Positions 1-64,000 of a stretch of 64,000 nt of DNA are shown piece by piece (the first letter of the stretch is position 1; every line of letters starts with the position of its first letter). The stretch is taken from the NCBI GenBank assembly GCA_900095095.1, contig FMBT01000298.1, positions 558,001-622,000 of the forward strand, given 5' to 3'. The notes under the pieces are model-generated. The model made no database searches and was not told the origin of the DNA. It saw only the letters and a program-made list of their open reading frames with translations. The position numbers were made by a program, and so were the translations under genes. Source of the stretch: Fragilariopsis cylindrus CCMP1102. Taxonomy: Eukaryota; Bacillariophyta; Bacillariophyceae; Bacillariales; Bacillariaceae.

Positions 1-178
1 ATGCATCACATTTTCTCTAGGACCTACATATATAATAGATACATACATTACACAATCTATTATTGTACCTTACATCATATATATATATTGTCCTCTATGA
101 ACTATGATTTGTACCAATCCTTTACTGCTCTCTGGTTTCTTCAATGGAAGAGTAGCCCCAGACATAAGACTACACAAA

Positions 179-217
<39 letters not shown>

Positions 218-870
218 TTTAAAAATAAATGACCCAGTATTGTACTTGGTTTGTTTTAATATGTGTGATGTATGTTGGTCAATTAAGTAGATGATTCAAG
301 ACCAAATAATATAAAAAGTGGAATGTAAAGAGTATAATTAAGCTAAATATGACAACATTGATGTTAAAATCATTTTCTTGTCCTGGATATATAATATGTG
401 ACTCAAGGTAGCCAACACTCTTGTACAGGGTACTACTCCCTCTAATAGTCTGGTCTCAAAGAAGAGTCTTTTGTCATTTGAAGCAAATACATCTACTGTT
501 AATTAGCATTATCATATTATGGAACATTGCAGTCTACTTTGTTATCAGAGTGTTAGAAAAGGTCCTCCCATCATGGCTACTGTAATAGTCTATGATAAGT
601 AGATTTTTTTGTTGCAAGGTAAAAATTTAATGGTTGACATAGGGACAGACGGGACACCCTACTCACCACGAATTCCAACATATAATACTGTAGACAATCA
701 TTAATTGACAATCATCAAAAAACAAAAAAGTAAGATCGGAGGAAAATAAAATAGCTGTAATATGTAGTACGTCTGTATCACTTTTGACTTTACGAGCGAT
801 TTCAATCACACCATCACAATTCAATTGCAATAGCAACAATAACAATATACCACTAACTAACCGAAACAAG
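1..870. other. Intergenic, no gene seen; CA microsatellite
   Basis: AT-rich sequence without a credible reading frame. A (CA)n dinucleotide tract of about 34 nt lies at 181-215. The rest probably serves as the upstream region of the SNU13 gene. Confidence 0.6.
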
Positions 871-1377
871 ATGTCAGAAAAAGCCTTCCCCCTAGCCGAT
901 GCGGATTTGACCGTTGCATTATTGGATCTTATCCAACAAGCAACCAATTACAAGCAAACAAAGAAAGGAGCCAACGAAGCTACCAAGACACTGAATCGTG
1001 GTATTTCGGAACTCATTATTATGTCAGCTGATGCTGAACCTATTGAAATTCTTCTTCATTTGCCACTATTGTGTGAGGATAAGAATGTTCCATACGTGTT
1101 TGTACCAAGGTAAGGACCAATATGACATACGTACACAAGATGACGTCCACGGTTGGTACCTGTCGCTTTTTTATTTAATTATTCCCCCCTCCTATTACTC
1201 ACTCTCTCGCGCGCTCTCTCTCTCTCTCTCTCATACACTTACAGCAAAGTAGCTCTTGGACGTGCCTGTGGAGTTTCCCGTCCCGTTATTGCTTGTTCTA
1301 TCACTACTAATGAGGCATCTCAACTCAGAACTACCATTGATGGCATGAAGATTAAGATCGAACAACTTTTGTTGTAA
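871..1377 (+). CDS. SNU13: SNU13 / 15.5K kink-turn RNA-binding protein
   Basis: Small L7Ae-family protein. In other eukaryotes it binds kink-turns in U4 snRNA (U4/U6.U5 tri-snRNP) and in box C/D snoRNAs. Two exons, 871-1109 and 1245-1377, flank a 135-nt GT-AG intron (donor GTAAGG, acceptor ACAG) that contains a CT-rich tract. The joined protein has 123 residues, close to the usual ~125. It carries the family segments [32 protein letters not shown] and [18 protein letters not shown] (across the splice junction), and ends RPVIACS followed by a short helix. The AUG at 871 is chosen because family similarity begins there; an in-frame extension to 784 has none. The gene is intact. The RNA-contacting residues seen match the family, so the call is close to certain. 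Confidence 0.96.
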
Positions 1378-1977
1378 TCAATCAGGAGGGAATTGGTCGT
1401 ATTGCGGATGAGAACGAGAATGAGTAATAAAGAAAATTATGTACTCTTTCGGGGGTTTTGGGTTCATTTAATAACTTCTCCTGGAATTTCCGGGGTCGGT
1501 TCGATGAATCTCTATGATCACTTTGGATGAACGATATATTGAATATAATACAATACAACTACAAACAACGACACATAAATTATTCGTTGTTGCTGTTATG
1601 TTGTTTGATTTGAATTTATATTTGTTTATTCAGAGACGTGAGGGAGGAGACAACTATGTCACTGATTTGTTAATGATCGGCATGTTGTGGTATAGAAAAC
1701 ATACTTTATAAAAACTGTTAAGTTAATTGTTTTTTGAGTTAAAATATTTTTACATTTATATATATATTATTATTGTTGGTTTAATTAGTCCTATTGTAAG
1801 CCATCGTCACTGTCATAGAATGAAGTATCAACATGATCAACTTCTTGCATAACATCTTCAGCAGCAGTTGTCGTTGCTTAACCATAACATTACTATTAGT
1901 TCATGATGTTGATGTCGATTTCGATGATGAAAATTGTGATATTATGATATTATACATTATTGTTGTTTTAATTAGTC
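1378..1977. other. Intergenic between SNU13 and SLBP, with duplicated SLBP 3' end
   Basis: Convergent 3' regions. No independent gene is seen, but about 1765-1946 is a diverged copy of the last part of the neighbouring SLBP exon (see the repeat entry). Confidence 0.6.
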
Positions 1978-2142
1978 CTAAAGTAAATCATCATCACTGT
2001 CACAAAATGAAACATCATCAAGATCACCTTCTATAGAATCTCCAGCAGCTGCAGTTGGCATTGATTCCATAACCATATCATCATTATTATCGGTACATGT
2101 TGTTGTTGTCGTCGATTTTGATGATAAGAATTGTGATAATGA
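1765..2142 (-). repeat. Diverged tandem duplication of the SLBP terminal exon
   Basis: The segment 1951-2142 (SLBP 3' UTR start plus the last ~55 codons) is matched by 1765-1946 in the same orientation, with landmarks such as TTTAATTAGTCCTA, CAGCAG(C/T)TG and CGATTT(C/T)GATGAT in the same order. Read on the minus strand, the downstream copy keeps a stretch ending in SFYDSDDG and a stop, against SFCDSDDD in the gene. It has an in-frame stop and indels further upstream. It is either a decayed exon duplicate or a candidate alternative last exon. Confidence 0.75.
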
Positions 2143-2904
2143 ATCATCGTTATTAGTTACATCCACAAGATTCAAAAGTCCAGAATTTGCAAGTTCTTTT
2201 TCTTTAACAGATAAGGTAGGATCATTTGGAGACTTTCTCTCTCCTTCTTTTTGATGTTGTTGTTGTTCTGCTGTCACCGCTGCGTCTTGTGCCGCGACAA
2301 ACGACTGTTGTAGATCTACCGGATCATATTTATGCAATGCAATACGCCTAAATAAATGAATAATATATGTAGCATAGCATAGAAAACATGAAAGAAAATT
2401 GTAAGAAACCAAACATTATTATAATGAAGAAAATTACTAGTACGTACAGTATGAACGGTTTATTCTGCGACGTAATAAAGCAAATAATAATAAAAATAAA
2501 TAAAAGGCGACGTACCAAGATTAATCATTCCAAGCCATTTCTTGTTGGGGATGTCAATGTATGATCAGGAGTTGATGGAGTTACCATTGATCGTTTCTGA
2601 CGTTTCTCTTTGGGAACTTTACTACAATATATATCATATCCGACCGTATTTTTACCCTTCCCAATCACCTTCCGCCGTTGTTGTATTTTATGTGCATGCT
2701 GAGATTCTTAGTATCTAATTTATTAAAAACTCTTTCTTGTTTGGATGCATCTTCGCATGATTTGGAATGGAATTTGATTTTCTTTAGGGATGTTTTGCCA
2801 ACTTTTTGGTATGTTGGTTTCTTGCTCAACGATTGTTGTGCTGTTTGTGACATCCTAGACGACGACGATGACGATGATGATGATGATGATGATTTTTGTG
2901 ACAA
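1978..2904 (-). CDS. SLBP: Histone mRNA stem-loop-binding protein (SLBP), frameshifted
   Basis: Binds the 3' stem-loop of replication-dependent histone mRNAs. Exon 1 is 2904-2516 and exon 2 is 2347-1978, around a 168-nt intron with donor GTACGT. The protein (253 residues if repaired) has a Ser-rich start. Its RNA-binding domain shows RRK, GKNTVGYD (family: KNT..YD.Y), a TP motif, then KKWL and RIALHKYD (family: RRSWD...W+..LH.WD). An acidic, Ser-rich tail ends DSDDDLL, resembling acidic SLBP C-termini. Three places need one extra base to keep the domain in frame: ~2672-2683, the G run at 2547-2550, and the AA at 2517-2518 just before the donor, where an added base makes a conserved Trp codon across the intron. 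With these the coding length is an exact codon multiple. The tandem copy of its 3' end lies just downstream. Confidence 0.85.
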
Positions 2905-3607
2905 ATTATTCGTGTTGCTATCGGCTGTGTTCCCATCGTGATTATCTTTTATCTTTTTTTATATTTCAATGCTTTCGACGGGTCCTTGGTGTTACTGGCG
3001 TACAGTTTCTTTGGGGGTATGAGTTAAGTATTAGAGCAAGAAAAGTGTGAACTCATGCAGTAGTAGTAAAGGGAGTCTGAAAAAGAATGATTTAATTAAA
3101 AACAATGCCACAGCGTAGTTACTACCGTGATTTTACGCGTAGACACGACAGTATGAATCAATCGAAATGCATGAAATAACTTTTTGGCGCGGAAAGAATA
3201 TGTGCGCAATTTTGTGTGTGTATGGTACTTAATACTCGTATACGTACAGTATCATACCAAAATAAGGAAAAAAGAAAAAAATAATATCCATTCATTAGAT
3301 ACACTCTACTATGTCTCTATTCCCTTCTAGGTTGTAGCACACCTACTAGTAATATATACCTAGATAGAATCTATACAAATTCAAATTCTAATGTATGTTG
3401 ATCTGCCTTAATTATCAATCTTAAATGACTTGGTCAACATAAAGGAGAAGAAGATAGACATACAGCTGTGTCTACGGGCAATCTTTATCATCGCTTTTTC
3501 TAGCTACTACGACTACTATACTCATATCAATATAAATCAATCGTATCACAATCCATACTGTCGTAAATATTTTTAATTTAGCAATATTGGTATTATATAA
3601 GTAGTAT
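2905..3607. other. Intergenic, nothing recognised
   Basis: AT-rich spacer between two minus-strand genes, holding the upstream region of SLBP and the 3' flank of the ADF-H gene. No RNA gene or long reading frame is seen. Confidence 0.5.
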
Positions 3608-4123
3608 CTACCTAATGGTACCCATATCATCTTCTGTAATATCAGGTTTCATTTCAATCTCTCCATCACAACCCTTCAGTACATTAAATACACCATTCTT
3701 ATACATTAATGTACGACCTTTCTTCATTGCTGGACAATTTTCATCTATGTAGACAAAATGTACAAATTTACCATTCTTCTTTTGTAAACGAATACCACCA
3801 AATACGGCACCACCGACATCAGTTATATAAGTAGTAGACGACAACTTAGCCGAAACAACATCTATACCACCTTTTCCTTTTTCAATTAATTTTAAATTAT
3901 TTTTAGAATTTCCATCATATCCGATCAATAACCAATCAACATCAACATTTGAGTCATCACGTACTTCTGCCCATGCTTCACCAACAGTAGGACATACAAC
4001 CACGCCACTACCTCGTTTAATTCCACCAGATCGTGGATCAGTTTGAAGTGTCCCTGCAATAATTGGTAGTGTTTTTTTTTGACTGCTGCTAGCAACGTTC
4101 GACGACGACGACGACGATGACAT
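3608..4123 (-). CDS. ADF-H domain (coactosin-like) protein
   Basis: Uninterrupted 171-residue frame. A poly-Ser start is followed by an actin-depolymerising-factor homology fold of the coactosin/drebrin type: EAWAEVRDDSNVDVDWLLIG, then a strand-rich core with GGIRLQKKNGKFVHFVYI and CPAMKKGR, which corresponds to the family's K-F-..-W/Y-I-G..-P..K+.. region. Coactosin-like proteins bind F-actin without severing it, so a cytosolic actin-regulatory role is inferred. The extra ~30-residue N-terminal segment is not part of the fold. The start is the first AUG of the frame and lies in a normal upstream context. The family is clear; the exact subfamily (coactosin versus drebrin-like) is less so. Confidence 0.72.
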   Translation of the reverse strand: MSSSSSSSNVASSSQKKTLPIIAGTLQTDPRSGGIKRGSGVVVCPTVGEAWAEVRDDSNVDVDWLLIGYDGNSKNNLKLIEKGKGGIDVVSAKLSSTTYITDVGGAVFGGIRLQKKNGKFVHFVYIDENCPAMKKGRTLMYKNGVFNVLKGCDGEIEMKPDITEDDMGTIR

Positions 4124-4702
4124 TATGGAATGAATCGATACTATATTTTTTCCTTTCAGTATCTTATGTTTCGAAAATTGTTTGCTCTTGTATAATCAAT
4201 CGTACTGATTGTAACAGTACCTCCCTCGCTCTGAATCAATCTAATCAATTCAAGTCTTGTCTTATCAATAACGTGATACCGGTATGCTAATGCATCAATA
4301 GGAAAGGAAGATCGATTCAATATACTACTACTAGAGGTATCAGCGTAACAATATTATCTATATCCTTCAAGGTACTATTTTGAGAAAGTTGTGTGTTTGT
4401 TTTTGTGTTTTTTTTGATCATTGTCGAATTATTGAATTACACTGTACTATGATGTATATGACGAGGAGTCTTCATTCCCCCCCCCCCTCACGATGACCTT
4501 TTTGAGTCGTGGATATAAAGTAAAATCAAGAATAAAAAGATTCGGCCAAAAGATTCCCGCTTCCGCCACAAAGATTTGATTGTGAAACACAAAACAAAAA
4601 AAGAATGAATCAGAATACTGTAAGCATCAATCAGAATATCGAATCACAGTGGAATATTAAACCACAACACAAACACAAAGCAAATAAAGATACAATAATA
4701 AG
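4124..4702. other. Divergent intergenic/promoter space
   Basis: 580 bp between the divergent starts at 4123 and 4703. It contains a run of C at about 4477-4486 and A-rich stretches. No gene is seen. Confidence 0.5.
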
Positions 4703-5574
4703 ATGATGAACTATCAACGAAGGACATTTCGCGGAAATAGTGGAGCAAACGATAGTCGTCTTCCAAAACACAATGCTCGACGGCGAAAGAAGACGCCGCA
4801 GCAAGACATAGATTCAGATTCAAACAATAATATTGACAACAAATTTCATTCGTCGTCTGAGTCTGAGTTTGAGTCTAGTCTTCAATTATTATAGCATTTA
4901 TAGAAGATCATCAAGGGGAGGTTGTAGAAGATTCATTTGGAAGTTCGAATGATGGTAAAAGAAATGACAATGACAATGACGATGACGAAAATGATGACGA
5001 CAATACTACAAGTACGGACGATCCTCCCTATCTCGATGAAATTAAAATACTGAAACGACGAATCAAAAATATTCAAGAAATATCAATTGGAACTAGTGAT
5101 GCAATTGTAGGTAATATTACTACGTATCAAGATAATGTGTTGAATGCAACAAAAAAGTGTGTTAATCAATGGAGGTCTATTGTAAGGTATCATAAAGATG
5201 ATAGTCGTCTTTCAGACGAATTACGGAAGGAGGTAGGTATATCAGTCTTTCAATTGATTCAATTGTCTATTCAATCTGGACCATTGTCAGGGGGAAAGCC
5301 AGGATATTTCAAACGATGTGGTACAAAAATTGCTCAAATGTGTATGGATTTTTTGAACGAAGTCGTTCCACAATACGAAGAATTAAGCAATTTAATGGGA
5401 TTTTCGTCCAATCAAATGGATGCAATGAAGAAATGGATATTGAATGCTGAAAAAGCTGTTCAGGATGATAAGCCACCATCCAAATCTGTCTCAAAAAAAA
5501 TGCAGCAAAATCAAAGTCAACAACTGCAACAACAATCGAAAAAACAGAAGAAGAAACAAAAGAACAAAAAATAA
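4703..5574 (+). CDS. Uncharacterised acidic/basic protein, one frameshift
   Basis: Not recognised. The N-terminal frame (4703-4894) is basic then Ser/Glu-rich and stops at TAG 4892. The next frame is open from about 4879 to the stop at 5574. Adding one T in the TTATTATAG stretch (about 4885-4892) joins them into 290 residues. The order is a basic Arg/Lys start, an acidic low-complexity linker rich in Asp/Asn, a helical core from about residue 115 with KILKRRIKNIQEI, NQWRSIVRYHKDDSRLSDEL and GKPGYFKRCGTKIAQMCMDF, and a Lys/Gln tail ending KKQKKKQKNKK. The helical core looks like a folded, possibly conserved domain. The Lys-rich tail suggests nuclear or nucleolar location, which is inference only. 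Confidence 0.6.
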
Positions 5575-5654
5575 GTGATAACTTTTGTATATATTGTATT
5601 ATCACTACTATATATTTTCTTCATCGTAAACACAATAACATAATAATATAATCG

Positions 5655-7253
5655 TTAGTTTATTTCTGCGAGATTTTTTACCTCTGGTAGCATTTTCCGA
5701 ATCGTCCGAACCTGGTATAAGAAGATATCAATACGATCCATCTCGTTATCTAATACACTACAAGCCTGGGCAGTCAACCGAACAATGGGATCTATAGAAG
5801 TAATTGCTTCATCATATTTATCAGGAGGGACGGTCATCAATAAGTCATGATGTATTGTAAGCAAACGGTTATAATGATTGGCATATTTCTGGTATCTAGA
5901 TAATGTAAGCAGGTTGGTTGTCATGTTGCGACTAGACCTACTATCTTCTTCTCTTTCATCATCGTCGCACCCCACCTGAGTCAAAGGTAGGTGTAATTTG
6001 GCACTCTTAATTTTCTTATCAACGACAACATTGCATTCCTGTTGGGTATGAGTCCATATAATTTCTCTTATTAAAGGTTTCAGCTTCGATTCTACTTTCA
6101 AGAGGCAATCATGTAAGGGAATACCAGGGATAGCGTCGATCGATAATTTGGAAAGTGATGAAGCCAAGTCTTTTGAGATTTTAGTTACTCCAATCGAAAA
6201 AGCATCTGGTCGAATATCAACTCGATTCTTGATTTTTTTATCTTTCATTTCTAATTGTTTCGAAAATATTGTCTCCCCCGATCTATCTACCGCTAATCCA
6301 GCTTCTGAGATAGAATCAAATTTAACGATAATTCTCAGATCTTTGTTTGTGTACACTAACTCTTGAAGATTATACGGTACATCGTAATACGATGAAGTAT
6401 CTAATACTGAAATGTCAATCCGATTACTCAATAGTACCATAATTCGTTGTGGAATTAGTCCAGAAAAAAACTTTCTGATAATTTCGTATGTAGTTCCAAC
6501 TGGAAGAAAATGGAGCTGGACGTATTTTGACTGATTATCTTTCGATGGTATCGGGATTTGTGATGTATCCGGTATCCATAGTTTCCCCGTCTTATTATTA
6601 TTTCGTGCTACCTTCGTAACAGCATTCAATTGTTGTATCTGATGAGAATGATGTTGTTGTCGTGGTCTTTTCTTCATTCCAACACTATTTCTATTAGATG
6701 AAGAGTTAGCAACAATAGTTTTTGAAGGTTTCCCTTTCTTGCTTCTCTGTTTTTCTATCTGATCAACCAAACACGACGAATCGATTACCTTGATTTCTTT
6801 TCGATTGTCTCTCTGTTGTTGTAGTCGAGCACGAGCCCTTCTCCCGTAGTCTTTAAGTTGATCCCCGGCTGGTTGAACCACTATTGTTTGACGAGCATTC
6901 GAAGATGCGAGATAGTCAAACTGTCTGGTAGTAGTAGTGTGGCCTTTGCCACGGTCATGGTGTTGTTGATTTTGCGTCATCACAAAAAGATGATCGGTTC
7001 CACCAACTTCCTCGCTGGTACAAACATGACTACCGTGTACTGAACTGCTATTTCTCTTCCTTGTATTTCCTTTTAAGTTCTTATCAGCACATTCTTGATG
7101 TTCTGTCGATTGCAATACGATATCATTTGGAAGGAAGATCTCATTTTCATCATTATTTGACGGACGGGCGTCTTCTGTGTGCAATAAAACAGACGAATGA
7201 ATGCGTAGCGACAAACATGGCGGGTGTAAAGTTTCCTTGTTGTTGGAATCCAT
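5655..7253 (-). CDS. Uncharacterised protein with RRM-like segment
   Basis: Intact 532-residue frame. Residues 1-230 are low-complexity and basic (RRARARLQQQRDNRK, KKRPRQQHHSHQ), typical of RNA-associated proteins. Residues ~243-335 look like a divergent RRM: an RNP2-like strand YVQLHFL, a helix TYEIIRKFFSGL and an RNP1-like strand LRIIVKFDS followed by an EAGLAVD helix. The RNP1 aromatics are only partly present. The C-terminal ~170 residues are mainly helical, with no motif I recognise. The gene is convergent with the one ending at 5574, 80 bp away. It could be an RNA-processing factor, but that is inference from composition. Confidence 0.65.
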   Translation of the reverse strand: MDSNNKETLHPPCLSLRIHSSVLLHTEDARPSNNDENEIFLPNDIVLQSTEHQECADKNLKGNTRKRNSSSVHGSHVCTSEEVGGTDHLFVMTQNQQHHDRGKGHTTTTRQFDYLASSNARQTIVVQPAGDQLKDYGRRARARLQQQRDNRKEIKVIDSSCLVDQIEKQRSKKGKPSKTIVANSSSNRNSVGMKKRPRQQHHSHQIQQLNAVTKVARNNNKTGKLWIPDTSQIPIPSKDNQSKYVQLHFLPVGTTYEIIRKFFSGLIPQRIMVLLSNRIDISVLDTSSYYDVPYNLQELVYTNKDLRIIVKFDSISEAGLAVDRSGETIFSKQLEMKDKKIKNRVDIRPDAFSIGVTKISKDLASSLSKLSIDAIPGIPLHDCLLKVESKLKPLIREIIWTHTQQECNVVVDKKIKSAKLHLPLTQVGCDDDEREEDSRSSRNMTTNLLTLSRYQKYANHYNRLLTIHHDLLMTVPPDKYDEAITSIDPIVRLTAQACSVLDNEMDRIDIFLYQVRTIRKMLPEVKNLAEIN

Positions 7254-7829
7254 TGTCTATTGATCCTTCGTGAATGTTGAATGCGATTTGTTGTCGTTAT
7301 ATTGTTTTATCCGTCTGTTATACACAATATTGAATATCGAAATAGTATCGTATCGTGCATTTAGTACTGTAAGTACAAGTTTATTCGGGGGAGTGATTTA
7401 AAGGGGGTGCGTTCAATACAGCAATCTCGAAACACTAATGAGGAACAGTGTACAGTGTACCGGTATAGTAATAGTAGCTAAAAGAAAAGATTGAACTGTA
7501 GACAAAAATTCGCTCTCAAAATTGAAAGATTGGCAGCTATTGATTTCTTCACAGGTAAACAAGAAACAACTACACAATTGCTGCATGGATAATTTATCGC
7601 AAACGGAACAGGAAAAGACAAGCTACAAAAAAGATGCAGACGCAGTTTAAGTTTTTTTTGTTTTTATTAGTTAGTCGGTGTTGTTTGCGCACACTAAAAC
7701 AAAGGGATGATGCATTTGTCAAAAATGCATCTCCCTTGATTATAATGTAAAGTGCAGATAAATTATTGTAACTTCACAAATTCGCCGAACTGTTTATGCA
7801 GCGTGAGTTTTGTTCTCTTTATGATTTTT
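7254..7829. other. Intergenic, nothing recognised
   Basis: Upstream region of the minus-strand gene starting at 7253 and 3' flank of the HAT-repeat gene. It is AT-rich with no open frame of note. Confidence 0.5.
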
Positions 7830-10800
7830 TTAAGAGAAAAGAGAGTCGGCCCCAAAGAGCACCTTCCTTCTCTCAGATAATGTTAAATTTTGAATTGGAT
7901 GATGCTGGCTGAGTTCAACAATGCCCGCAATGAAATTCGAAGGAGGGATGGAGCTTTCCAAAAGCTCCACGCCAATATTCGTATTTTTGGTACCATTTTC
8001 GATTATAACTTTGAGTGATGGAGCAGAGAGAAGCTCTTGGTCAAGTAGTTTTTCCCAAGATGAGGTACTTCTACCTTCTTGCTTTGATCTCTGCTCTCCT
8101 GTTTGTGTGATACGAGATATCACAGCGAATCTTCTTATGAACGCTATGATGTACAAATTGGCATGAATCTTGACTTCGTCAAGAATTAGATTAACTGCCC
8201 GAGCTAGAACATTTCTGGCGGTCTCTGTAGGCCCAGAACGGCAATGAAACCAAACAGGACCATAGTTTGGATCAGCATTAGCGCACCGAAGTTCTAGCCT
8301 AGATATATCAAAGAAACCATGACTCGTATCAGAGTATAGGCGATCAAGAATAACTTGGACAGTAGATTTTCCAAGGTGTGACTCAGCAGATATCGCTTCT
8401 AACGCGTCCTCTCCGTTCGCTGCGTATTCACGAATGTTGCTGAGCTCGACGAGAATTTTAGATATGTACTTGGTGAGGCCCTCCTCCCAAGTTTCTTCTT
8501 GTTTATTACCAATAATTTTATTTTTACTTTCTTCCCAAATAAGAGTACCGATAGGTAACAAGAGCTGATCGAGAATTAATAGACGAAGGGTTTCGAGGAA
8601 TCCATCTCCATACTGCGGAGTGAATTTTGTGGCAAAATATAGATGCCTGTTGGCCCGATGAAGATCGAAAGTATGAGAAAAGGGATTCAAATGAATCCTT
8701 GCTCCTTCGCACCAAACTTCACCACTCTTCGGGACAGCATTCAATGCGAGTGCTAACGACTCGAATTGCGCTTCTTCGACGTCAGCAAGATGACGAAGTT
8801 GTATTAGCGATGCCCAAAGTCTACCAGTTCCAGAATGCTGTCGAAGAGCTTTCTGGGAAAGTGCAATTGCCTTGGTGTAATTCCCATTACGAATAGCTAA
8901 CATCACGCTTTCCAACCATACCTTCCAGTCAGAGCCCCCCACATTACGACTTCTGCATAAGATTGCATTCGCGAGTTTGACATCCCCTACAAACTCCTCA
9001 AGTCTTGCACATTCCAATAGAGCGACAGCTCTTCCTTTGTCAGGTACAACGCGGTGCGCTCTGAGAAAAAGACGACGTGCTATATCCGAGTTTCCAGCTG
9101 CCACTTCCATCCTTCCAGCAGCGAGCCATACTTTCCACCTAAGATTAGGAGGGCACGAAATCATAGTTAAGGCAAATCGTTTTCGACTCATTTCCATTAC
9201 TTGTAAAAAGGTTGGGTCCGTCGACGAGTCGAGGTTCTCTGTCGAGGAACGTTCCAGCATTTGTGCGGCTTCCAGATGAACTTTCCATATTAGCTCCTTG
9301 CTAATACTGAGTGTTGCTCTATCAATCATGGCCATAGATTGAGGAAGTCGATAAATGTGATCTTCTAGGTCCAGCTCCTCGCAGAGACGGAATGCTCCAA
9401 ACCAAAGAGGTCCATAACGTGGAATTGCATCCAAACCCCGCTCTACAACCGCTAACGCCTCCTTGGAGTGACCAAGATCTTTCTCGAGCTTGTAAGCTTC
9501 CAAGTACAAAGGACCGTACCAAGGAACGTGATGCATGAGGTATTTCAATACTCTTCTTGCCATTACATCATTTCCAGCTCTCGCCTCCAACATAGCTCCT
9601 TCAAGAACTGTTCGCCAGACCTTTTCTATCCCAACGTGCTTGAGTCGTGAGAGCAATTCTCGAGCACGAGAATATTTCCCCTTTTCTCTTCGTGTTTAAT
9701 TGCTCGAGTTAGCAGATTTTCGCTATACTCGCAGTATTCTAGACCTGCAAAAAGGATCTTGGCACAAGCGTTCATATTCCCACACTCTTCTTCCAATTTG
9801 CTAAATTCAAGCCAACCCTGACTAGCATACGGTTGTAACGTATAGACCTGTTGGTACAAATTCCTTGCTTCTTCGAATCTGTTAGAACGTTTTGCTAAGT
9901 CAGCAAGCTCTAGAAAGACTCTCCAATGGATAGACTCAGGCAAAGACCCATCCGATAATGAAGACATCGCATACTTCTCGGCGTCTTTGAATGATAGTCG
10001 TTCTTCTGCCCTGAGTCTACGATAAAAATCTTTAAAAGATGATCGCGTAGCCGGACTCTCTGTAAGTTCAGCACGTTTGGCATCTGCCGGATCTTCCGCT
10101 TCTACATGAAGAGCGTTAGTTTGATCAGCTATTTCTTCCACCGGTGTATTTAAGGATCTTTCACTCTGAGTGGGTGTACTTCTATCCTTAGTTTCGTGTT
10201 TCTTTTTCCCACCCTTGGTGCTGGTCGATGATTTCTTCCCACCAGAAGCAACAGATGAAACCGAATCTACTCTTTGGACCCCCTTGTCGTTATTACTAAT
10301 ATTAGCATTCGTATTCTTCTGTTGGTTCTTATTGGACCATTTCCGTGAAACATTTTTGCGCTGGTTCTTTCCGCGGCTCGGTGGTCGCCCAACTGTTGGT
10401 GCGAAAGGTGATTGACGTTGTTGAGGATTGAATGCATTGGATTGCGAACCGTCCATGGAAGGCACTTCCCCCTCTTGAGGCCATAGAGGGTGAGCTGGTT
10501 GTGCAAGCATGATTGAAGGAGATTCTCGTAAAACTTGTTGTAGTGGAGGATGCATTCTATACTGCTGTTGCTGCTGCTGTTGCATCTGCCATCCAGCATG
10601 ACTTGAGTAAGTAGATGCGTGACCATATTGATCAAGATTAGGAGAAACCATGCCATCGTACTGCATGGACATGTTCGGTGCCGCCCAAGGTTGAGGGGAC
10701 GGCGCAAACTGGGGAGGATGTTGAGTAGGTTGAGCATGAGGTACATTCACATTTGACATAAAGTCTGGTGGTGGAGGTGCATGGTGCTGATGTAAGCTCG

Positions 10801-13114
10801 TGGGTACGTTCATTTGATAACCAGTATTATGATGCTGTGGAAAATTGAAGGTCGGACTGTGACTCATAAGAGGAGGATGGTTGTCGTTTGCAAACATCGG
10901 ATTCTGAGGGTATTGACCGCCGAAATTCGGATGCAAAGTTTGGACGTTGGCGTGATGACCAAAAGCTGGTGCTGCTTGGAAAAATGGGGACGGTATTGGT
11001 ATTTGTTGATGTTGTCCTGCATTTAAAAAGTTTCCTCCTCCGAAAGCAGGTGTTCCTGTGGGAAAAGGAAACTGGACAGCAGCATTATTAAAAGAAGAAT
11101 TTCCTTGTCCACTTGAATCAAGAAAGGATCCAGTCACTGGTGGGGGAGGAAGATATCGTTGCTGTTGTTGGTTAGCAGATGCTGTACCATCACCAACTTT
11201 TGTGGGTGGCGAGAAGGCTCCACCAAAATTAAGTACGGGTGCATTTATCCCAGCATGACCCTGATGCTGAACATAGTTACCAAATGACGATGATACTCCT
11301 CCTCCAGCAATACCATCAACAAATGATAAGTCTGGAGGAGCGGTATCATAGGAAGTAGAAGATATATTACTAATATTCCTACCTACACTAGCAGTTCCTT
11401 CTGAAGACTGTGATTGTGCATTTCGAAGTGGAGCTGGTTGTTGAGCATGGGGAAGAAAGCTACTCTCACCTGACCGTTGTTGATGTTGAGGTTGATTCAA
11501 CTGATGATAAGCAGTAGATAATGACGTAGATTTGTCAAGTCCTCCACGTGCCCTTCCTGTTCTATCTAGTCTAGACTTCCGACCTCTTCCATAGGTGTTG
11601 CGAGGCACTCTCGACGTGCTCTGTTGCTGTTGCTGATTTTGGTCAACATTCACAATGAATGGAGTAGTCCAGCTTTCATTGATGATATCTGTATTATTGC
11701 GCTGCTGCCGATCGCGTCCACTGATGATGGCATCGCTGCTGTCACTAATTTTCTGATTCTTACCATCGGTGGCAGATGATGATGACGTACCACTGCGAAA
11801 AACGAATTGACTAATTTTTTGTGTCTCGTCCGAATTATCATCGTCTTCAAGTAGCAAGTTACCTAGGTCTTCCGTCAAACGAAGCGTGTTTGGAGAATAC
11901 GCACGTTGAGTCTGCTGCTGCGTAAGATGCTGATCCTTGCTTGGTGTTTTCACCGCCATGGACCAAGGTGATATTAACGCCCCCCTGGCACTAACAGAGT
12001 TTGATGCAGAAGATTCTACATCAATTGGATCGTCTTTGCTGCCTGTAGGTCTTCTCGTCATCTCTTTTTCTCTTACTTGCATTTGCGAATGCATTTGATG
12101 TATTTGTGCGTCTCTTGCTCTCGACGTATTGGTTAAGGGTGACGATAAGGTCAACCCAAATCCAAGCCCAGATGCGTCCGTTCCTACGGCTGCTGTTGTA
12201 GATATAGATGTTTGATGTTGATAATCTTGTGGTGGACGTTGTGGTTGTTGTATCGCAACGTTTTCAACAACGGCTGAGGCATGCATCTTACTTGCTCCAG
12301 GTGTCCGTCGCATGCTCGCCGTATCAAAACTGTTGCTTCTACTGTCTGAATCTCCTACTCCACCTTGATGTGTATCGTAATTAGATCGATACATTTGCGC
12401 ACCAGGAGTACGGCGTACAGAATCACCATCGTTTACGTTTAAACTACTATAATGAGACATATCAACGGCTGCTGGTCTTGCTCCTATTGGAGCCGCAGCG
12501 TTTCGTCGGATTCTTTCATATTCAAGTTTTACCATTTCTTGTTCTTCTTCTTCATCTTCATAAACATCGTATTCATCAATTAGAGTAGGTGTTGACGAGT
12601 CAACAAACTTTGGTTTATCGTTCCCTCTTTGGGGGATGAACCGACCTCCTCCTCCTCCTAAACCTCCTACTAGATTCTTTTTACTTCCCATCCCACTACC
12701 TTCATCTTGAACACCTTCCCCGTAATCAATATCAATACTATCATCTTCATAAAACGAATCAACACCTAAATTAAAACGTTTAATATTATCGCTGTTGTTG
12801 TCGCCTGTATTATGCATTCCCCCCATAGTACCGTCGTTGTCATCAATATTGTTGTTGTCGTTTTGTTCATAGCAGTAGTCGTTGTCGATCATTTTGTTGG
12901 TGTTGTCGATGTTGCGGCATATTCCTTGGCAGCAGCTACAGCCCGTTGATGTTGCTTGTGAAGAAAATTTAATATTATCATGATACCCGCCGGCGTCGCG
13001 TGCATTCCCAGTACTAATTCTACGTGAAGAACGCGTGACCGCGGATGCAAAATCATCAACTGCCTCCACATCTTCTTGCTTAGGGCGGCGTCCTACTTCT
13101 CGAGACGGATCCAT
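7830..13114 (-). CDS. Large HAT-repeat (RNA-processing type) protein with disordered N-terminus, frameshifted
   Basis: Two frames, 13114-9626 and 9656-7830, together form one gene of ~1,761 residues. The first ~1,030 residues are low-complexity, rich in Gln, Asn, Ser, Pro and Gly with acidic patches. After that come HAT/TPR-like helical repeats: IHWRVFLELADLAKRSNRFE, ASQGWLEFSKLEEECGNMNA, VWRTVLEGAMLEARAG, GPLYLEAYKLEKDLG, GPLWFGAFRLCEELD, WKVWLAAGRMEVAAGNSDIA and others. HAT repeats occur in RNA-processing factors (CstF77, Prp6, Prp39, Clf1, and organelle factors such as HCF107), so an RNA role is likely. The repeat frame breaks at about 9675-9685 (minus strand AGGGGAAAT). One added base restores K-Y-S-R-A-R-E-L-L between two repeat helices, and no GT-AG intron fits. 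The start is the first AUG after the divergent promoter. Confidence 0.8.
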
Positions 13115-13731
13115 GGTGCCTTAACTCAAGACTGTCTCAAAACGAACAGAATCTTGAAAAAGACAACCCCACGATATCTCTCCTTCCAACAGCACAACAA
13201 AACCAAACTTTACAAATCGCACAGAATAATAATGATAGTATGAGCTGATAATTGATTAATTAGCTACCTCTACCCCGGTAAGGCGAGTGCTTGGATTGGG
13301 AGTAAGGACAGCAAAGAAACATACCGCTGTGCACGCATAAAAGAGAGGAAGGTTTGTCTAGAAGTGTACGGTGGCTTGAGGCTTGTCCTGCGCATAGACA
13401 TGACGCGTTGTTTTATTGAATCTAAGAGGTCGTATTTGGAAAATGTCAACTCCGCGGAAAAAAGCGTCGTATTATTTTCGGGGAAAATTTAGCACACCTT
13501 CTTAGGGGAATTCGTCGTGGGACTAAAGGATGAAGTCAGTCACTAATCTCTTGCTACCAATCAATAAATCTCTCTTTTTTGTGAGAAATGATGTGATTAT
13601 TCAAAGCACGAATTTCTATTTACATTCTTTCACGACACATCTTCTGCCGAAAAGCTGAAGGATCGGTACATCATATCGTTAATAGTGAAGGTAGTACCAG
13701 TAGTGCCTGAGATAGTATATACTAATCAATC
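13115..13731. promoter_or_regulatory. Divergent promoter space, HAT gene / DBP9
   Basis: 617 bp between head-to-head starts at 13114 (minus) and 13732 (plus). No gene is seen. Both genes must be driven from here, but no specific element could be identified. Confidence 0.45.
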
Positions 13732-15756
13732 ATGGCTTCTTCCATCCTCGATCCGAACGAATCATTTGCGTCGTTGACAGAATCGGTAGGACTTGACAAT
13801 CGATTGCGTAAGGCCGTCCAACGTCTTGGTCATGTTCGTCCCACAATGGTACAAGCCAAATGCCTTCCTTTAGCAATCACTTCTGGAAGAGATTTATTAG
13901 TTCGTGCAAAGACTGGTTCAGGTAAAACACTAGCATATTGCCTACCACTATTGCAGAAAATTCTTCAAAAGAAATTGTCGGCAACATCATCAGACAACAA
14001 CGCAACGAATCCTGGAGTTCGAGCCGTTGTATTAGTTCCCACACGAGAATTATGTTCTCAAGTTTACAAAACATTACAATCATTGACATATTATTGCGAT
14101 GAAGTTGTTTCGTTGGCTGTTTTGAGTGCGACACGTGGTGGTCGTGCTTCTGGTGAAAAGGGACAACAAGAATTAGCACGACAAAAGGCAATGCTACGAG
14201 ATCGGCCTGATGTTATTGTTGCAACACCTGCTGGATTATTAACCCATATACGCAACGGTGATGTTACCTTGAAAGAATCAATGGAAACCTTGGTTGTCGA
14301 TGAGGCAGATTTGGTCCTTTCGTTTGGGTACAAAGATGACATTTCAGAAATTATTAAATCCTTACCGCGAATATGTCAGGGGTTTCTTATGTCTGCTACG
14401 CTTTCTCCTGAACTTAATTCATTAAAAAAGGTCGTTTTGCATTCCCCAGTCGTTCTTAAATTGGAACAAGAAGACGCAAGTGGTGGTAATGGCAATGGCC
14501 ATTTGACTCAGTTTCACTTGAACCTTCCTAGAAAAGACAAGAATTTGGTCATGTATGTCTTTCTTAAACTTGGATTACTGAAGGGAAAGGGTATCTTTTT
14601 TGTTAATTCAACAGACGGTGGCTATAGGCTAAAACTATTTCTTGAACAATTTCACATCAGATCATCTGTCTTAAATGCGGAGTTACCTTTTCGAAGTCGA
14701 CTGAATATCATCGAACAATTCAATGTTGGGAATTTTGACTATCTGATTGCTACAGATGAAAGTACGGACGCAACCGATACAGATGACGAAGATAGTGGTG
14801 ACGAAAATGATAAAGATGAAGTTGTTGATGATGATGACGAAGCACCAAAAGCTAAAAAGAGCAAGAAGAAGAAAGATGACGAATACGGTGTATCTCGTGG
14901 ATTAGATTTTCGTAATGTGTCATTCGTCCTCAATGTGGACTTTCCTCCATCTGCTAGATCATATGCCCATCGTGTTGGACGGACAGCTCGTGGAGGAGCA
15001 AAGGGAGTTGCCTTGAGTCTGGTTGAAAGCGATTCTATCGAGCAGCATGAAGTTTTGCAGGCTGTACAAGAGGATCAACCTAAAATTTCAAACTTGGGAG
15101 GTGCCACTGAAACCCTTCAATCAACAACTGGACCAGCCGATGTTTCTACGGATATTGCTGAACAGTGTCAACCCTCTCCGTTGGACTTTGATCTACGTGA
15201 AATTGAGGGCTTTCGGTATCGAGTTGAAGATGTGTCGAGGGCAGTCACAAAAGCGGCTGTCAAGGACACCCGTGCAGCGGAAATTCGTGCAGAAATTCTC
15301 AATTCGGACCGACTCCAAAGTCACTTCGATGATAATCCGTCGGACTTGCAACTCTTACGGCATGACCGGGTAGCAACGCACGTATCAAAAGTACAAGATC
15401 ACTTGAAGCATGTTCCCAAATACTTGCTGCCAAGAGGCATGCAAGTTGCTGATTTGAATCGTAAGCGCAAACGAAGAAAAAACAGGAACTCTAAACAAAG
15501 TCGTTCGGATAAGGATCCTCTCCAATCCTTTAGTGATGGCGATGTGAATCTAGATGGACTTGGAGGTGACGACGATGATGATACCAGCGAAATGCCTGAC
15601 TTCAGTCAAGGAGAAGAAAAGAAGACTTATACGAGTAACGAAATTGGGGAGGGCTCTTCTGGTCGAAATGCATGGAAGGAAAAGCATAGAAAAGGTAAAT
15701 TCTCAAAGAAGACACGAATGGCTGATCGAAAAAACAAGGATCCTTTGGGCATGTAG
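13732..15756 (+). CDS. DBP9: DEAD-box RNA helicase DBP9/DDX56
   Basis: Nucleolar ATP-dependent RNA helicase; in yeast and animals it is needed for 60S ribosomal subunit assembly. Intact 674-residue frame. Motifs: Q-motif RPTMVQ (36-41), Walker A AKTGSGKT (59-66), PTRELCSQV (Ia), DEAD at 190-193 in VVDEADLVLSFGY, SAT at 221-223, then FFVNS, SRGLDFRNV and HRVGRTARGG. The VLSFGY that follows DEAD, and the long acidic/Lys insertion just before SRGLDF, are characteristic of Dbp9/DDX56 rather than other DEAD proteins. The C-terminus is Lys/Arg-rich (KRKRRKNR), consistent with nucleolar location. It starts 617 bp from a divergent gene; the AUG at 13732 begins a typical short N-terminus. Confidence 0.93.
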   Translation: MASSILDPNESFASLTESVGLDNRLRKAVQRLGHVRPTMVQAKCLPLAITSGRDLLVRAKTGSGKTLAYCLPLLQKILQKKLSATSSDNNATNPGVRAVVLVPTRELCSQVYKTLQSLTYYCDEVVSLAVLSATRGGRASGEKGQQELARQKAMLRDRPDVIVATPAGLLTHIRNGDVTLKESMETLVVDEADLVLSFGYKDDISEIIKSLPRICQGFLMSATLSPELNSLKKVVLHSPVVLKLEQEDASGGNGNGHLTQFHLNLPRKDKNLVMYVFLKLGLLKGKGIFFVNSTDGGYRLKLFLEQFHIRSSVLNAELPFRSRLNIIEQFNVGNFDYLIATDESTDATDTDDEDSGDENDKDEVVDDDDEAPKAKKSKKKKDDEYGVSRGLDFRNVSFVLNVDFPPSARSYAHRVGRTARGGAKGVALSLVESDSIEQHEVLQAVQEDQPKISNLGGATETLQSTTGPADVSTDIAEQCQPSPLDFDLREIEGFRYRVEDVSRAVTKAAVKDTRAAEIRAEILNSDRLQSHFDDNPSDLQLLRHDRVATHVSKVQDHLKHVPKYLLPRGMQVADLNRKRKRRKNRNSKQSRSDKDPLQSFSDGDVNLDGLGGDDDDDTSEMPDFSQGEEKKTYTSNEIGEGSSGRNAWKEKHRKGKFSKKTRMADRKNKDPLGM

Positions 15757-16301
15757 GAATGATTGACCGTAAGTCGATACAGACTAAATGCTTTAAATAT
15801 TTTTAAAATATACATTTATAGAAAAAAATATAGGATATACTAGGACTAAATAGTGTGCCTGCTACAGTATAAGCGCTAATATTCATTGTTGCTATAGAAA
15901 AGGATAGGAAAGAAAAAGAGTTCTGTGTCTTTGTCGTCGTCATGAAGATGCCTCTTGACTACACCTCTACTAGTAGTCACTTTCGATGTTCACAAATTTT
16001 CAAGTATGCTAAGGTACTGAATTAGTCACTTCTATATCATTTTCAATTACAGTACATTAAAACATGCAATCTAGCAATGTTTACCGGTACTAGTAAATTG
16101 AAATGTGTATCATTCTTTTTTTGTCTTTGTGCTCGATGCTTGATGTTCAATGTTGAAAACAACAACGAACAACACACAAGAAAAGAAAAGTTGACGATGG
16201 CAGGAAGAGCACTACAAGGGCTAATCTAGAGAAAGATAAAACGCAAATATTACAATCTGCTACGGTATTACTACTTTATTGCACTGCATAATCAGGTCAA
16301 G
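15757..16301. other. Intergenic between DBP9 and VPS53
   Basis: 545 bp, AT-rich. It holds the DBP9 3' flank and the VPS53 upstream region. No gene is seen. Confidence 0.5.
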
Positions 16302-19300
16302 ATGACCTCCAAGCAAAGACCTCCTCCATCTCCTTCCAGTTTGAAAGCAACACGTGTCATTCTTCCGCCTCTCTCCTCTGCAACTGCTGCCATTTCACAC
16401 AATCCAAACCGTCTCCTCGATGCATTTGATACATATGTGTCGAACCGTCGCAGTGGCGGTACAAAGCCCGATCCGATTGATTTCATCAATCAGCATTATT
16501 CCAGCGAGTCTTTATTGGTTTCAAACCTTCCAGAAATTCGCGACGCAATAAGTGACCGCATGAACCGACTCGACGATCGAATTTCTAGCGCACTTCAACG
16601 ACAATCAGAATCAGCAGAAGCGACACAAAAACACGTACAGGATGCCAAGGTCAGTGTGGCCTCGCTAGAAAAACGTATTCGTCAAGTCCAAAGCAAAGCC
16701 TCACAATCAGAGAAGACGGTTAGGGAAATCACAAAGGATATGAAACGATTGGATTGCGCTAAACGTCATTTGCAAAGGACGATTACAACCCTGAAACGTT
16801 TGCATATGTTAGTGCATGCGGTTGAAGGATTGAGGCAGGCGTGTTTGCTAAAACCCCATCCTGATTATCAGTCTGCCTCGCATCTAGTCGATGCAACTAG
16901 GTTGCTGTTACAACATTTTGATTCGTATACACAAAAGGTGGAGCAAATGCGTCTATTAAATACAAAGGTATTGATTTACAGGGAGAACTAAAGTTTAGGT
17001 TAGTTCGTGGATTTAGGTTGGTTGGTTTTGGTGTCGAAAAAACACGTGAAATGGAAAAAAAGAAAAGTAAGCTCAAATCACTAGTCAATCCAGAAGAAGA
17101 TGATCTTTATCAAGTGGTGGAAGGGCAAGACGAAACTGAATCTACCGAGGGACAAGAAGAATCAAAGAAATTTCAGGTACCACCTATGATGACACCTACT
17201 ACGATGGCTGGGGGTATACTATTGATCGATGCTATTGGAAAGGAAGCAAGGATTGAATTCATGACAGGTAAGTCGTTTCTGGGCATCAGTTTGGATATTT
17301 GATACCGATACTAATACTGATGCTAATATTCACATTCATTTTTGTTAACTCTAAAACAACCGCTTTCCTGTTTTTACCTAATCAGGTATTGTCCAAGATC
17401 ACTTGGTCGAATACAGTCGGATTTATAAACCGGCCAACAAAGAGCAACCCAAGGAAAAACCACGTGTTTCTAGCTTTATGGCGCAGCCGGAAATAGAACC
17501 CGAAGGAGATATCAAACCGGAGTCCGCCTTGGAATTTGTAGAGAAACGATTTCTATGGTTTCAATATTTGTTAGCAGAAATCCAGAAAAAATATCCAGAA
17601 GTCTTCCCGCCGTATTGGAATTTGGAATACCACTTAACCAAAAACTTTTTGAGAAGGGTGAGTTGATCAAAGCGTTGTATCTTGTAGACGATGGAATCAG
17701 ATGACTTTGATTTAATCATGGCGCTTTTACAAAATTATTCTTGTGTGTATACTTACAACCATCGTTTATAAAACTAACTATACAAAACAAAAACTTGTAC
17801 AGACGCGTAGCCACTTGTTGGCGTTGTTTGCTGGACCTACGAAGGATCCCGATTCAAATAATGCTACAATTTTACTGAAAGCCTTGCAAAAGACTATCAT
17901 TTTCGAGAAGGACGTATCCAGTGCGTTGCAAAGAGAATACGGCGTTATTTTTCGTGATGATAACAATAAAGATGCGAAAGAGAATGCGACAAACGCCCCT
18001 CCAAACTCCAAAATACTTCATCCGTTAAGAATAACGTCGCCACAAATAATACAGAGCATAAATCTGACACAAATAATGACGATGGAAGAGCTCCAACACT
18101 ACAGGAACCCGTTGAGCCTCTATTGGGATTGGCGTCCAGTGCGTTTGATAAATATATGCGGCCTTACATTGCCTTGGAGGAGAGAAGTATGGACGAACAG
18201 CTTGTTTCTTCTTTAGAGGATAGGACAGTCGATACTCGTGGAAACCATCCTGTGTTCACAACTTCCACAAAACTATTTGTTTATATTAAAGGAAGCATCA
18301 CACGATGTACAGCTCTCACAAAGGGAAACACGTTTTATCTCCTATATACGGCGTTTCAGGACTCTCTTCGCAAATACTCGCAAGTGCTATCGATGAAACT
18401 TCCACCACCACTGGCACAAAAAAGTATAGGCCCATTGAATATGCCCCCGGTACCATTTGCCAGCAAAAATATTCAAGACAATACTCCTTTGCAGATGGTT
18501 TCGTATCGAGTACCAAATGGAGAAGAGGTAACTGTTTGTCATGTAATTGGAACCTGTGAGTACTGCGCGGAAACAGTAGAAGCGCTTGAAGATCTTATTA
18601 GAGATACAGTGGACGATGAGTTTAAGTCAAAGATTGATATGATGGGACAGCAAGAAGGTAAGTTGATTCTATAGTGTAGTATTCTTTAATCCTGAGTTTG
18701 TGTTTTCACAAACGCTTTCTGACTAACATTCATCTCTAATTTTCTGCGAAAGTATTTCACGAAATCACTGCCAAGGCTATTCATATCTTGGTTTCTGGAA
18801 TGGAGAATCGTTTGGATGCACCTTTGAAGACAATGACCTCGATCAATTGGGCGACGTTTGTTGAGGTCGGCGAAGAGTCAGGTTAGTAATAATCAAAAAA
18901 TCCCATTGCGTCACCCCTAAACTGCGTTTTATTGAGAAATAAGAATTTAGAATATTCGACTAACACGGTAGTGATTTTTTCTTAATTTGTTGATTAGATT
19001 ACGTCCGCGATATGCACAACGAAATTCAACCCTATGTAGCTACCACCCGTGGTCTAATACCAAAATCGTACTATCAAAGTTTTTGTGACAAATTTGCGCT
19101 CGGGTTCACTACTACGTACTACGACTCATTGGTTCGCTTAAAATCAATCAGTGAGCCAGGGTCTCAACAGTTGCTTTTGGACGTGTACAATTTAAAAACC
19201 TTGATTTTGAAGCTCCCTGTCCTGGAAAAATCAGTCGCTTCCACCGCAGCAACGCGGAAATCGGTCGCAACTGGGTCTACAATTGCACCTGCTATGTACA

Positions 19301-19644
19301 CGAAAATGGTACAAAAGCAATTCAAGAAGATCGAGCTTTTACTAAAGATGACAGCAACACCTATCAATCTTCTCATTGATGTATTCAAAGACCAATGGCA
19401 CGGCGGAACAGCTCACGATCTACAGCAGGTCATGTCGTTGAAAGGACTGCAACGCGGTCAACAGGCGAAAATGTTTGAAAAATTCGGTATGGATCCCGTA
19501 TCGGCGAGAAAAGGAGCTGCTGCGAACGTTACATCGGCAACAATTGTATCAGAAAGATTCCAAGTTGTACAGGATCAAGCTAAAAAGGTAGATATGAGTC
19601 AAATGAAGCAAAGGGTCAACGACTTTAGAAACGCGTTCCGTTAA
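16302..19644 (+). CDS. VPS53: VPS53, GARP/EARP tethering complex subunit, frameshifted
   Basis: Subunit of the GARP complex, which tethers endosome-derived vesicles at the trans-Golgi. Five exons: 16302-17267, 17386-17657, 17803-18657, 18753-18881 and 18998-19644, all with GT-AG introns. Diagnostic regions are the N-terminal coiled coil with AKRHLQRTITTLKRLHMLV, then LIDAIGKEARIEF, FLWFQYLLAEIQKKYPEVFP, LLKALQKTIIFE, the EYCAETVEALEDLIRDTVDD segment, DYVRDMHNEIQP and LKGLQRGQQAKMFEKFGM. Two breaks each need one extra base: the GGG at 16981-16983 and the AAAA at about 18010-18013. With both, the exons sum to 957 codons exactly, and spacing between the conserved K-V and E-L positions matches the family. 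A 14-nt 'intron' at 16968-16981 would also fix the frame but would delete conserved spacing. Confidence 0.9.
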
Positions 19645-19830
19645 TTTCCAAGAAGTTATACCAGAATCTAAAAGAAATATTTAAAAATACTAGCTACAGC
19701 GTAGTAGCTTAATCAGTTGATTCTTTCTCTATAAAGTTGCCATGTCTAATTTTTATCAAGTTTTCAGTTTTCCGGGGTGTACAAAACTCTGATGTTTCCC
19801 CCATTTAATCTTAACAAAACTTGAGTAACC

Positions 19831-21768
19831 CTATTCTTCCTCTTTGCGCCCAGCACGCATCTTTTTATTTTCTGCTCTCCTTTCCTTCTTCTGGTGGACT
19901 TTCCTCCTGTCATAGCGTGGTGTGGTGTCGATATGTCCACGACGAGGAGCACTTTTATTGCTGTTAGACCTTTTCTTTAGCTGCAGCATCCAATCTTCAA
20001 CCTCGCACCCACTCTGTTTCATAACGTTGGCTATCATGCGGAGATTGTCGAAGTCTGCTTCTGTAAATAGCGTAATCGCCTTTCCCTTACGCCCTGCTCT
20101 TCCTGTTCGCCCAATTCGATGCACGTATGAGACACCAGATGTTGGTAAATCGTAATTTATTACCATATTAACTGCTCTGAAATCAACTCCTCTTGCTACC
20201 AAATCCGTGCAGATTAAAACCCAAGTTTCGCCCCTCCTAAACTTAGCGACAGCACTGTCACGAGCTGTTCTCGATCGTCCAGAATGAATGACATCTACAT
20301 GCATCTTTTCGTAAAGTAGTTCGGAAAAGAGTGCATTTGCACGTTCCTGACTCTGAACAAAAATAATAGCAGGGAGCTTAAGCGTACCACGCTGCTTCAA
20401 CTGTCTCAAAGCTAAAAGCTTTCCTTCCTCTCTTCCTACAAACATGAGTTCTTGTTCGATATCGGTATTAGCGCCTCCAAAGCTACCTGCAGAAGCGATT
20501 TTCAAATCAACAGGATTCCTTAGAATATTTTCAGCCAGCGATTTGACAGTGGGAGTCACTGTAGCAGAAAAGAGCGCCCGGACGGCAGTGGAAGGAATAG
20601 AGCTCAAGATGCGATCCATTTGACTTAAAAATGATAGCGTTTGATCAGACCCAGAAGAGTGATTGACGAATTCTGGATCGTCATCGTCATCTTCGTCGTC
20701 GTTTGAAGATTCTCCGGTTCCCTGTTCTTTGTTTTTGTTGTTTCGTCGTTTGAATATCATCTTTCCATCAACGGCATCCAAAAGTCGATCTGCCTCGTCG
20801 AGGACGACCAGTCGTATTGAATCGAGTCGCAGTCCTTTTTCTATAGCATCTACCAATCGAAGTGGCGTAGAAATCAGGACATCGAGGCCACTTTTTCCAC
20901 CTGCTGTTCCCGTTATTACATGTGCAGCATTAGATTTTGTTAGCAGTAATGATGAAATACCACCTGCCCTACCCAATCCTAGTCTTTCAACTTCACGATG
21001 TAGCTGTGCAGCCAGTTCGCGTGAAGGAGCTAACAACAAAGTTCGAATTTCTCCCTTCTTTGTACTATCATTTGAGTTATTCTTCGAGTCGTTTTTCTTC
21101 CCTTTCTTCTTATTACTGAGATCATTGTCGTGTATTTTGTCGTTAAGGGTTGTCTTATAAAAAACGTGATACGGAGCTCCACTCAATAGTATTGCTGGCA
21201 GAATGAAAGCTCCCGATTTACCAGATCCGGTAGGTGCTGCTCCAATCAAATCTCTTCGTTCCAGAAGAGTAGGTATAGCCTGCATTTGAATCGGTGTGGG
21301 TTCTTTCCATTTTCCTGCTTCCACGTTACGTTGAAGTGTTTTAGCGATGCCTTGAAAGGCAGCCACAGCGACATCGTCTGTAGAATCAGAATGATCATCT
21401 GATGTATTATCTTCAGATTTCGTTATGTTCTCTCTCCACCAAGTGGGGGCCTCTAATTCTCCAAATGTCGATATAGCATCAGGCAAATCTGGATCTAGCT
21501 TGTTTGTTACTCGAATAGACATGGAATTTCGAAATGCAAACATTTGTTCTTGGTGAATAGTTTGTCGTTTACTTTCACTCGTGTCACGTTTTCCTGTCCG
21601 GTCACGTGATGGTGTTGCTCGATTTGATATCTCCCGTTGACCACTACGAGATCCATCATGACCGTCGTCACTGTCATCATCGATCTCATCCCGTTGTCGT
21701 TTCTTTTTTTTGCTTTTCGATTTGTCAAGACGTGCCGATGACGACAACACGTTAAATAGATCTTCCAT
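19831..21768 (-). CDS. ROK1: DEAD-box RNA helicase ROK1/DDX52
   Basis: Nucleolar helicase; the yeast orthologue promotes early 18S rRNA maturation. Intact frame of 645 residues. The family signature DPDLPDAISTFGEL precedes the helicase core, as in DDX52. Motifs: PTPIQMQAIP (Q), APTGSGKS (178-185), APSRELAAQ (Ia), LDEADRLLD (II), LFSATVTPTVKSLAENIL (III), DLVARGVDFRAVNMVINYD (V) and HRIGRTGRAGRKGKAIT (VI). The C-terminal segment NVMKQSGCEVEDWML also matches DDX52. Walker A ends GKS rather than the usual GKT, a conservative change that keeps the hydroxyl ligand. An acidic insertion (about residues 350-370) sits between motifs II and III. The 3' end is convergent with VPS53, 186 bp away. Confidence 0.93.
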   Translation of the reverse strand: MEDLFNVLSSSARLDKSKSKKKKRQRDEIDDDSDDGHDGSRSGQREISNRATPSRDRTGKRDTSESKRQTIHQEQMFAFRNSMSIRVTNKLDPDLPDAISTFGELEAPTWWRENITKSEDNTSDDHSDSTDDVAVAAFQGIAKTLQRNVEAGKWKEPTPIQMQAIPTLLERRDLIGAAPTGSGKSGAFILPAILLSGAPYHVFYKTTLNDKIHDNDLSNKKKGKKNDSKNNSNDSTKKGEIRTLLLAPSRELAAQLHREVERLGLGRAGGISSLLLTKSNAAHVITGTAGGKSGLDVLISTPLRLVDAIEKGLRLDSIRLVVLDEADRLLDAVDGKMIFKRRNNKNKEQGTGESSNDDEDDDDDPEFVNHSSGSDQTLSFLSQMDRILSSIPSTAVRALFSATVTPTVKSLAENILRNPVDLKIASAGSFGGANTDIEQELMFVGREEGKLLALRQLKQRGTLKLPAIIFVQSQERANALFSELLYEKMHVDVIHSGRSRTARDSAVAKFRRGETWVLICTDLVARGVDFRAVNMVINYDLPTSGVSYVHRIGRTGRAGRKGKAITLFTEADFDNLRMIANVMKQSGCEVEDWMLQLKKRSNSNKSAPRRGHIDTTPRYDRRKVHQKKERRAENKKMRAGRKEEE

Positions 21769-22354
21769 GATGGCTAAGCAACGTCGACGTTGGATATGAG
21801 TGGGTACGTTTTTTGTAGGCTATCAATATCTTGCAGTTTCCAGTACACGCAGTCAATGCTCCTCGTAGTAGTAATAGTAGAAGTAGTTGAAGTGGTAGTA
21901 GAAATGAAAACCTCGATATGAGAAAGAGAAAAAGATTTTGTGAGATTGATTTGTTGATTTTTTCTCGTTTAGTGGCTGGCTGTGAGGGATGTAACTGCTA
22001 GAAGGACGGTATGCAATAGATTGAGTCAATGAGTCGTTTCATGGAATTCCAGTCATGATAAGATGACACGGCGCCCATCGGGTTTCTTTCAAAATTACGC
22101 GCGCCCAACCACATATTAAAATTTAAAAACGGTCATGAAGGTGCGACATCACGACTCATTTTGTTATGAAAAAGGTATGAATACGATCATTAATATCGCT
22201 CCTACGGAAAAATCCATCGCTCACGCACATGATGTAGAGTTTATGTTTGTTCCAGGACTGTAACGTTCGTCCAGGACTGCGGAGTCAAGTCCGTCAACGA
22301 TAACATACGGGACGGCCATATTTGGACTTTTCTTGGAAACGATGCGAGTGTTAG
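21769..22354. promoter_or_regulatory. Divergent promoter space, ROK1 / unknown gene
   Basis: 586 bp between head-to-head gene starts. No reading frame or RNA gene is recognised. Confidence 0.4.
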
Positions 22355-24166
22355 ATGCTGAAGCCACAATATTATTTCGAGTCGCAGTCGATGATCAGCA
22401 TGGAAGGAAAACAACAGCAAGAAGGTTGTAACTGCAATCCTCAGCACGATAAAGATGAGACCAATTCAATCACAACTTCCAACAAGAAGCAATCATCCAA
22501 AGGAAACAACAAAGAGCAACTAGAAAGCACAACATACCATCAACATCAACATCAACATCAACACGCCTGTGCTGATACAGAAGAACAGCTGATGAAATTG
22601 ATTGTACGCTCACCGTATTGGGGAAGGATTTTGAAAGGAAAAACATGTGGTGGTACTCGGAACGTATACACCAATAATATTATGAACAAGTCCAGCAACA
22701 ACAAAGCCCCACGAGTCATCACCAGTCAAGCCATCTTATACAACACGGATGGATTCTGGGGATGTTGCCCCCATCATGGCAAGAGAGTTTTGGAGATGCA
22801 GGAATGTCATTTTTCTGATTCTGCAGAAGACTTTAGTTGGGATTTATACTTGGTAGGCACTTGGATATCTCCCTCACACTCCGTTCATGATTTCTTCTTT
22901 TTACCACAAAACCAAACCTTGGTAGATATCAATCGTAACGTTCTCTTGAATGGATGGAGCTATGTTGGTACATGCAGAGCGGAAGGGATTCGTTCAGGCT
23001 TAGATGTTCTGTTACGTAATTTACTTCGAGAAAATGAGGTAACCTACGGACATCGTTACCATCATGTACACATTGATTTGAGTACGTACGATCGTGTGGC
23101 CTTTGTATTCTTTATCTAAAAATTAAAATTCTATGCAATTTGAGTCTAGTAACTGATTTATTTGTTTCTCTATTTCCCTTCCCCCAGTGATGGACCAGGT
23201 CTTTGATCGCGAAACTCCAAGGTCAAGGAAAACAAACAACGAGAAAACTCGAACGGATCGAAATGGCAACAGCAATAGCCGTAGGTACCACCACAACAAG
23301 AGTCTTCTGTAACAACAGAGGGAACAGCTTCTACTGAGCAAGAAAGTCCACCATCTACTATTAACAAAGCAGGGGGCAGCAATGTTAAGAATTCGTTTGT
23401 TCACAAATCGGCAGGAGCTCCACCAATTCCTCGTGTAATCAGTAACGATTCGTCGATGATTTCCTACTCAGCAGTTCCCCATTTGGTTGCAAATGCTGCT
23501 ATCGCTTATCGGGATACTAACACATCATGGACGGGAGAAGCTGACTACTGGAATGCTTTATCTCACATTCCTCTTCCTCCTCATCACACACCCTCGTATT
23601 CGATTGGTGATAGTGTAGGATCATTTGTTAATGGTAACGATTACTATGGCATGTATGGAATTCAGCAGCAGCAACATCACTACCAGCAACACAATCAGCA
23701 ACATCCGTATTGGCACCATATGTCTACAAGTCCATATGCGGGTGTGCCTCATCCGCATCATCATTCACCGGATATGCATCAACACTACATGATGTTTTCC
23801 GAACCTCGTGTTGATCCTCATCTGCAGCCTTTCCACCCCCATCATCATCATCATCGTTACCACCGCGCTCCTCCTGATACCAGTGCAGATGCCGGTACTT
23901 TTAATAGTAGCTATCCGTATGTTATGGAATATAATACTACGAAGAACATGACAAGCAAGATTCTTCCAGCTTCAGCCACATGTATCACCATGAGTGATTC
24001 AAGCCTGACGTCTTGTACGGTAGAAGGTCCAGATATGGCAGGAGAAACATATCCTCCGCCATCGCTATTAAATACTTGTACAGTAGATAGTCCTGATATG
24101 GCAGATGAAGAACTGCCTGTTATGCCTACCCCTAGCGAGCTATTAGCAACGGTGACCGAGGCGTGA
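22355..24166 (+). CDS. Uncharacterised His/Gln-rich protein, one intron, one frameshift
   Basis: Not recognised. Exon 1 (22355-23081) encodes a low-complexity start with (QH) repeats and then a compact-looking domain: EEQLMKLIVRSPYWGRIL, GFWGCCPHHGKRVLEMQECH, WDLYLVGTWISPSHSVHDFF and VGTCRAEGIRSGLDVLLRNL. A 106-nt GT-AG intron (23082-23187, donor GTACGT, acceptor CCCCCAG) leads to exon 2, which is rich in His, Pro and Gln and ends with a duplicated phrase (SCTVEGPDMAGE / NTCTVDSPDMADE). Exon 2 is closed in one frame at 23310 and in the next at 23282, so one extra base is needed between about 23285 and 23312; the total then equals 569 codons. The low-complexity tail resembles transcription or RNA-granule proteins, but no function is assigned. 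Confidence 0.6.
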
Positions 24167-24515
24167 AGAACTCTTTTATCTATCCGTCCATTCAACATTG
24201 CCAAACGATTAGTAGATACTTGATTTATCAATGGAAGCGACTTTCAGGAGCTTCCTAGTTACAAACAATCTCTACAGGAAAAGATATTTGCATTCAATTC
24301 ATTATATAGAAAATAATGCAACATTAAATAGAAAAATCCAAACATAATTTATCTTGCGTCCTGTAGATTTAACAAATACTATTGCAAATAATTGGATGTA
24401 ATGCGTTTTCTTACATATTTATAATATAGTGTACAGTAACGGTATTACGATCTACGAATTGGGGTAAAAATTCGAGGATGCGCAATTCACAAGTAGAGAT
24501 GTATTGCATTCTTTC
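24167..24515. other. Convergent 3' intergenic space
   Basis: 349 bp between two convergent stops. AT-rich, no gene seen. Confidence 0.5.
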
Positions 24516-26812
24516 TTAGTAGAGTTTTTCTTTCTTCATGCCCACCTTCAGAAGAACCACTAGAAAAAAACAGAATCCGGAAAATATGGCACCACTGGCT
24601 AATACAAACCATCCTGCATTCGAATCGGTATATCGATACATGTTGACTCCAACACTGCTCGACCAAAACGGCTCGGTCCATAGTGCACTAACACCTGCGT
24701 CGTCACTGGATATATCAAAGAAACCAGTGGATTTGTTTGGCGTAGGATCCACTGCCTCGTCCAGAGCGATATGATAGAATCCTCTTTGGCAAACACAAAG
24801 TTTGTCGGCAGAACACGTGGCAGAGTCAGCATCAGTTGAACAGTACGAGATATCTTTACATTTAGCAGCAGATGAACAAGACTTGGGCGACACTTTGTTA
24901 CCATCCCATCAACCATAGATGATCCTTGTCCCAAAAATGTGTGTAACATATTTCTCAGAGCCTGTTGTAGCATTTTGGGTTGCATTCCAATGGAATCGCC
25001 GGAGGACTTTCCATAATCATCACCATCGTAGGAGCCGTAAACCTTGGAACCAACCTTAACAAAGGGCTGTCCGTTATTCATGTGATAAATACTGACATAG
25101 TAATTTGGGGGCTGGCCTAGAGCTGTTCCAGATCCAATTTCAAAACCAGTTTTATCTCGATCATTAGCAGCCTCCATCGAGGCGTACTTACTTAATAGCT
25201 TACAGTTGCCATTTACGAAAAGGCAGTCTGCTAAATCGACGAGAAGATCGTCATCATAAGATAGTTCCGGAATAGCATTAGTCGCATAGGAAGAAGCAGT
25301 GTCGGAATCATAGGAACCATTATCGTACGCTGCGGCCAGTGCTGTACGAGCTAGGATAGTTGCTGCTGAAGCAATAGCCTTGAGCTTCATTTGTGTACCT
25401 TGTACATGCGATTGATACGGCGGTCGCTTCGTGAAGACATAGTCATACCCTGTCAATACAGCGCCGTCAACACCTCCTCCCGTAACAGACAATAGAGAGC
25501 TCAGGGGGGTGGGTGGGTAAGGATATCCATCGTTTCCATTTTCAGCTGCAGACGCGGCCACCTTGTAGTAACTGGTACCAGACGACATCATGACGTTAGC
25601 CAAGAATGATCCCATATCAGTTTGACCTGAGTTATGGACAAACAAGTTTCCATCTCCTGAAGGCACACCCACCTGATCGACGGTAAGCATGGCAGCAATA
25701 TTCCCAATATCCTTAAATTTCAAACTAGGTCTCATAGGGTAAAGACATGCCATATCGGAATTTTCATCCTTAGCCATCGAGCGCACCGTATACTGGTCAT
25801 TGCATTGGAAGTTCAAAACATCATTGACGAATCGTCGTGAACCAAGATATCCATATGCCTCTCCTTCAAATAACCCAAAAACGATCCGATTCGGAAGTTG
25901 ATCCAACGTAGCATCGTCGACTGATTTGCCGAGTAGGTAGGCTGCCATGATTGTGGCTAAAACATTAGAGGCGCCCTCGTTTGACCCTGGTACAAGATCA
26001 TGAAACATAGACGTAGAATCGATTGATGTTCCAACAATTACGGCTGACTTGACCGTATTGGCAGAGTTAGAATTGTTGTCGTCGTTTGCGGGTTTCGGTG
26101 GAGAACCAGCATATCCCCATACACTGACTCCCCCCAGTGGTAAACACTTAGGATTCCACTCTTGATTTTCAGTGTCGACCCATTTGAGGCAATCTTTGCT
26201 GTTAATACCATCCGGTCCCATATAGTAATTAAATTCGGAATAAATTACACTAGCTTTATTTTCATCTTGTGCAGCGTTGCGAATGTAGTAGGATGTTTCG
26301 TATTCATTTATGTATACCATAGGAACTCCGTACAAGTCAGAATGGATCAGTCCATCTCCGTTGGCGTTCCATGCAAAGTCGTTATCTCCGTAGCTAATAC
26401 CTTCTGATGGAGTGCCATAGCCAAGAGGATATATTGGTCCCGGTGAGGCGTATTCGCCATTAGATCTATCGGTATCGGTATCGGTCCCATTCAGAACCAT
26501 GATTCCCTTCAGATTCCCATTAGAGTTTGCTGACACTAGTGTATTGATAACTTCCGCTGTCATTTGATACTCTTCAATGACAGCAACAAAGTTTTGTCCA
26601 CCGGTTGGAACGCCATTGTTTCCGTCATAGTAATAAATAGGTCCCGACTGTACCTCACGATCGACCGTACCACAACCAACTCGACCTGCCCGATTGTAAA
26701 GAGTCACGCAAGGACTGTGTTGAAGATCATGAAAAGATGACTGAAATGGTTCATTTAGAGTTTTGTGTTTGTCCTTTCCCTCCACAAAATAAATTGGAAG
26801 GATAAAGCCCAT
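24516..26812 (-). CDS. NCSTN: Nicastrin-like gamma-secretase subunit, frameshifted
   Basis: Type I membrane glycoprotein of the gamma-secretase complex. The luminal domain has the aminopeptidase-like nicastrin fold: SPCVTLYNRAGRVGCGT near the start, CLPLGGVSVWGYAG, SAVIVGTSIDSTSMFHDLVP, RIVFGLFEGEAYGYLGSRRF (family GE.(Y/F).Y.GS.R) and MLTVDQVG. The C-terminus has WTEPFWSSSVGVNMYRY and a single membrane helix (ASGAIFSGFCFFLVVLL) with a short basic tail. The frame breaks at the CCC at 24905-24907 (minus GGG). One added base joins the luminal and transmembrane parts into 765 residues. The AUG at 26812 gives only a weak signal sequence. An alternative AUG at 26841 starts a better one (MYSIIIRSFLWALSFQFILW) and would need one more added base in the GGG near 26784. 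Confidence 0.83.
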
Positions 26813-28062
26813 AGAAACGACCGTATTATTATGCTGTACATGCCGATTTTTTTCTTTTCCTGTCTCTTCTGTATTCGTTGATTATATTTCGCAAATGATA
26901 TGTTGTTATTTACAATAACTAATATCTCTTACTGCTATCAACAAATTTAAATACAATTTCTCATTCTTTGCATCATTCTTGATCATTGTTATGCTCTATT
27001 ATCGGCGTGAAATTCAAAAATGATACCGTTAGAATAAATGTAAACGCGCGGCGAGCTAAGAAATTCTTCTTCCCCCTGTCCTTCCCCTCCCCCAAAGTCG
27101 GAATCAAAGCCAAACTAGCTTGTTAGATGCGATGGCATCAATTAATTGTTTTGTGAAATTAATTGTCATCATATGACTTGACTTCCCCCTAGCCTGTTGC
27201 AATTTCCCTGGTGTTGCCTAATAAGATAAAGTTCAAATTGTAATTGTGTAAGGCATGCCATTGAATGTGTTTTCGCATACAAGAGCCATCACCCATACTG
27301 CATGTATCTATATGATGTCACAACAACCATTTGATTTGTGTTTGCATTGATTCAAGTACACTCTGCACATATTTTACCTATTGGGATAGCTGATCAAATG
27401 TTTGTTTTCCTGCTGCCACCTACTTGCTACATTGATTGATTGATTGATTGATTATTTGAGCACCTAACTAATAATGCCCGGAGTTGATGATCTATGATGA
27501 TCGCCACCAGCACCCGTTGCAGCTCCAATTCTTCTTTTATAGCATTAAAAATAGTGTATTGTTCTCAATGATGATAGAAAAATACTCTGACTGGTGTCAG
27601 AAAGTAGCTGGAGCTGTCAGTGGCAGCCAAAGAAAGCCCAAAAACATTAATTTTTACTATTATTATCATATTTTGTATCTTTGCCTTATGTCTTAAAAAT
27701 AAAAAGAATGCAGCGATTCTTCGCAGTATTGAGTATTACTACTATTACTGCTTATCAGTCGTACTTAAATTATTATAAGAAGAATGTCACCATGTTTCTA
27801 AAGAATCGAATAATAAGATATCATGGATCAATTGTGCAATGGTCTTCCGAATGGAATTGAATATCTTTCACACAGCATCCGATGAAAATTGTGTGAAGTT
27901 CACGCACACCCGAGATGAAAAGTATGTGAAGTTATTGTTCTAAATTTTCCTCTTATTCTTTAACATTATCATACCATATCTACTCATTTGGTGGTCTAAC
28001 TTTTAAATAATCTAAACATTCTTTACTCTAACTTACCGTACGAATATAGGCAAACGATAACG
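26813..28062. promoter_or_regulatory. Divergent intergenic space; TTGA/ATTG tetranucleotide repeat
   Basis: 1.25 kb between head-to-head genes. An (ATTG)n tetranucleotide repeat lies at about 27433-27455. No credible gene is seen. Confidence 0.45.
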
Positions 28063-30316
28063 TTGATGATGACTGTCATCCTATCTTTTTTTGTTCTACT
28101 TTTATTTTCTTCTTCTTTTCTGGTATGGGCGCAAAATCTCAAACTTGATTGTGATCCATGTATCGAAAGAGCGAATTATAACATAAAAGCTATCACACAC
28201 GGACTTAGCGATGAATTGTTCTGGCAAAAAAATAAAGCTACTATGGTCCAAGCTAGCAAAGATATGGGCGTAAACTTTGTTATGGACCTTTATGAAACTT
28301 TCGATTCCGAAACTATGGCAGCTGATATTCGGGCAGCTGCGGATGGAAGCTTCGATGCTTTGATTGTTACCATTCCTTCAAAAGAGGTAGAAGATGCAGT
28401 GGCAGACGTGAAGGATACTGTACCCGTCTTTGGTTTCAATCAAGATTTGGATGACGACTTCACACGAAGCCTATTAGGATTTGTTGGATCGGATGAAGCA
28501 GAGGCAGGACAAGTGGCAGGTAAAAAAATCGTATCCTTACTCGAAGAAGATGGTGTAGAGAAAGCGTCCGGTTTTCTTCTCAATCATGCGCCAGGAATTG
28601 AAGGGCTCGAAGTTAGAATTCAGAACATTAAAGATGCAACTAAAGATGTCGTTGATTGGACGGTATTTAAATCTGACGATATTGGCAGGATTTACAAAAT
28701 CTTACAGCTACACTAGCAAATTGCACCTACGATGTTATTCAGACCTTAGGAACTTCACCGTTGAATATAACGCTTTCTACCTTAGATACAAATGACTGCA
28801 TGGAAGATAAAATCATTCTCGGAACTTTTGATGTCAACACCGAAATTTATGATGAGCTATCAACAGGAATGCTTGATTTCTCGGTTTCACAACAAACCTA
28901 TCTACAAAGTGGTCTACCCGTCGTTATGGCCTCATTATATGCCTCAACCGGATTGGTATTGAATGTACCAACCAAATTCGGAAAATATCTATCCGGCCCA
29001 AAACTTGTCACTGCTGACACTCTTCCGTCCGCGAATATCCAAGCTTGCTCTAAGGTAGCCTTTCCAGTTTGTTCGTCCAATGATACTCTTCTTGTATCAC
29101 CGGACGATACAGGTTCTTGTGCCTGCACAAATCGACCCGATATCAAACTTTCGGTGGTCACTCATGCTCAAAAAGGCGAGGCATTTTGGAATACAATTTA
29201 TTCTGCTTTTGATACAGCAGCCATGGACATGAATGTTAGTCTAGTTGCGTCTCTATTCGATGCTGAACTTACTTCCGCAGAAGTGATTGAAAAACAGATC
29301 ACTGCTATAGAGGAGGCATGTCGAAGTGAAATCGATGGCTTGATTGTGTCATTCCCAGCTGCTTCTACTGTTGATGCAGTTAAAGGGTGTACTGAAAATG
29401 GGATCCCAGTTGTTGTTATCAATGCAGGACCACATCTAGCCGTGGACAATGGTTATCACTATACTGGACAGGTAAGTGATGCAAATGTTTGTACTACTGT
29501 AAAAGCCATCACAATCACAATTCTCACCCATCCATTCAAATTGCTTTGCCTCGCCAACAATAGAATGATTATAAGGCAGGTTTGGAGGCCGGAAAACGTT
29601 TAATAGATGCCGGTGCTTTTCTAGGATGGTGTATCTCACATGCCAATGTTACTGTGTTATTTGATCGGTGCGATGGCTTTGAGGAGGCTTTCGCTACAAC
29701 TAATAATGCAGAATATATGGGCGTAATTAATATTCCTAATGTGACAAATGCAACTGAATACAAGGTGATTGTAGAATCGACTATTGGTGAGGCTGTTGGT
29801 GAAGGAGCGTGGGACGGTGTTGTTGCTCTCGCTGCAGGAGAACCACAAATTGTACCAATGCTTTCTGTCGTACAAGATCATCCCGAATTATTAGCCGGAG
29901 CATTCGACGTTAATTCCGCATTGTTTCAAGCATTAGACGACGGGGAGCTCCTATTCGGCATAAATCAGGATACATATGAACAAGGATATTACCCTGTTGT
30001 CATGCTTGCATGGATGGTCTCCACGGACGAGGAAATAGTAAACGATATCGTTGAGACAGGACCTACCTTTGTATTAACATCGCCTTCAGAAGCCGCACAA
30101 ACTTGTTCTAATAATAACTACGTTACGTGTGAAGGATCTGGAGACAACGAAACCGAACAAACCAAGCCGTCAGAAGATGATACTGGTGATTCTAGTAGTG
30201 ACTCGGATGGTTCAACCGGCTCTAACGATGGCACAAGTGGCTCGGGGCTTTCCTTTGATCGGAACATTCTTGTTGTGATCCTTCTAACTAGTCTTGGGGT
30301 ATTTTTCAGGCCTTAA
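28063..30316 (+). CDS. Secreted tandem periplasmic-binding-protein-like protein with GPI-like tail, frameshifted
   Basis: Signal peptide (VILSFFVLLLFSSSFLVWA), then two copies of a type I periplasmic-binding (RbsB/Peripla_BP_4) fold. Copy 1 has ITHGLSDELFWQKNK, ADGSFDALIVTIPSKEVEDA, VPVFGFNQD and GTFDVNTEIYDELSTGMLDF. Copy 2 has VVTHAQKGEAFWNTIYSAFD, IDGLIVSFPAASTVDAVK, IPVVVINAG and GAFDVNSALFQALDDGELLF. Each copy ends in a Cys pair. A Ser/Asp/Gly-rich linker and a short hydrophobic C-terminus without a basic anchor suggest GPI attachment. Exons are 28063-29471 and 29564-30316 (92-nt GT-AG intron). One extra base is needed at about 28682-28685 (…GAT ATT GGC…), giving 720 residues. Bacterial relatives bind sugars for ABC uptake or chemotaxis; an extracellular ligand sensor or scavenger is inferred here. 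Confidence 0.8.
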
Positions 30317-31076
30317 TATCCTGTTAGTGAATTAGTTTGTATGCGTTATATACTGCAGCTCATGTGTTGAGCGTTATATTTCCGCAGCTCGATCGGTCGG
30401 TACGATGAGCACACATAAGAGGAATGGATTTACAGACTTATGTGTGTTCGTTCAGACATTTGTGTACGAATATAATATGTTAAATGTGATTCTATGTAAA
30501 TAAACAGTATGGTAACTCCGTGATCTCTATTCGAATACCTACTGAGAATAAACGACCTTTTTTATAATACAGCGAAAAAAACAAGCACTATTTGAGCCTT
30601 TTCATTATACTTGCATTATGATATAATACTATTGATATGACTTTTGTCTCTTGTCCAACAATATCATTTCTACCGGTAGTAACGAGTGGTTTCGAGCTGC
30701 TTATTTGAATAGAAGGCGGTACCGGTAACATTCTTGAAAAGAGATACGTTATGACATATAGTTTTATTTCATTATCAGGTTATTCTTATGTAGCTAGAGA
30801 TATCATTTAGCAATCACGGAGTGGTGACCGAAAGCAATTCAGGATGAATATCCATAATTTGATTGGGATGGCACGAATATGAGCGAGGAAAACGATGATT
30901 CGTTCTGTCTATTGTGGACGTGGATCTGAAGATAAAGACTCTATCATCGTTGATATGTCCAGCTTTTTGCTTACGCCGTCCACGTGATGGAAAACACACA
31001 TATTGGCAGAAAAGACAATTTAGTAGTGAAGCTACGATTATCTAGTCCTATTCTGTTTTTCGATTCGTTTCGTTTC
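30317..31076. other. Convergent 3' intergenic space
   Basis: 760 bp between the stops of the binding-protein gene and the kinase gene. A short minus-strand frame at 30814-30999 has no supporting motif. No gene is called. Confidence 0.45.
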
Positions 31077-32530
31077 CTATATTGATATAAGACCTCCTCT
31101 TCTGGACGGATTATCTGCTGCTCGGACAGAAGCAGGAATAGTATCGGTGTGAGCAAACCAAGGATGATTCAAAACTTCGTCCAGTGTGAGACGTAATCTT
31201 GCGTCGATTTGTAGCATATTTATTAAAAGATGACTACATTCATTTGAAACGTTTATTCCCCAGTCACTTAATAGCCGTGGCAATCCATGGGTCATCCAAT
31301 AGAATTGTGCATCCGAAATATGCGGTCGAGAGTAAGATTTATTCCCCGTAACCATACAAAATAGAATGGTACCCGCGGTCCAAATATCCACTGCACCCCC
31401 ATCAAAGGGTTTTCGACTTAAATAAATTTCTGGACTCATGTAGGGTAATTTCCTACCGAAGCAATTTTTATAAACAACGCGTGGGATAAAAAGATATGTA
31501 TAAGATTGATTCAAGTAGAGCATACAGGTACTGTTGCATTTATCTCGATATACTAAATGTACTTACCCACAGGTACCCTGAGGAGCAATCAGTCGCTTTT
31601 CGGTACCATTTGCGATATCTGTGACAGTGTTGTTATTTTTTGTATTTGGATCGTTATATGGCACCCGTATTGCCATACCCATATCAATAATGAGAGAATT
31701 ATCAGTGTCTATCATGACATTTTCGGGACTAAGATCACGATGACATACACCCTTTCCATGCAGGTGTCGAATACCATCTATTATTTGACGAAACCAATAC
31801 CTCGCTTCGGCTTCTGGAAATCCATGTCCTCGTTCTTGAGATTCTTGTAACATTTCAAATAGATCACCAGAATCTGCATATGGCATAATAACATTAAGAT
31901 TACTACCATCAAAAAGAGTTTCAATGATCCCCATAACATGACGATTGGAATCACCAATCAATTGCATCGCGGCTACTTCTTGTAATGGGTTTTCAGCATG
32001 TTTCCCTTTATATCGTTCCATTCGTCGACTGTAATTGACTTTCACAGCCACATACTGTTTTGTAATTTCAAATAGTACATCATCATCTTCTTCATCGTAA
32101 TCTCCTGCCTCGCTGTCATCGTCACTAAGTGAATCATCAGAATTATCCGCAGCACATCGTTTTAAAACGTAACAAATTTCAACGTGTCCCATGATTGTTT
32201 TTATTTTTTTCTTGAACGGTATCGGCCAATAGGCCTGTTTCACTCGACTAAGTGCTCTTTCGGGTGATTCTCCATATTCTCTGGAATAGTCTCGAAATAA
32301 ACACTATTAGCAACTTGATGTTTTCTTGTATGTGCGTCGTATACTAAAACATCATCCCGTCGGCCACGTTCAAATCGCGGTGGAGGAAACTCAATAGGAG
32401 CAGCAGGTGGACCAGATTTCTCTATTCGATCCCAAGGTCGGCTAGGACCAGGAATACGTATTTCGTCCATTGCTGATGTCACCTCTGCCATACCCATATC
32501 GGTATCATTGTTGTTCTGTGCAGCAACCAT
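31077..32530 (-). CDS. Protein kinase with acidic N-lobe insertion and DMG motif, frameshifted
   Basis: Ser/Thr-type protein kinase of 446 residues after repair. Exons are 32530-31567 and 31452-31077, with a 114-nt GT-AG intron inside the activation segment. Seen in order: a Pro-rich N-terminus; an N-lobe lacking a clear GxGxxG loop, in which IMGHVEICYVLKR occupies that position; a ~40-residue acidic insertion; QYVAVKV (VAxK lysine); HRDLSPENVM (catalytic loop with Ser in place of the usual Lys); IDMGMAI (DMG instead of DFG, metal-binding Asp kept); LPYMSPEI (APE equivalent); and DIWTAGTILFCMVTG. The protein is probably active but unusual at the nucleotide loop. One extra base is needed in the AAA at 32295-32297; it turns …YFETIPEN… into a frame that runs on into the kinase domain. 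No specific subfamily is assigned. Confidence 0.82.
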
Positions 32531-33294
32531 GGCTTTATTATTATTATTGATTGATTTTTTTTTCTTTCAACGTAAGCGATTTAAATAGGCGGTCGTCGTC
32601 GTCGTCGAGGAATGGCAGAGTATCACTGCAATATTTTCTGTCTATACTGATACTGTAGACTAGAACTAGGCTTTCTGCCTTTTGCCTTATGGAGTTAGTT
32701 GGTCACTACTTTTCAATCACCCAAAGTCAGAAATAATATCTACGGTCAGTATCGGTTTGCCTCAACGCTTAACGTTTGTACAGTTTGAACGTGATCTAGT
32801 CTATAATGATAAGCAAAGTATTGAGAATGCTTTGCAATAACTACTTCCAATGTTTACTATCTCTATTCAATGTTCATCAATGTGCCGGTATCAGGTACAG
32901 TACTGTATGACAACATATGCTGCCATAGGTTTCGAATTGTTTCATGCCGATTAATTAAAATTTATATATTGATTATTCGATTTCGCCAACAAGATTTAGT
33001 ACTGTAATGCGAACTTATTATTAGGAGGGCCTATTTAGTGTTCTCTACGATTATTTTATTTGTACTAGTGAGTATACAATAAGTGTCGTTTAGGGCATAA
33101 CGAATAAGGTTAAGGTTATTGGATAAATACCGAAGGGCGAACGTACGACGGTAACGTCCAAAATTTGAATTCTACAACAAAATCAAAACAATTTCACAAT
33201 TAATTGCATGAAGTAAGTAATGCACTGTAATACTAATTGCGATCGCAAAATAAATTCTAATAGCTATTTCGAATAAGAAAACTTCACCTCAAAA
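32531..33294. promoter_or_regulatory. Divergent intergenic space
   Basis: 764 bp between head-to-head starts; a short GTC repeat lies at 32591-32607. No gene seen. Confidence 0.4.
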
Positions 33295-34472
33295 ATGGCA
33301 TTGGTAGTAGCATTAGAAGCGCACGACGTTGAACTACCAGTTGAAATTTCTCAACCAATCATACCACCACGACGAGATGAGGAGTTGTCACTGTTACAGA
33401 ACCAGAAACAACAACAACAACAACAGCAACAGCAACAGCAACAACAGCGAGGTAGTCGTCGTCCTAGAAAAAAATCGTCGGAAAGGAATAAACGTCACGG
33501 AGCTCGTAATCAACATCGTCATAAGTTTTTTATTAAATGGTTACTAAAAACTTTTAATATTAAAGAAGATCAATCATCATCGCAGGAACAACAACAACAG
33601 CATATATTGGACGTTGCAGGGTAAGTACTATAATAGGACGACAAGTCATGTGTCAATTTTTCTTTTTCGCCAATCTATATCATTGTTGTAATGTAATTTA
33701 TTAACGATGTGCAACTTTCTTCCTCTTTTTCTTCCTTGTTTCAGTGGTAGGGGCGAGGTTTCTGCTAGGTAAATAGGTCGTATTGATATTTGTACCATAT
33801 GTGGAATCAATTTTTTTTTCTTTCTTTTTTTCGTATCTCATTGCCAAAAATATGTGTGTTCCTTCTTTCTTCGTCTTTTTTGTACCGTACTCTGTACTTA
33901 TATTAAGACTTACGATGTGTCATCGGCAACAAGTTATTATGGTTGATCCTAGGCCAGCCGATATTGTGGATTGCTATGAACGAATTGTTCTTCCAAGGAT
34001 TCCTAACAAATGGCAAGCACGATTAGAAGAGAAACGATCTATTAATCCAGATTTTATCAAAGACACTATAAAGTCACGATTTCAACAATTAGTAACTACA
34101 TTTGATGAATACAAATTCAATAATAATGTCAGTAGTAATAACAAAAACAAAACAGACGACGACGAAATAATATCATTAGAATTACGAAATGCCATTGAAG
34201 ATTCATCCCTAATAATTGGACTACATGCTGATGGGGCTACAGAGGCTATTGTGGATGCTGCTTTAAAATATAATAAACCATTTGTGGTCGTACCGTGTTG
34301 TGTCTTTCCAAGTTTCTTTCCATCTAGAACTATATTGGTAGAAAGTAAAACGGTTCCAGTTCGGACACATGAACAATTTTGTCTCTTCCTACTACGGAAA
34401 GATCCAAGATTTGTCATGGAAGAACTCCCATTTGATGGACGAAATATTGCTATTTGGTGGGATGGAAAGTGA
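33295..34472 (+). CDS. SAM-dependent methyltransferase-like protein with 24-nt microexon
   Basis: Three exons: 33295-33620, 33745-33768 (24 nt) and 33908-34472, all GT-AG, in frame, 304 residues. A poly-Gln and basic N-terminus precedes a Rossmann SAM-binding motif built across all three exons: LDVAGGRGEVSARLT, then VIMVDPRPADIVDCYERIV. The C-terminal half has IIGLHADGATEAIVDAALKY and PFVVVPCCVFPSFFPSR. The combination of a glycine-rich motif I, 'GLH.D..T' and 'VPCC' resembles the Methyltransf_32-type families (METTL25/RRNAD1, TRM13) and a conserved fungal/protist protein of unknown substrate. Substrate unknown; an RNA or protein target is inference. The microexon carries the glycines of motif I, so skipping it would abolish SAM binding. 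Confidence 0.72.
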
Positions 34473-35060
34473 TCTTGCTGCTTGTGCACGTAATCAATTT
34501 TTGATGGAAGCCAACAACAACTACAAGTGCATCTAGCTAGGGAATAGGAAAGAGCCAAAATACTAAAAACTCTCATATTGTAATACAATCAATTGGTTTA
34601 AAAAAATTCTGGAACTATAACTCTCAATAAAGACTTCAGGATGAGAATAGAGTACGATTACACAGAGTATTTGCAGGGTATGATGGGAAGCTGTCACAAC
34701 AACAACAAATCCCCCAATAATAAAACTCTATTATATATTGTGATCGGAAAGACATAGAAGATCCGTCCTGCCCATTTCTGTTATCAAAAAAGGTATGGAT
34801 ATGATATGATATGATATGATATGATGCACGAGAAGTTGTGTTTAACCGGCTAAATTCTTCTCTCATGCATGATCTTCGATTACGACCGAACACTACGAGC
34901 GAGGTGCCGCTTATCACGATCCACCATTTACTTTGTTAGCTTCTTGCGCTGCACCTTTATCAATATCAAATATTTAGTGTCACCATTTTTTGCAGAGATG
35001 TTATTATCAAACTTGATATTCTTTGATTGAACGATCCGATCTAATATTGATCATTTATTT
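34473..35060. other. Convergent 3' intergenic space with ATGAT repeat
   Basis: 588 bp with no gene seen. A pentanucleotide (ATGAT)n tract lies at about 34798-34824. Confidence 0.5.
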
Positions 35061-35570
35061 TTAAGCCGCCCGAATAGTCGCGTCGTTATCAGCTGGAGCC
35101 ATTGTTTGTTGCCCATCATCCAGCTGCATAGCATACGGGAACCATTGACCTTTCTGCGGCTCAACCCAAAGTCCAATTATCGTACCCTTCATCCATGTAT
35201 TACCACCCATGTTACATTCTACCCGCTGCTTAAGTTGAAAGCGCAATTTGGGTATATTGTTCTTCTTCTTGGCTCTACCAGCGTGAATAGTAGCACCGGT
35301 GATGTATCCGCCTACACCAGCTAAGATTAACTTGCCCCAGCCATATCCACCAACTGCATTTGCTTTTCCTTCCTGTTTGGCGGCATAGTTGGAATATAGA
35401 TTATCATCTTGACCGCCTCCTGTACCGTAGTTATCGTAGTCTTGGTTGTTCCATCCGCCGTCGTTGCCACCGTAATCGTAATCGCGTTGCTGGGCGACAG
35501 TAAAAGATACGAAAACGAAGAATAGAATAGAAACCTTCATCATAAATCTAAACAACTCCTTGCTGTCCAC
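35061..35570 (-). CDS. Small secreted/membrane protein with stramenopile-type C-terminal domain
   Basis: Intact 169-residue frame. A signal peptide (KVSILFFVFVSFTVAQQ; the AUGs at residues 10-11 are plausible starts) is followed by an Asp/Tyr/Gly/Asn-rich segment, a short glycine-rich hydrophobic stretch (GKLILAGVGGYITGATI) that may be a membrane helix, and a C-terminal domain: FQLKQRVECNMGGNTWMKG, then a strand WFPYAMQLDDG and a terminal PADNDATIRAA. I know this last pattern (…V-E-C-N-…-W-x-x-G-T-…-Y-x-x-x-L-D-D-G…D-D-…-I-R) as a domain recurring in many diatom and oomycete proteins, but its function is not established. Located in the secretory pathway by inference. Confidence 0.65.
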   Translation of the reverse strand: MDSKELFRFMMKVSILFFVFVSFTVAQQRDYDYGGNDGGWNNQDYDNYGTGGGQDDNLYSNYAAKQEGKANAVGGYGWGKLILAGVGGYITGATIHAGRAKKKNNIPKLRFQLKQRVECNMGGNTWMKGTIIGLWVEPQKGQWFPYAMQLDDGQQTMAPADNDATIRAA

Positions 35571-35914
35571 TGCTACTCTCTTTTATGAATACCGTAATCA
35601 ATACTATTTGTACAAGTAAAAATGTAAACGAAATGAAATCAAATGAACTAATTCAAAGCAGAGAATGAAATGTGAAGATCGCAGTGAAGTTAGTTAGCAA
35701 TTTAGCGCTTTGCGTAGAGATCCACGTGTTTTCAGTACCAGATAGTAAAGAATCTGTTCACAGTATGAAATACTGTTAGTACAAATTCTACACGTTAAGT
35801 AAAAGATTCTGCCTTTGGCAGTCCTCCTACTAGTACCTTTTTTTAGACAAACATTTCTTCACATTTCACAATTTCACGAGCAAACTCGAAAACAAACAAC
35901 AAACAACAAACAAA
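35571..35914. promoter_or_regulatory. Divergent promoter space
   Basis: 344 bp shared upstream region between the secreted protein (minus) and the proteasome-like gene (plus). No further element is identified. Confidence 0.4.
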
Positions 35915-36832
35915 ATGATGGTACTACGTCGTCTCTTTCTTGTCTTCTGGATTTGTGGTCCGGGAGGTTATTCTGCAGTGACACCAGATGGTCGGCACAG
36001 CTACAGTTTAACAACCTTTAATACTGGTGGAAAATTAGAGCAAGTAGAAAGAGCGTTAGTGGCTTCTTCTATGGGGACGCCTATTATTGGAATCATTAAA
36101 GGAGATACGATATTACTTTCATCGCCACAAATTTTACCATCTCCCCTAATGAACGACGACGGAACATCTCGATTTACTGTTGTATCACCTCAAATCGTTG
36201 TGGGACACTCAGGAATTTCAGCTGATGGCAGGGTCCTAGTTGAAAGTGCTCAGCGTTTGGCAATTGAACACGCGTATACCTTTGATGAACCAATTTCTAT
36301 TCGATTGTTTCTGGAGGAAATATCTCTATTGTTTCAAGAGTATACGATGAAACCAGGAGCGAGACCCTTTGGTTGTACGCTTTTAGTAGGCTTTTTACCA
36401 CCACTCACACCGTCTACTACCGGTAGTAGCAGGAGCAAAATCAAACAACAGAAACCTCGATTATTCCAAATTGATTGTTCAGGAACCGTCGTGGAACATG
36501 ATACAGTAGCAATTATCAATGGTAAATTTCCCGGGGAAGACTTGAAAACTAATCTCATGGATTTTGCAAATCAAAACGACGAAGTAGTCAATGAGATTGA
36601 AAAAGACAGAGAGTCCATATCTAAAATTCTTCAAGAAGCATTAGAGATCACAACCAAAACCAAAAGAAAAGAAACAACAACGAAATTATTAGACAAGGAG
36701 AACAGTGGTGATAGCGGATATGTTTACAGATTGCCGATGAGGATAATAAGCGCTTCTTTCAGTCGAAAAGAAGGTTTCAAAGTTGAGCGTAGGGTCTCAT
36801 CAAGTGGTTTAGAGAGATCAATGATTCAATAA
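35915..36832 (+). CDS. Divergent proteasome alpha-type protein with N-terminal signal peptide
   Basis: Intact 305-residue frame. Residues ~30-230 match the 20S proteasome alpha (alpha2-like) fold: HSYSLTTFNTGGKLEQVE (family YS.SLTTFSP.G+L.Q.EYA), GTPIIGIIKGDTILLSS, VGHSGISADGRVLVESAQRL, FLEEISLLFQEYTMKPGARP and FGCTLLVGF. The EYA signature is changed to ERA. Unlike cytosolic alpha subunits it starts with a hydrophobic signal-like stretch (VLRRLFLVFWICGPGGYSA) directly before VTPDG. Bipartite diatom targeting sequences with a non-aromatic residue after the cleavage site send proteins to the periplastid compartment, so a location there or in the ER is inferred. The C-terminus after residue 235 is charged and not family-like. 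It is either a paralogue with a non-cytosolic role or a decoupled alpha-like protein. Confidence 0.75.
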   Translation: MMVLRRLFLVFWICGPGGYSAVTPDGRHSYSLTTFNTGGKLEQVERALVASSMGTPIIGIIKGDTILLSSPQILPSPLMNDDGTSRFTVVSPQIVVGHSGISADGRVLVESAQRLAIEHAYTFDEPISIRLFLEEISLLFQEYTMKPGARPFGCTLLVGFLPPLTPSTTGSSRSKIKQQKPRLFQIDCSGTVVEHDTVAIINGKFPGEDLKTNLMDFANQNDEVVNEIEKDRESISKILQEALEITTKTKRKETTTKLLDKENSGDSGYVYRLPMRIISASFSRKEGFKVERRVSSSGLERSMIQ

Positions 36833-37033
36833 TATTCATGCAGTGTCTTTGATTCCTAACAAATAATAAAAGACATGACTATTTTAACAATTTAATTTGA
36901 AAGAAAAATGGATCTACTTGTAGAGTTTCAAGTCATCATGCTTTAAAATTGTTTTGAAAATTAGATTGAATTGAAAATGTCAGTTGAAAATATTGATGAC
37001 AATTATTCTCCCCTCTCTCAATATATTTTTTCG

Positions 37034-38347
37034 TCAAGCCTCCAGTACAAGTTTTTCTTTTGGTGTAGGAGGAGGATCACTAGTAAAGTAAGGATGATCT
37101 AGAGCCTGTCGAGCAGTAAATCTCATATTCGGATCGAGCGTTAGAAGTGATCTTAATAATGATATTGCATCCTTAGGAGCTGCTGTGAAAATTTCATCGA
37201 ATGGAATAGCAGGAACATCATCCCAAGTCAAACCTCTATGACATAATGGTAATGTTTTATGATCTGGCCAATTGACGTCCGTTGGGGTTCCAAAAACTAT
37301 TTTTTTCGGTATATGAAATAGTCAAAACAATTTATACAACAAAGGGGTGAGAATGACATATTTATTAATAAAAGTGCTCCAATAATGATGATGCATTCGA
37401 TTCAATTCTCACGTCAACAACATTTGCGTGTGTTGTGTCGTGTTGTGTTGTGTAATCTCAACTTTAATTTACTACGTACCTGTAAATATTGTATCTAATT
37501 GTGAGATATCTGAATTCTTCCCTTGTAAGAACGGTCGTCTTAGTAATAATTCAGCAAAAATACATCCCACACTCCAAATATCAGCTGCAGAAGAGTATTC
37601 GTACGATCCAAGTAACAATTCAGGTGGTTTGTACCACAACGTAATAGCCTGTGGAGATAATCGTGTCTTTGGTGTTCCATACATCCGAGCAAGACCAAAA
37701 TCAGCCAACTTCATTGTACCGTCTTTGAGGAAGAGCCTGTTATGTGATTAACGATGGTTGTAATTATTATAGAAAGATTTGAATGAAAAAATGCAACAAT
37801 AAACATAGTATGGCTGTTTAGAAAAAAATTACAGCAAAAATTCATAACTGCCAATACACCACCAGTATAAGAATTACTGATTAACATGGCAGACTAACTG
37901 TCATATTGTTGGCAACTCGTTTGTTTGTACTTGTAGTATTTTTGACGTACATATTATCAGGTTTTAAATCACGATGTAATATCCAACGATCGTGACATGC
38001 AGATATAGCATTTAATAGAGACCATAAATGTTGTTTAATATCTGCCAATGAAATTGATATCGCAATATTATTAAGTATCTTTTCAAGATCCGTTACAGCA
38101 ACCTCCATTACTAAACATACTGCTAAGTCTGGTGTAATAAAAACATCAATTAATTCAATTATATTTGGATGATTAAATTCACGTAATAATTTTATTTCAC
38201 GTATTGCTGTAAAATTACACCCTCTTCTGGTCGTTCTGATTTAATTTTTTTGATGGCAACTCTTCGATTCGTTCCTTTTTGTTCTGCTTCATGAACAACA
38301 CCCCATGTTCCGGAACCAAGTGCACTGAGTACTTTATAATTGTCCAT
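37034..38347 (-). CDS. CDK7: CDK7 (CDK-activating kinase, TFIIH), frameshifted
   Basis: Cyclin-dependent kinase that activates other CDKs and, in TFIIH, phosphorylates the Pol II CTD. Exons are 38347-37951, 37736-37480 and 37296-37034 (GT-AG introns of 214 and 183 nt; both donors GTACGT). Features: GSGTWG loop, VAIKKIK lysine, NFTAIREIKLL as the cyclin-binding helix (CDK7 NRTALRE), HRDLKPDN, ADFGLARMYG, the T-loop AITLWYKPPELLLGS, DIWSVGCIFAELLLRRPFL and the CDK7-type end HPYFTSDPPPTPKEKL. One extra base in the CCC at 38220-38222 (minus GGG) restores the NFTAIRE helix, and the exons then total 306 codons. The exon 1/2 junction through PDNM.LFLKDG matches CDK7 length exactly. 415 bp divergent from the FCP gene. 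Confidence 0.88.
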
Positions 38348-38762
38348 AGTGGGTGGGTGCGTATATGTATATAGGACCTAAATTGGTTATTGATTACTTG
38401 TATGTATCGATGCGGTAAAACGTATACAATATTATTATTTTGTCATCGTTATGATTGATCTGTTTTTCTTTTTACCTGATAATTTTTTGATTTTTCCTTC
38501 ATCGATCTTTTTCAAAATTATTCGATTCATTCGATCCATTGAAAAAATCTCGGTTCACGTTTGGATCAATCCCCCGAATTGGTTTCCCCTAAAAAACCTC
38601 CCGATCCTTCGTTAGTAAACAACTTCAACAAAGAACAACACGACAAGCTTTCGTAAGATGGATGTGGATGGATGTATCTGTCGATCGATAACGATGGTGG
38701 AACGGAACACACTTCTTTATCGTCAAACAAACAAAAATATAAATATATAAATAGAATATAAA
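38348..38762. promoter_or_regulatory. Divergent promoter, CDK7 / FCP antenna gene
   Basis: 415 bp between head-to-head starts. An AT-rich AAATATAAATATATAAATAG block ends about 8 bp before the FCP start codon at 38763; it could contain a TATA-like element, although it sits very close to the AUG. Confidence 0.45.
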
Positions 38763-39684
38763 ATGAAGTATACTATCCTCGCCTCAATTATTGTCGGTTC
38801 TACCGCCTTTGCTCCTACGCAACAACAAAGATCTACTTCATCTTTGGCTGCCGGTCCAAACGAAGCATACGCTAACGAACCAGGTGTATTGGCACCATTG
38901 GGAGTATATGATCCTTGTGCACTTCTTGACGGTGCCGATCAAGATAGATTCGATCATTTACGAGGAGTTGAATTAAAGCATGGTCGTGTATCAATGTTAG
39001 CAGTTGTTGGATACTTAACCACATACGGTACGTATATCGATCAATGTTGATGTGCTATAGCTAGCTAGCTAGTCCCAGTTTGTACTGAAAAAGTGTTTCA
39101 TTTTAAGTCATTTCGTTTATGTATGCTGTAATAATGCAATAATACAATCCCCAGTAGTATCTAGATTTCTCATATATAAATCCTTCCTTTCGCTTTCTAT
39201 GTAAATTAAAAAACAAACTAATTTTTTTATGGTTATGAAAAACTGAACAAAAAAATCACAAATAATAGCCGGTTTTCGTCTTCCTGGTCTAGAAGAAATC
39301 CCAGGTGGTTTCGCAGCCTGGAAGGCACTACCACAAGAGGTTGTTGGACAAATGGGTATGGCATTGATTGTTATGGAAATGGCCAATAGAGATCATACCG
39401 GAAATGCTAAATTTCCAGGTGATTTCCGTAATAACGCACTTGATTTTGGTTGGGACGAACAATCCGAGGCATGGCAAAAGAAGAAGAGAACTATCGAAAT
39501 CAATAATGGACGTGCTGCACAGATGGGTATCCTTGGTATTATGGTCCATGAAAGTTTAGGTAACCTAAATGAAATCCTTCCTGCAGGAGCAGCCCCCGCT
39601 GTGGCTGCTGTGTCTGCTGTTGCAGCCCCCGCTGTGGCTGCTGTTGCCGCGGTTGTTGAAGCTGTTCCTGATGCCGTCCTTTAA
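38763..39684 (+). CDS. Fucoxanthin-chlorophyll a/c-binding protein (Lhcf type) with Ala/Val-rich C-terminus
   Basis: Plastid thylakoid antenna protein that binds chlorophyll a/c and fucoxanthin. Exons 38763-39027 and 39269-39684 flank a 241-nt GT-AG intron (226 residues). The bipartite presequence is a signal peptide followed by the diatom motif TAFAP, with Phe after the cleavage Ala. Helix 1 has RFDHLRGVELKHGRVSML (chlorophyll ligands Glu/His/Arg); the middle has MGMALIVMEMANRD; helix 3 has KKRTIEINNGRAAQMGILGI with the paired E/N/GRAA ligands. Past helix 3 there is an unusual tail in which APAVAAV is repeated (VPDAVL end), apparently a recent short tandem expansion. The intron interrupts TY.AGFRLPG. 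One of the most diagnostic genes for the organism. Confidence 0.95.
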
Positions 39685-40618
39685 AGCAATATGCTTTTTT
39701 TGCGAGAGGCTAGACTAGACTCAATACTCCCATAATACGAATCAATGAATTTATCAATATATTAGATAACGTTTTGTATCATTATACATACATACCTACC
39801 TACGTCTTATATTATATCCTTTTTGTATTCATTCAGACGAGAACCAACCAACCACACACCCTCATTTAAATTAAAAAAATCATATACAAACTAGCTGAAT
39901 TCCAATACAAGGATTCAGTACAGATAGAAATCTACATCGACAAGCTATTCTAATTTTAAATGATACTGTATTAAATCTATTTACTTAAACCTCTTTAGTT
40001 GTCTAGTTACAGAAGTAAAATGTGTGGACATACAGATACTACTACTGAATTGGTGATTTAGTAATAAGTGAGAGTCCTAGTTGACTTTTTGTTGTTAGCA
40101 AACTGGTACTAGAATGAAATGCCTGACACCCAGTTGTGGTTCCATTCATTTGGGTTTAAAAAGAACATCCAATGATATAGTACATGATGATGTAACAGCA
40201 AAATTCAACAAGGTATTTGGAAGACTGTCATATAAGTACCATGCTCGTCAGAAGATGACTTGTCAGGAATAAATAGCATGCTATTTACAGAGGTGTGAAC
40301 TAAAAAGTATTCAATGTAGTAGTAATAATAATAATACAGTAATAATAATAGCTACACTTACAACACATGTACTTTGCCACGATAATTTTATTTGCCAAAA
40401 ATTGGGGGGGGGGGGGAGAATAGGGCATTTTCGCTCAATTTTTTAATTCCCGCGGAAAGGAATAGGATGGTCCAGCAATTTAAAAAAAAAATCGTTTTTT
40501 TGTTTGGTTTTGAACGACGATGAGTTAACAACTACAAAATCAACAACAACAACATAGTACGCACCATTGTACATATACCATTGTACCGAAGAAGCAATCG
40601 CATTGAGGATTAAGAAGG
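39685..40618. other. Intergenic, poly-G tract and a possible small ORF
   Basis: 934 bp. A run of about 12 G lies at 40404-40415. One AUG-initiated frame (40114-40272, 52 codons, Cys-containing start MKCLTPSCGSIHLGL) is open but has no recognised relatives. Otherwise nothing is seen. Confidence 0.4.
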
Positions 40619-41408
40619 ATGATATCTGTATTGAAACTGGTAAAGGCATTGATTCTGCTTGGTTGTCTGAGCAAATGGTAAGTTGTTATAGGTTAAGATC
40701 TGATTCTTTAAAAAAAATATTCGCAACTCAGTCATCGGTCTACTCAACATCAGTCGTATCGTATTGTATCTAACCAACCCTTTTTGATATCTGCTTTACA
40801 TCTAATAATATTTAATGAAAATAGTTCTGCAGAAAATGTTCCAACAACGGATCTCGAAGGTCGTTTGGAATTCCCAAGTAGTGCACCTTTTAATATAACA
40901 ACTAAGATTACATTAAATAATGGAGAATATACTACGTATTCACGAACGGATGGTTCCTTTGTAATTTATAATGTCCCACCTGGAATACATCAATTGGATA
41001 TTGATTCAAAGACGTTTCATTTTGGTCAAATAAAGATCCAACTATTAGAAGAAGCTATGGATGCACCAAAATGTCTTGAATATGCCTTCCCCGGTGCTCC
41101 CAAAAGAGCATTAAAATATCCTTAATTTTAAATCCTAAGGCTACATTACAATACTTTGAAGCAAAGAAGGGATTTTCTATTTTTTCTTGTTAAAAAATCC
41201 TATGGTTATTATGATGCTGTTTTCAGTTGTTTTAATGGTCATGATGCCAAAAATGATGGAGGGAATGGAACCAGAAGAAAAGGCAAGAATGAAAGAACAA
41301 ATGAAAAATCAACAAGATCCATCAGCAATGTTAACACAAATGTGGAGTGGTATTACAGGAGGAGAAGAGAAAGAAGCTGACACCAAAAAGAGGATTAAAA
41401 GAGGATGA
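40619..41408 (+). CDS. EMC7: EMC7, ER membrane protein complex subunit 7, two frameshifts
   Basis: Subunit of the EMC insertase that helps insert transmembrane proteins at the ER. Exon 1 (40619-40677) encodes the signal peptide MISVLKLVKALILLGCLSK. After a 147-nt GT-AG intron, exon 2 (40825-41408) gives the luminal beta-sandwich: DLEGRLEFPSS, TDGSFVIYNVPPGIHQLDI (family [20 protein letters not shown]). It then gives the membrane anchor KNPMVIMMLFSVVLMVMMPK (family [21 protein letters not shown]) and a Met/Lys-rich cytosolic tail. Two breaks, at about 41120-41128 (CCTTAATTTT) and in the T run at 41172-41181, each need one extra base; total 215 codons. The DGSFV and NPMV.MM signatures make the family call firm. 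Confidence 0.88.
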
Positions 41409-41623
41409 TAAAATAAATGAATGCATACACATATTCATAAAAACTTTATACATATTAAATTAAAATCAGATACACCCAACAACAAATAAAAGAGAGAGAA
41501 AGAAAGAAAGATATAATAAAATATTTTAACTTATTCCTACAATTCTTTTTTCAATTATCAAAATTAACAAGCATGACTTTTTCTTCTTGTTCTTCTATCA
41601 TTGCTATTTTTATTATTCATCCA

Positions 41624-42925
41624 TTACAAATCGATGTGTTTTACAAAATCAATATCCAATAGAGCAAGTTCAAGTCCTTGCTTAATTTTATTCGCTCCAC
41701 GAAAGCTCAATTTGACTGTACCAATTGGATCAACGTCTATTACTTTTACTAGACCACCCATAGCAAGAATAGCAGGCTTGATCCTATCGACTTCCTTTTG
41801 AACTGCTTGGAATGATAATGTTTTAGGATCTTGATCTTCTCCTTCTGTTCCACCTGCTTCTACTTGAAGAACTTCACCTAAATCAACAAAATTCTCCTTC
41901 AATACACGTTCAATTCCCATTTGCATTGTTACAGTAGATGATGGACATGATCCACATGCACCCTCAAGTACTAAATATACATTCTTCGTTTCCTCGTCAA
42001 CTCTCTCAACAGAAACATTACCACCATCAGATATAAGATATGGACGAATTTCATCTAGGACACTATCAACATTTTCTTTGTTAAAGGCTAATGCCTCACT
42101 CGTATCTACAGTACTTGCGTAATTAGTATCAAATGGTGATACGACATCACTACTCTCCGATGATGATTCAGTTGGTGCTGGTGTTGCTGATTCATCTATC
42201 TCTCTTGATGATGTCACGCCCTGACGAACATTCGACATGGCACCTGTCATCATCTCAAAGTAGGAATTATCCATTTCATCGTCATCATCGTCGTCGTCAT
42301 CATCATCGTCTAAATAGTCATCGAGATCCATGGCTGACATTACCGGATCAAAATTTGTTTTTCCATTCACTTGGAATGCTTCCTTCCTCCAGTCAAATGC
42401 AATTGATTCCATCGCATTATCATTCGGTATAATAAATGAAAGAGCACGAATATATGAAACACGATCGGTACCATATTCGTCCAAATGTGTTTGTAACGTT
42501 GTTGCTAAATCATGAGTAATACCAATATGTTGACAGACTTCCCATCCCTCTCCTTTTGCTTTCTTATAATCAGAATTGAGTACGGCATATGCTCCAGCTA
42601 CTTGATGACCCTTCAACCCAACCAACATAATTTTGATTGGAAGAATACGTTTTCCGTTAATAACCGGTGCAGGAGCTTTGTTACTATTGCTATTAGTATC
42701 ATCGTCGACAGTAGTAGGTGTTGACGTCGATGCGAATAATGATGTCGATGACGATGAAGATGACGGTATTCTCATTGTCGTTGGATTTGATACAAGTATC
42801 GGTGAAGTGAGGAAGCCATGAGATAGAAGATGGTGATTTTCATAATTAGTGAAGATACAAATACTGGCGGTGACAATTGTCAATAACAACAGACGAGGTG
42901 AACGGTATTGTGTTGTCGTTTTCAT
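41624..42925 (-). CDS. NFU: Plastid NFU-type iron-sulfur scaffold with GIY-YIG-like domain
   Basis: Intact 433-residue frame. The N-terminus is a signal peptide then SHGFLTSP, a diatom-type plastid cleavage site with Phe after the small residue. Residues ~96-185 (VAGAYAVLNSDYKKAKGEGW … VCQHIGITHDLATTLQTHL) resemble a degenerate GIY-YIG fold, like the one fused to plant GRXS16. A poly-Asp tract (about 205-217) follows. The NifU domain (~285-360) carries the Fe-S-binding CGSC at 324-327 in EGACGSCPSS. A second, Cys-less NifU-like repeat ends the protein (KPAILAMGGLVKVIDVDP), as in plant chloroplast NFU1-3. Role: assembly or transfer of Fe-S clusters to plastid targets. The GIY-YIG resemblance is the less certain part. 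Confidence 0.85.
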   Translation of the reverse strand: MKTTTQYRSPRLLLLTIVTASICIFTNYENHHLLSHGFLTSPILVSNPTTMRIPSSSSSSTSLFASTSTPTTVDDDTNSNSNKAPAPVINGKRILPIKIMLVGLKGHQVAGAYAVLNSDYKKAKGEGWEVCQHIGITHDLATTLQTHLDEYGTDRVSYIRALSFIIPNDNAMESIAFDWRKEAFQVNGKTNFDPVMSAMDLDDYLDDDDDDDDDDDEMDNSYFEMMTGAMSNVRQGVTSSREIDESATPAPTESSSESSDVVSPFDTNYASTVDTSEALAFNKENVDSVLDEIRPYLISDGGNVSVERVDEETKNVYLVLEGACGSCPSSTVTMQMGIERVLKENFVDLGEVLQVEAGGTEGEDQDPKTLSFQAVQKEVDRIKPAILAMGGLVKVIDVDPIGTVKLSFRGANKIKQGLELALLDIDFVKHIDL

Positions 42926-43579
42926 GATTATTTTCGTTTTATACTTTTGCTTGATGTTGTTTCTTTCTGCCTTTCACTTGCTTGCAATAGAGAATTATTT
43001 GATTACGAGATTTCGAACAGAATTTTTTGTGATTACTGCGAAGATTGAATTGGCAAATGGTTGATGATCACGCAGAGCTGTGATGGTTGTGTTTCGATTC
43101 TGTTCATTAAAGACACGAGAAATGTGTGTAGCGGTTGAATTCGGGGGCAATAATCAAACAAATAAAGGGTAAAGAAGGGGGGTAAAACTTAGATCTTAAA
43201 ATTTAATTATTTACGATGATTATTTAGTCAGTTATCAGTTATCTCCTACAAGTAGCTACAGTAGTAATGTGCCTATACAATTTGCAATCTACCCTCCACC
43301 ATGACTATGTTTTGAAGAGTGGCGTTCACTATACGACTTTCCTACAGATGGACATGTCGCTAAAGCAGGAAGTCTGACGACAAAAAGAAAACAGAAAATT
43401 ATTGAAGAAGAACCCAAAAGTACTTCTGTCTCTCTGCAAGTTTCATTTCCAGGATTCTATATAGTATAGACTCTATGATTATTTCTACTCGGTTAGTGGG
43501 AGGAAAGTCACAACCCTCCATAGATATAATTTACCATGTAGAAATGCCACCCCCCCCTCCCCCTCCTCTTCCTCCCTGG
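42926..43579. other. Intergenic upstream of NFU
   Basis: 654 bp between two minus-strand genes. A C-rich tract lies near 43549-43566. No gene seen. Confidence 0.45.
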
Positions 43580-45749
43580 CTAGTCTATAACAACGTCAGG
43601 CTCGTTCATCATGAACTCTACCGATGAATCCCTTCCCGAGCTCACCAACTCTGATTGATCGCGTTGTCGCCTTCTAGGATTGCATCTACAAATGTGTATG
43701 ATACTACAGGTTAGGATACTACCAATTATGAAACTTATAGCCATTGATATTACCCAAAACATAATTCCGTAATTCATTGCATATTGCTCGGAAATAGACC
43801 AAAAAATACTTTGTCCGGGCGAATCAATAATCTCATCTTCTATGCCACATCCTCTATGTTCTCGTGTGGCAAATTGCGTAACTCGATTCATCAATACAGA
43901 TACATTGCATAAATGTGAGTATTCTGGGCAGCCTTCTATCAACCATGTAAGCACCTGGCCATTGTAGACAAGTCGAAATCGGTATCTAGAAGAAGGGTCA
44001 TTGAAGGTAGATGATTTGCCTTCTATACCTTCATCAATAACCTCGTGAATCTGTCGCATATAGGTAGTTAGATAAATTGACAAGCCGTTTTATGAGTGTA
44101 GTGTGTGTGTGTGTGTGTGAACAAAGAGAAGTATCTCGTATCTTACCTCTATTATCATCATGCTAGCATACCATGGAAAGTTTGTATTGTTCCAAATATT
44201 TGGACTGAGAGATGCCATGAGTGGAGCAATAGTTGAATCATGTCCGGAATATAGTGCAAATTTCACATAGTCCGTTTCTACAATCTTGTCATTTTTCTTC
44301 TCCTTTATGACAGGTTTGATATAGTCTACAATCTCATTCCAAAACGGTCCCATGTCCATCTTAGAAAGCTCCGAATCATTGTATCGATTAGCCATGGTTT
44401 CATTCACAATGATCTAGTAGCGATATAGGCGGTACAGACGAAATTCAGTTCAAGCATGTGTGTATTATATTGTTAGAAAAAATCACAATAATAATATTAA
44501 TAAATAGTCAAGGACAAGCGAATGGATAAAGTAGCAATTAACAATAGAGTTGACGAATATATATATATATATATATACATAATACATACATACATACATA
44601 CATATTATACGTACATAATTCATAAGACGCTCAAAGCGATTAGGACCATACTTTTTAGTGTATTGATTATCATCCACCTCACTACTTTCAATTGTAATCA
44701 TTAATAACATCTGGTAGGCTTCGATCGGTACAGATACTTGACATAAGGCAATCTGTAGCACCAAAAGTAACATCCGCACCACGTAGTAATTCATCTTTGA
44801 TGAGTTGTTGCATTAGAACACTTTCATCGGACTTAATGAAGGCCTGGTATTCTTCTGATTCGTCACTGCGAGATATAGCAGCTTTTTGAGTGGGGCACAT
44901 AAATTTTCCTTTTACACTCGAAAGAATGTCAACCTTGCGATCTGCTGTATGGTGGGTGATGATAGGATTTACACCATTATGTGCCTTATTATAATGCAAT
45001 AATTCAGGACCAAACATTGTCGATAATAGAACCTGTCCCGATGCCAACGTTCTTTGATCGTCGTCAGATCTGTATCGCAATTTACCATTAAGGAACGGAT
45101 AATCTCCATCGTCGTTATTATTATTAATCTTATTATTATGTAACGATGACGTATCAAACAATCGCAGACGCGGATCTACCTGTGATGAGCTGTTACTGCT
45201 ACTTGTACTACCATCGTACAAATAGGCATTACGGAGATGTTTCCCATTGGATGTTTGTTGGTCATAACCTTGTTTAATTAATTGCCCATCCTGACAGGTT
45301 CCATTCATTCTGTTTCTGTACGGTGCCTCATCACCTTGAAATGCATCATATATCTTTTCTACCAAAAACGAACCCTTATCTTCGTCATCACTTTGTCCTT
45401 CGTAATAAGGCCTCGTTGAAAGAAGCGTCGTCAATTGGCAGTCCCAAATCCCATCCTCATTTTCCCAATGCCCATCAAAGCAATGTTTTGTGTGTATAGG
45501 TGTACGGGCACCGTGTCGGATGATTGCAGATACATGTACAATCTGGGTATTCTCGTTATTACTTGTTGGTAATGGAGGAATATTACGCGTTGCCATTTCA
45601 GGTATATCGGAACAATAAGGTGGATAAGCTTCATAACGTTGGTACGAGTAGAACTCAGCTGACACGTCAAGAAAATTTAGTGAAGCCAGTACGGTGGATA
45701 ACCATATCGCAAAGTAGGCGTACATGTAATAGGTCGTCTGAATTCTCAT
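43580..45749 (-). CDS. Membrane-bound histidine acid phosphatase, frameshifted
   Basis: Histidine-phosphatase superfamily, branch 2. A signal peptide is followed by the catalytic RHGARTP (residues 78-84), GQLIKQGYDQ, LRYRSDDDQRTLASGQVLL (second basic cluster), then YSGHDSTIAPLMASLS with the proton-donor HD. A C-terminal membrane helix (YGIMFWVISMAISFIIGSIL) and a basic cytosolic tail resemble lysosomal acid phosphatases. Exons are 45749-44615, 44413-44147 and 44050-43580. Intron 1 (201 nt) contains TA and ATAC microsatellites and intron 2 (96 nt) a GT tract. The frame changes in TACAATTGAAAG at about 44690-44700. Unlike the other breaks in the window this needs two extra bases (for example in AA and TT) or the loss of one. 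Probably extracellular, surface or vacuolar phosphate release. Confidence 0.82.
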
Positions 45750-46367
45750 CCTACTCTATTCAATACTAGTGTGTGCTTTCGTATTTGTTTCCAAACAGAA
45801 GAATGAACTAAGAAGATTCATTGATGTCGAATTTTGTTAAAAAAAATTGGTTGGCAAAATATAATAAGGCAAAATTTTGGGTTTTTGTGTCTCTGGATAT
45901 AGTATGATTTACAAACATAAATAGGTCCTAGCACTCAAACTAGTATATTTCTACGTGATCTAATAGATTTACAGAATTAAGATTTTTACTTAATGACATT
46001 ACTTCATAAAAAATTGAAAAATATTTTTAAGAAATTTCCTTTTACGACTTGTGCCCCTCTGACGAGGTGCTCAAAGTAAGGTCCTAGTCCATGAAATTTT
46101 TTAAAATTTACAAGGGGGGTTCGAGAAACTGTTAATTGTAAATTTCGTTTTTGTAATACGTCATATGGATTTTCCCGGTAGACCACAGCCACAATCAACA
46201 GCCGATCAACAATAAGAAAGTTGTTACAACAAGCAAATAACAATAAGAAAGTTGTTACAACAAGCAAATCTTCATACCTGCTTCTTGTACTTGTACTGAA
46301 TCGCTATTGGGACTGTAGTCAATATCATCAGCATAGTCGAGTATTCAGGTTTAATATCCCGTAGGTC
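45750..46367. promoter_or_regulatory. Divergent intergenic space with 31-bp tandem repeat
   Basis: 618 bp between head-to-head genes. A 31-bp unit beginning CAATAAGAAAGTTGTTACAA is repeated twice, at 46210-46240 and 46241-46269, about 100 bp upstream of the symplekin start. Confidence 0.6.
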
Positions 46368-49300
46368 ATGTATCGTTCAAACGATCGCCGCGGCGGGGGT
46401 GGTGGGGAAAACCTCAAGGACAACCTTGCTAGTCTAACACGGATGCAAGAAGATGACGATAATCAAATGAGTGACGACGATAATGCTGCACCTGAAATGG
46501 CATCAGAACTTGATGAGGAGGGTAATATGGATGAATCTTTACTGGACGATCCAAGAAAATTAGCATTAGAAGATTTAGAAGGTCGGGTTGTGAATGCACT
46601 TGATGATGTCATGCAACATATTGGGATTAAATCACAGCAACAACAGAATGATGATTACAATAATAAGACGTCTGTCCAAGACGAACTCGCGACTTTATTA
46701 CGACCTGTAATAGAAGTAGCTGCACATACAGCACCTAGTATTGCTCGGACATACTATCAGGGTGGTGGTAGTTCCGCCGCTGAGGGAGTGGAAACTTCGT
46801 GTGATGAAGTATACCAACAGGTCGTTAGTGATTTAGTATTACCAAGTTTGTTTGATATTGCACAAACTGATCCAATCCCTGCCAAGCGTAGTGCTAGTTT
46901 AGAATTTTTCCGTACATTATTCAAAGAATGTCAAAAGCCTGGTAGTTGGTTGGATGTCAATTATAATACGAATAGTGCAAATGCGGGACCGTACGGATCA
47001 GGTATGAATAACAAAAGTTCTTCATCACGTCAACGTCAACCTCCAGCACAACTTAAACGACGACAAATCAAACGATTACAACGAGAGGGAGAGATATTAC
47101 GATATTGGGTGAAAGCAAGCATAGCTTGTCTTACGCCTGGAGTTTTCACTGCAGAAGCATCAGAAATGACTGTCGCATCAAGAGGAGTGATTGCTGCATC
47201 GGCATCAATCCGTCCTTCTTTGAAACATATCAGTCAAAGGATTCGTGATGCTGATGATCGAGGAGCGAATAAATTGTTCACGCCTGTCATGCAAATGGTA
47301 GAGGGGGTACGTAACCTGTATAAAAACTAAATCGTGTACATGTTGTTTACAAGTGCATTGGTGTGAGAAAAGTGAAGGCATATGATGTCATATACATTGT
47401 CCTACTTGTACCAAGCAGCTCCCACTTATCATTTCTTTTTTCTTTCTTCTACTATTCTTTTTTTACAATTTTGATTTCTATTGTTTTCTGTTATAACACG
47501 ATATATTTCTTTATTCTCACTCTCTGTTGACAGGTGTTAAAAAAACTGTTCTTTTCAACGTCGGAAGCAGAGCAAGGGGATGCCCTTCGAAGTTCCTGTA
47601 TCAAATTTCTTGAAATTGTTTGTCTTTGTTGTTCAGGTAAACCCCAGGATAACTCGCGACGAAAGGAACACACAGTGAGTATCTGATCTGGTCGATTATT
47701 AATTTGTTTTAGAAAAGATACTGTATGTGGTATTTAGCATTAGTAATACTTGTAGCTCTAAATCTAATACAAGGTTCTTTCTTTTTTTCCTTCCTTTGTG
47801 ATTCTTTCTTTCTCTCTTCTAAACCATGCTCAATTCATAGCGTGACGATTTCTCGTTGAACGACCTTCCGGAAGGGCATCCAATCATTACTAGAGAGGCA
47901 TTGGAATCCATTGCTCATTATGCATTTTCTACTCTACGAGGTCTCGCAATGTTGGGAGGACAAGTCAAAATCGATAGAAATCTGCTCTCCGATATGTTGA
48001 TGGGGGAATCAACTGGATTACCAAGTGCACCCGTTATCTCCATCTTAAAGCCTGCTGCGTTAGCCTACTTGGAGATCGAGTCCAACCTTCCTGGTAGTGA
48101 TGGAGAGGGTGCGTTGGACATCAACATAGATAGATCTTCTCATGAATATGACTTCTTCCTCTCGCATAAATCATACGCTTTGACTATTAATGCGTTGGCA
48201 GCCTTGGCCATTAATCGGCCAGTTTTTTTCAAGAATGGTGCGGTTTGTTTGGCACGACGGTGCGCTGATCCGCCAACATATGTAGATCAAGATGATGTGG
48301 CATACCGTGATATTAATCTTTCCAAATCGGCAGTATTAGCGATTCGGTCGCATATCAAGGCCTCTTGTTTGACTCTTTTGCGTAATGCCTTGTCGGTTCA
48401 GACACAATCTTCTACCATTCTCCATAAAGTTCTGGAGGAGAAGTGCAATATGAAAATCCAAGCCGATAAGGCCCTTGGAATGGCCGAAACCACAGTCAAA
48501 CTTAAGACTGCAGGTCGTGCGGCACGTACCCAAGCCAGAACATTTTATGAGTGGGACACGAGTGGGACCTCAAAACGGCAACGAGAGACGGATGATGCTC
48601 TAGCCAAGATGCGTACAGCCAAAGTCGCTCGTGGATTGGGCCATGGGATTCAATTACCGTCATCTACAGTAGATGCAATCGAATTGGTTATAGAAAATAT
48701 CAGACATTTGCCGCCCAAGCGTCCGGGCACTTCTGCAGCTACGTCTTCGACGTCCAAGAAAAAGACTCCTTTTACATTGGACTTCCTCGTTGATGCCATC
48801 ATGACCAATGGCGCATCCTTGATACAAGAAGAAGGACGTTGGTATTCAAGAGATGGAGGCAGCGCCTGGTCAACATCAACTCTAGCAAACGAGGGAGAAA
48901 GAAAATACGAACTGAATATAAAATTCCTAACTGGTAACATAGTTGATGAAGTTGAGAAAAGCAAAAACAAAGACAAAGGGGCAAGAAGGAAGATCAGAAA
49001 AACATATTTGACAGCCAGCGTCGGACAGCAGCTTCCGAAGCTGTCGGCCGAATTGTTATCAGTAGCTTGTCGAGTCGCAATAGCGAATTGTCAGAATTTG
49101 CAAGTAACGTTGCTGCTCGCTTGGCATGGACACTTGAGGGTGTTCCTCCCCCTGAACACTTGAAACCAGCTCAAGAGATGGCACTTGACTCGATTCAAAG
49201 CTCGAAGGCGCGAATTGATGATCCGAAGAAGCACAATGCAATGGACAAGCTCGCAGAAACATTTCCTTTGGTAACCTCGTGTCTATCTTTGTCGTCTACT

Positions 49301-51055
49301 TCGACAATTTCATATGAAAAGGGTGGCCCCTTTATGGATGGTACGTCTTCGTTAAGCAGTGCTATAATGAACGAAGCCTACGCCCAAGATGCATGCAATA
49401 ATGAGCGTAGTGAGGATGACCAAGAAAATGCCTGGAAATACGACGCAAGCCTTGATATCTTTGCAGGTTCCGTTGTTCACTCAAGTGAACGATGTAACGA
49501 TAAACCTGCAGACGCCGAGAAGAAGAGAGTAGCAACAGATACCACTAACTCCTTACAGCATGAATTTGCAATACTCCCACGTCTCAGCTCGTCGGCTTTG
49601 ACCCTGGTTAGCGCTATGTGTGATCTCGATGAAGTAATTAAAAAAGCAGCCGAAGCCGCACGCAAGAATTCACAACAAACCATTGCGGCATCTGCTGCAC
49701 TGAACGCGGCAAAGCAGGCAGCAGAAAAAAGGGCGAATACAGCTCTGCTTGTGCTTCGCGATGCATGTTTCCAGCGTAGTAATCCAAATACTAGAAAAGG
49801 AGCGATACGAATAGCTGTTGCTCTAGCAGCTGGGCAAGCGAATGCAAGTTCCAGCTGCGAGGACAAGGCACTGAAACTTGTTGTCAATATGATATATCCT
49901 AGATCACAAACTATTGCAGATGATGTTGTCGAGGCTGCGACTAATGAAATCAAAGCCATCTCCGAGTTTTCGCAGAATAGTTATACCAAGATTCAACGAG
50001 CTAATAGAGAAGCCAGAGATAAAGAAAGCGAGGCATCTCACCAGTCTCCCTTTGCGCCAAAAAGTGAAGAAGAAAAAGATGCCATGGACAAGGCTCGTAA
50101 ACCAGTGATCTTGTTCATGGCACTTTGCATTAGACGTCCTGAGTTGATCAAGACACTTTTTGAATTGAGTTGTGTAGATAAGGCAGACGTCCTCGCAAAG
50201 ACAATTAAACAACACATGTCAAAACTTGCTCGAGCGGCAGGGACTAAGCATGGGGCTTCAGATGTTGCGTTGATGGTAGCTGAATCGACTGCTCGAAAAG
50301 AGACGCCCCTCTTGCTTTCCTTATTAGATACACTTGCCCCAGTGGGAGAAAAGAATATCGTCTCTCAGGAGTTTATTGAGGCTTGTTATAAAATCCAAGA
50401 AATAAAGTCCGAAGGCGACCGCAAGAATCCGAGGTTTCTGATTCCGGTGATTTTTGCGATCAAGCGTGTCGATCTAGTCTCAAAACTATCAGAATTCGTT
50501 GATGCCGATAGTGACGTTTTCATGGCTGCACTCGTCAAGATGGCAGAAAGGCTCGGTCGCCAAGCTCTTCTATTTCGAGATGAACCAAATCAAGAAGAAC
50601 CGTCTCTGAAGGGAATGACATATTGTGAAGAGCTTGTTTTCCTGCACAAGCTGGATTTTGAAGCAGCCGGTATCAAACAAAAAGATTACCTCGACGCCAT
50701 CAAAATGTGTTTGGACAACGAGGAGACTTTCACAGATCAAGTTGTTCTTTCAGCTCTTGATCACATGAGTGGCTGCTTTCTAACTGGTGCTGAGTCGCTA
50801 CCCTTAGCATTCATGCGGACCTGTATTTTAGTTTGTTCTAAACATGAGAGCCTACATGCATGGATATGTCATACCTTATTGCCACGATTAGTCGATGGCA
50901 AGCTTTACGAAGAAAATCGACTTTGGGAGGGATGGATGCGATGTGCAAAAATGTTGGAGAATCATGCAGACACCGGAGTCAGTAGCAAGGAGGCAATTGA
51001 TAAACTTCCATCAGAACAGCTTGCGATGTACAAAGCAAGGTATGGTCATGATTGA
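46368..51055 (+). CDS. SYMPK: Symplekin (Pta1), mRNA 3'-end processing scaffold, frameshifted
   Basis: HEAT-repeat scaffold of the cleavage/polyadenylation machinery; with CPSF it also acts in histone pre-mRNA cleavage in animals. Exons 46368-47306, 47534-47674 and 47841-51055 (GT-AG introns, phase 0), 1,431 residues. The N-terminal HEAT part has AKRSASLEFFRTLFKECQKP and ALRSSCIKFLEIVCLCC, followed by an Arg/Lys linker. The C-terminal 'symplekin C' region is diagnostic: NPRFLIPVIFAIKRVDLVSK, MTYCEELVFLHKLDFEAAGI, NEETFTDQVVLSAL, LPLAFMRTCILVCSKHESL, LWEGWMRCAKMLENHAD and KLPSEQLAMYKARYG. One extra base is needed between about 48975 and 49000 (near GGGG/AAGGAAG). It continues …KDQKNIFDSQRRTAASEAVG… into the second half and gives exactly 1,432 codons. 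The rest is clean. Confidence 0.88.
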
Positions 51056-51661
51056 TAGGGTTAACACCGTCGAATAGGGGAAAAACCCTTTTTAAGCCGT
51101 AATAGGTTAGAAGTAGATAGTAATAATCAAACGTCACGAAATGTAATTCCTATGATTATATCATTATAATAGTGATATCATCCTATCTACCAGTTATTTG
51201 AATATTTCCCTTTGTTTAATGATCTTATACCATGTCCTTGAGAAAGTAAACCGTATACAAAGAGGAACAATTATCTTGCAAGCCACCAGTTATGCTGCTG
51301 CACTTCTTGTGTACACTACGCTCGAAGTTCATCTATTCCTTCAACGTAGATCTTCCCAATTATAATGTTAATAAGGCAAGAGGATATTAACGAATGATTA
51401 TTACACTGGTGCTTTTTAAACATTTTTATGTTATACTTTGCTTCTACTATATAGCAAGGTTCCACTACGTGTATGTGCCCAGGTAAGGCAGATAGATGAT
51501 CTAAACAAATTATTTAATATACAATTATTATTGCCATTTTGGAAGTTCATCTTTGAAACCCTTCCGGTTTTACTTATCTTCTACTTTCACTCTTCTTCTG
51601 CATATACATTCAATGTAGTCTGCAGTAGTAAATGTCAACCGTTACTCTCGAACAAATCTCT
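51056..51661. other. Convergent 3' intergenic space
   Basis: 606 bp, AT-rich, between symplekin and the PH-like gene. No gene recognised. Confidence 0.5.
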
Positions 51662-54600
51662 TTATTTCTTCCTTAACGAAGATTGTGTCTTCTTTTTGTT
51701 TGATTCTTGTTTACTTAATTTCTGGCGCAACGAACGTTCCCTTCGAAGAAGATCACGAATAACTCTCATACACGTACACAAGAATTGAGCTTCATCATTG
51801 TCTTTACATCGGAACTCAATTGATCGAAGAAATCCACTCATCTTGTATTTTAAAGTAACAAGGACAGAATTCTGGAATCTATCCATCAACTTCTTTGGAA
51901 TAGGATGTTCCAACATGTCATCTTTTGAATCACTGACTTGAATTTCCACAAGGTCTACCAGTAGCATACCGCCATGTCCATTCTTATCGATATTCATAAG
52001 ACCGTAGCCACCGGTTTGGGGGCTGAACTTCTTCAGCCATAGTAAAGCTTTTGGGCATTGAGCTATCTCTCCAGTCTTGCTGATAGCTTCGTGAGCGGAT
52101 AAAGCAATCTGCTCATTAGAGACAGTGAAATATCGTGTCTGCCACTGTTTACGTGTATTCAGTTTCAAAACCTGTACCCCAACTGCTATCAATTGCTTAG
52201 AAAATTTCTCCATTAAGCTTCTTTGACTGAAGGAGAGAAGTATCGGCCCTGCAGTTGGTGTTGTCATTACCGTCGTTGATACTACGCACTCTGCATCACT
52301 AAAATGCGAAGGGCCCTCAGATATAAAATCAGTCTTCAATCCAGAGGAGTATTCTGAACTATATCCATCAGAGGATTCTTCCGAAGTCGAGCCCAAGTAA
52401 TCACCGGATTCTTCTGTACCACTTGAATGGTCAGAGGCTCCAGAACCACTCTCTTTCGTAGTACCTGACTCGGTTGAACCTGACGCGGCGACAGTGGGCT
52501 CTTCTGTGGTGGTGTTTTTGGTAAATTGGTCATCTTCTATTGTGAACTGATCATCTTCTATCATAGTAGATTCTCCTGATTTTCCTGAAAGATGAGATGA
52601 AAGAGCTACGCTGGCAATATCCAATAGCTTATCTCTGGCTGCCTCGCGCTTCTTGTCATGATCGTCTTTTCTGTCAACACTCGATTTATCCGTGAATTCT
52701 GTATCAGCTTTCGGACTCCCAATGACACTATCATTAAGTCTATCCCATTCGTTCCAAACTTTCTTCTCCAAAGAAGTCAAACCAGAATGTGAGCTACCAG
52801 AGTCATCTCCGAGTACAGTTTCTTTGACAGGATCATCCACCTTGTTCCCTGGGGTACACAAACTGGCAAATCCACCACATGGGTCAACAAATCCGCATCC
52901 AAAGTTGAGAAACATCGAACTAACTGCTTTCTTCTCCTCGTCATCGTCTTCTTCTTCTTGAACATCTAGTATATCCTCCTCCTCCTTTGGCCTCAATTCT
53001 GCTTCATTTTTGGTCCCAGACAAGAGGTTACCGCACAAATTTCGTTCATTAGGTAAATTATCCATTTCTTCCTCCATAACCGTTGCCTCAACAAAGGTTT
53101 TGGATAGGGAAGTCCTGGATCTTCTACTTGACTTTGATATGGAAATGGGAGACTTCGTCATTTTGTCTCTGGTTATTTCCATTTCATTGTTCTTCTCGCC
53201 AAAATTCTCGCCAAAATCGAGCATTTTTGTAGCTTCGGTCATTGCTTTACGAAATGGATTGGGTCCACTTATTGGTCCATCAATAAGTGATGAAGTAATA
53301 TCGGAGTTAACATTATGGACGACCTCAGATTCATCTACAACCGTACCGGATCTATCGTTAGAGTAAAGAGAAGATGAATATGTGCCTGCAGCAGCAGATG
53401 GCGATGAAGACGCTCTACTATGCTGCTCTGGAAGAGCATTGCCCAATATTTTGATATCACCAGAACGCCGTGTGTCACTTTGCGGAGTTTTTCGCCTACC
53501 AGCAGATTCATTACTTCGGCGTGATCTGTCTTTATTTTTTTCGATTGACTTAACATTTTTTTGCTTCGGCGTTTTCATGTTAATTTTCTTCTTCTTTGGC
53601 TTAGTTAATGTCTTAGGCTGTTCAGCAAAATTGTCTTCTAGGCCTCCAAAGATGTCATCATCGTCATCATCATCTAATGAAAATAAACCTTCAGATTCAT
53701 CTAGCTCTTGATGCCTACTATGCCTACTACTGGTAAAGCCAGATGGTGTGGTTACAGGAACCCCCGCTCTTGGTGATGCCTTGGCCAATACATTTTTGAT
53801 CGCATTACCAATACTCTTACCAAAGTTACCTTGCCAAGCACGAGAACTGCGGGATGCCGGTGTCAACAAGCTTGTACCGTTATTTGAAGCTTCTTCGCCT
53901 CCAACGTCTTCGGTTTGGATTGGAGGGAGAAGCTTTCTATTCGCAGACACCACAGGATCGTCAAATCCCGTGTCGTTTCCACTATCATCTGAGGAAATCT
54001 TGTACGAAGAAGAGCCTCCGGAGCCGGTTGCTTTTCCTGCCGAGGATTCATCTGTTGTTGCCGTGTACTTTACTTTCAAACCAGAGAACGATGTTTGATC
54101 TTCTTTTATAGACGTGGTTGACTTTTGAGTAGACTTTGCTTCATTTTCTTCCTCAATTGTGTCTGGAATTTGGGGTGAGAAAATTACTGGTATCTTTTGC
54201 GTGAGGATGTCACCACCTGAGCCCTCATTTTTGGCAGCTTCTATTTCCTGGATAACATGTTGCGGAGTGATACTAGTGTTCTTAGCGACATCGATCATAT
54301 ACTCTGTATGGATACTAATTGAATTATCTGTATCATTTTTGAGACCCGAGAGCCCTGCTCTGATACTAGTAGATCCCTCAAAAGGTTCTTGACCTACACT
54401 CTCGAATGCTGAATCTGGATTGGCAATCAGTATAACAGGACCATTTTGAATACTCGACATTCCGCTTCGTATGCTTGTAGAGACTGTCTGCTTTGTTGAG
54501 CTACTTCCTTGCTTTTCGTGAGCAACCTCATTGTTTTGATTGCCGTCTTCGATATCAACAGAGGAATCAATTTTTAGTATGCCCTGTTTGAGTTCGACAT

Positions 54601-57020
54601 GAAACGAGTTGTCTTCCAGTTTACTATCGATATCGGGTACAGAGACAGCGTCAGCCAGAGCGAATTCTTCCTTCCCCACTGGGTCAGGGGGGGCTAGAAC
54701 ATCTGTTTCGTCGCTATCGTTGAACACAAATCCTGGAGGGGAATGAGAACGACCAGAAGTGCTTGGTAGGATAGACATAGCTGCAGCCATGTAACTCTTC
54801 TTGACTATCGTACTTGTATTGACTGGTTTCATGACTTTGTTCGGGTTTTTCTTCGGCGAATCGATAATTTCCATGTCTTCGACTGCAGCGAGAAGAGCAG
54901 CATCTAAAACTTCTGCAGAACATCCAGTTGATTCTTGAGAAGATGAGTTCATTTCAAGCAAAGCTTCCATGAAAGAACTGTCACTAGGATCGCTGAATGT
55001 TGGACTACGAGGACCAGCTCTTGGACTAGCGGATATAATAGAGTTCGCAAAAGAATGCGCGGATCGATTTGATGGTCCGGGTGATAAAATTGGTGCGCTC
55101 ATTTCTGACCTCATAGTTTGTGTTGAGTATTCAGGCGTAGGATCAAGAAGAAAGGAAGAATTTTGAGTTCTTTTATTAGCTGGACTTTGCCTTTTGCTTG
55201 CGATGGATCTGCTTGCGATAGATTGGCTCATGATAGATTGATTCGTGTTGCTTGACAAAGAGCTGACACAAGTATCGTTGCAATTGTTTCTTGCTGTCAC
55301 ATGTAACCTTCCCATCTGATAGAAATGGCTCGTCCCGCTTGTAGAATTCATCATACCTCCTGTGGAATGCATTGATTCTGCTTGCCTCCCGCTGATTGAA
55401 TGCATCGTTTCATTCTGGTCAAGCGACTCAGCGGATTCAAACTCGAAGAATTGATAACTTCTAAGACAGTCCCCTGATTACCGTCGGCGATGCCATTCTT
55501 GGCCATTGAAACTGTTTTTACTGACAAGATAAAAGTATAATGTTAGATGGGAATCTACATGTATTAAGAAAAACCGTGAACGAATTTACCTAAGAAAATG
55601 AAGTCTTACCTTGTTGATGTGATGGAAGGGGGCTACTTCGGGTAGCGTTGAATTGACGAAAGCTGGCTAGGATATGCGCAGAAGATACGTTTGATGCATT
55701 TTTCCCTCTAGGGGATGGTCGACCAGCAAAAGCTGGATGTTCCGATCTTCTACTTCTACCAGATTCATTAGATTGCAAAGATGACGTCCTTTGAATCTCG
55801 TAACTAGTTTTTGCACCACTTTCACTTCCTCCTCTCCTCTTGCTTGAATTTTTCATTGCCACGGCTCGACTGGCTTTAACACCTAGTCGCTCTGAGGCAC
55901 CACCGTCCCCAATCGACTTTCTACTTGCGTTGGGTACTTTCTTTTTCATCATAGTCAAATTGAGTAGGGCACGACGAGCATCTGTCTGTGAATTACTTCG
56001 CGTGCTGCTTGGTCTTTTTGTCTCGTTTAGTCCGTTTTTCATCTTACTTTTAGATATTTCCAATGCTCTCGTAGCAATTTCGCTCAATTCCGTATTGCTA
56101 AGGGATGAACGGGAGGAAACATCCGAGGCACCAGCCTCACTCTTCTCTTCTTGCATAACAACCTCAGCTGCCTTAAGACACTGTTTCAATCCTGTTTCTA
56201 TAAGTGGGGAGGGAGATGATGCACCATTTCGTTTTGCTCGCATTAGTCGCAAAGCCCGGCTCGATTTACCCCGATGACTTGTACTGTCGTTGGTTGGGAT
56301 TTTGTTCTCGTTGTCGTTGTCGCTTGAGCTGCTATTTTTACTGGTCTTTGCCTGCGAGTAACTAGATGAATCAGCAACTTTACTCTGCAACATTTTCGCA
56401 CTACTCCTTATAACTGGGCTCGTATATTTGAATTGTTTCTCCTTTTTTTGGGGAATCTTCAACGGGGAACTTTCCACCTCCATAACTGGGTTCGTATACT
56501 TGGATTGTTTCTCCTTCTTTTGAGGAATCTTCAGTGGGAAACTTTCCACCTTCATCATGGCCTTATTCATTCTAGGACTCGATGTCTGTCGAACAATATG
56601 GTCTCTATTTTGAAGAACTTTAAATGGGGATGGGCTGTTTTGTAGTTTACTAGAGGGCAAGATGACAGGGGGCATGTTTTCGGGAAGCATCTTCTTTTTG
56701 CTAGCACTAGGTACCGGTATTCCATCTTCGACTGGCCAGTCCAAAGCCTTTTTCCTTCCAGGAGAACTAGCATATGATGGCGTTTGGAGTTTTTGTCTCT
56801 GATATGACGAGCCAGGAGAAAATGGGACCGATGATTTGGGAGTATTCGATGTCAAAAATGCGGGGGCTACCGATTTAGGTCTAGGAGAGGCCGATGTTTT
56901 GAAAGGTGACTTGGAAACCACGCTCCCCATTTGATGATAACTTCTCTCTGGCCTATCATTACTAGGACTCGCTAGATTCCCAAACATCTTCGCACGGTCC
57001 TTGACCGAAAGCGACGACAT
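51662..57020 (-). CDS. Very long Ser-rich protein with C-terminal PH-like domain, frameshifted
   Basis: Exons 57020-55610 and 55520-51662 (89-nt GT-AG intron, phase 1) plus one extra base at ACTCGAAGAA (about 55441-55448) give 1,756 residues. The first ~1,550 are disordered: Ser/Pro/Lys-rich with many SP sites, an imperfect 27-residue tandem repeat (VESFPLKIPQKKEKQSKYT / VESSPLKIPQKKEKQFKYT), acidic blocks and a duplicated EDDQFT. The last ~190 form a globular part that looks like a pleckstrin-homology fold: VLKLNTRKQWQTRYFTV as strands 1-2, LWLKKF, LVDLVEIQVS, then VLVTLKYKMSGFLRSIEF and a terminal helix AQFLCTCMRVIRDLLRRE (the PH alpha-helix). Lipid or protein binding at a membrane or cytoskeleton is inferred. 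The many SP/TP motifs suggest heavy phosphorylation. The family is not otherwise recognised. Confidence 0.7.
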
Positions 57021-58523
57021 TTCTTCTTACAACCTCCCGGCGGATTTTATAGTTTTTACTGTGGTGAAATCAATAATGATTGATTCGATTCTAGATTGAA
57101 TTTCTATGAAGGTTTTGTTACGTCGCTTCACTTGTATATTTAATCGATGATTGGTGATTATATATTTGATGACTTTATTCAGTGTACATTCGTAGACATG
57201 ACATGACATGAAATATAGCCAGGATGGATACATAAGGACGCAACATACCTTTTTTGATGCTATTTTTCTCGATATAAAAAATCTAGAATTCAAGCGATTT
57301 AAAAAAAGTGAGATGAACCAGGTCATGCAGGCTACAACGTCGAAACGGTTTTTTTTTTTTCCTATACAAAAAGAAGTCAGGGGCTGCGTGTACGCGCGCG
57401 CGTACATCTTTCGTCGAGACATGTATTCATACAGTAAAATCAGTACAGTAATAACAAAAATAAATGTACCCTAAAAATCCTTTGCGACATCAATTTTTTT
57501 CTAAAATTATTCTTAATACAATTATTGTACTTACTGCTACAGTACTATTGAAAGCAAGAGGCAGTAAACCATCATTAATCCTGTGAACATAGTACTATCA
57601 TCATTCTAGCACTGTTCTACTATTTTTCTAACATTTTCTAATATCTAACATCATTACACCTCCTCGCTATGATGGTTTTCTATATTGCCATCCCAACACA
57701 CGTACACTGAATGAGCATCGCATCATCAGAGATACAAAAAATAGTTATCAACTAGAAGAATGAGCAATGATACATATAATCCCACCATCTGATATCATCT
57801 AATAGCACAAGCTCTTGCTATTATAGAGGTACAAATAGAAACAGAAAATCCCTCCCTGTAAACATGAGACCATTTTCCAAGATGAAAAAAGTACTACAGA
57901 GTAGAGGAGTATCACAATGACTGTGTACCATCATCCACATCATCATCTTCACATTCAGATGGGAGTAAAGGTGCAGAAGCTGATAATGCCAGATGGGAGG
58001 ACAGCAGCTTGTCTGACTTGTGGCATTGTACAGACAAAAAATCAACCACAATAAATCTTGACATTTGCCACATCTTAAAAGAATGTTAACATGCTATTGG
58101 AACATTGTGCTAGGCAGCCTGTAATGCAGCCAACGTTATTTTAGTACCTCTAAGTAAATGAAGATGCTTTGATAGAATAAAGAATAGATTATAGTCTTAC
58201 AATGTTATAACATACCCTGTTGTAGATTTGGGTTCCAAGACTCATCCTAATATGTCACAATATTGGCAGAGGATAAAACAATGCAAGATGTGAGGGAAAG
58301 AAGTAGAGAGTAGTTGACATCTTCTCTAATGCATCCTATCTTGCCCTTAATGAAGTGTCAAAATTTCCCATTGTTCCCTATTGAAGCAGCTATGGATATT
58401 AAATCTTGATTTGGTAATATAATCTATAGGTAAGCCTTTCACATGCAAGAGATGTATTGTATTCAATACTATGGCATTTTTCCTTTTTAGAATTGGATAA
58501 AGAGATAGCAGTTTAGTATTTAT
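57021..58523. other. 1.5-kb intergenic region, no supported gene
   Basis: Upstream of the minus-strand gene starting at 57020 and 3' of the gene ending at 58524. It has a run of T at 57350-57360, an alternating CGCG/TACG patch near 57389-57403, and a ~55-codon open stretch around 57925-58088 (plus). None has recognisable coding content. From about 57700 to 58450 the base composition looks slightly more GC-rich than the flanks and could be a decayed coding or mobile sequence. Confidence 0.35.
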
Positions 58524-60498
58524 TTACACAGCTACAATGCAAAAATCATGAGTATAGTTGTACCAACGATTTGCTGCCTTGTCATATAATTTAAAATTTG
58601 GCACCTTCAACCGTCCAGATCGTAACGGAACAAATCGCAGTTCAGCATCAACTGCATGCTGCCCTTGTAGATCCCCAAGAACCAAAGCAGTATCGATCGC
58701 TAGCAGCTCATGATCTCGATTCAACTGTATCGTTCCATTATCACTCGCTGAAATTCCCCACACGCCAAATGTGTACCCGTTAGCTTCTGATACTACTGCT
58801 GCATTGACTGCTTCTTCCTTGACAGCAATATTTTCAGGCATTGATGGCTTAGATTCTTTCTTGGCTATAAGGAGCATTAGATTCCTCGATTCAAGACTCA
58901 AATTGAAGATTCGAACTTTAACCACCATGGGTTTTCCCCGACATACAGTCTCTGTATCGGCTGTAGTCATATCGATTCGAAATGCATCAGCTGGTTCCAT
59001 CGCCACTAGTTGCGTTGTCCAATGAGCATCGCCAGCCACAACAACTCTACATTGATCTCGGTTACCACCACCATCATCATCATCATCATTATCATCACCG
59101 TCGTAAATTTTCTCTTCGTCGTTGTTAGTATTTGTATCAATCACACCTGTTACCGACACAGGAGAAACAAATGACCGACGATGTCGTTTTTCCTCATGTG
59201 CATTGATATATATGATTGACGAGTAAGCCTCGTGAGGGAGCAACGTCAAAGGGAGATCGAGTTGAGTTTTTGGAACATAACCCCATTCGCAAACTTCGGT
59301 CATGTTGGCTATTTGTTTGGATGTATTGCGAATAATTGAGATTGAGTCGGAAATTTGATTGATGGTCGATGTTAGTTAGTGTTGGTTCTCATGACCTGGT
59401 AGAATTTAATTTAATTCGATATGTTAATAAACAAAAATACTTACATACAGCCTGCTGAATTTGTGGCAGTCCCCTGTTATTCTTATTATTTGGCTGGGAC
59501 ACTACAACATCATGTTTCGAATGACCTGGGTGAAAAGAAATATGGGTAAGTGTGACAGGTAAATTGTGTGTGTTCGAGTGTCGAATGGTTAAGGAAACCA
59601 ATGTATTCCCAATGGGTCCTACCATGCTCTGTACGGTAATGGTAAAGGCATTCGTGAAGTCAACGCAAATTGTTATAGGTGATAGTCGTACTTCGTTGTG
59701 AGCCCTATCTTTGCTGCTATTCTCAATATTAGATTCTCTATTGTATTGCATTTGATCAGGAATGGCAGCCAGCGATAATGACATTAAATCGGGAGTGTAA
59801 TCATTGTTACTAGTTTCGTTCCTATTATCTTCATTGTCAGTAATATTTTTTTCGATAGTGAAGATGGGAGTTATCTCCAAGTTGGTTGAAACGTTGACTT
59901 CTTGTTGCTTTCTTAATTCAGCTTCATCATTATCATTGCTATTGTTAGGACGAGGGAAGAAATCTCGCCCATCTTTATCAAAACTACTATTCCTTCGTGG
60001 TGATGAAGAGAAGCTACCTGGATCTACCACAGGAGATGTTACTGCTGGCGACGATAATTCTTCTTCCCACAAGGTCGCTTGTACAGTTACTTTTGTCTGA
60101 AAGGTTACCACCGATTTGTTCTTGTTCACGGAACATGACAATATCGAAACTCCCTCAATTGTAACTTCATCGGTTGGAATGCTCTTAACCTCAAAGGCAA
60201 TAGAAGCTTTGATTTTTGTAGCCACCGCCAACGCCGACGATGACGAGGCTGCTCCTGCTGCTGATTCAGATTCATCTGCTACTACTACAGCATCGTTATT
60301 TTTTTCGGGAAGATCGAAGCAGTTGGTAGCAAATAATAATTCTTCCAAGTCAGATGTTGACTTGAATGTAAGCAAGAGCGGTAGAGTGAAGCTCGATCTC
60401 CCAGAAGAATCTACGAAAAATGACGTCAAAGAATCGGTAGCGGAAGTAAAGCTACAAGATTCAAAGCTTTTCTCGAGAGAAACACTTCTCTGTTCCAT
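58524..60498 (-). CDS. Beta-rich protein, possibly TRAPP-II (Trs65-like) subunit
   Basis: Exons 60498-59445 and 59308-58524 (136-nt intron, donor GTAAGT, acceptor AATAG), in frame, 612 residues. Apart from Asp- and Asn-rich insertions, the sequence reads as successive immunoglobulin-like beta strands: TVQSMVGPIGNTLVSLTIRH, LPVTLTHISFHPG, WGYVPKTQLDLPLTLLPHEA, KPMVVKVRIFNLSLESRNLM and the C-terminal DLQGQHAVDAELRFVPLRSG then RLKVPNFKLYDKAANRWYNY. The 'G.L..G....+EL+F..L+.G.L.....+.D' pattern at the end is shared with TRAPP-II-specific proteins such as yeast Trs65 and related beta-sandwich trafficking subunits, so a Golgi trafficking role is possible. The gene is intact. Family assignment is tentative; other arrestin-like beta-sandwich proteins remain possible. 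Confidence 0.55.
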
Positions 60499-60582
60499 TC
60501 TTACTTAGTACATGTAATGTTATTACTCATAAGTAAACACAGAGTAGATTTGTATTACTTTGAAAAATAATTTCTAATCTGT

Positions 60583-61279
60583 CGTTTGATAGGGTGGGGG
60601 GTCAAATCCACTAATTGATTTATACCAAATCCACTAATTTCAATAGTAGAATTTAAAAGGAATTCCTCCTTTCCTCCATCCCCCTCCTCGTACTTCCACC
60701 TACTACCTCCTACTACCACCACCTACTACCACCCACTACGTCGCAGCCTATCACTGCCACACTACCAACTCGAACCACCGACCTTACACTATAATTGGTG
60801 CTAATCACCACTACGCTACACTAGATTAAGTAATTTTATTTCTACCATTACTGTTGATATTTGTATCTATACTTTAGTTTTACATGAAATTACACGAGAA
60901 ATCACGTAAATAACGCGACAATACAAAACAGACGCGAAAAGATGCGTACGTTCCGTCAATCTAACACGTATAATACAATCATCGCCTTACGGCTTCCAAA
61001 GAGATCTTTTATATACATGTTCGGTGCATTGAACAGGTGATCGACGCATAGATTTGACAGACCGTACGCGAAAAGATGCGTACGTTCCGTCAATCCATGT
61101 CGTCTCATGTCGTGGTTGGGTGTTGCGCTAGAATTAAAATGGTGGATGTCGTGGTTGGGTGTTGCGCGAGAATATAAAATACGCGAAAATACGCGTTAAA
61201 AAATAGTGGATTTGAAGTGCGCGTTTTAGTGGATTTGGTCGATTTTAGTGGTGGATTTGTCCTAGGACCCGTTTGATAG
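60583..61279. mobile_element. Non-autonomous TIR transposon (Mutator-like MITE candidate), 677 bp with 10-bp TSD
   Basis: The element spans 60593-61269 and is flanked by a perfect 10-bp direct repeat CGTTTGATAG (60583-60592 and 61270-61279). Its ends are imperfect inverted repeats: GGTGGGGGGTCAAATCC at the left and GGTCCTAGGACAAATCC as the reverse complement of the right, 12 of 17 positions equal without gaps. The ATCCACTA motif occurs repeatedly near both ends in opposite orientation. Internally there are two 30-bp direct repeats (60932-60961 and 61066-61095) and two 22-bp direct repeats (61107-61128 and 61146-61167). There is no transposase reading frame. Target duplications of 9-10 bp and a G-rich terminus fit Mutator-like elements. 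Confidence 0.78.
60764..60820 (-). promoter_or_regulatory. tRNA-like Pol III internal promoter (A and B boxes) inside the element
   Basis: On the minus strand TAGCGTAGTGG (60818-60808) fits the tRNA A box. GGTTCGAGTTG (60776-60766) fits the B box except in the last two bases. They are about 31 bp apart, as in tRNA genes without a long variable arm. The sequence between does not fold into a good cloverleaf, so this looks like a tRNA-derived (SINE-like) segment rather than a functional tRNA gene. Confidence 0.5.
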
Positions 61280-61585
61280 TATTGTCAACTAAATCAAATT
61301 TCCGTTCACACCAGCAAAAATTGAGCATGAAAAGAAATTAAAATCTCCTCGACCCTCCAAATGCGAAAAATGAAAAATGAGCGCGGAGCGCGCATCAGAT
61401 ATTCCGCGACAAATAATAGCGCAGCAGCGTGCGACAACGTTCTTTTCACATTGGTAGCATTTTTTTGTGAAAATCAACAAATCCCCATACCGACCGAAGA
61501 GAAACTCATCGGCGTGCAACCAAATTCATTAATTTAATTCTATTCGGCCTTACATGACACTATATTCATATTTATTCTATTCACC

Positions 61586-64000
61586 ATGGACATACTAGTA
61601 GAAAGTAAGAAAAAAGTAATTACAAATGCTCCTGTCATTACAAAAGATACTAGTTCTACAAGTAGAGGAGGAAATGCTGTACCGTCAGGTTTTATTTTAA
61701 AGCTTTACCAGATGGTAAATGGTGCTCCCGATGAAGTTATAACGGTAAGTTTTCTTTTTTCTTCTTTTTCGATAGCATCGAAAAAAATGCTTCGCTTTTC
61801 CGAGAAACCTGAAATAATAAAAGTTGATCGAACAAACTTCAAATGTATTCTATTGTGAATGCGTAATCATTGTAATCAGATCGTCGTCGTCTTGGTTTTG
61901 TTTTCCAATTATATGAAGATCATACAATACGCACTATTTTATGTATTTGTTCTTTCGTCTCGGTTTTTTAGAAACGAATCTAGAAGTTTCCTTCTTTCGA
62001 AATACCGCGATAATCATTATTTCTTGTACAACCATACCAGATAAACAAAGAGCTATCTACCTGACTAACTCGTAAGATGAAAGGATCGTAGCGTTTCGTG
62101 GCTGCTTACTCGTATATTGTATCTTCCGTCCTTGGAAGAAGAATATTTTTCAATTTGTTCTTTAAAAACGAGATTCGCCATATTTCCATGACTTTTAAAA
62201 GAGCATCGCAGTAATTTTCTATGAGAAACTTGCAATACATGGTGTATTAAATAGCCATCTTCATCATGTCTTCGAAAGCCGCGTCGACTCGTCATCATCC
62301 AGAGACGGACATCTCCTTCAAAGAACACCAGCATCCATTTCACACACCGATCATTCGATCAAACAACAAATTCAATTATTTTTCGAGAGATGCTAACTAC
62401 CAATCGGCATCGAGAGCATTTGTGTTGGAAGAAGAATTTCTATCTGCGCGCTTTTTGACGAAAGAAAAATGAGGGGGAAGGATAGAAAATATCACTATAT
62501 AAGACGTTGAAAAATATAAATCGTCCCCCTCTTGATTGCCTTGGATCTTTTTCGCGCGCGCGGTGTTCTCATCCTCATCATACCTTTTTGTGGTTCGAAA
62601 GCTACAATTGAGTATCTGAGGTCCACAACCATTGCTCAATTCTGTCACATTTCCTCTTCCAAAGGGTTATGATCCCTTTGTCATTTCTTTTGTTAGTGAC
62701 TAAAAATGAATAATTGATACACATACAAAAATCTATATTTGCTCATTATATTCTTTCTCTCTCTTCACTTTGCAAATGAAAAATTATTTATGTATTATTT
62801 GCGATAACGAAACAAAACACAGTGGACACCCTCTGGAGATGCCTTTATAATTGGATCGGACTTGAATCGTCTCGAATCGGAGACATTGCCTCAGTACTTT
62901 CGACATAATCGATTCCAATCTTTAGTAAGACAGCTCAACTTTTATTCCTTCCGCAAGATTAACCGAGAACGCAATGTTTGGATCTACAAACACAACTTGT
63001 TCCATCGTGATCATCCCGAAGAACTGTATCAAGTACGACGTCGAACATGTCCGGGTGTCGATGGACGAAAGCAACGATTCTCTCGTCTATCAGCCCAGAA
63101 ATTGAGCAAGAGTGAGAACGAGGTAGAGGGAGACTCCTCTACATCATCCGAAGATGATTCCGTCGAAGAACAGCAGCAGCAACAGCAAGTGGACACTTAC
63201 GCAGAAATATATAGTATTGTGAAACCATTTTCGACGTCCTCAAAGAGAAATTTGGACAGTAATAATACCACAAATGGATCCATCAATTCTTCGAAGAAGG
63301 CACGCATCCTACCGGGATATGATCATACTATCCCTAACGATTTTGAAGTGGACACGTCTGTTATATCAAATCATACTCCTTCGCCCAGCAGGGCTAGAAT
63401 TTCTATACTCGAGATTGATGATTTAGATGATGGGAGCGCGAATGGAACGAATGACAGAACTGAAATGCTACAACAGTCATTGATTGTTTCTGAGGTCGCA
63501 ACTAAGCTCGAGGCGTACGTTAAAAAAGCCATGAAGGAAAGAGGCTTATCACGTACACGACGGGGTGGCTCGGGAATTGTTACTCCTCCCTTTGGTACAT
63601 CCTTCACTATGACCTCACGCGATTTAATCACTTACGATGACGAGTACAGGGAGGACAGCGTGAAAGCAGCTGTGGTATCGACGAATGTCGTTTCTGATAC
63701 TGATGACAATGCATCAGTAGAGGTAAATGATTCTTGTGTTGTTATTGACGAAGATATGTTGACTGCCCCTGTATTGGATATTGCCACGGTGAAACACGTC
63801 AGCTCCGAAATTCTCCAACGTGCCAATCCTTTGAATGGAGAAGTATTACGTGCTTGTGCCAATGTTGCTGCATTTTTCATGTGCACAGCCCCGAAGGAAG
63901 AACCAGATCAATGTAGTTCCAAGGTTCTTCAATTACTATCAACATCGAAGGTATTGGAGGCTGAATTTTACTTTTACCGATCTGCGCTTCATCCTACTCT
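61586..64000 (+). CDS. HSF: Heat shock factor-type transcription factor, 3' end outside the window
   Basis: HSF-family DNA-binding protein, a family expanded in diatoms. Exon 1 is 61586-61744, then a 1,078-nt GT-AG intron (61745-62822, donor GTAAGT, acceptor ACACAG), then exon 2 from 62823, open to the end of the window. The winged-helix domain spans the junction: SGFILKLYQMVNGAPDEVIT then WTPSGDAFIIGSDLNRLESE, LPQYFRHNRFQSLVRQLNFY (recognition helix), SFRKINRERNVWIYKHNLFH. A Lys/Arg-rich segment (RRRTCPGVDGRKQR), a poly-Gln tract and an acidic Ser-rich region follow. The canonical HR-A/B leucine zipper is not evident in the part visible. No frameshift is seen in about 1,180 nt of exon 2. The intron is several times longer than others here and contains short open frames on both strands (see findings). 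Confidence 0.9.
61745..62822 (+). other. Unusually long intron of the HSF gene
   Basis: 1,078 nt, against 89-241 nt for the other introns in this window. Inside are a plus frame at 62266-62472 and an overlapping minus frame at 62065-62343 whose residues (GYLIHHVLQVSHRKLLRCSF) look protein-like. Neither has a recognised family. Confidence 0.5.

What the first reader, a model, noticed from the sequence alone, without database searches (positions are those of the whole stretch)
1978..55448. Recurrent one-base frameshifts, all in the same direction, across conserved genes
At least 15 reading-frame breaks hit SLBP (3), the 4703 gene, the HAT protein, VPS53 (2), the 22355 gene, nicastrin, the binding-protein gene, the kinase, CDK7, EMC7 (2), symplekin and the PH-like gene. 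Each is repaired by adding one base, mostly at a short homopolymer (GGG, GGGG, AAAA, TTT or T6). After repair every multi-exon gene sums to a whole number of codons, and conserved motifs run across the break. One-sided homopolymer deletions are a hallmark of insufficiently polished long-read assembly. If the genomic sequence is real, it would imply widespread -1 frameshifting or insertional RNA editing, which would be remarkable.
Basis: partly seen in the sequence, partly recalled or inferred. Interest (0 to 1): 0.7.

Follow-up and report, generated by a model that had tools for sequence, protein, structure and literature searches.

The report
Assembly errors, not recoded genes
The broken genes in this diatom-like alga are best explained by single bases lost from the genome assembly, because duplicate pieces of the same assembly lose different bases in the same genes, so this is a sequence-quality problem and not new biology.

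Summary
I tested 13 reading-frame breaks in the window directly and all 13 are of the class 'one base missing'. Two more follow if inferred introns are right. Conserved domains continue across the joins in CDK7, EMC7, the binding-protein gene, SLBP and, weakly, VPS53. A codon-usage decoder finds only this class at strict settings. The host is diatom-like: 67.9 Mb in 818 contigs, with second copies of much of the window. In 27.3 kb of coding DNA, contig C371 differs from the window by nine one-base losses, all in C371, and two substitutions. Against C289, a SNP-diverged copy, four of eight judged breaks of this contig, including SLBP at 2555, are absent: C289 has one more base and an open frame. 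C289 has three breaks of its own where this contig is open. A canonical -1 slippery heptamer occurs at 1 of 13 breaks. Best reading: residual one-base consensus deletions. Against it: all nine directly tested breaks in C371's range are shared by C371, one HSP70 gene elsewhere has an insertion, and no reads or RNA were available.

The parts
2704..2707 (-). SLBP first break, shared with C289
   Evidence: frame class 2; no difference from C289; upstream side not conserved
2547..2560 (-). SLBP second break, inside the RNA-binding domain; C289 has one more base and an open frame
4879..4891 (+). break in the uncharacterised 4703 gene
   Evidence: frame class 2; decoder
9672..9680 (-). break in the HAT/TPR-repeat gene
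   Evidence: repeat profiles extend over the join
16964..16982 (+). VPS53 first break
   Evidence: shared with C371
18000..18012 (+). VPS53 second break
   Evidence: shared with C371
23190..23290 (+). 22355 gene, break inferred after an inferred intron
   Evidence: by eye
24905..24909 (-). nicastrin-like gene break
   Evidence: shared with C371
28683..28688 (+). binding-protein gene (two Peripla_BP_4 domains) break
   Evidence: shared with C371
32279..32300 (-). protein-kinase gene break upstream of the kinase domain
   Evidence: shared with C371
38216..38221 (-). CDK7-like kinase break; C371 lacks a further base beside it
41104..41122 (+). EMC7 first break
   Evidence: shared with C371
41177..41183 (+). 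EMC7 second break at a run of T; C371 lacks a further A just downstream
48977..48985 (+). symplekin break
   Evidence: shared with C371
55439..55477 (-). PH-like gene, break inferred after an inferred intron
   Evidence: (laxer penalties only)
16134..55801 (.). stretch with a second copy, contig C371, 99.57% identical
1..3789 (.). stretch with a second copy, end of contig C289

Best explanation
The breaks are residual one-base deletions in the consensus sequence of the assembly of a diatom-like genome, most likely a long-read assembly that was not fully polished. The genes are intact in the organism; the consensus dropped single bases, somewhat more often in short runs, and the printed frame slips. 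Shown: the direction of the breaks, continuity of conserved domains across several of them, and that the missing base is present with an open frame in a second assembled copy at 4 of 8 judged breaks in C289's range. Inferred: that the breaks shared by both copies have the same cause (shared reads, shared polishing or systematically misread sites), and that the data are long reads.
For: 13 of 13 directly tested breaks are of one frame class. With X at the joins Pfam matches become continuous: Pkinase 1-134 (108.1 bits; pieces 24.9 and 72.5), EMC7 9-122 of 122 (64.2; first piece 44.1), Peripla_BP_4 5-253 of 258 (67.4; first piece 45.4), SLBP 2-59 of 70 (57.5; piece 50), Vps53_N 4-183 (115.9; piece 113.8, a small gain) (six of the nine joined proteins were searched). 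CDK2 aligns without a gap through the CDK7 join. C371 against the window: in 27,342 coding bases 9 one-base losses, all in C371, none in the window, 2 substitutions, and each loss breaks a frame that the window keeps. C289 against C182:546949-561789: 42 substitutions and 43 one-base indels. C182 is short and broken, C289 open, at 549261, 553095, 554179 and window 2555; C289 is short and broken, C182 open, at 547530, 549731 and 553038. At 553038 and 553095 the two copies are broken at different points of one gene. Chaperonin genes on C347 and C655 are each split by one missing base. In T. brucei 98% of error-suggesting variants of a long-read assembly were indels or complex, while true heterozygous ones were mostly SNPs (PMC8445201, passages).
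Against: All 9 directly tested breaks in C371's range are shared by C371 (no difference at the site), and 4 of 8 judged breaks in C289's range are shared by C289, a SNP-diverged copy (549673, 552878, 554073, window 2704). Independent random errors would coincide less. Two 10-kb samples from other large contigs (9.1 kb called coding) show no break, and most chaperonin and HSP70 matches show no frame change, so the errors are uneven. One HSP70 gene has an insertion and another lacks a longer stretch. No reads or transcripts could be consulted.
Confidence: 0.93

Rival explanations
1. Real heterozygous frameshift alleles: the strain carries broken copies on one haplotype and intact ones on the other, and the assembly reports one of them.
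For: C289 and C182 differ by 42 substitutions, and seven judged breaks are in one copy only.
Against: One gene is broken at different points in both copies (553038 and 553095); in VPS53, nicastrin, CDK7 and EMC7 both C182 and C371 are broken. In C371 coding DNA one-base losses outnumber substitutions 9 to 2, the reverse of what natural variation in genes is known to look like (recalled, and PMC8445201 passages).
Confidence: 0.04
2. Programmed -1 ribosomal frameshifting: the DNA is right and the ribosome slips back one base at these sites.
For: The direction fits -1 slippage in 13 of 13. The HAT gene has GGGAAAT at its join.
Against: No canonical X XXY YYZ heptamer in the overlap of the two frames at 12 of 13 breaks. 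Four of eight comparable breaks vanish in the second copy because a base is present there, and the two copies show further breaks where the other is open.
Confidence: 0.015
3. Insertional RNA editing restores one base per site in the transcript.
For: Uniform frame class; shared sites occur in two contigs.
Against: Where a diverged second copy exists, the base is in the DNA at 4 of 8 judged sites. I recall no insertional editing of nuclear mRNA in diatoms; this was not searched for.
Confidence: 0.005
4. Missed introns or wrong gene models create the apparent breaks.
For: The apparent break at 29564 is best read as an intron; the 22355 and PH-like cases need an intron beside them; the first SLBP break, the kinase break and the 4703 break lie outside recognised domains.
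Against: At CDK7, EMC7, the binding protein, the second SLBP join and HAT only -1 to 17 bases lie between anchors on either side, too few for an intron, and domain profiles run on.
Confidence: 0.01

Closest known systems
Gene-fragmenting errors of long-read assemblies (Kastor, PMC12007338, abstract seen; Polypolish, PMC8812927, start of abstract seen in the listing)
   Same: Sparse errors that split genes; in Kastor's example correcting errors in under 0.05% of the genome lowered the pseudogene rate from 23.3 to 5.6%. Polypolish names homopolymer-length errors as the commonest residual kind.
   Different: Those are bacterial or small genomes with reads at hand; here a eukaryote without reads and only moderate homopolymer enrichment.
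Trypanosoma brucei Lister 427 assembly before and after error correction (PMC8445201, abstract and passages seen)
   Same: Apparent frameshifts in genes tied to indel errors; error variants 98% indels or complex, heterozygous ones mostly SNPs.
   Different: There corrected with accurate reads; here inferred from duplicate contigs.
Nanopore re-assembly of two diatom genomes (PMC8147415, three passages seen)
   Same: Says that most nanopore errors are indels that can harm gene prediction and that short reads were needed to correct them.
   Different: Other species, and polished.
Programmed -1 ribosomal frameshifting
   Same: Same direction of frame change.
   Different: Canonical slippery heptamer at 1 of 13 sites; half of the comparable breaks absent from a second DNA copy.

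Membership tests
Residual consensus indel errors | One-base indels are at least as common as substitutions between copies of one locus, coding DNA included | tested here: met
   Coding DNA, C371 vs window: 9 one-base indels, 2 substitutions. C289 vs C182, whole stretch: 43 and 42.
Residual consensus indel errors | Breaks are private to one assembled copy | tested here: inconclusive
   4 of 8 judged breaks of C182 absent from C289; 0 of 9 directly tested breaks absent from C371, which has 9 private losses.
Residual consensus indel errors | Enrichment at homopolymers | tested here: met
   14 of 35 isolated one-base losses in C371 lie in runs of 3 or more, against 17.8% of bases; p = 0.0017. Moderate.
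Residual consensus indel errors | Raw reads carry the missing base | not testable with these tools
   No reads available.
Programmed -1 ribosomal frameshifting | Slippery X XXY YYZ heptamer in the upstream frame inside the overlap | tested here: not met
   1 of 13 breaks (HAT).
Programmed -1 ribosomal frameshifting | Same DNA length in all copies of the gene | tested here: not met
   4 of 8 judged breaks have one more base in C289; not so for the 9 tested in C371's range.
Euplotes-type +1 frameshifting (recalled) | A base is skipped, so the printed DNA is one base too long | tested here: not met
   13 of 13 breaks are of the opposite class.
Insertional RNA editing | Extra base in RNA but not in DNA | not testable with these tools
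   No transcripts. The base is in the DNA of the second copy at 4 of 8 judged sites.

The most novel reading that the evidence does not exclude
The breaks shared by both copies (9 of 9 tested in C371's range, 4 of 8 in C289's range) are real DNA, and this alga decodes many housekeeping mRNAs by non-canonical -1 slippage or inserts single bases into them.
Probability: 0.02. Interest if true: 0.85.

Novelty: not a real feature. Interest (0 to 1): 0.1.

Why it matters
Gene sets predicted from this assembly will contain false truncations and false pseudogenes, and searches for recoding or editing in it would give false positives. The useful lesson is the test: duplicate contigs of one assembly can show that frame breaks are errors without any reads. 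If the shared breaks were real DNA, it would mean widespread recoding in nuclear housekeeping genes, which would be remarkable.

Tried and rejected
Wider count by large families: HSP70 and Cpn60_TCP1 were searched in the own genome and four split loci read. Two chaperonin genes (C347, C655) lack one base, one HSP70 gene (C693) has one base too many, and one (C70) lacks a longer conserved stretch. A fifth split locus, C451 at a contig end, is of the 'one missing' class by coordinates only. Other split matches in the tables were not read. A myosin-head search to widen the count did not complete.

Naming the species from papers: one search found none, one search listed nine papers, none taken as the source, one search listed one irrelevant paper. 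A search for diatom, programmed ribosomal frameshifting and nuclear listed nine papers; I saw only titles and abstract starts, and none claims it there.

Clustering of C371 losses near shared breaks (2 of 9 within 15 bases of 8 breaks, p = 0.006) hints at hard-to-read spots, but the 15-base limit was chosen after seeing the data. The stop-free-stretch measure was not decisive at every site (for example 24662, 34409, 548822, 553095), so I used the translations.

A correction made on checking: I had counted C182:548822 as a break absent from C289. There C182 lacks one base and, 30 bases upstream, two more, three in all, so both ends are in frame and I cannot say which copy is right. It is no longer counted (4 of 8, formerly 5 of 9). 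On the other side C289's loss at 549731 was added.

Rows not counted: differences at C182:547433, 548792/548822, 549848 and window 2913, where the right frame is unclear. One search listed coding differences only for decoder segments over 200 bases, so others may be missed.

Full report
WHAT WAS CLAIMED.

THE OBSERVATION. I compared the open stretches on either side of 14 places. Thirteen gave downstream = upstream +2 (mod 3), the class left by one missing base. The fourteenth, the second EMC7 join, gave class 1 because I had paired it with a wrong upstream stretch; with the right one it is class 2. One place, 29564 in the binding-protein gene, I set aside as a probable intron. The remaining 13 are two in SLBP, one in the 4703 gene, one in the HAT-repeat gene, two in VPS53, and one each in nicastrin, the binding-protein gene, the kinase, CDK7, two in EMC7 and one in symplekin: 13 of 13 in one class. 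For the 22355 and PH-like genes the same direction follows if introns read by eye are accepted. The third SLBP break is not supported.

Domains confirm that both sides belong together. Pieces match separate parts of one profile. Of nine proteins joined with X, six were searched. The kinase match runs over profile positions 1-134 (108.1 bits; pieces 24.9 and 72.5), EMC7 over 9-122 of 122 (64.2; first piece 44.1), Peripla_BP_4 over 5-253 of 258 (67.4; first piece 45.4), SLBP over 2-59 (57.5; piece 50), Vps53_N over 4-183 (115.9; piece 113.8, a small gain). For the HAT gene repeat profiles extend over the join (HAT_PRP39_C 6-137 of 139, 32.7 bits, just under its cut-off of 33). CDK2 aligns without a gap through the CDK7 join. 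A solved EMC7 aligns through both joins with a four-residue gap near the first and a one-residue gap after the second. SLBP structures align weakly.

A decoder using only codon usage, with equal penalties for both shift classes, gives deletion:insertion counts of 4:0, 7:0, 8:0, 14:2, 23:12 and 48:32 at penalties 9, 8, 7, 6, 5 and 4, and none at 11 or more. One of the eight at penalty 7 (11015) lies antisense to the HAT gene and is probably a shadow. At penalty 7 it gives 7:1 in C371, 5:0 in C289, 5:0 in C182:538001-558000 and none in 10 kb each of C265 and C91. The insertion-class call in C371 is at CDK7, where C371 lacks a second base beside the shared break.

THE GENOME. The window is C182:558001-622000 of a 67.9 Mb assembly in 818 contigs. 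The gene at 39250-39681 matches solved FCP light-harvesting chains best, which I take, partly from memory of those entries, as diatom-like; the species was not identified. The assembly holds second copies: C371 (39,568 bases) covers window 16134-55801 at 99.57% identity, and C289 (14,874 bases) covers C182:546949-561789 at 99.2%, window 1-3789 included.

TEST 1, C371. In 27,342 coding bases by my exon list there are 11 differences: 9 one-base losses, all in C371, and 2 substitutions. The losses fall in VPS53, a DEAD-box gene, nicastrin (two), the binding-protein gene, g33777, CDK7, an FCP gene and EMC7, and each breaks a frame that the window keeps. Over the whole alignment there are 46 one-base losses in C371, 11 in the window and 30 substitutions, many inside a few length-variable intergenic stretches; among isolated events 35, 5 and 10. 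So this assembly demonstrably drops single bases in genes.

TEST 2, C289. This copy differs by 42 substitutions, so it probably rests at least partly on other molecules. It also differs by 43 one-base indels (30 short in C182, 13 short in C289). Of eight C182 breaks that I could judge in this range, four (549261, 553095, 554179 and SLBP at window 2555) are absent from C289, which has one more base and an open frame, and four (549673, 552878, 554073 and SLBP at window 2704) are shared. C289 in turn is broken at 547530 (a light-harvesting gene), 549731 and 553038, where C182 is open. At 553038 and 553095 both copies are broken, at different points of one gene. Differences at 547433, 548792/548822, 549848 and window 2913 could not be judged.

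CONTEXT. Around the joins the longest run is four or more in 4 of 13, three in 4 and two in 5. C371's isolated losses lie in runs of three or more in 14 of 35 against 17.8% of bases (p = 0.0017), a moderate preference, so I do not name the sequencing platform. A canonical -1 slippery heptamer lies in the overlap at 1 of 13 breaks (HAT).

WHAT SPEAKS AGAINST. All nine directly tested breaks in C371's range are present in C371, and four of eight in C289's range are shared. C371 equals the window over its last 10 kb, so shared reads or polishing explain that part easily. For C289 one must suppose systematically misread sites or partial sharing. An HSP70 gene on C693 has five Ts where four would keep the frame, so errors elsewhere include insertions. 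C265 and C91 samples show no break. No reads or RNA were available.

PRINTED WORK. PMC8445201 (abstract and passages): 98% of error-suggesting variants in a T. brucei long-read assembly were indels or complex, heterozygous variants mostly SNPs, and such errors truncate genes. PMC12007338 (abstract): gene-fragmenting errors in long-read assemblies. PMC8147415 (three passages): indels in nanopore diatom assemblies and the need for short-read correction. That insertional editing of nuclear mRNA is unknown in diatoms is recalled, not searched for.

VERDICT. The breaks are most likely residual one-base consensus deletions; the shared sites keep a small chance open for something real.

Noticed in passing
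28000-30313 (+): A gene with Peripla_BP_4 (bacterial-type periplasmic sugar-binding) domains, apparently two, in a diatom-like nuclear genome; origin not examined.
   Followed up: no
window 45833-55801 and C371: C371 and the window are identical over these 10 kb but differ often before it, which suggests a duplicate contig partly built from the same data.
   Followed up: partly
window about 21970-22150, 27113-27590, 30751-30770, 40172-40190: Clusters of longer indels and substitutions between C182 and C371 in intergenic DNA, probably true haplotype differences.
   Followed up: no
L026 (C70:214001-215800): A BiP-like HSP70 gene seems to lack a longer conserved stretch in the middle, not a one-base change.
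   Followed up: no
L028 (C655:34401-36100): A chaperonin gene split by one missing base; the profile match beyond the break also reads over two stop codons.
   Followed up: partly
C182:548792-548822 and C289: C182 lacks two bases and then one base 30 bases on, which leaves about ten residues of a carrier-like protein different between copies without breaking the frame.
   Followed up: partly
9680 (-): The HAT-gene break sits on GGGAAAT, the only canonical -1 slippery heptamer among the 13 breaks; most likely chance.
   Followed up: no
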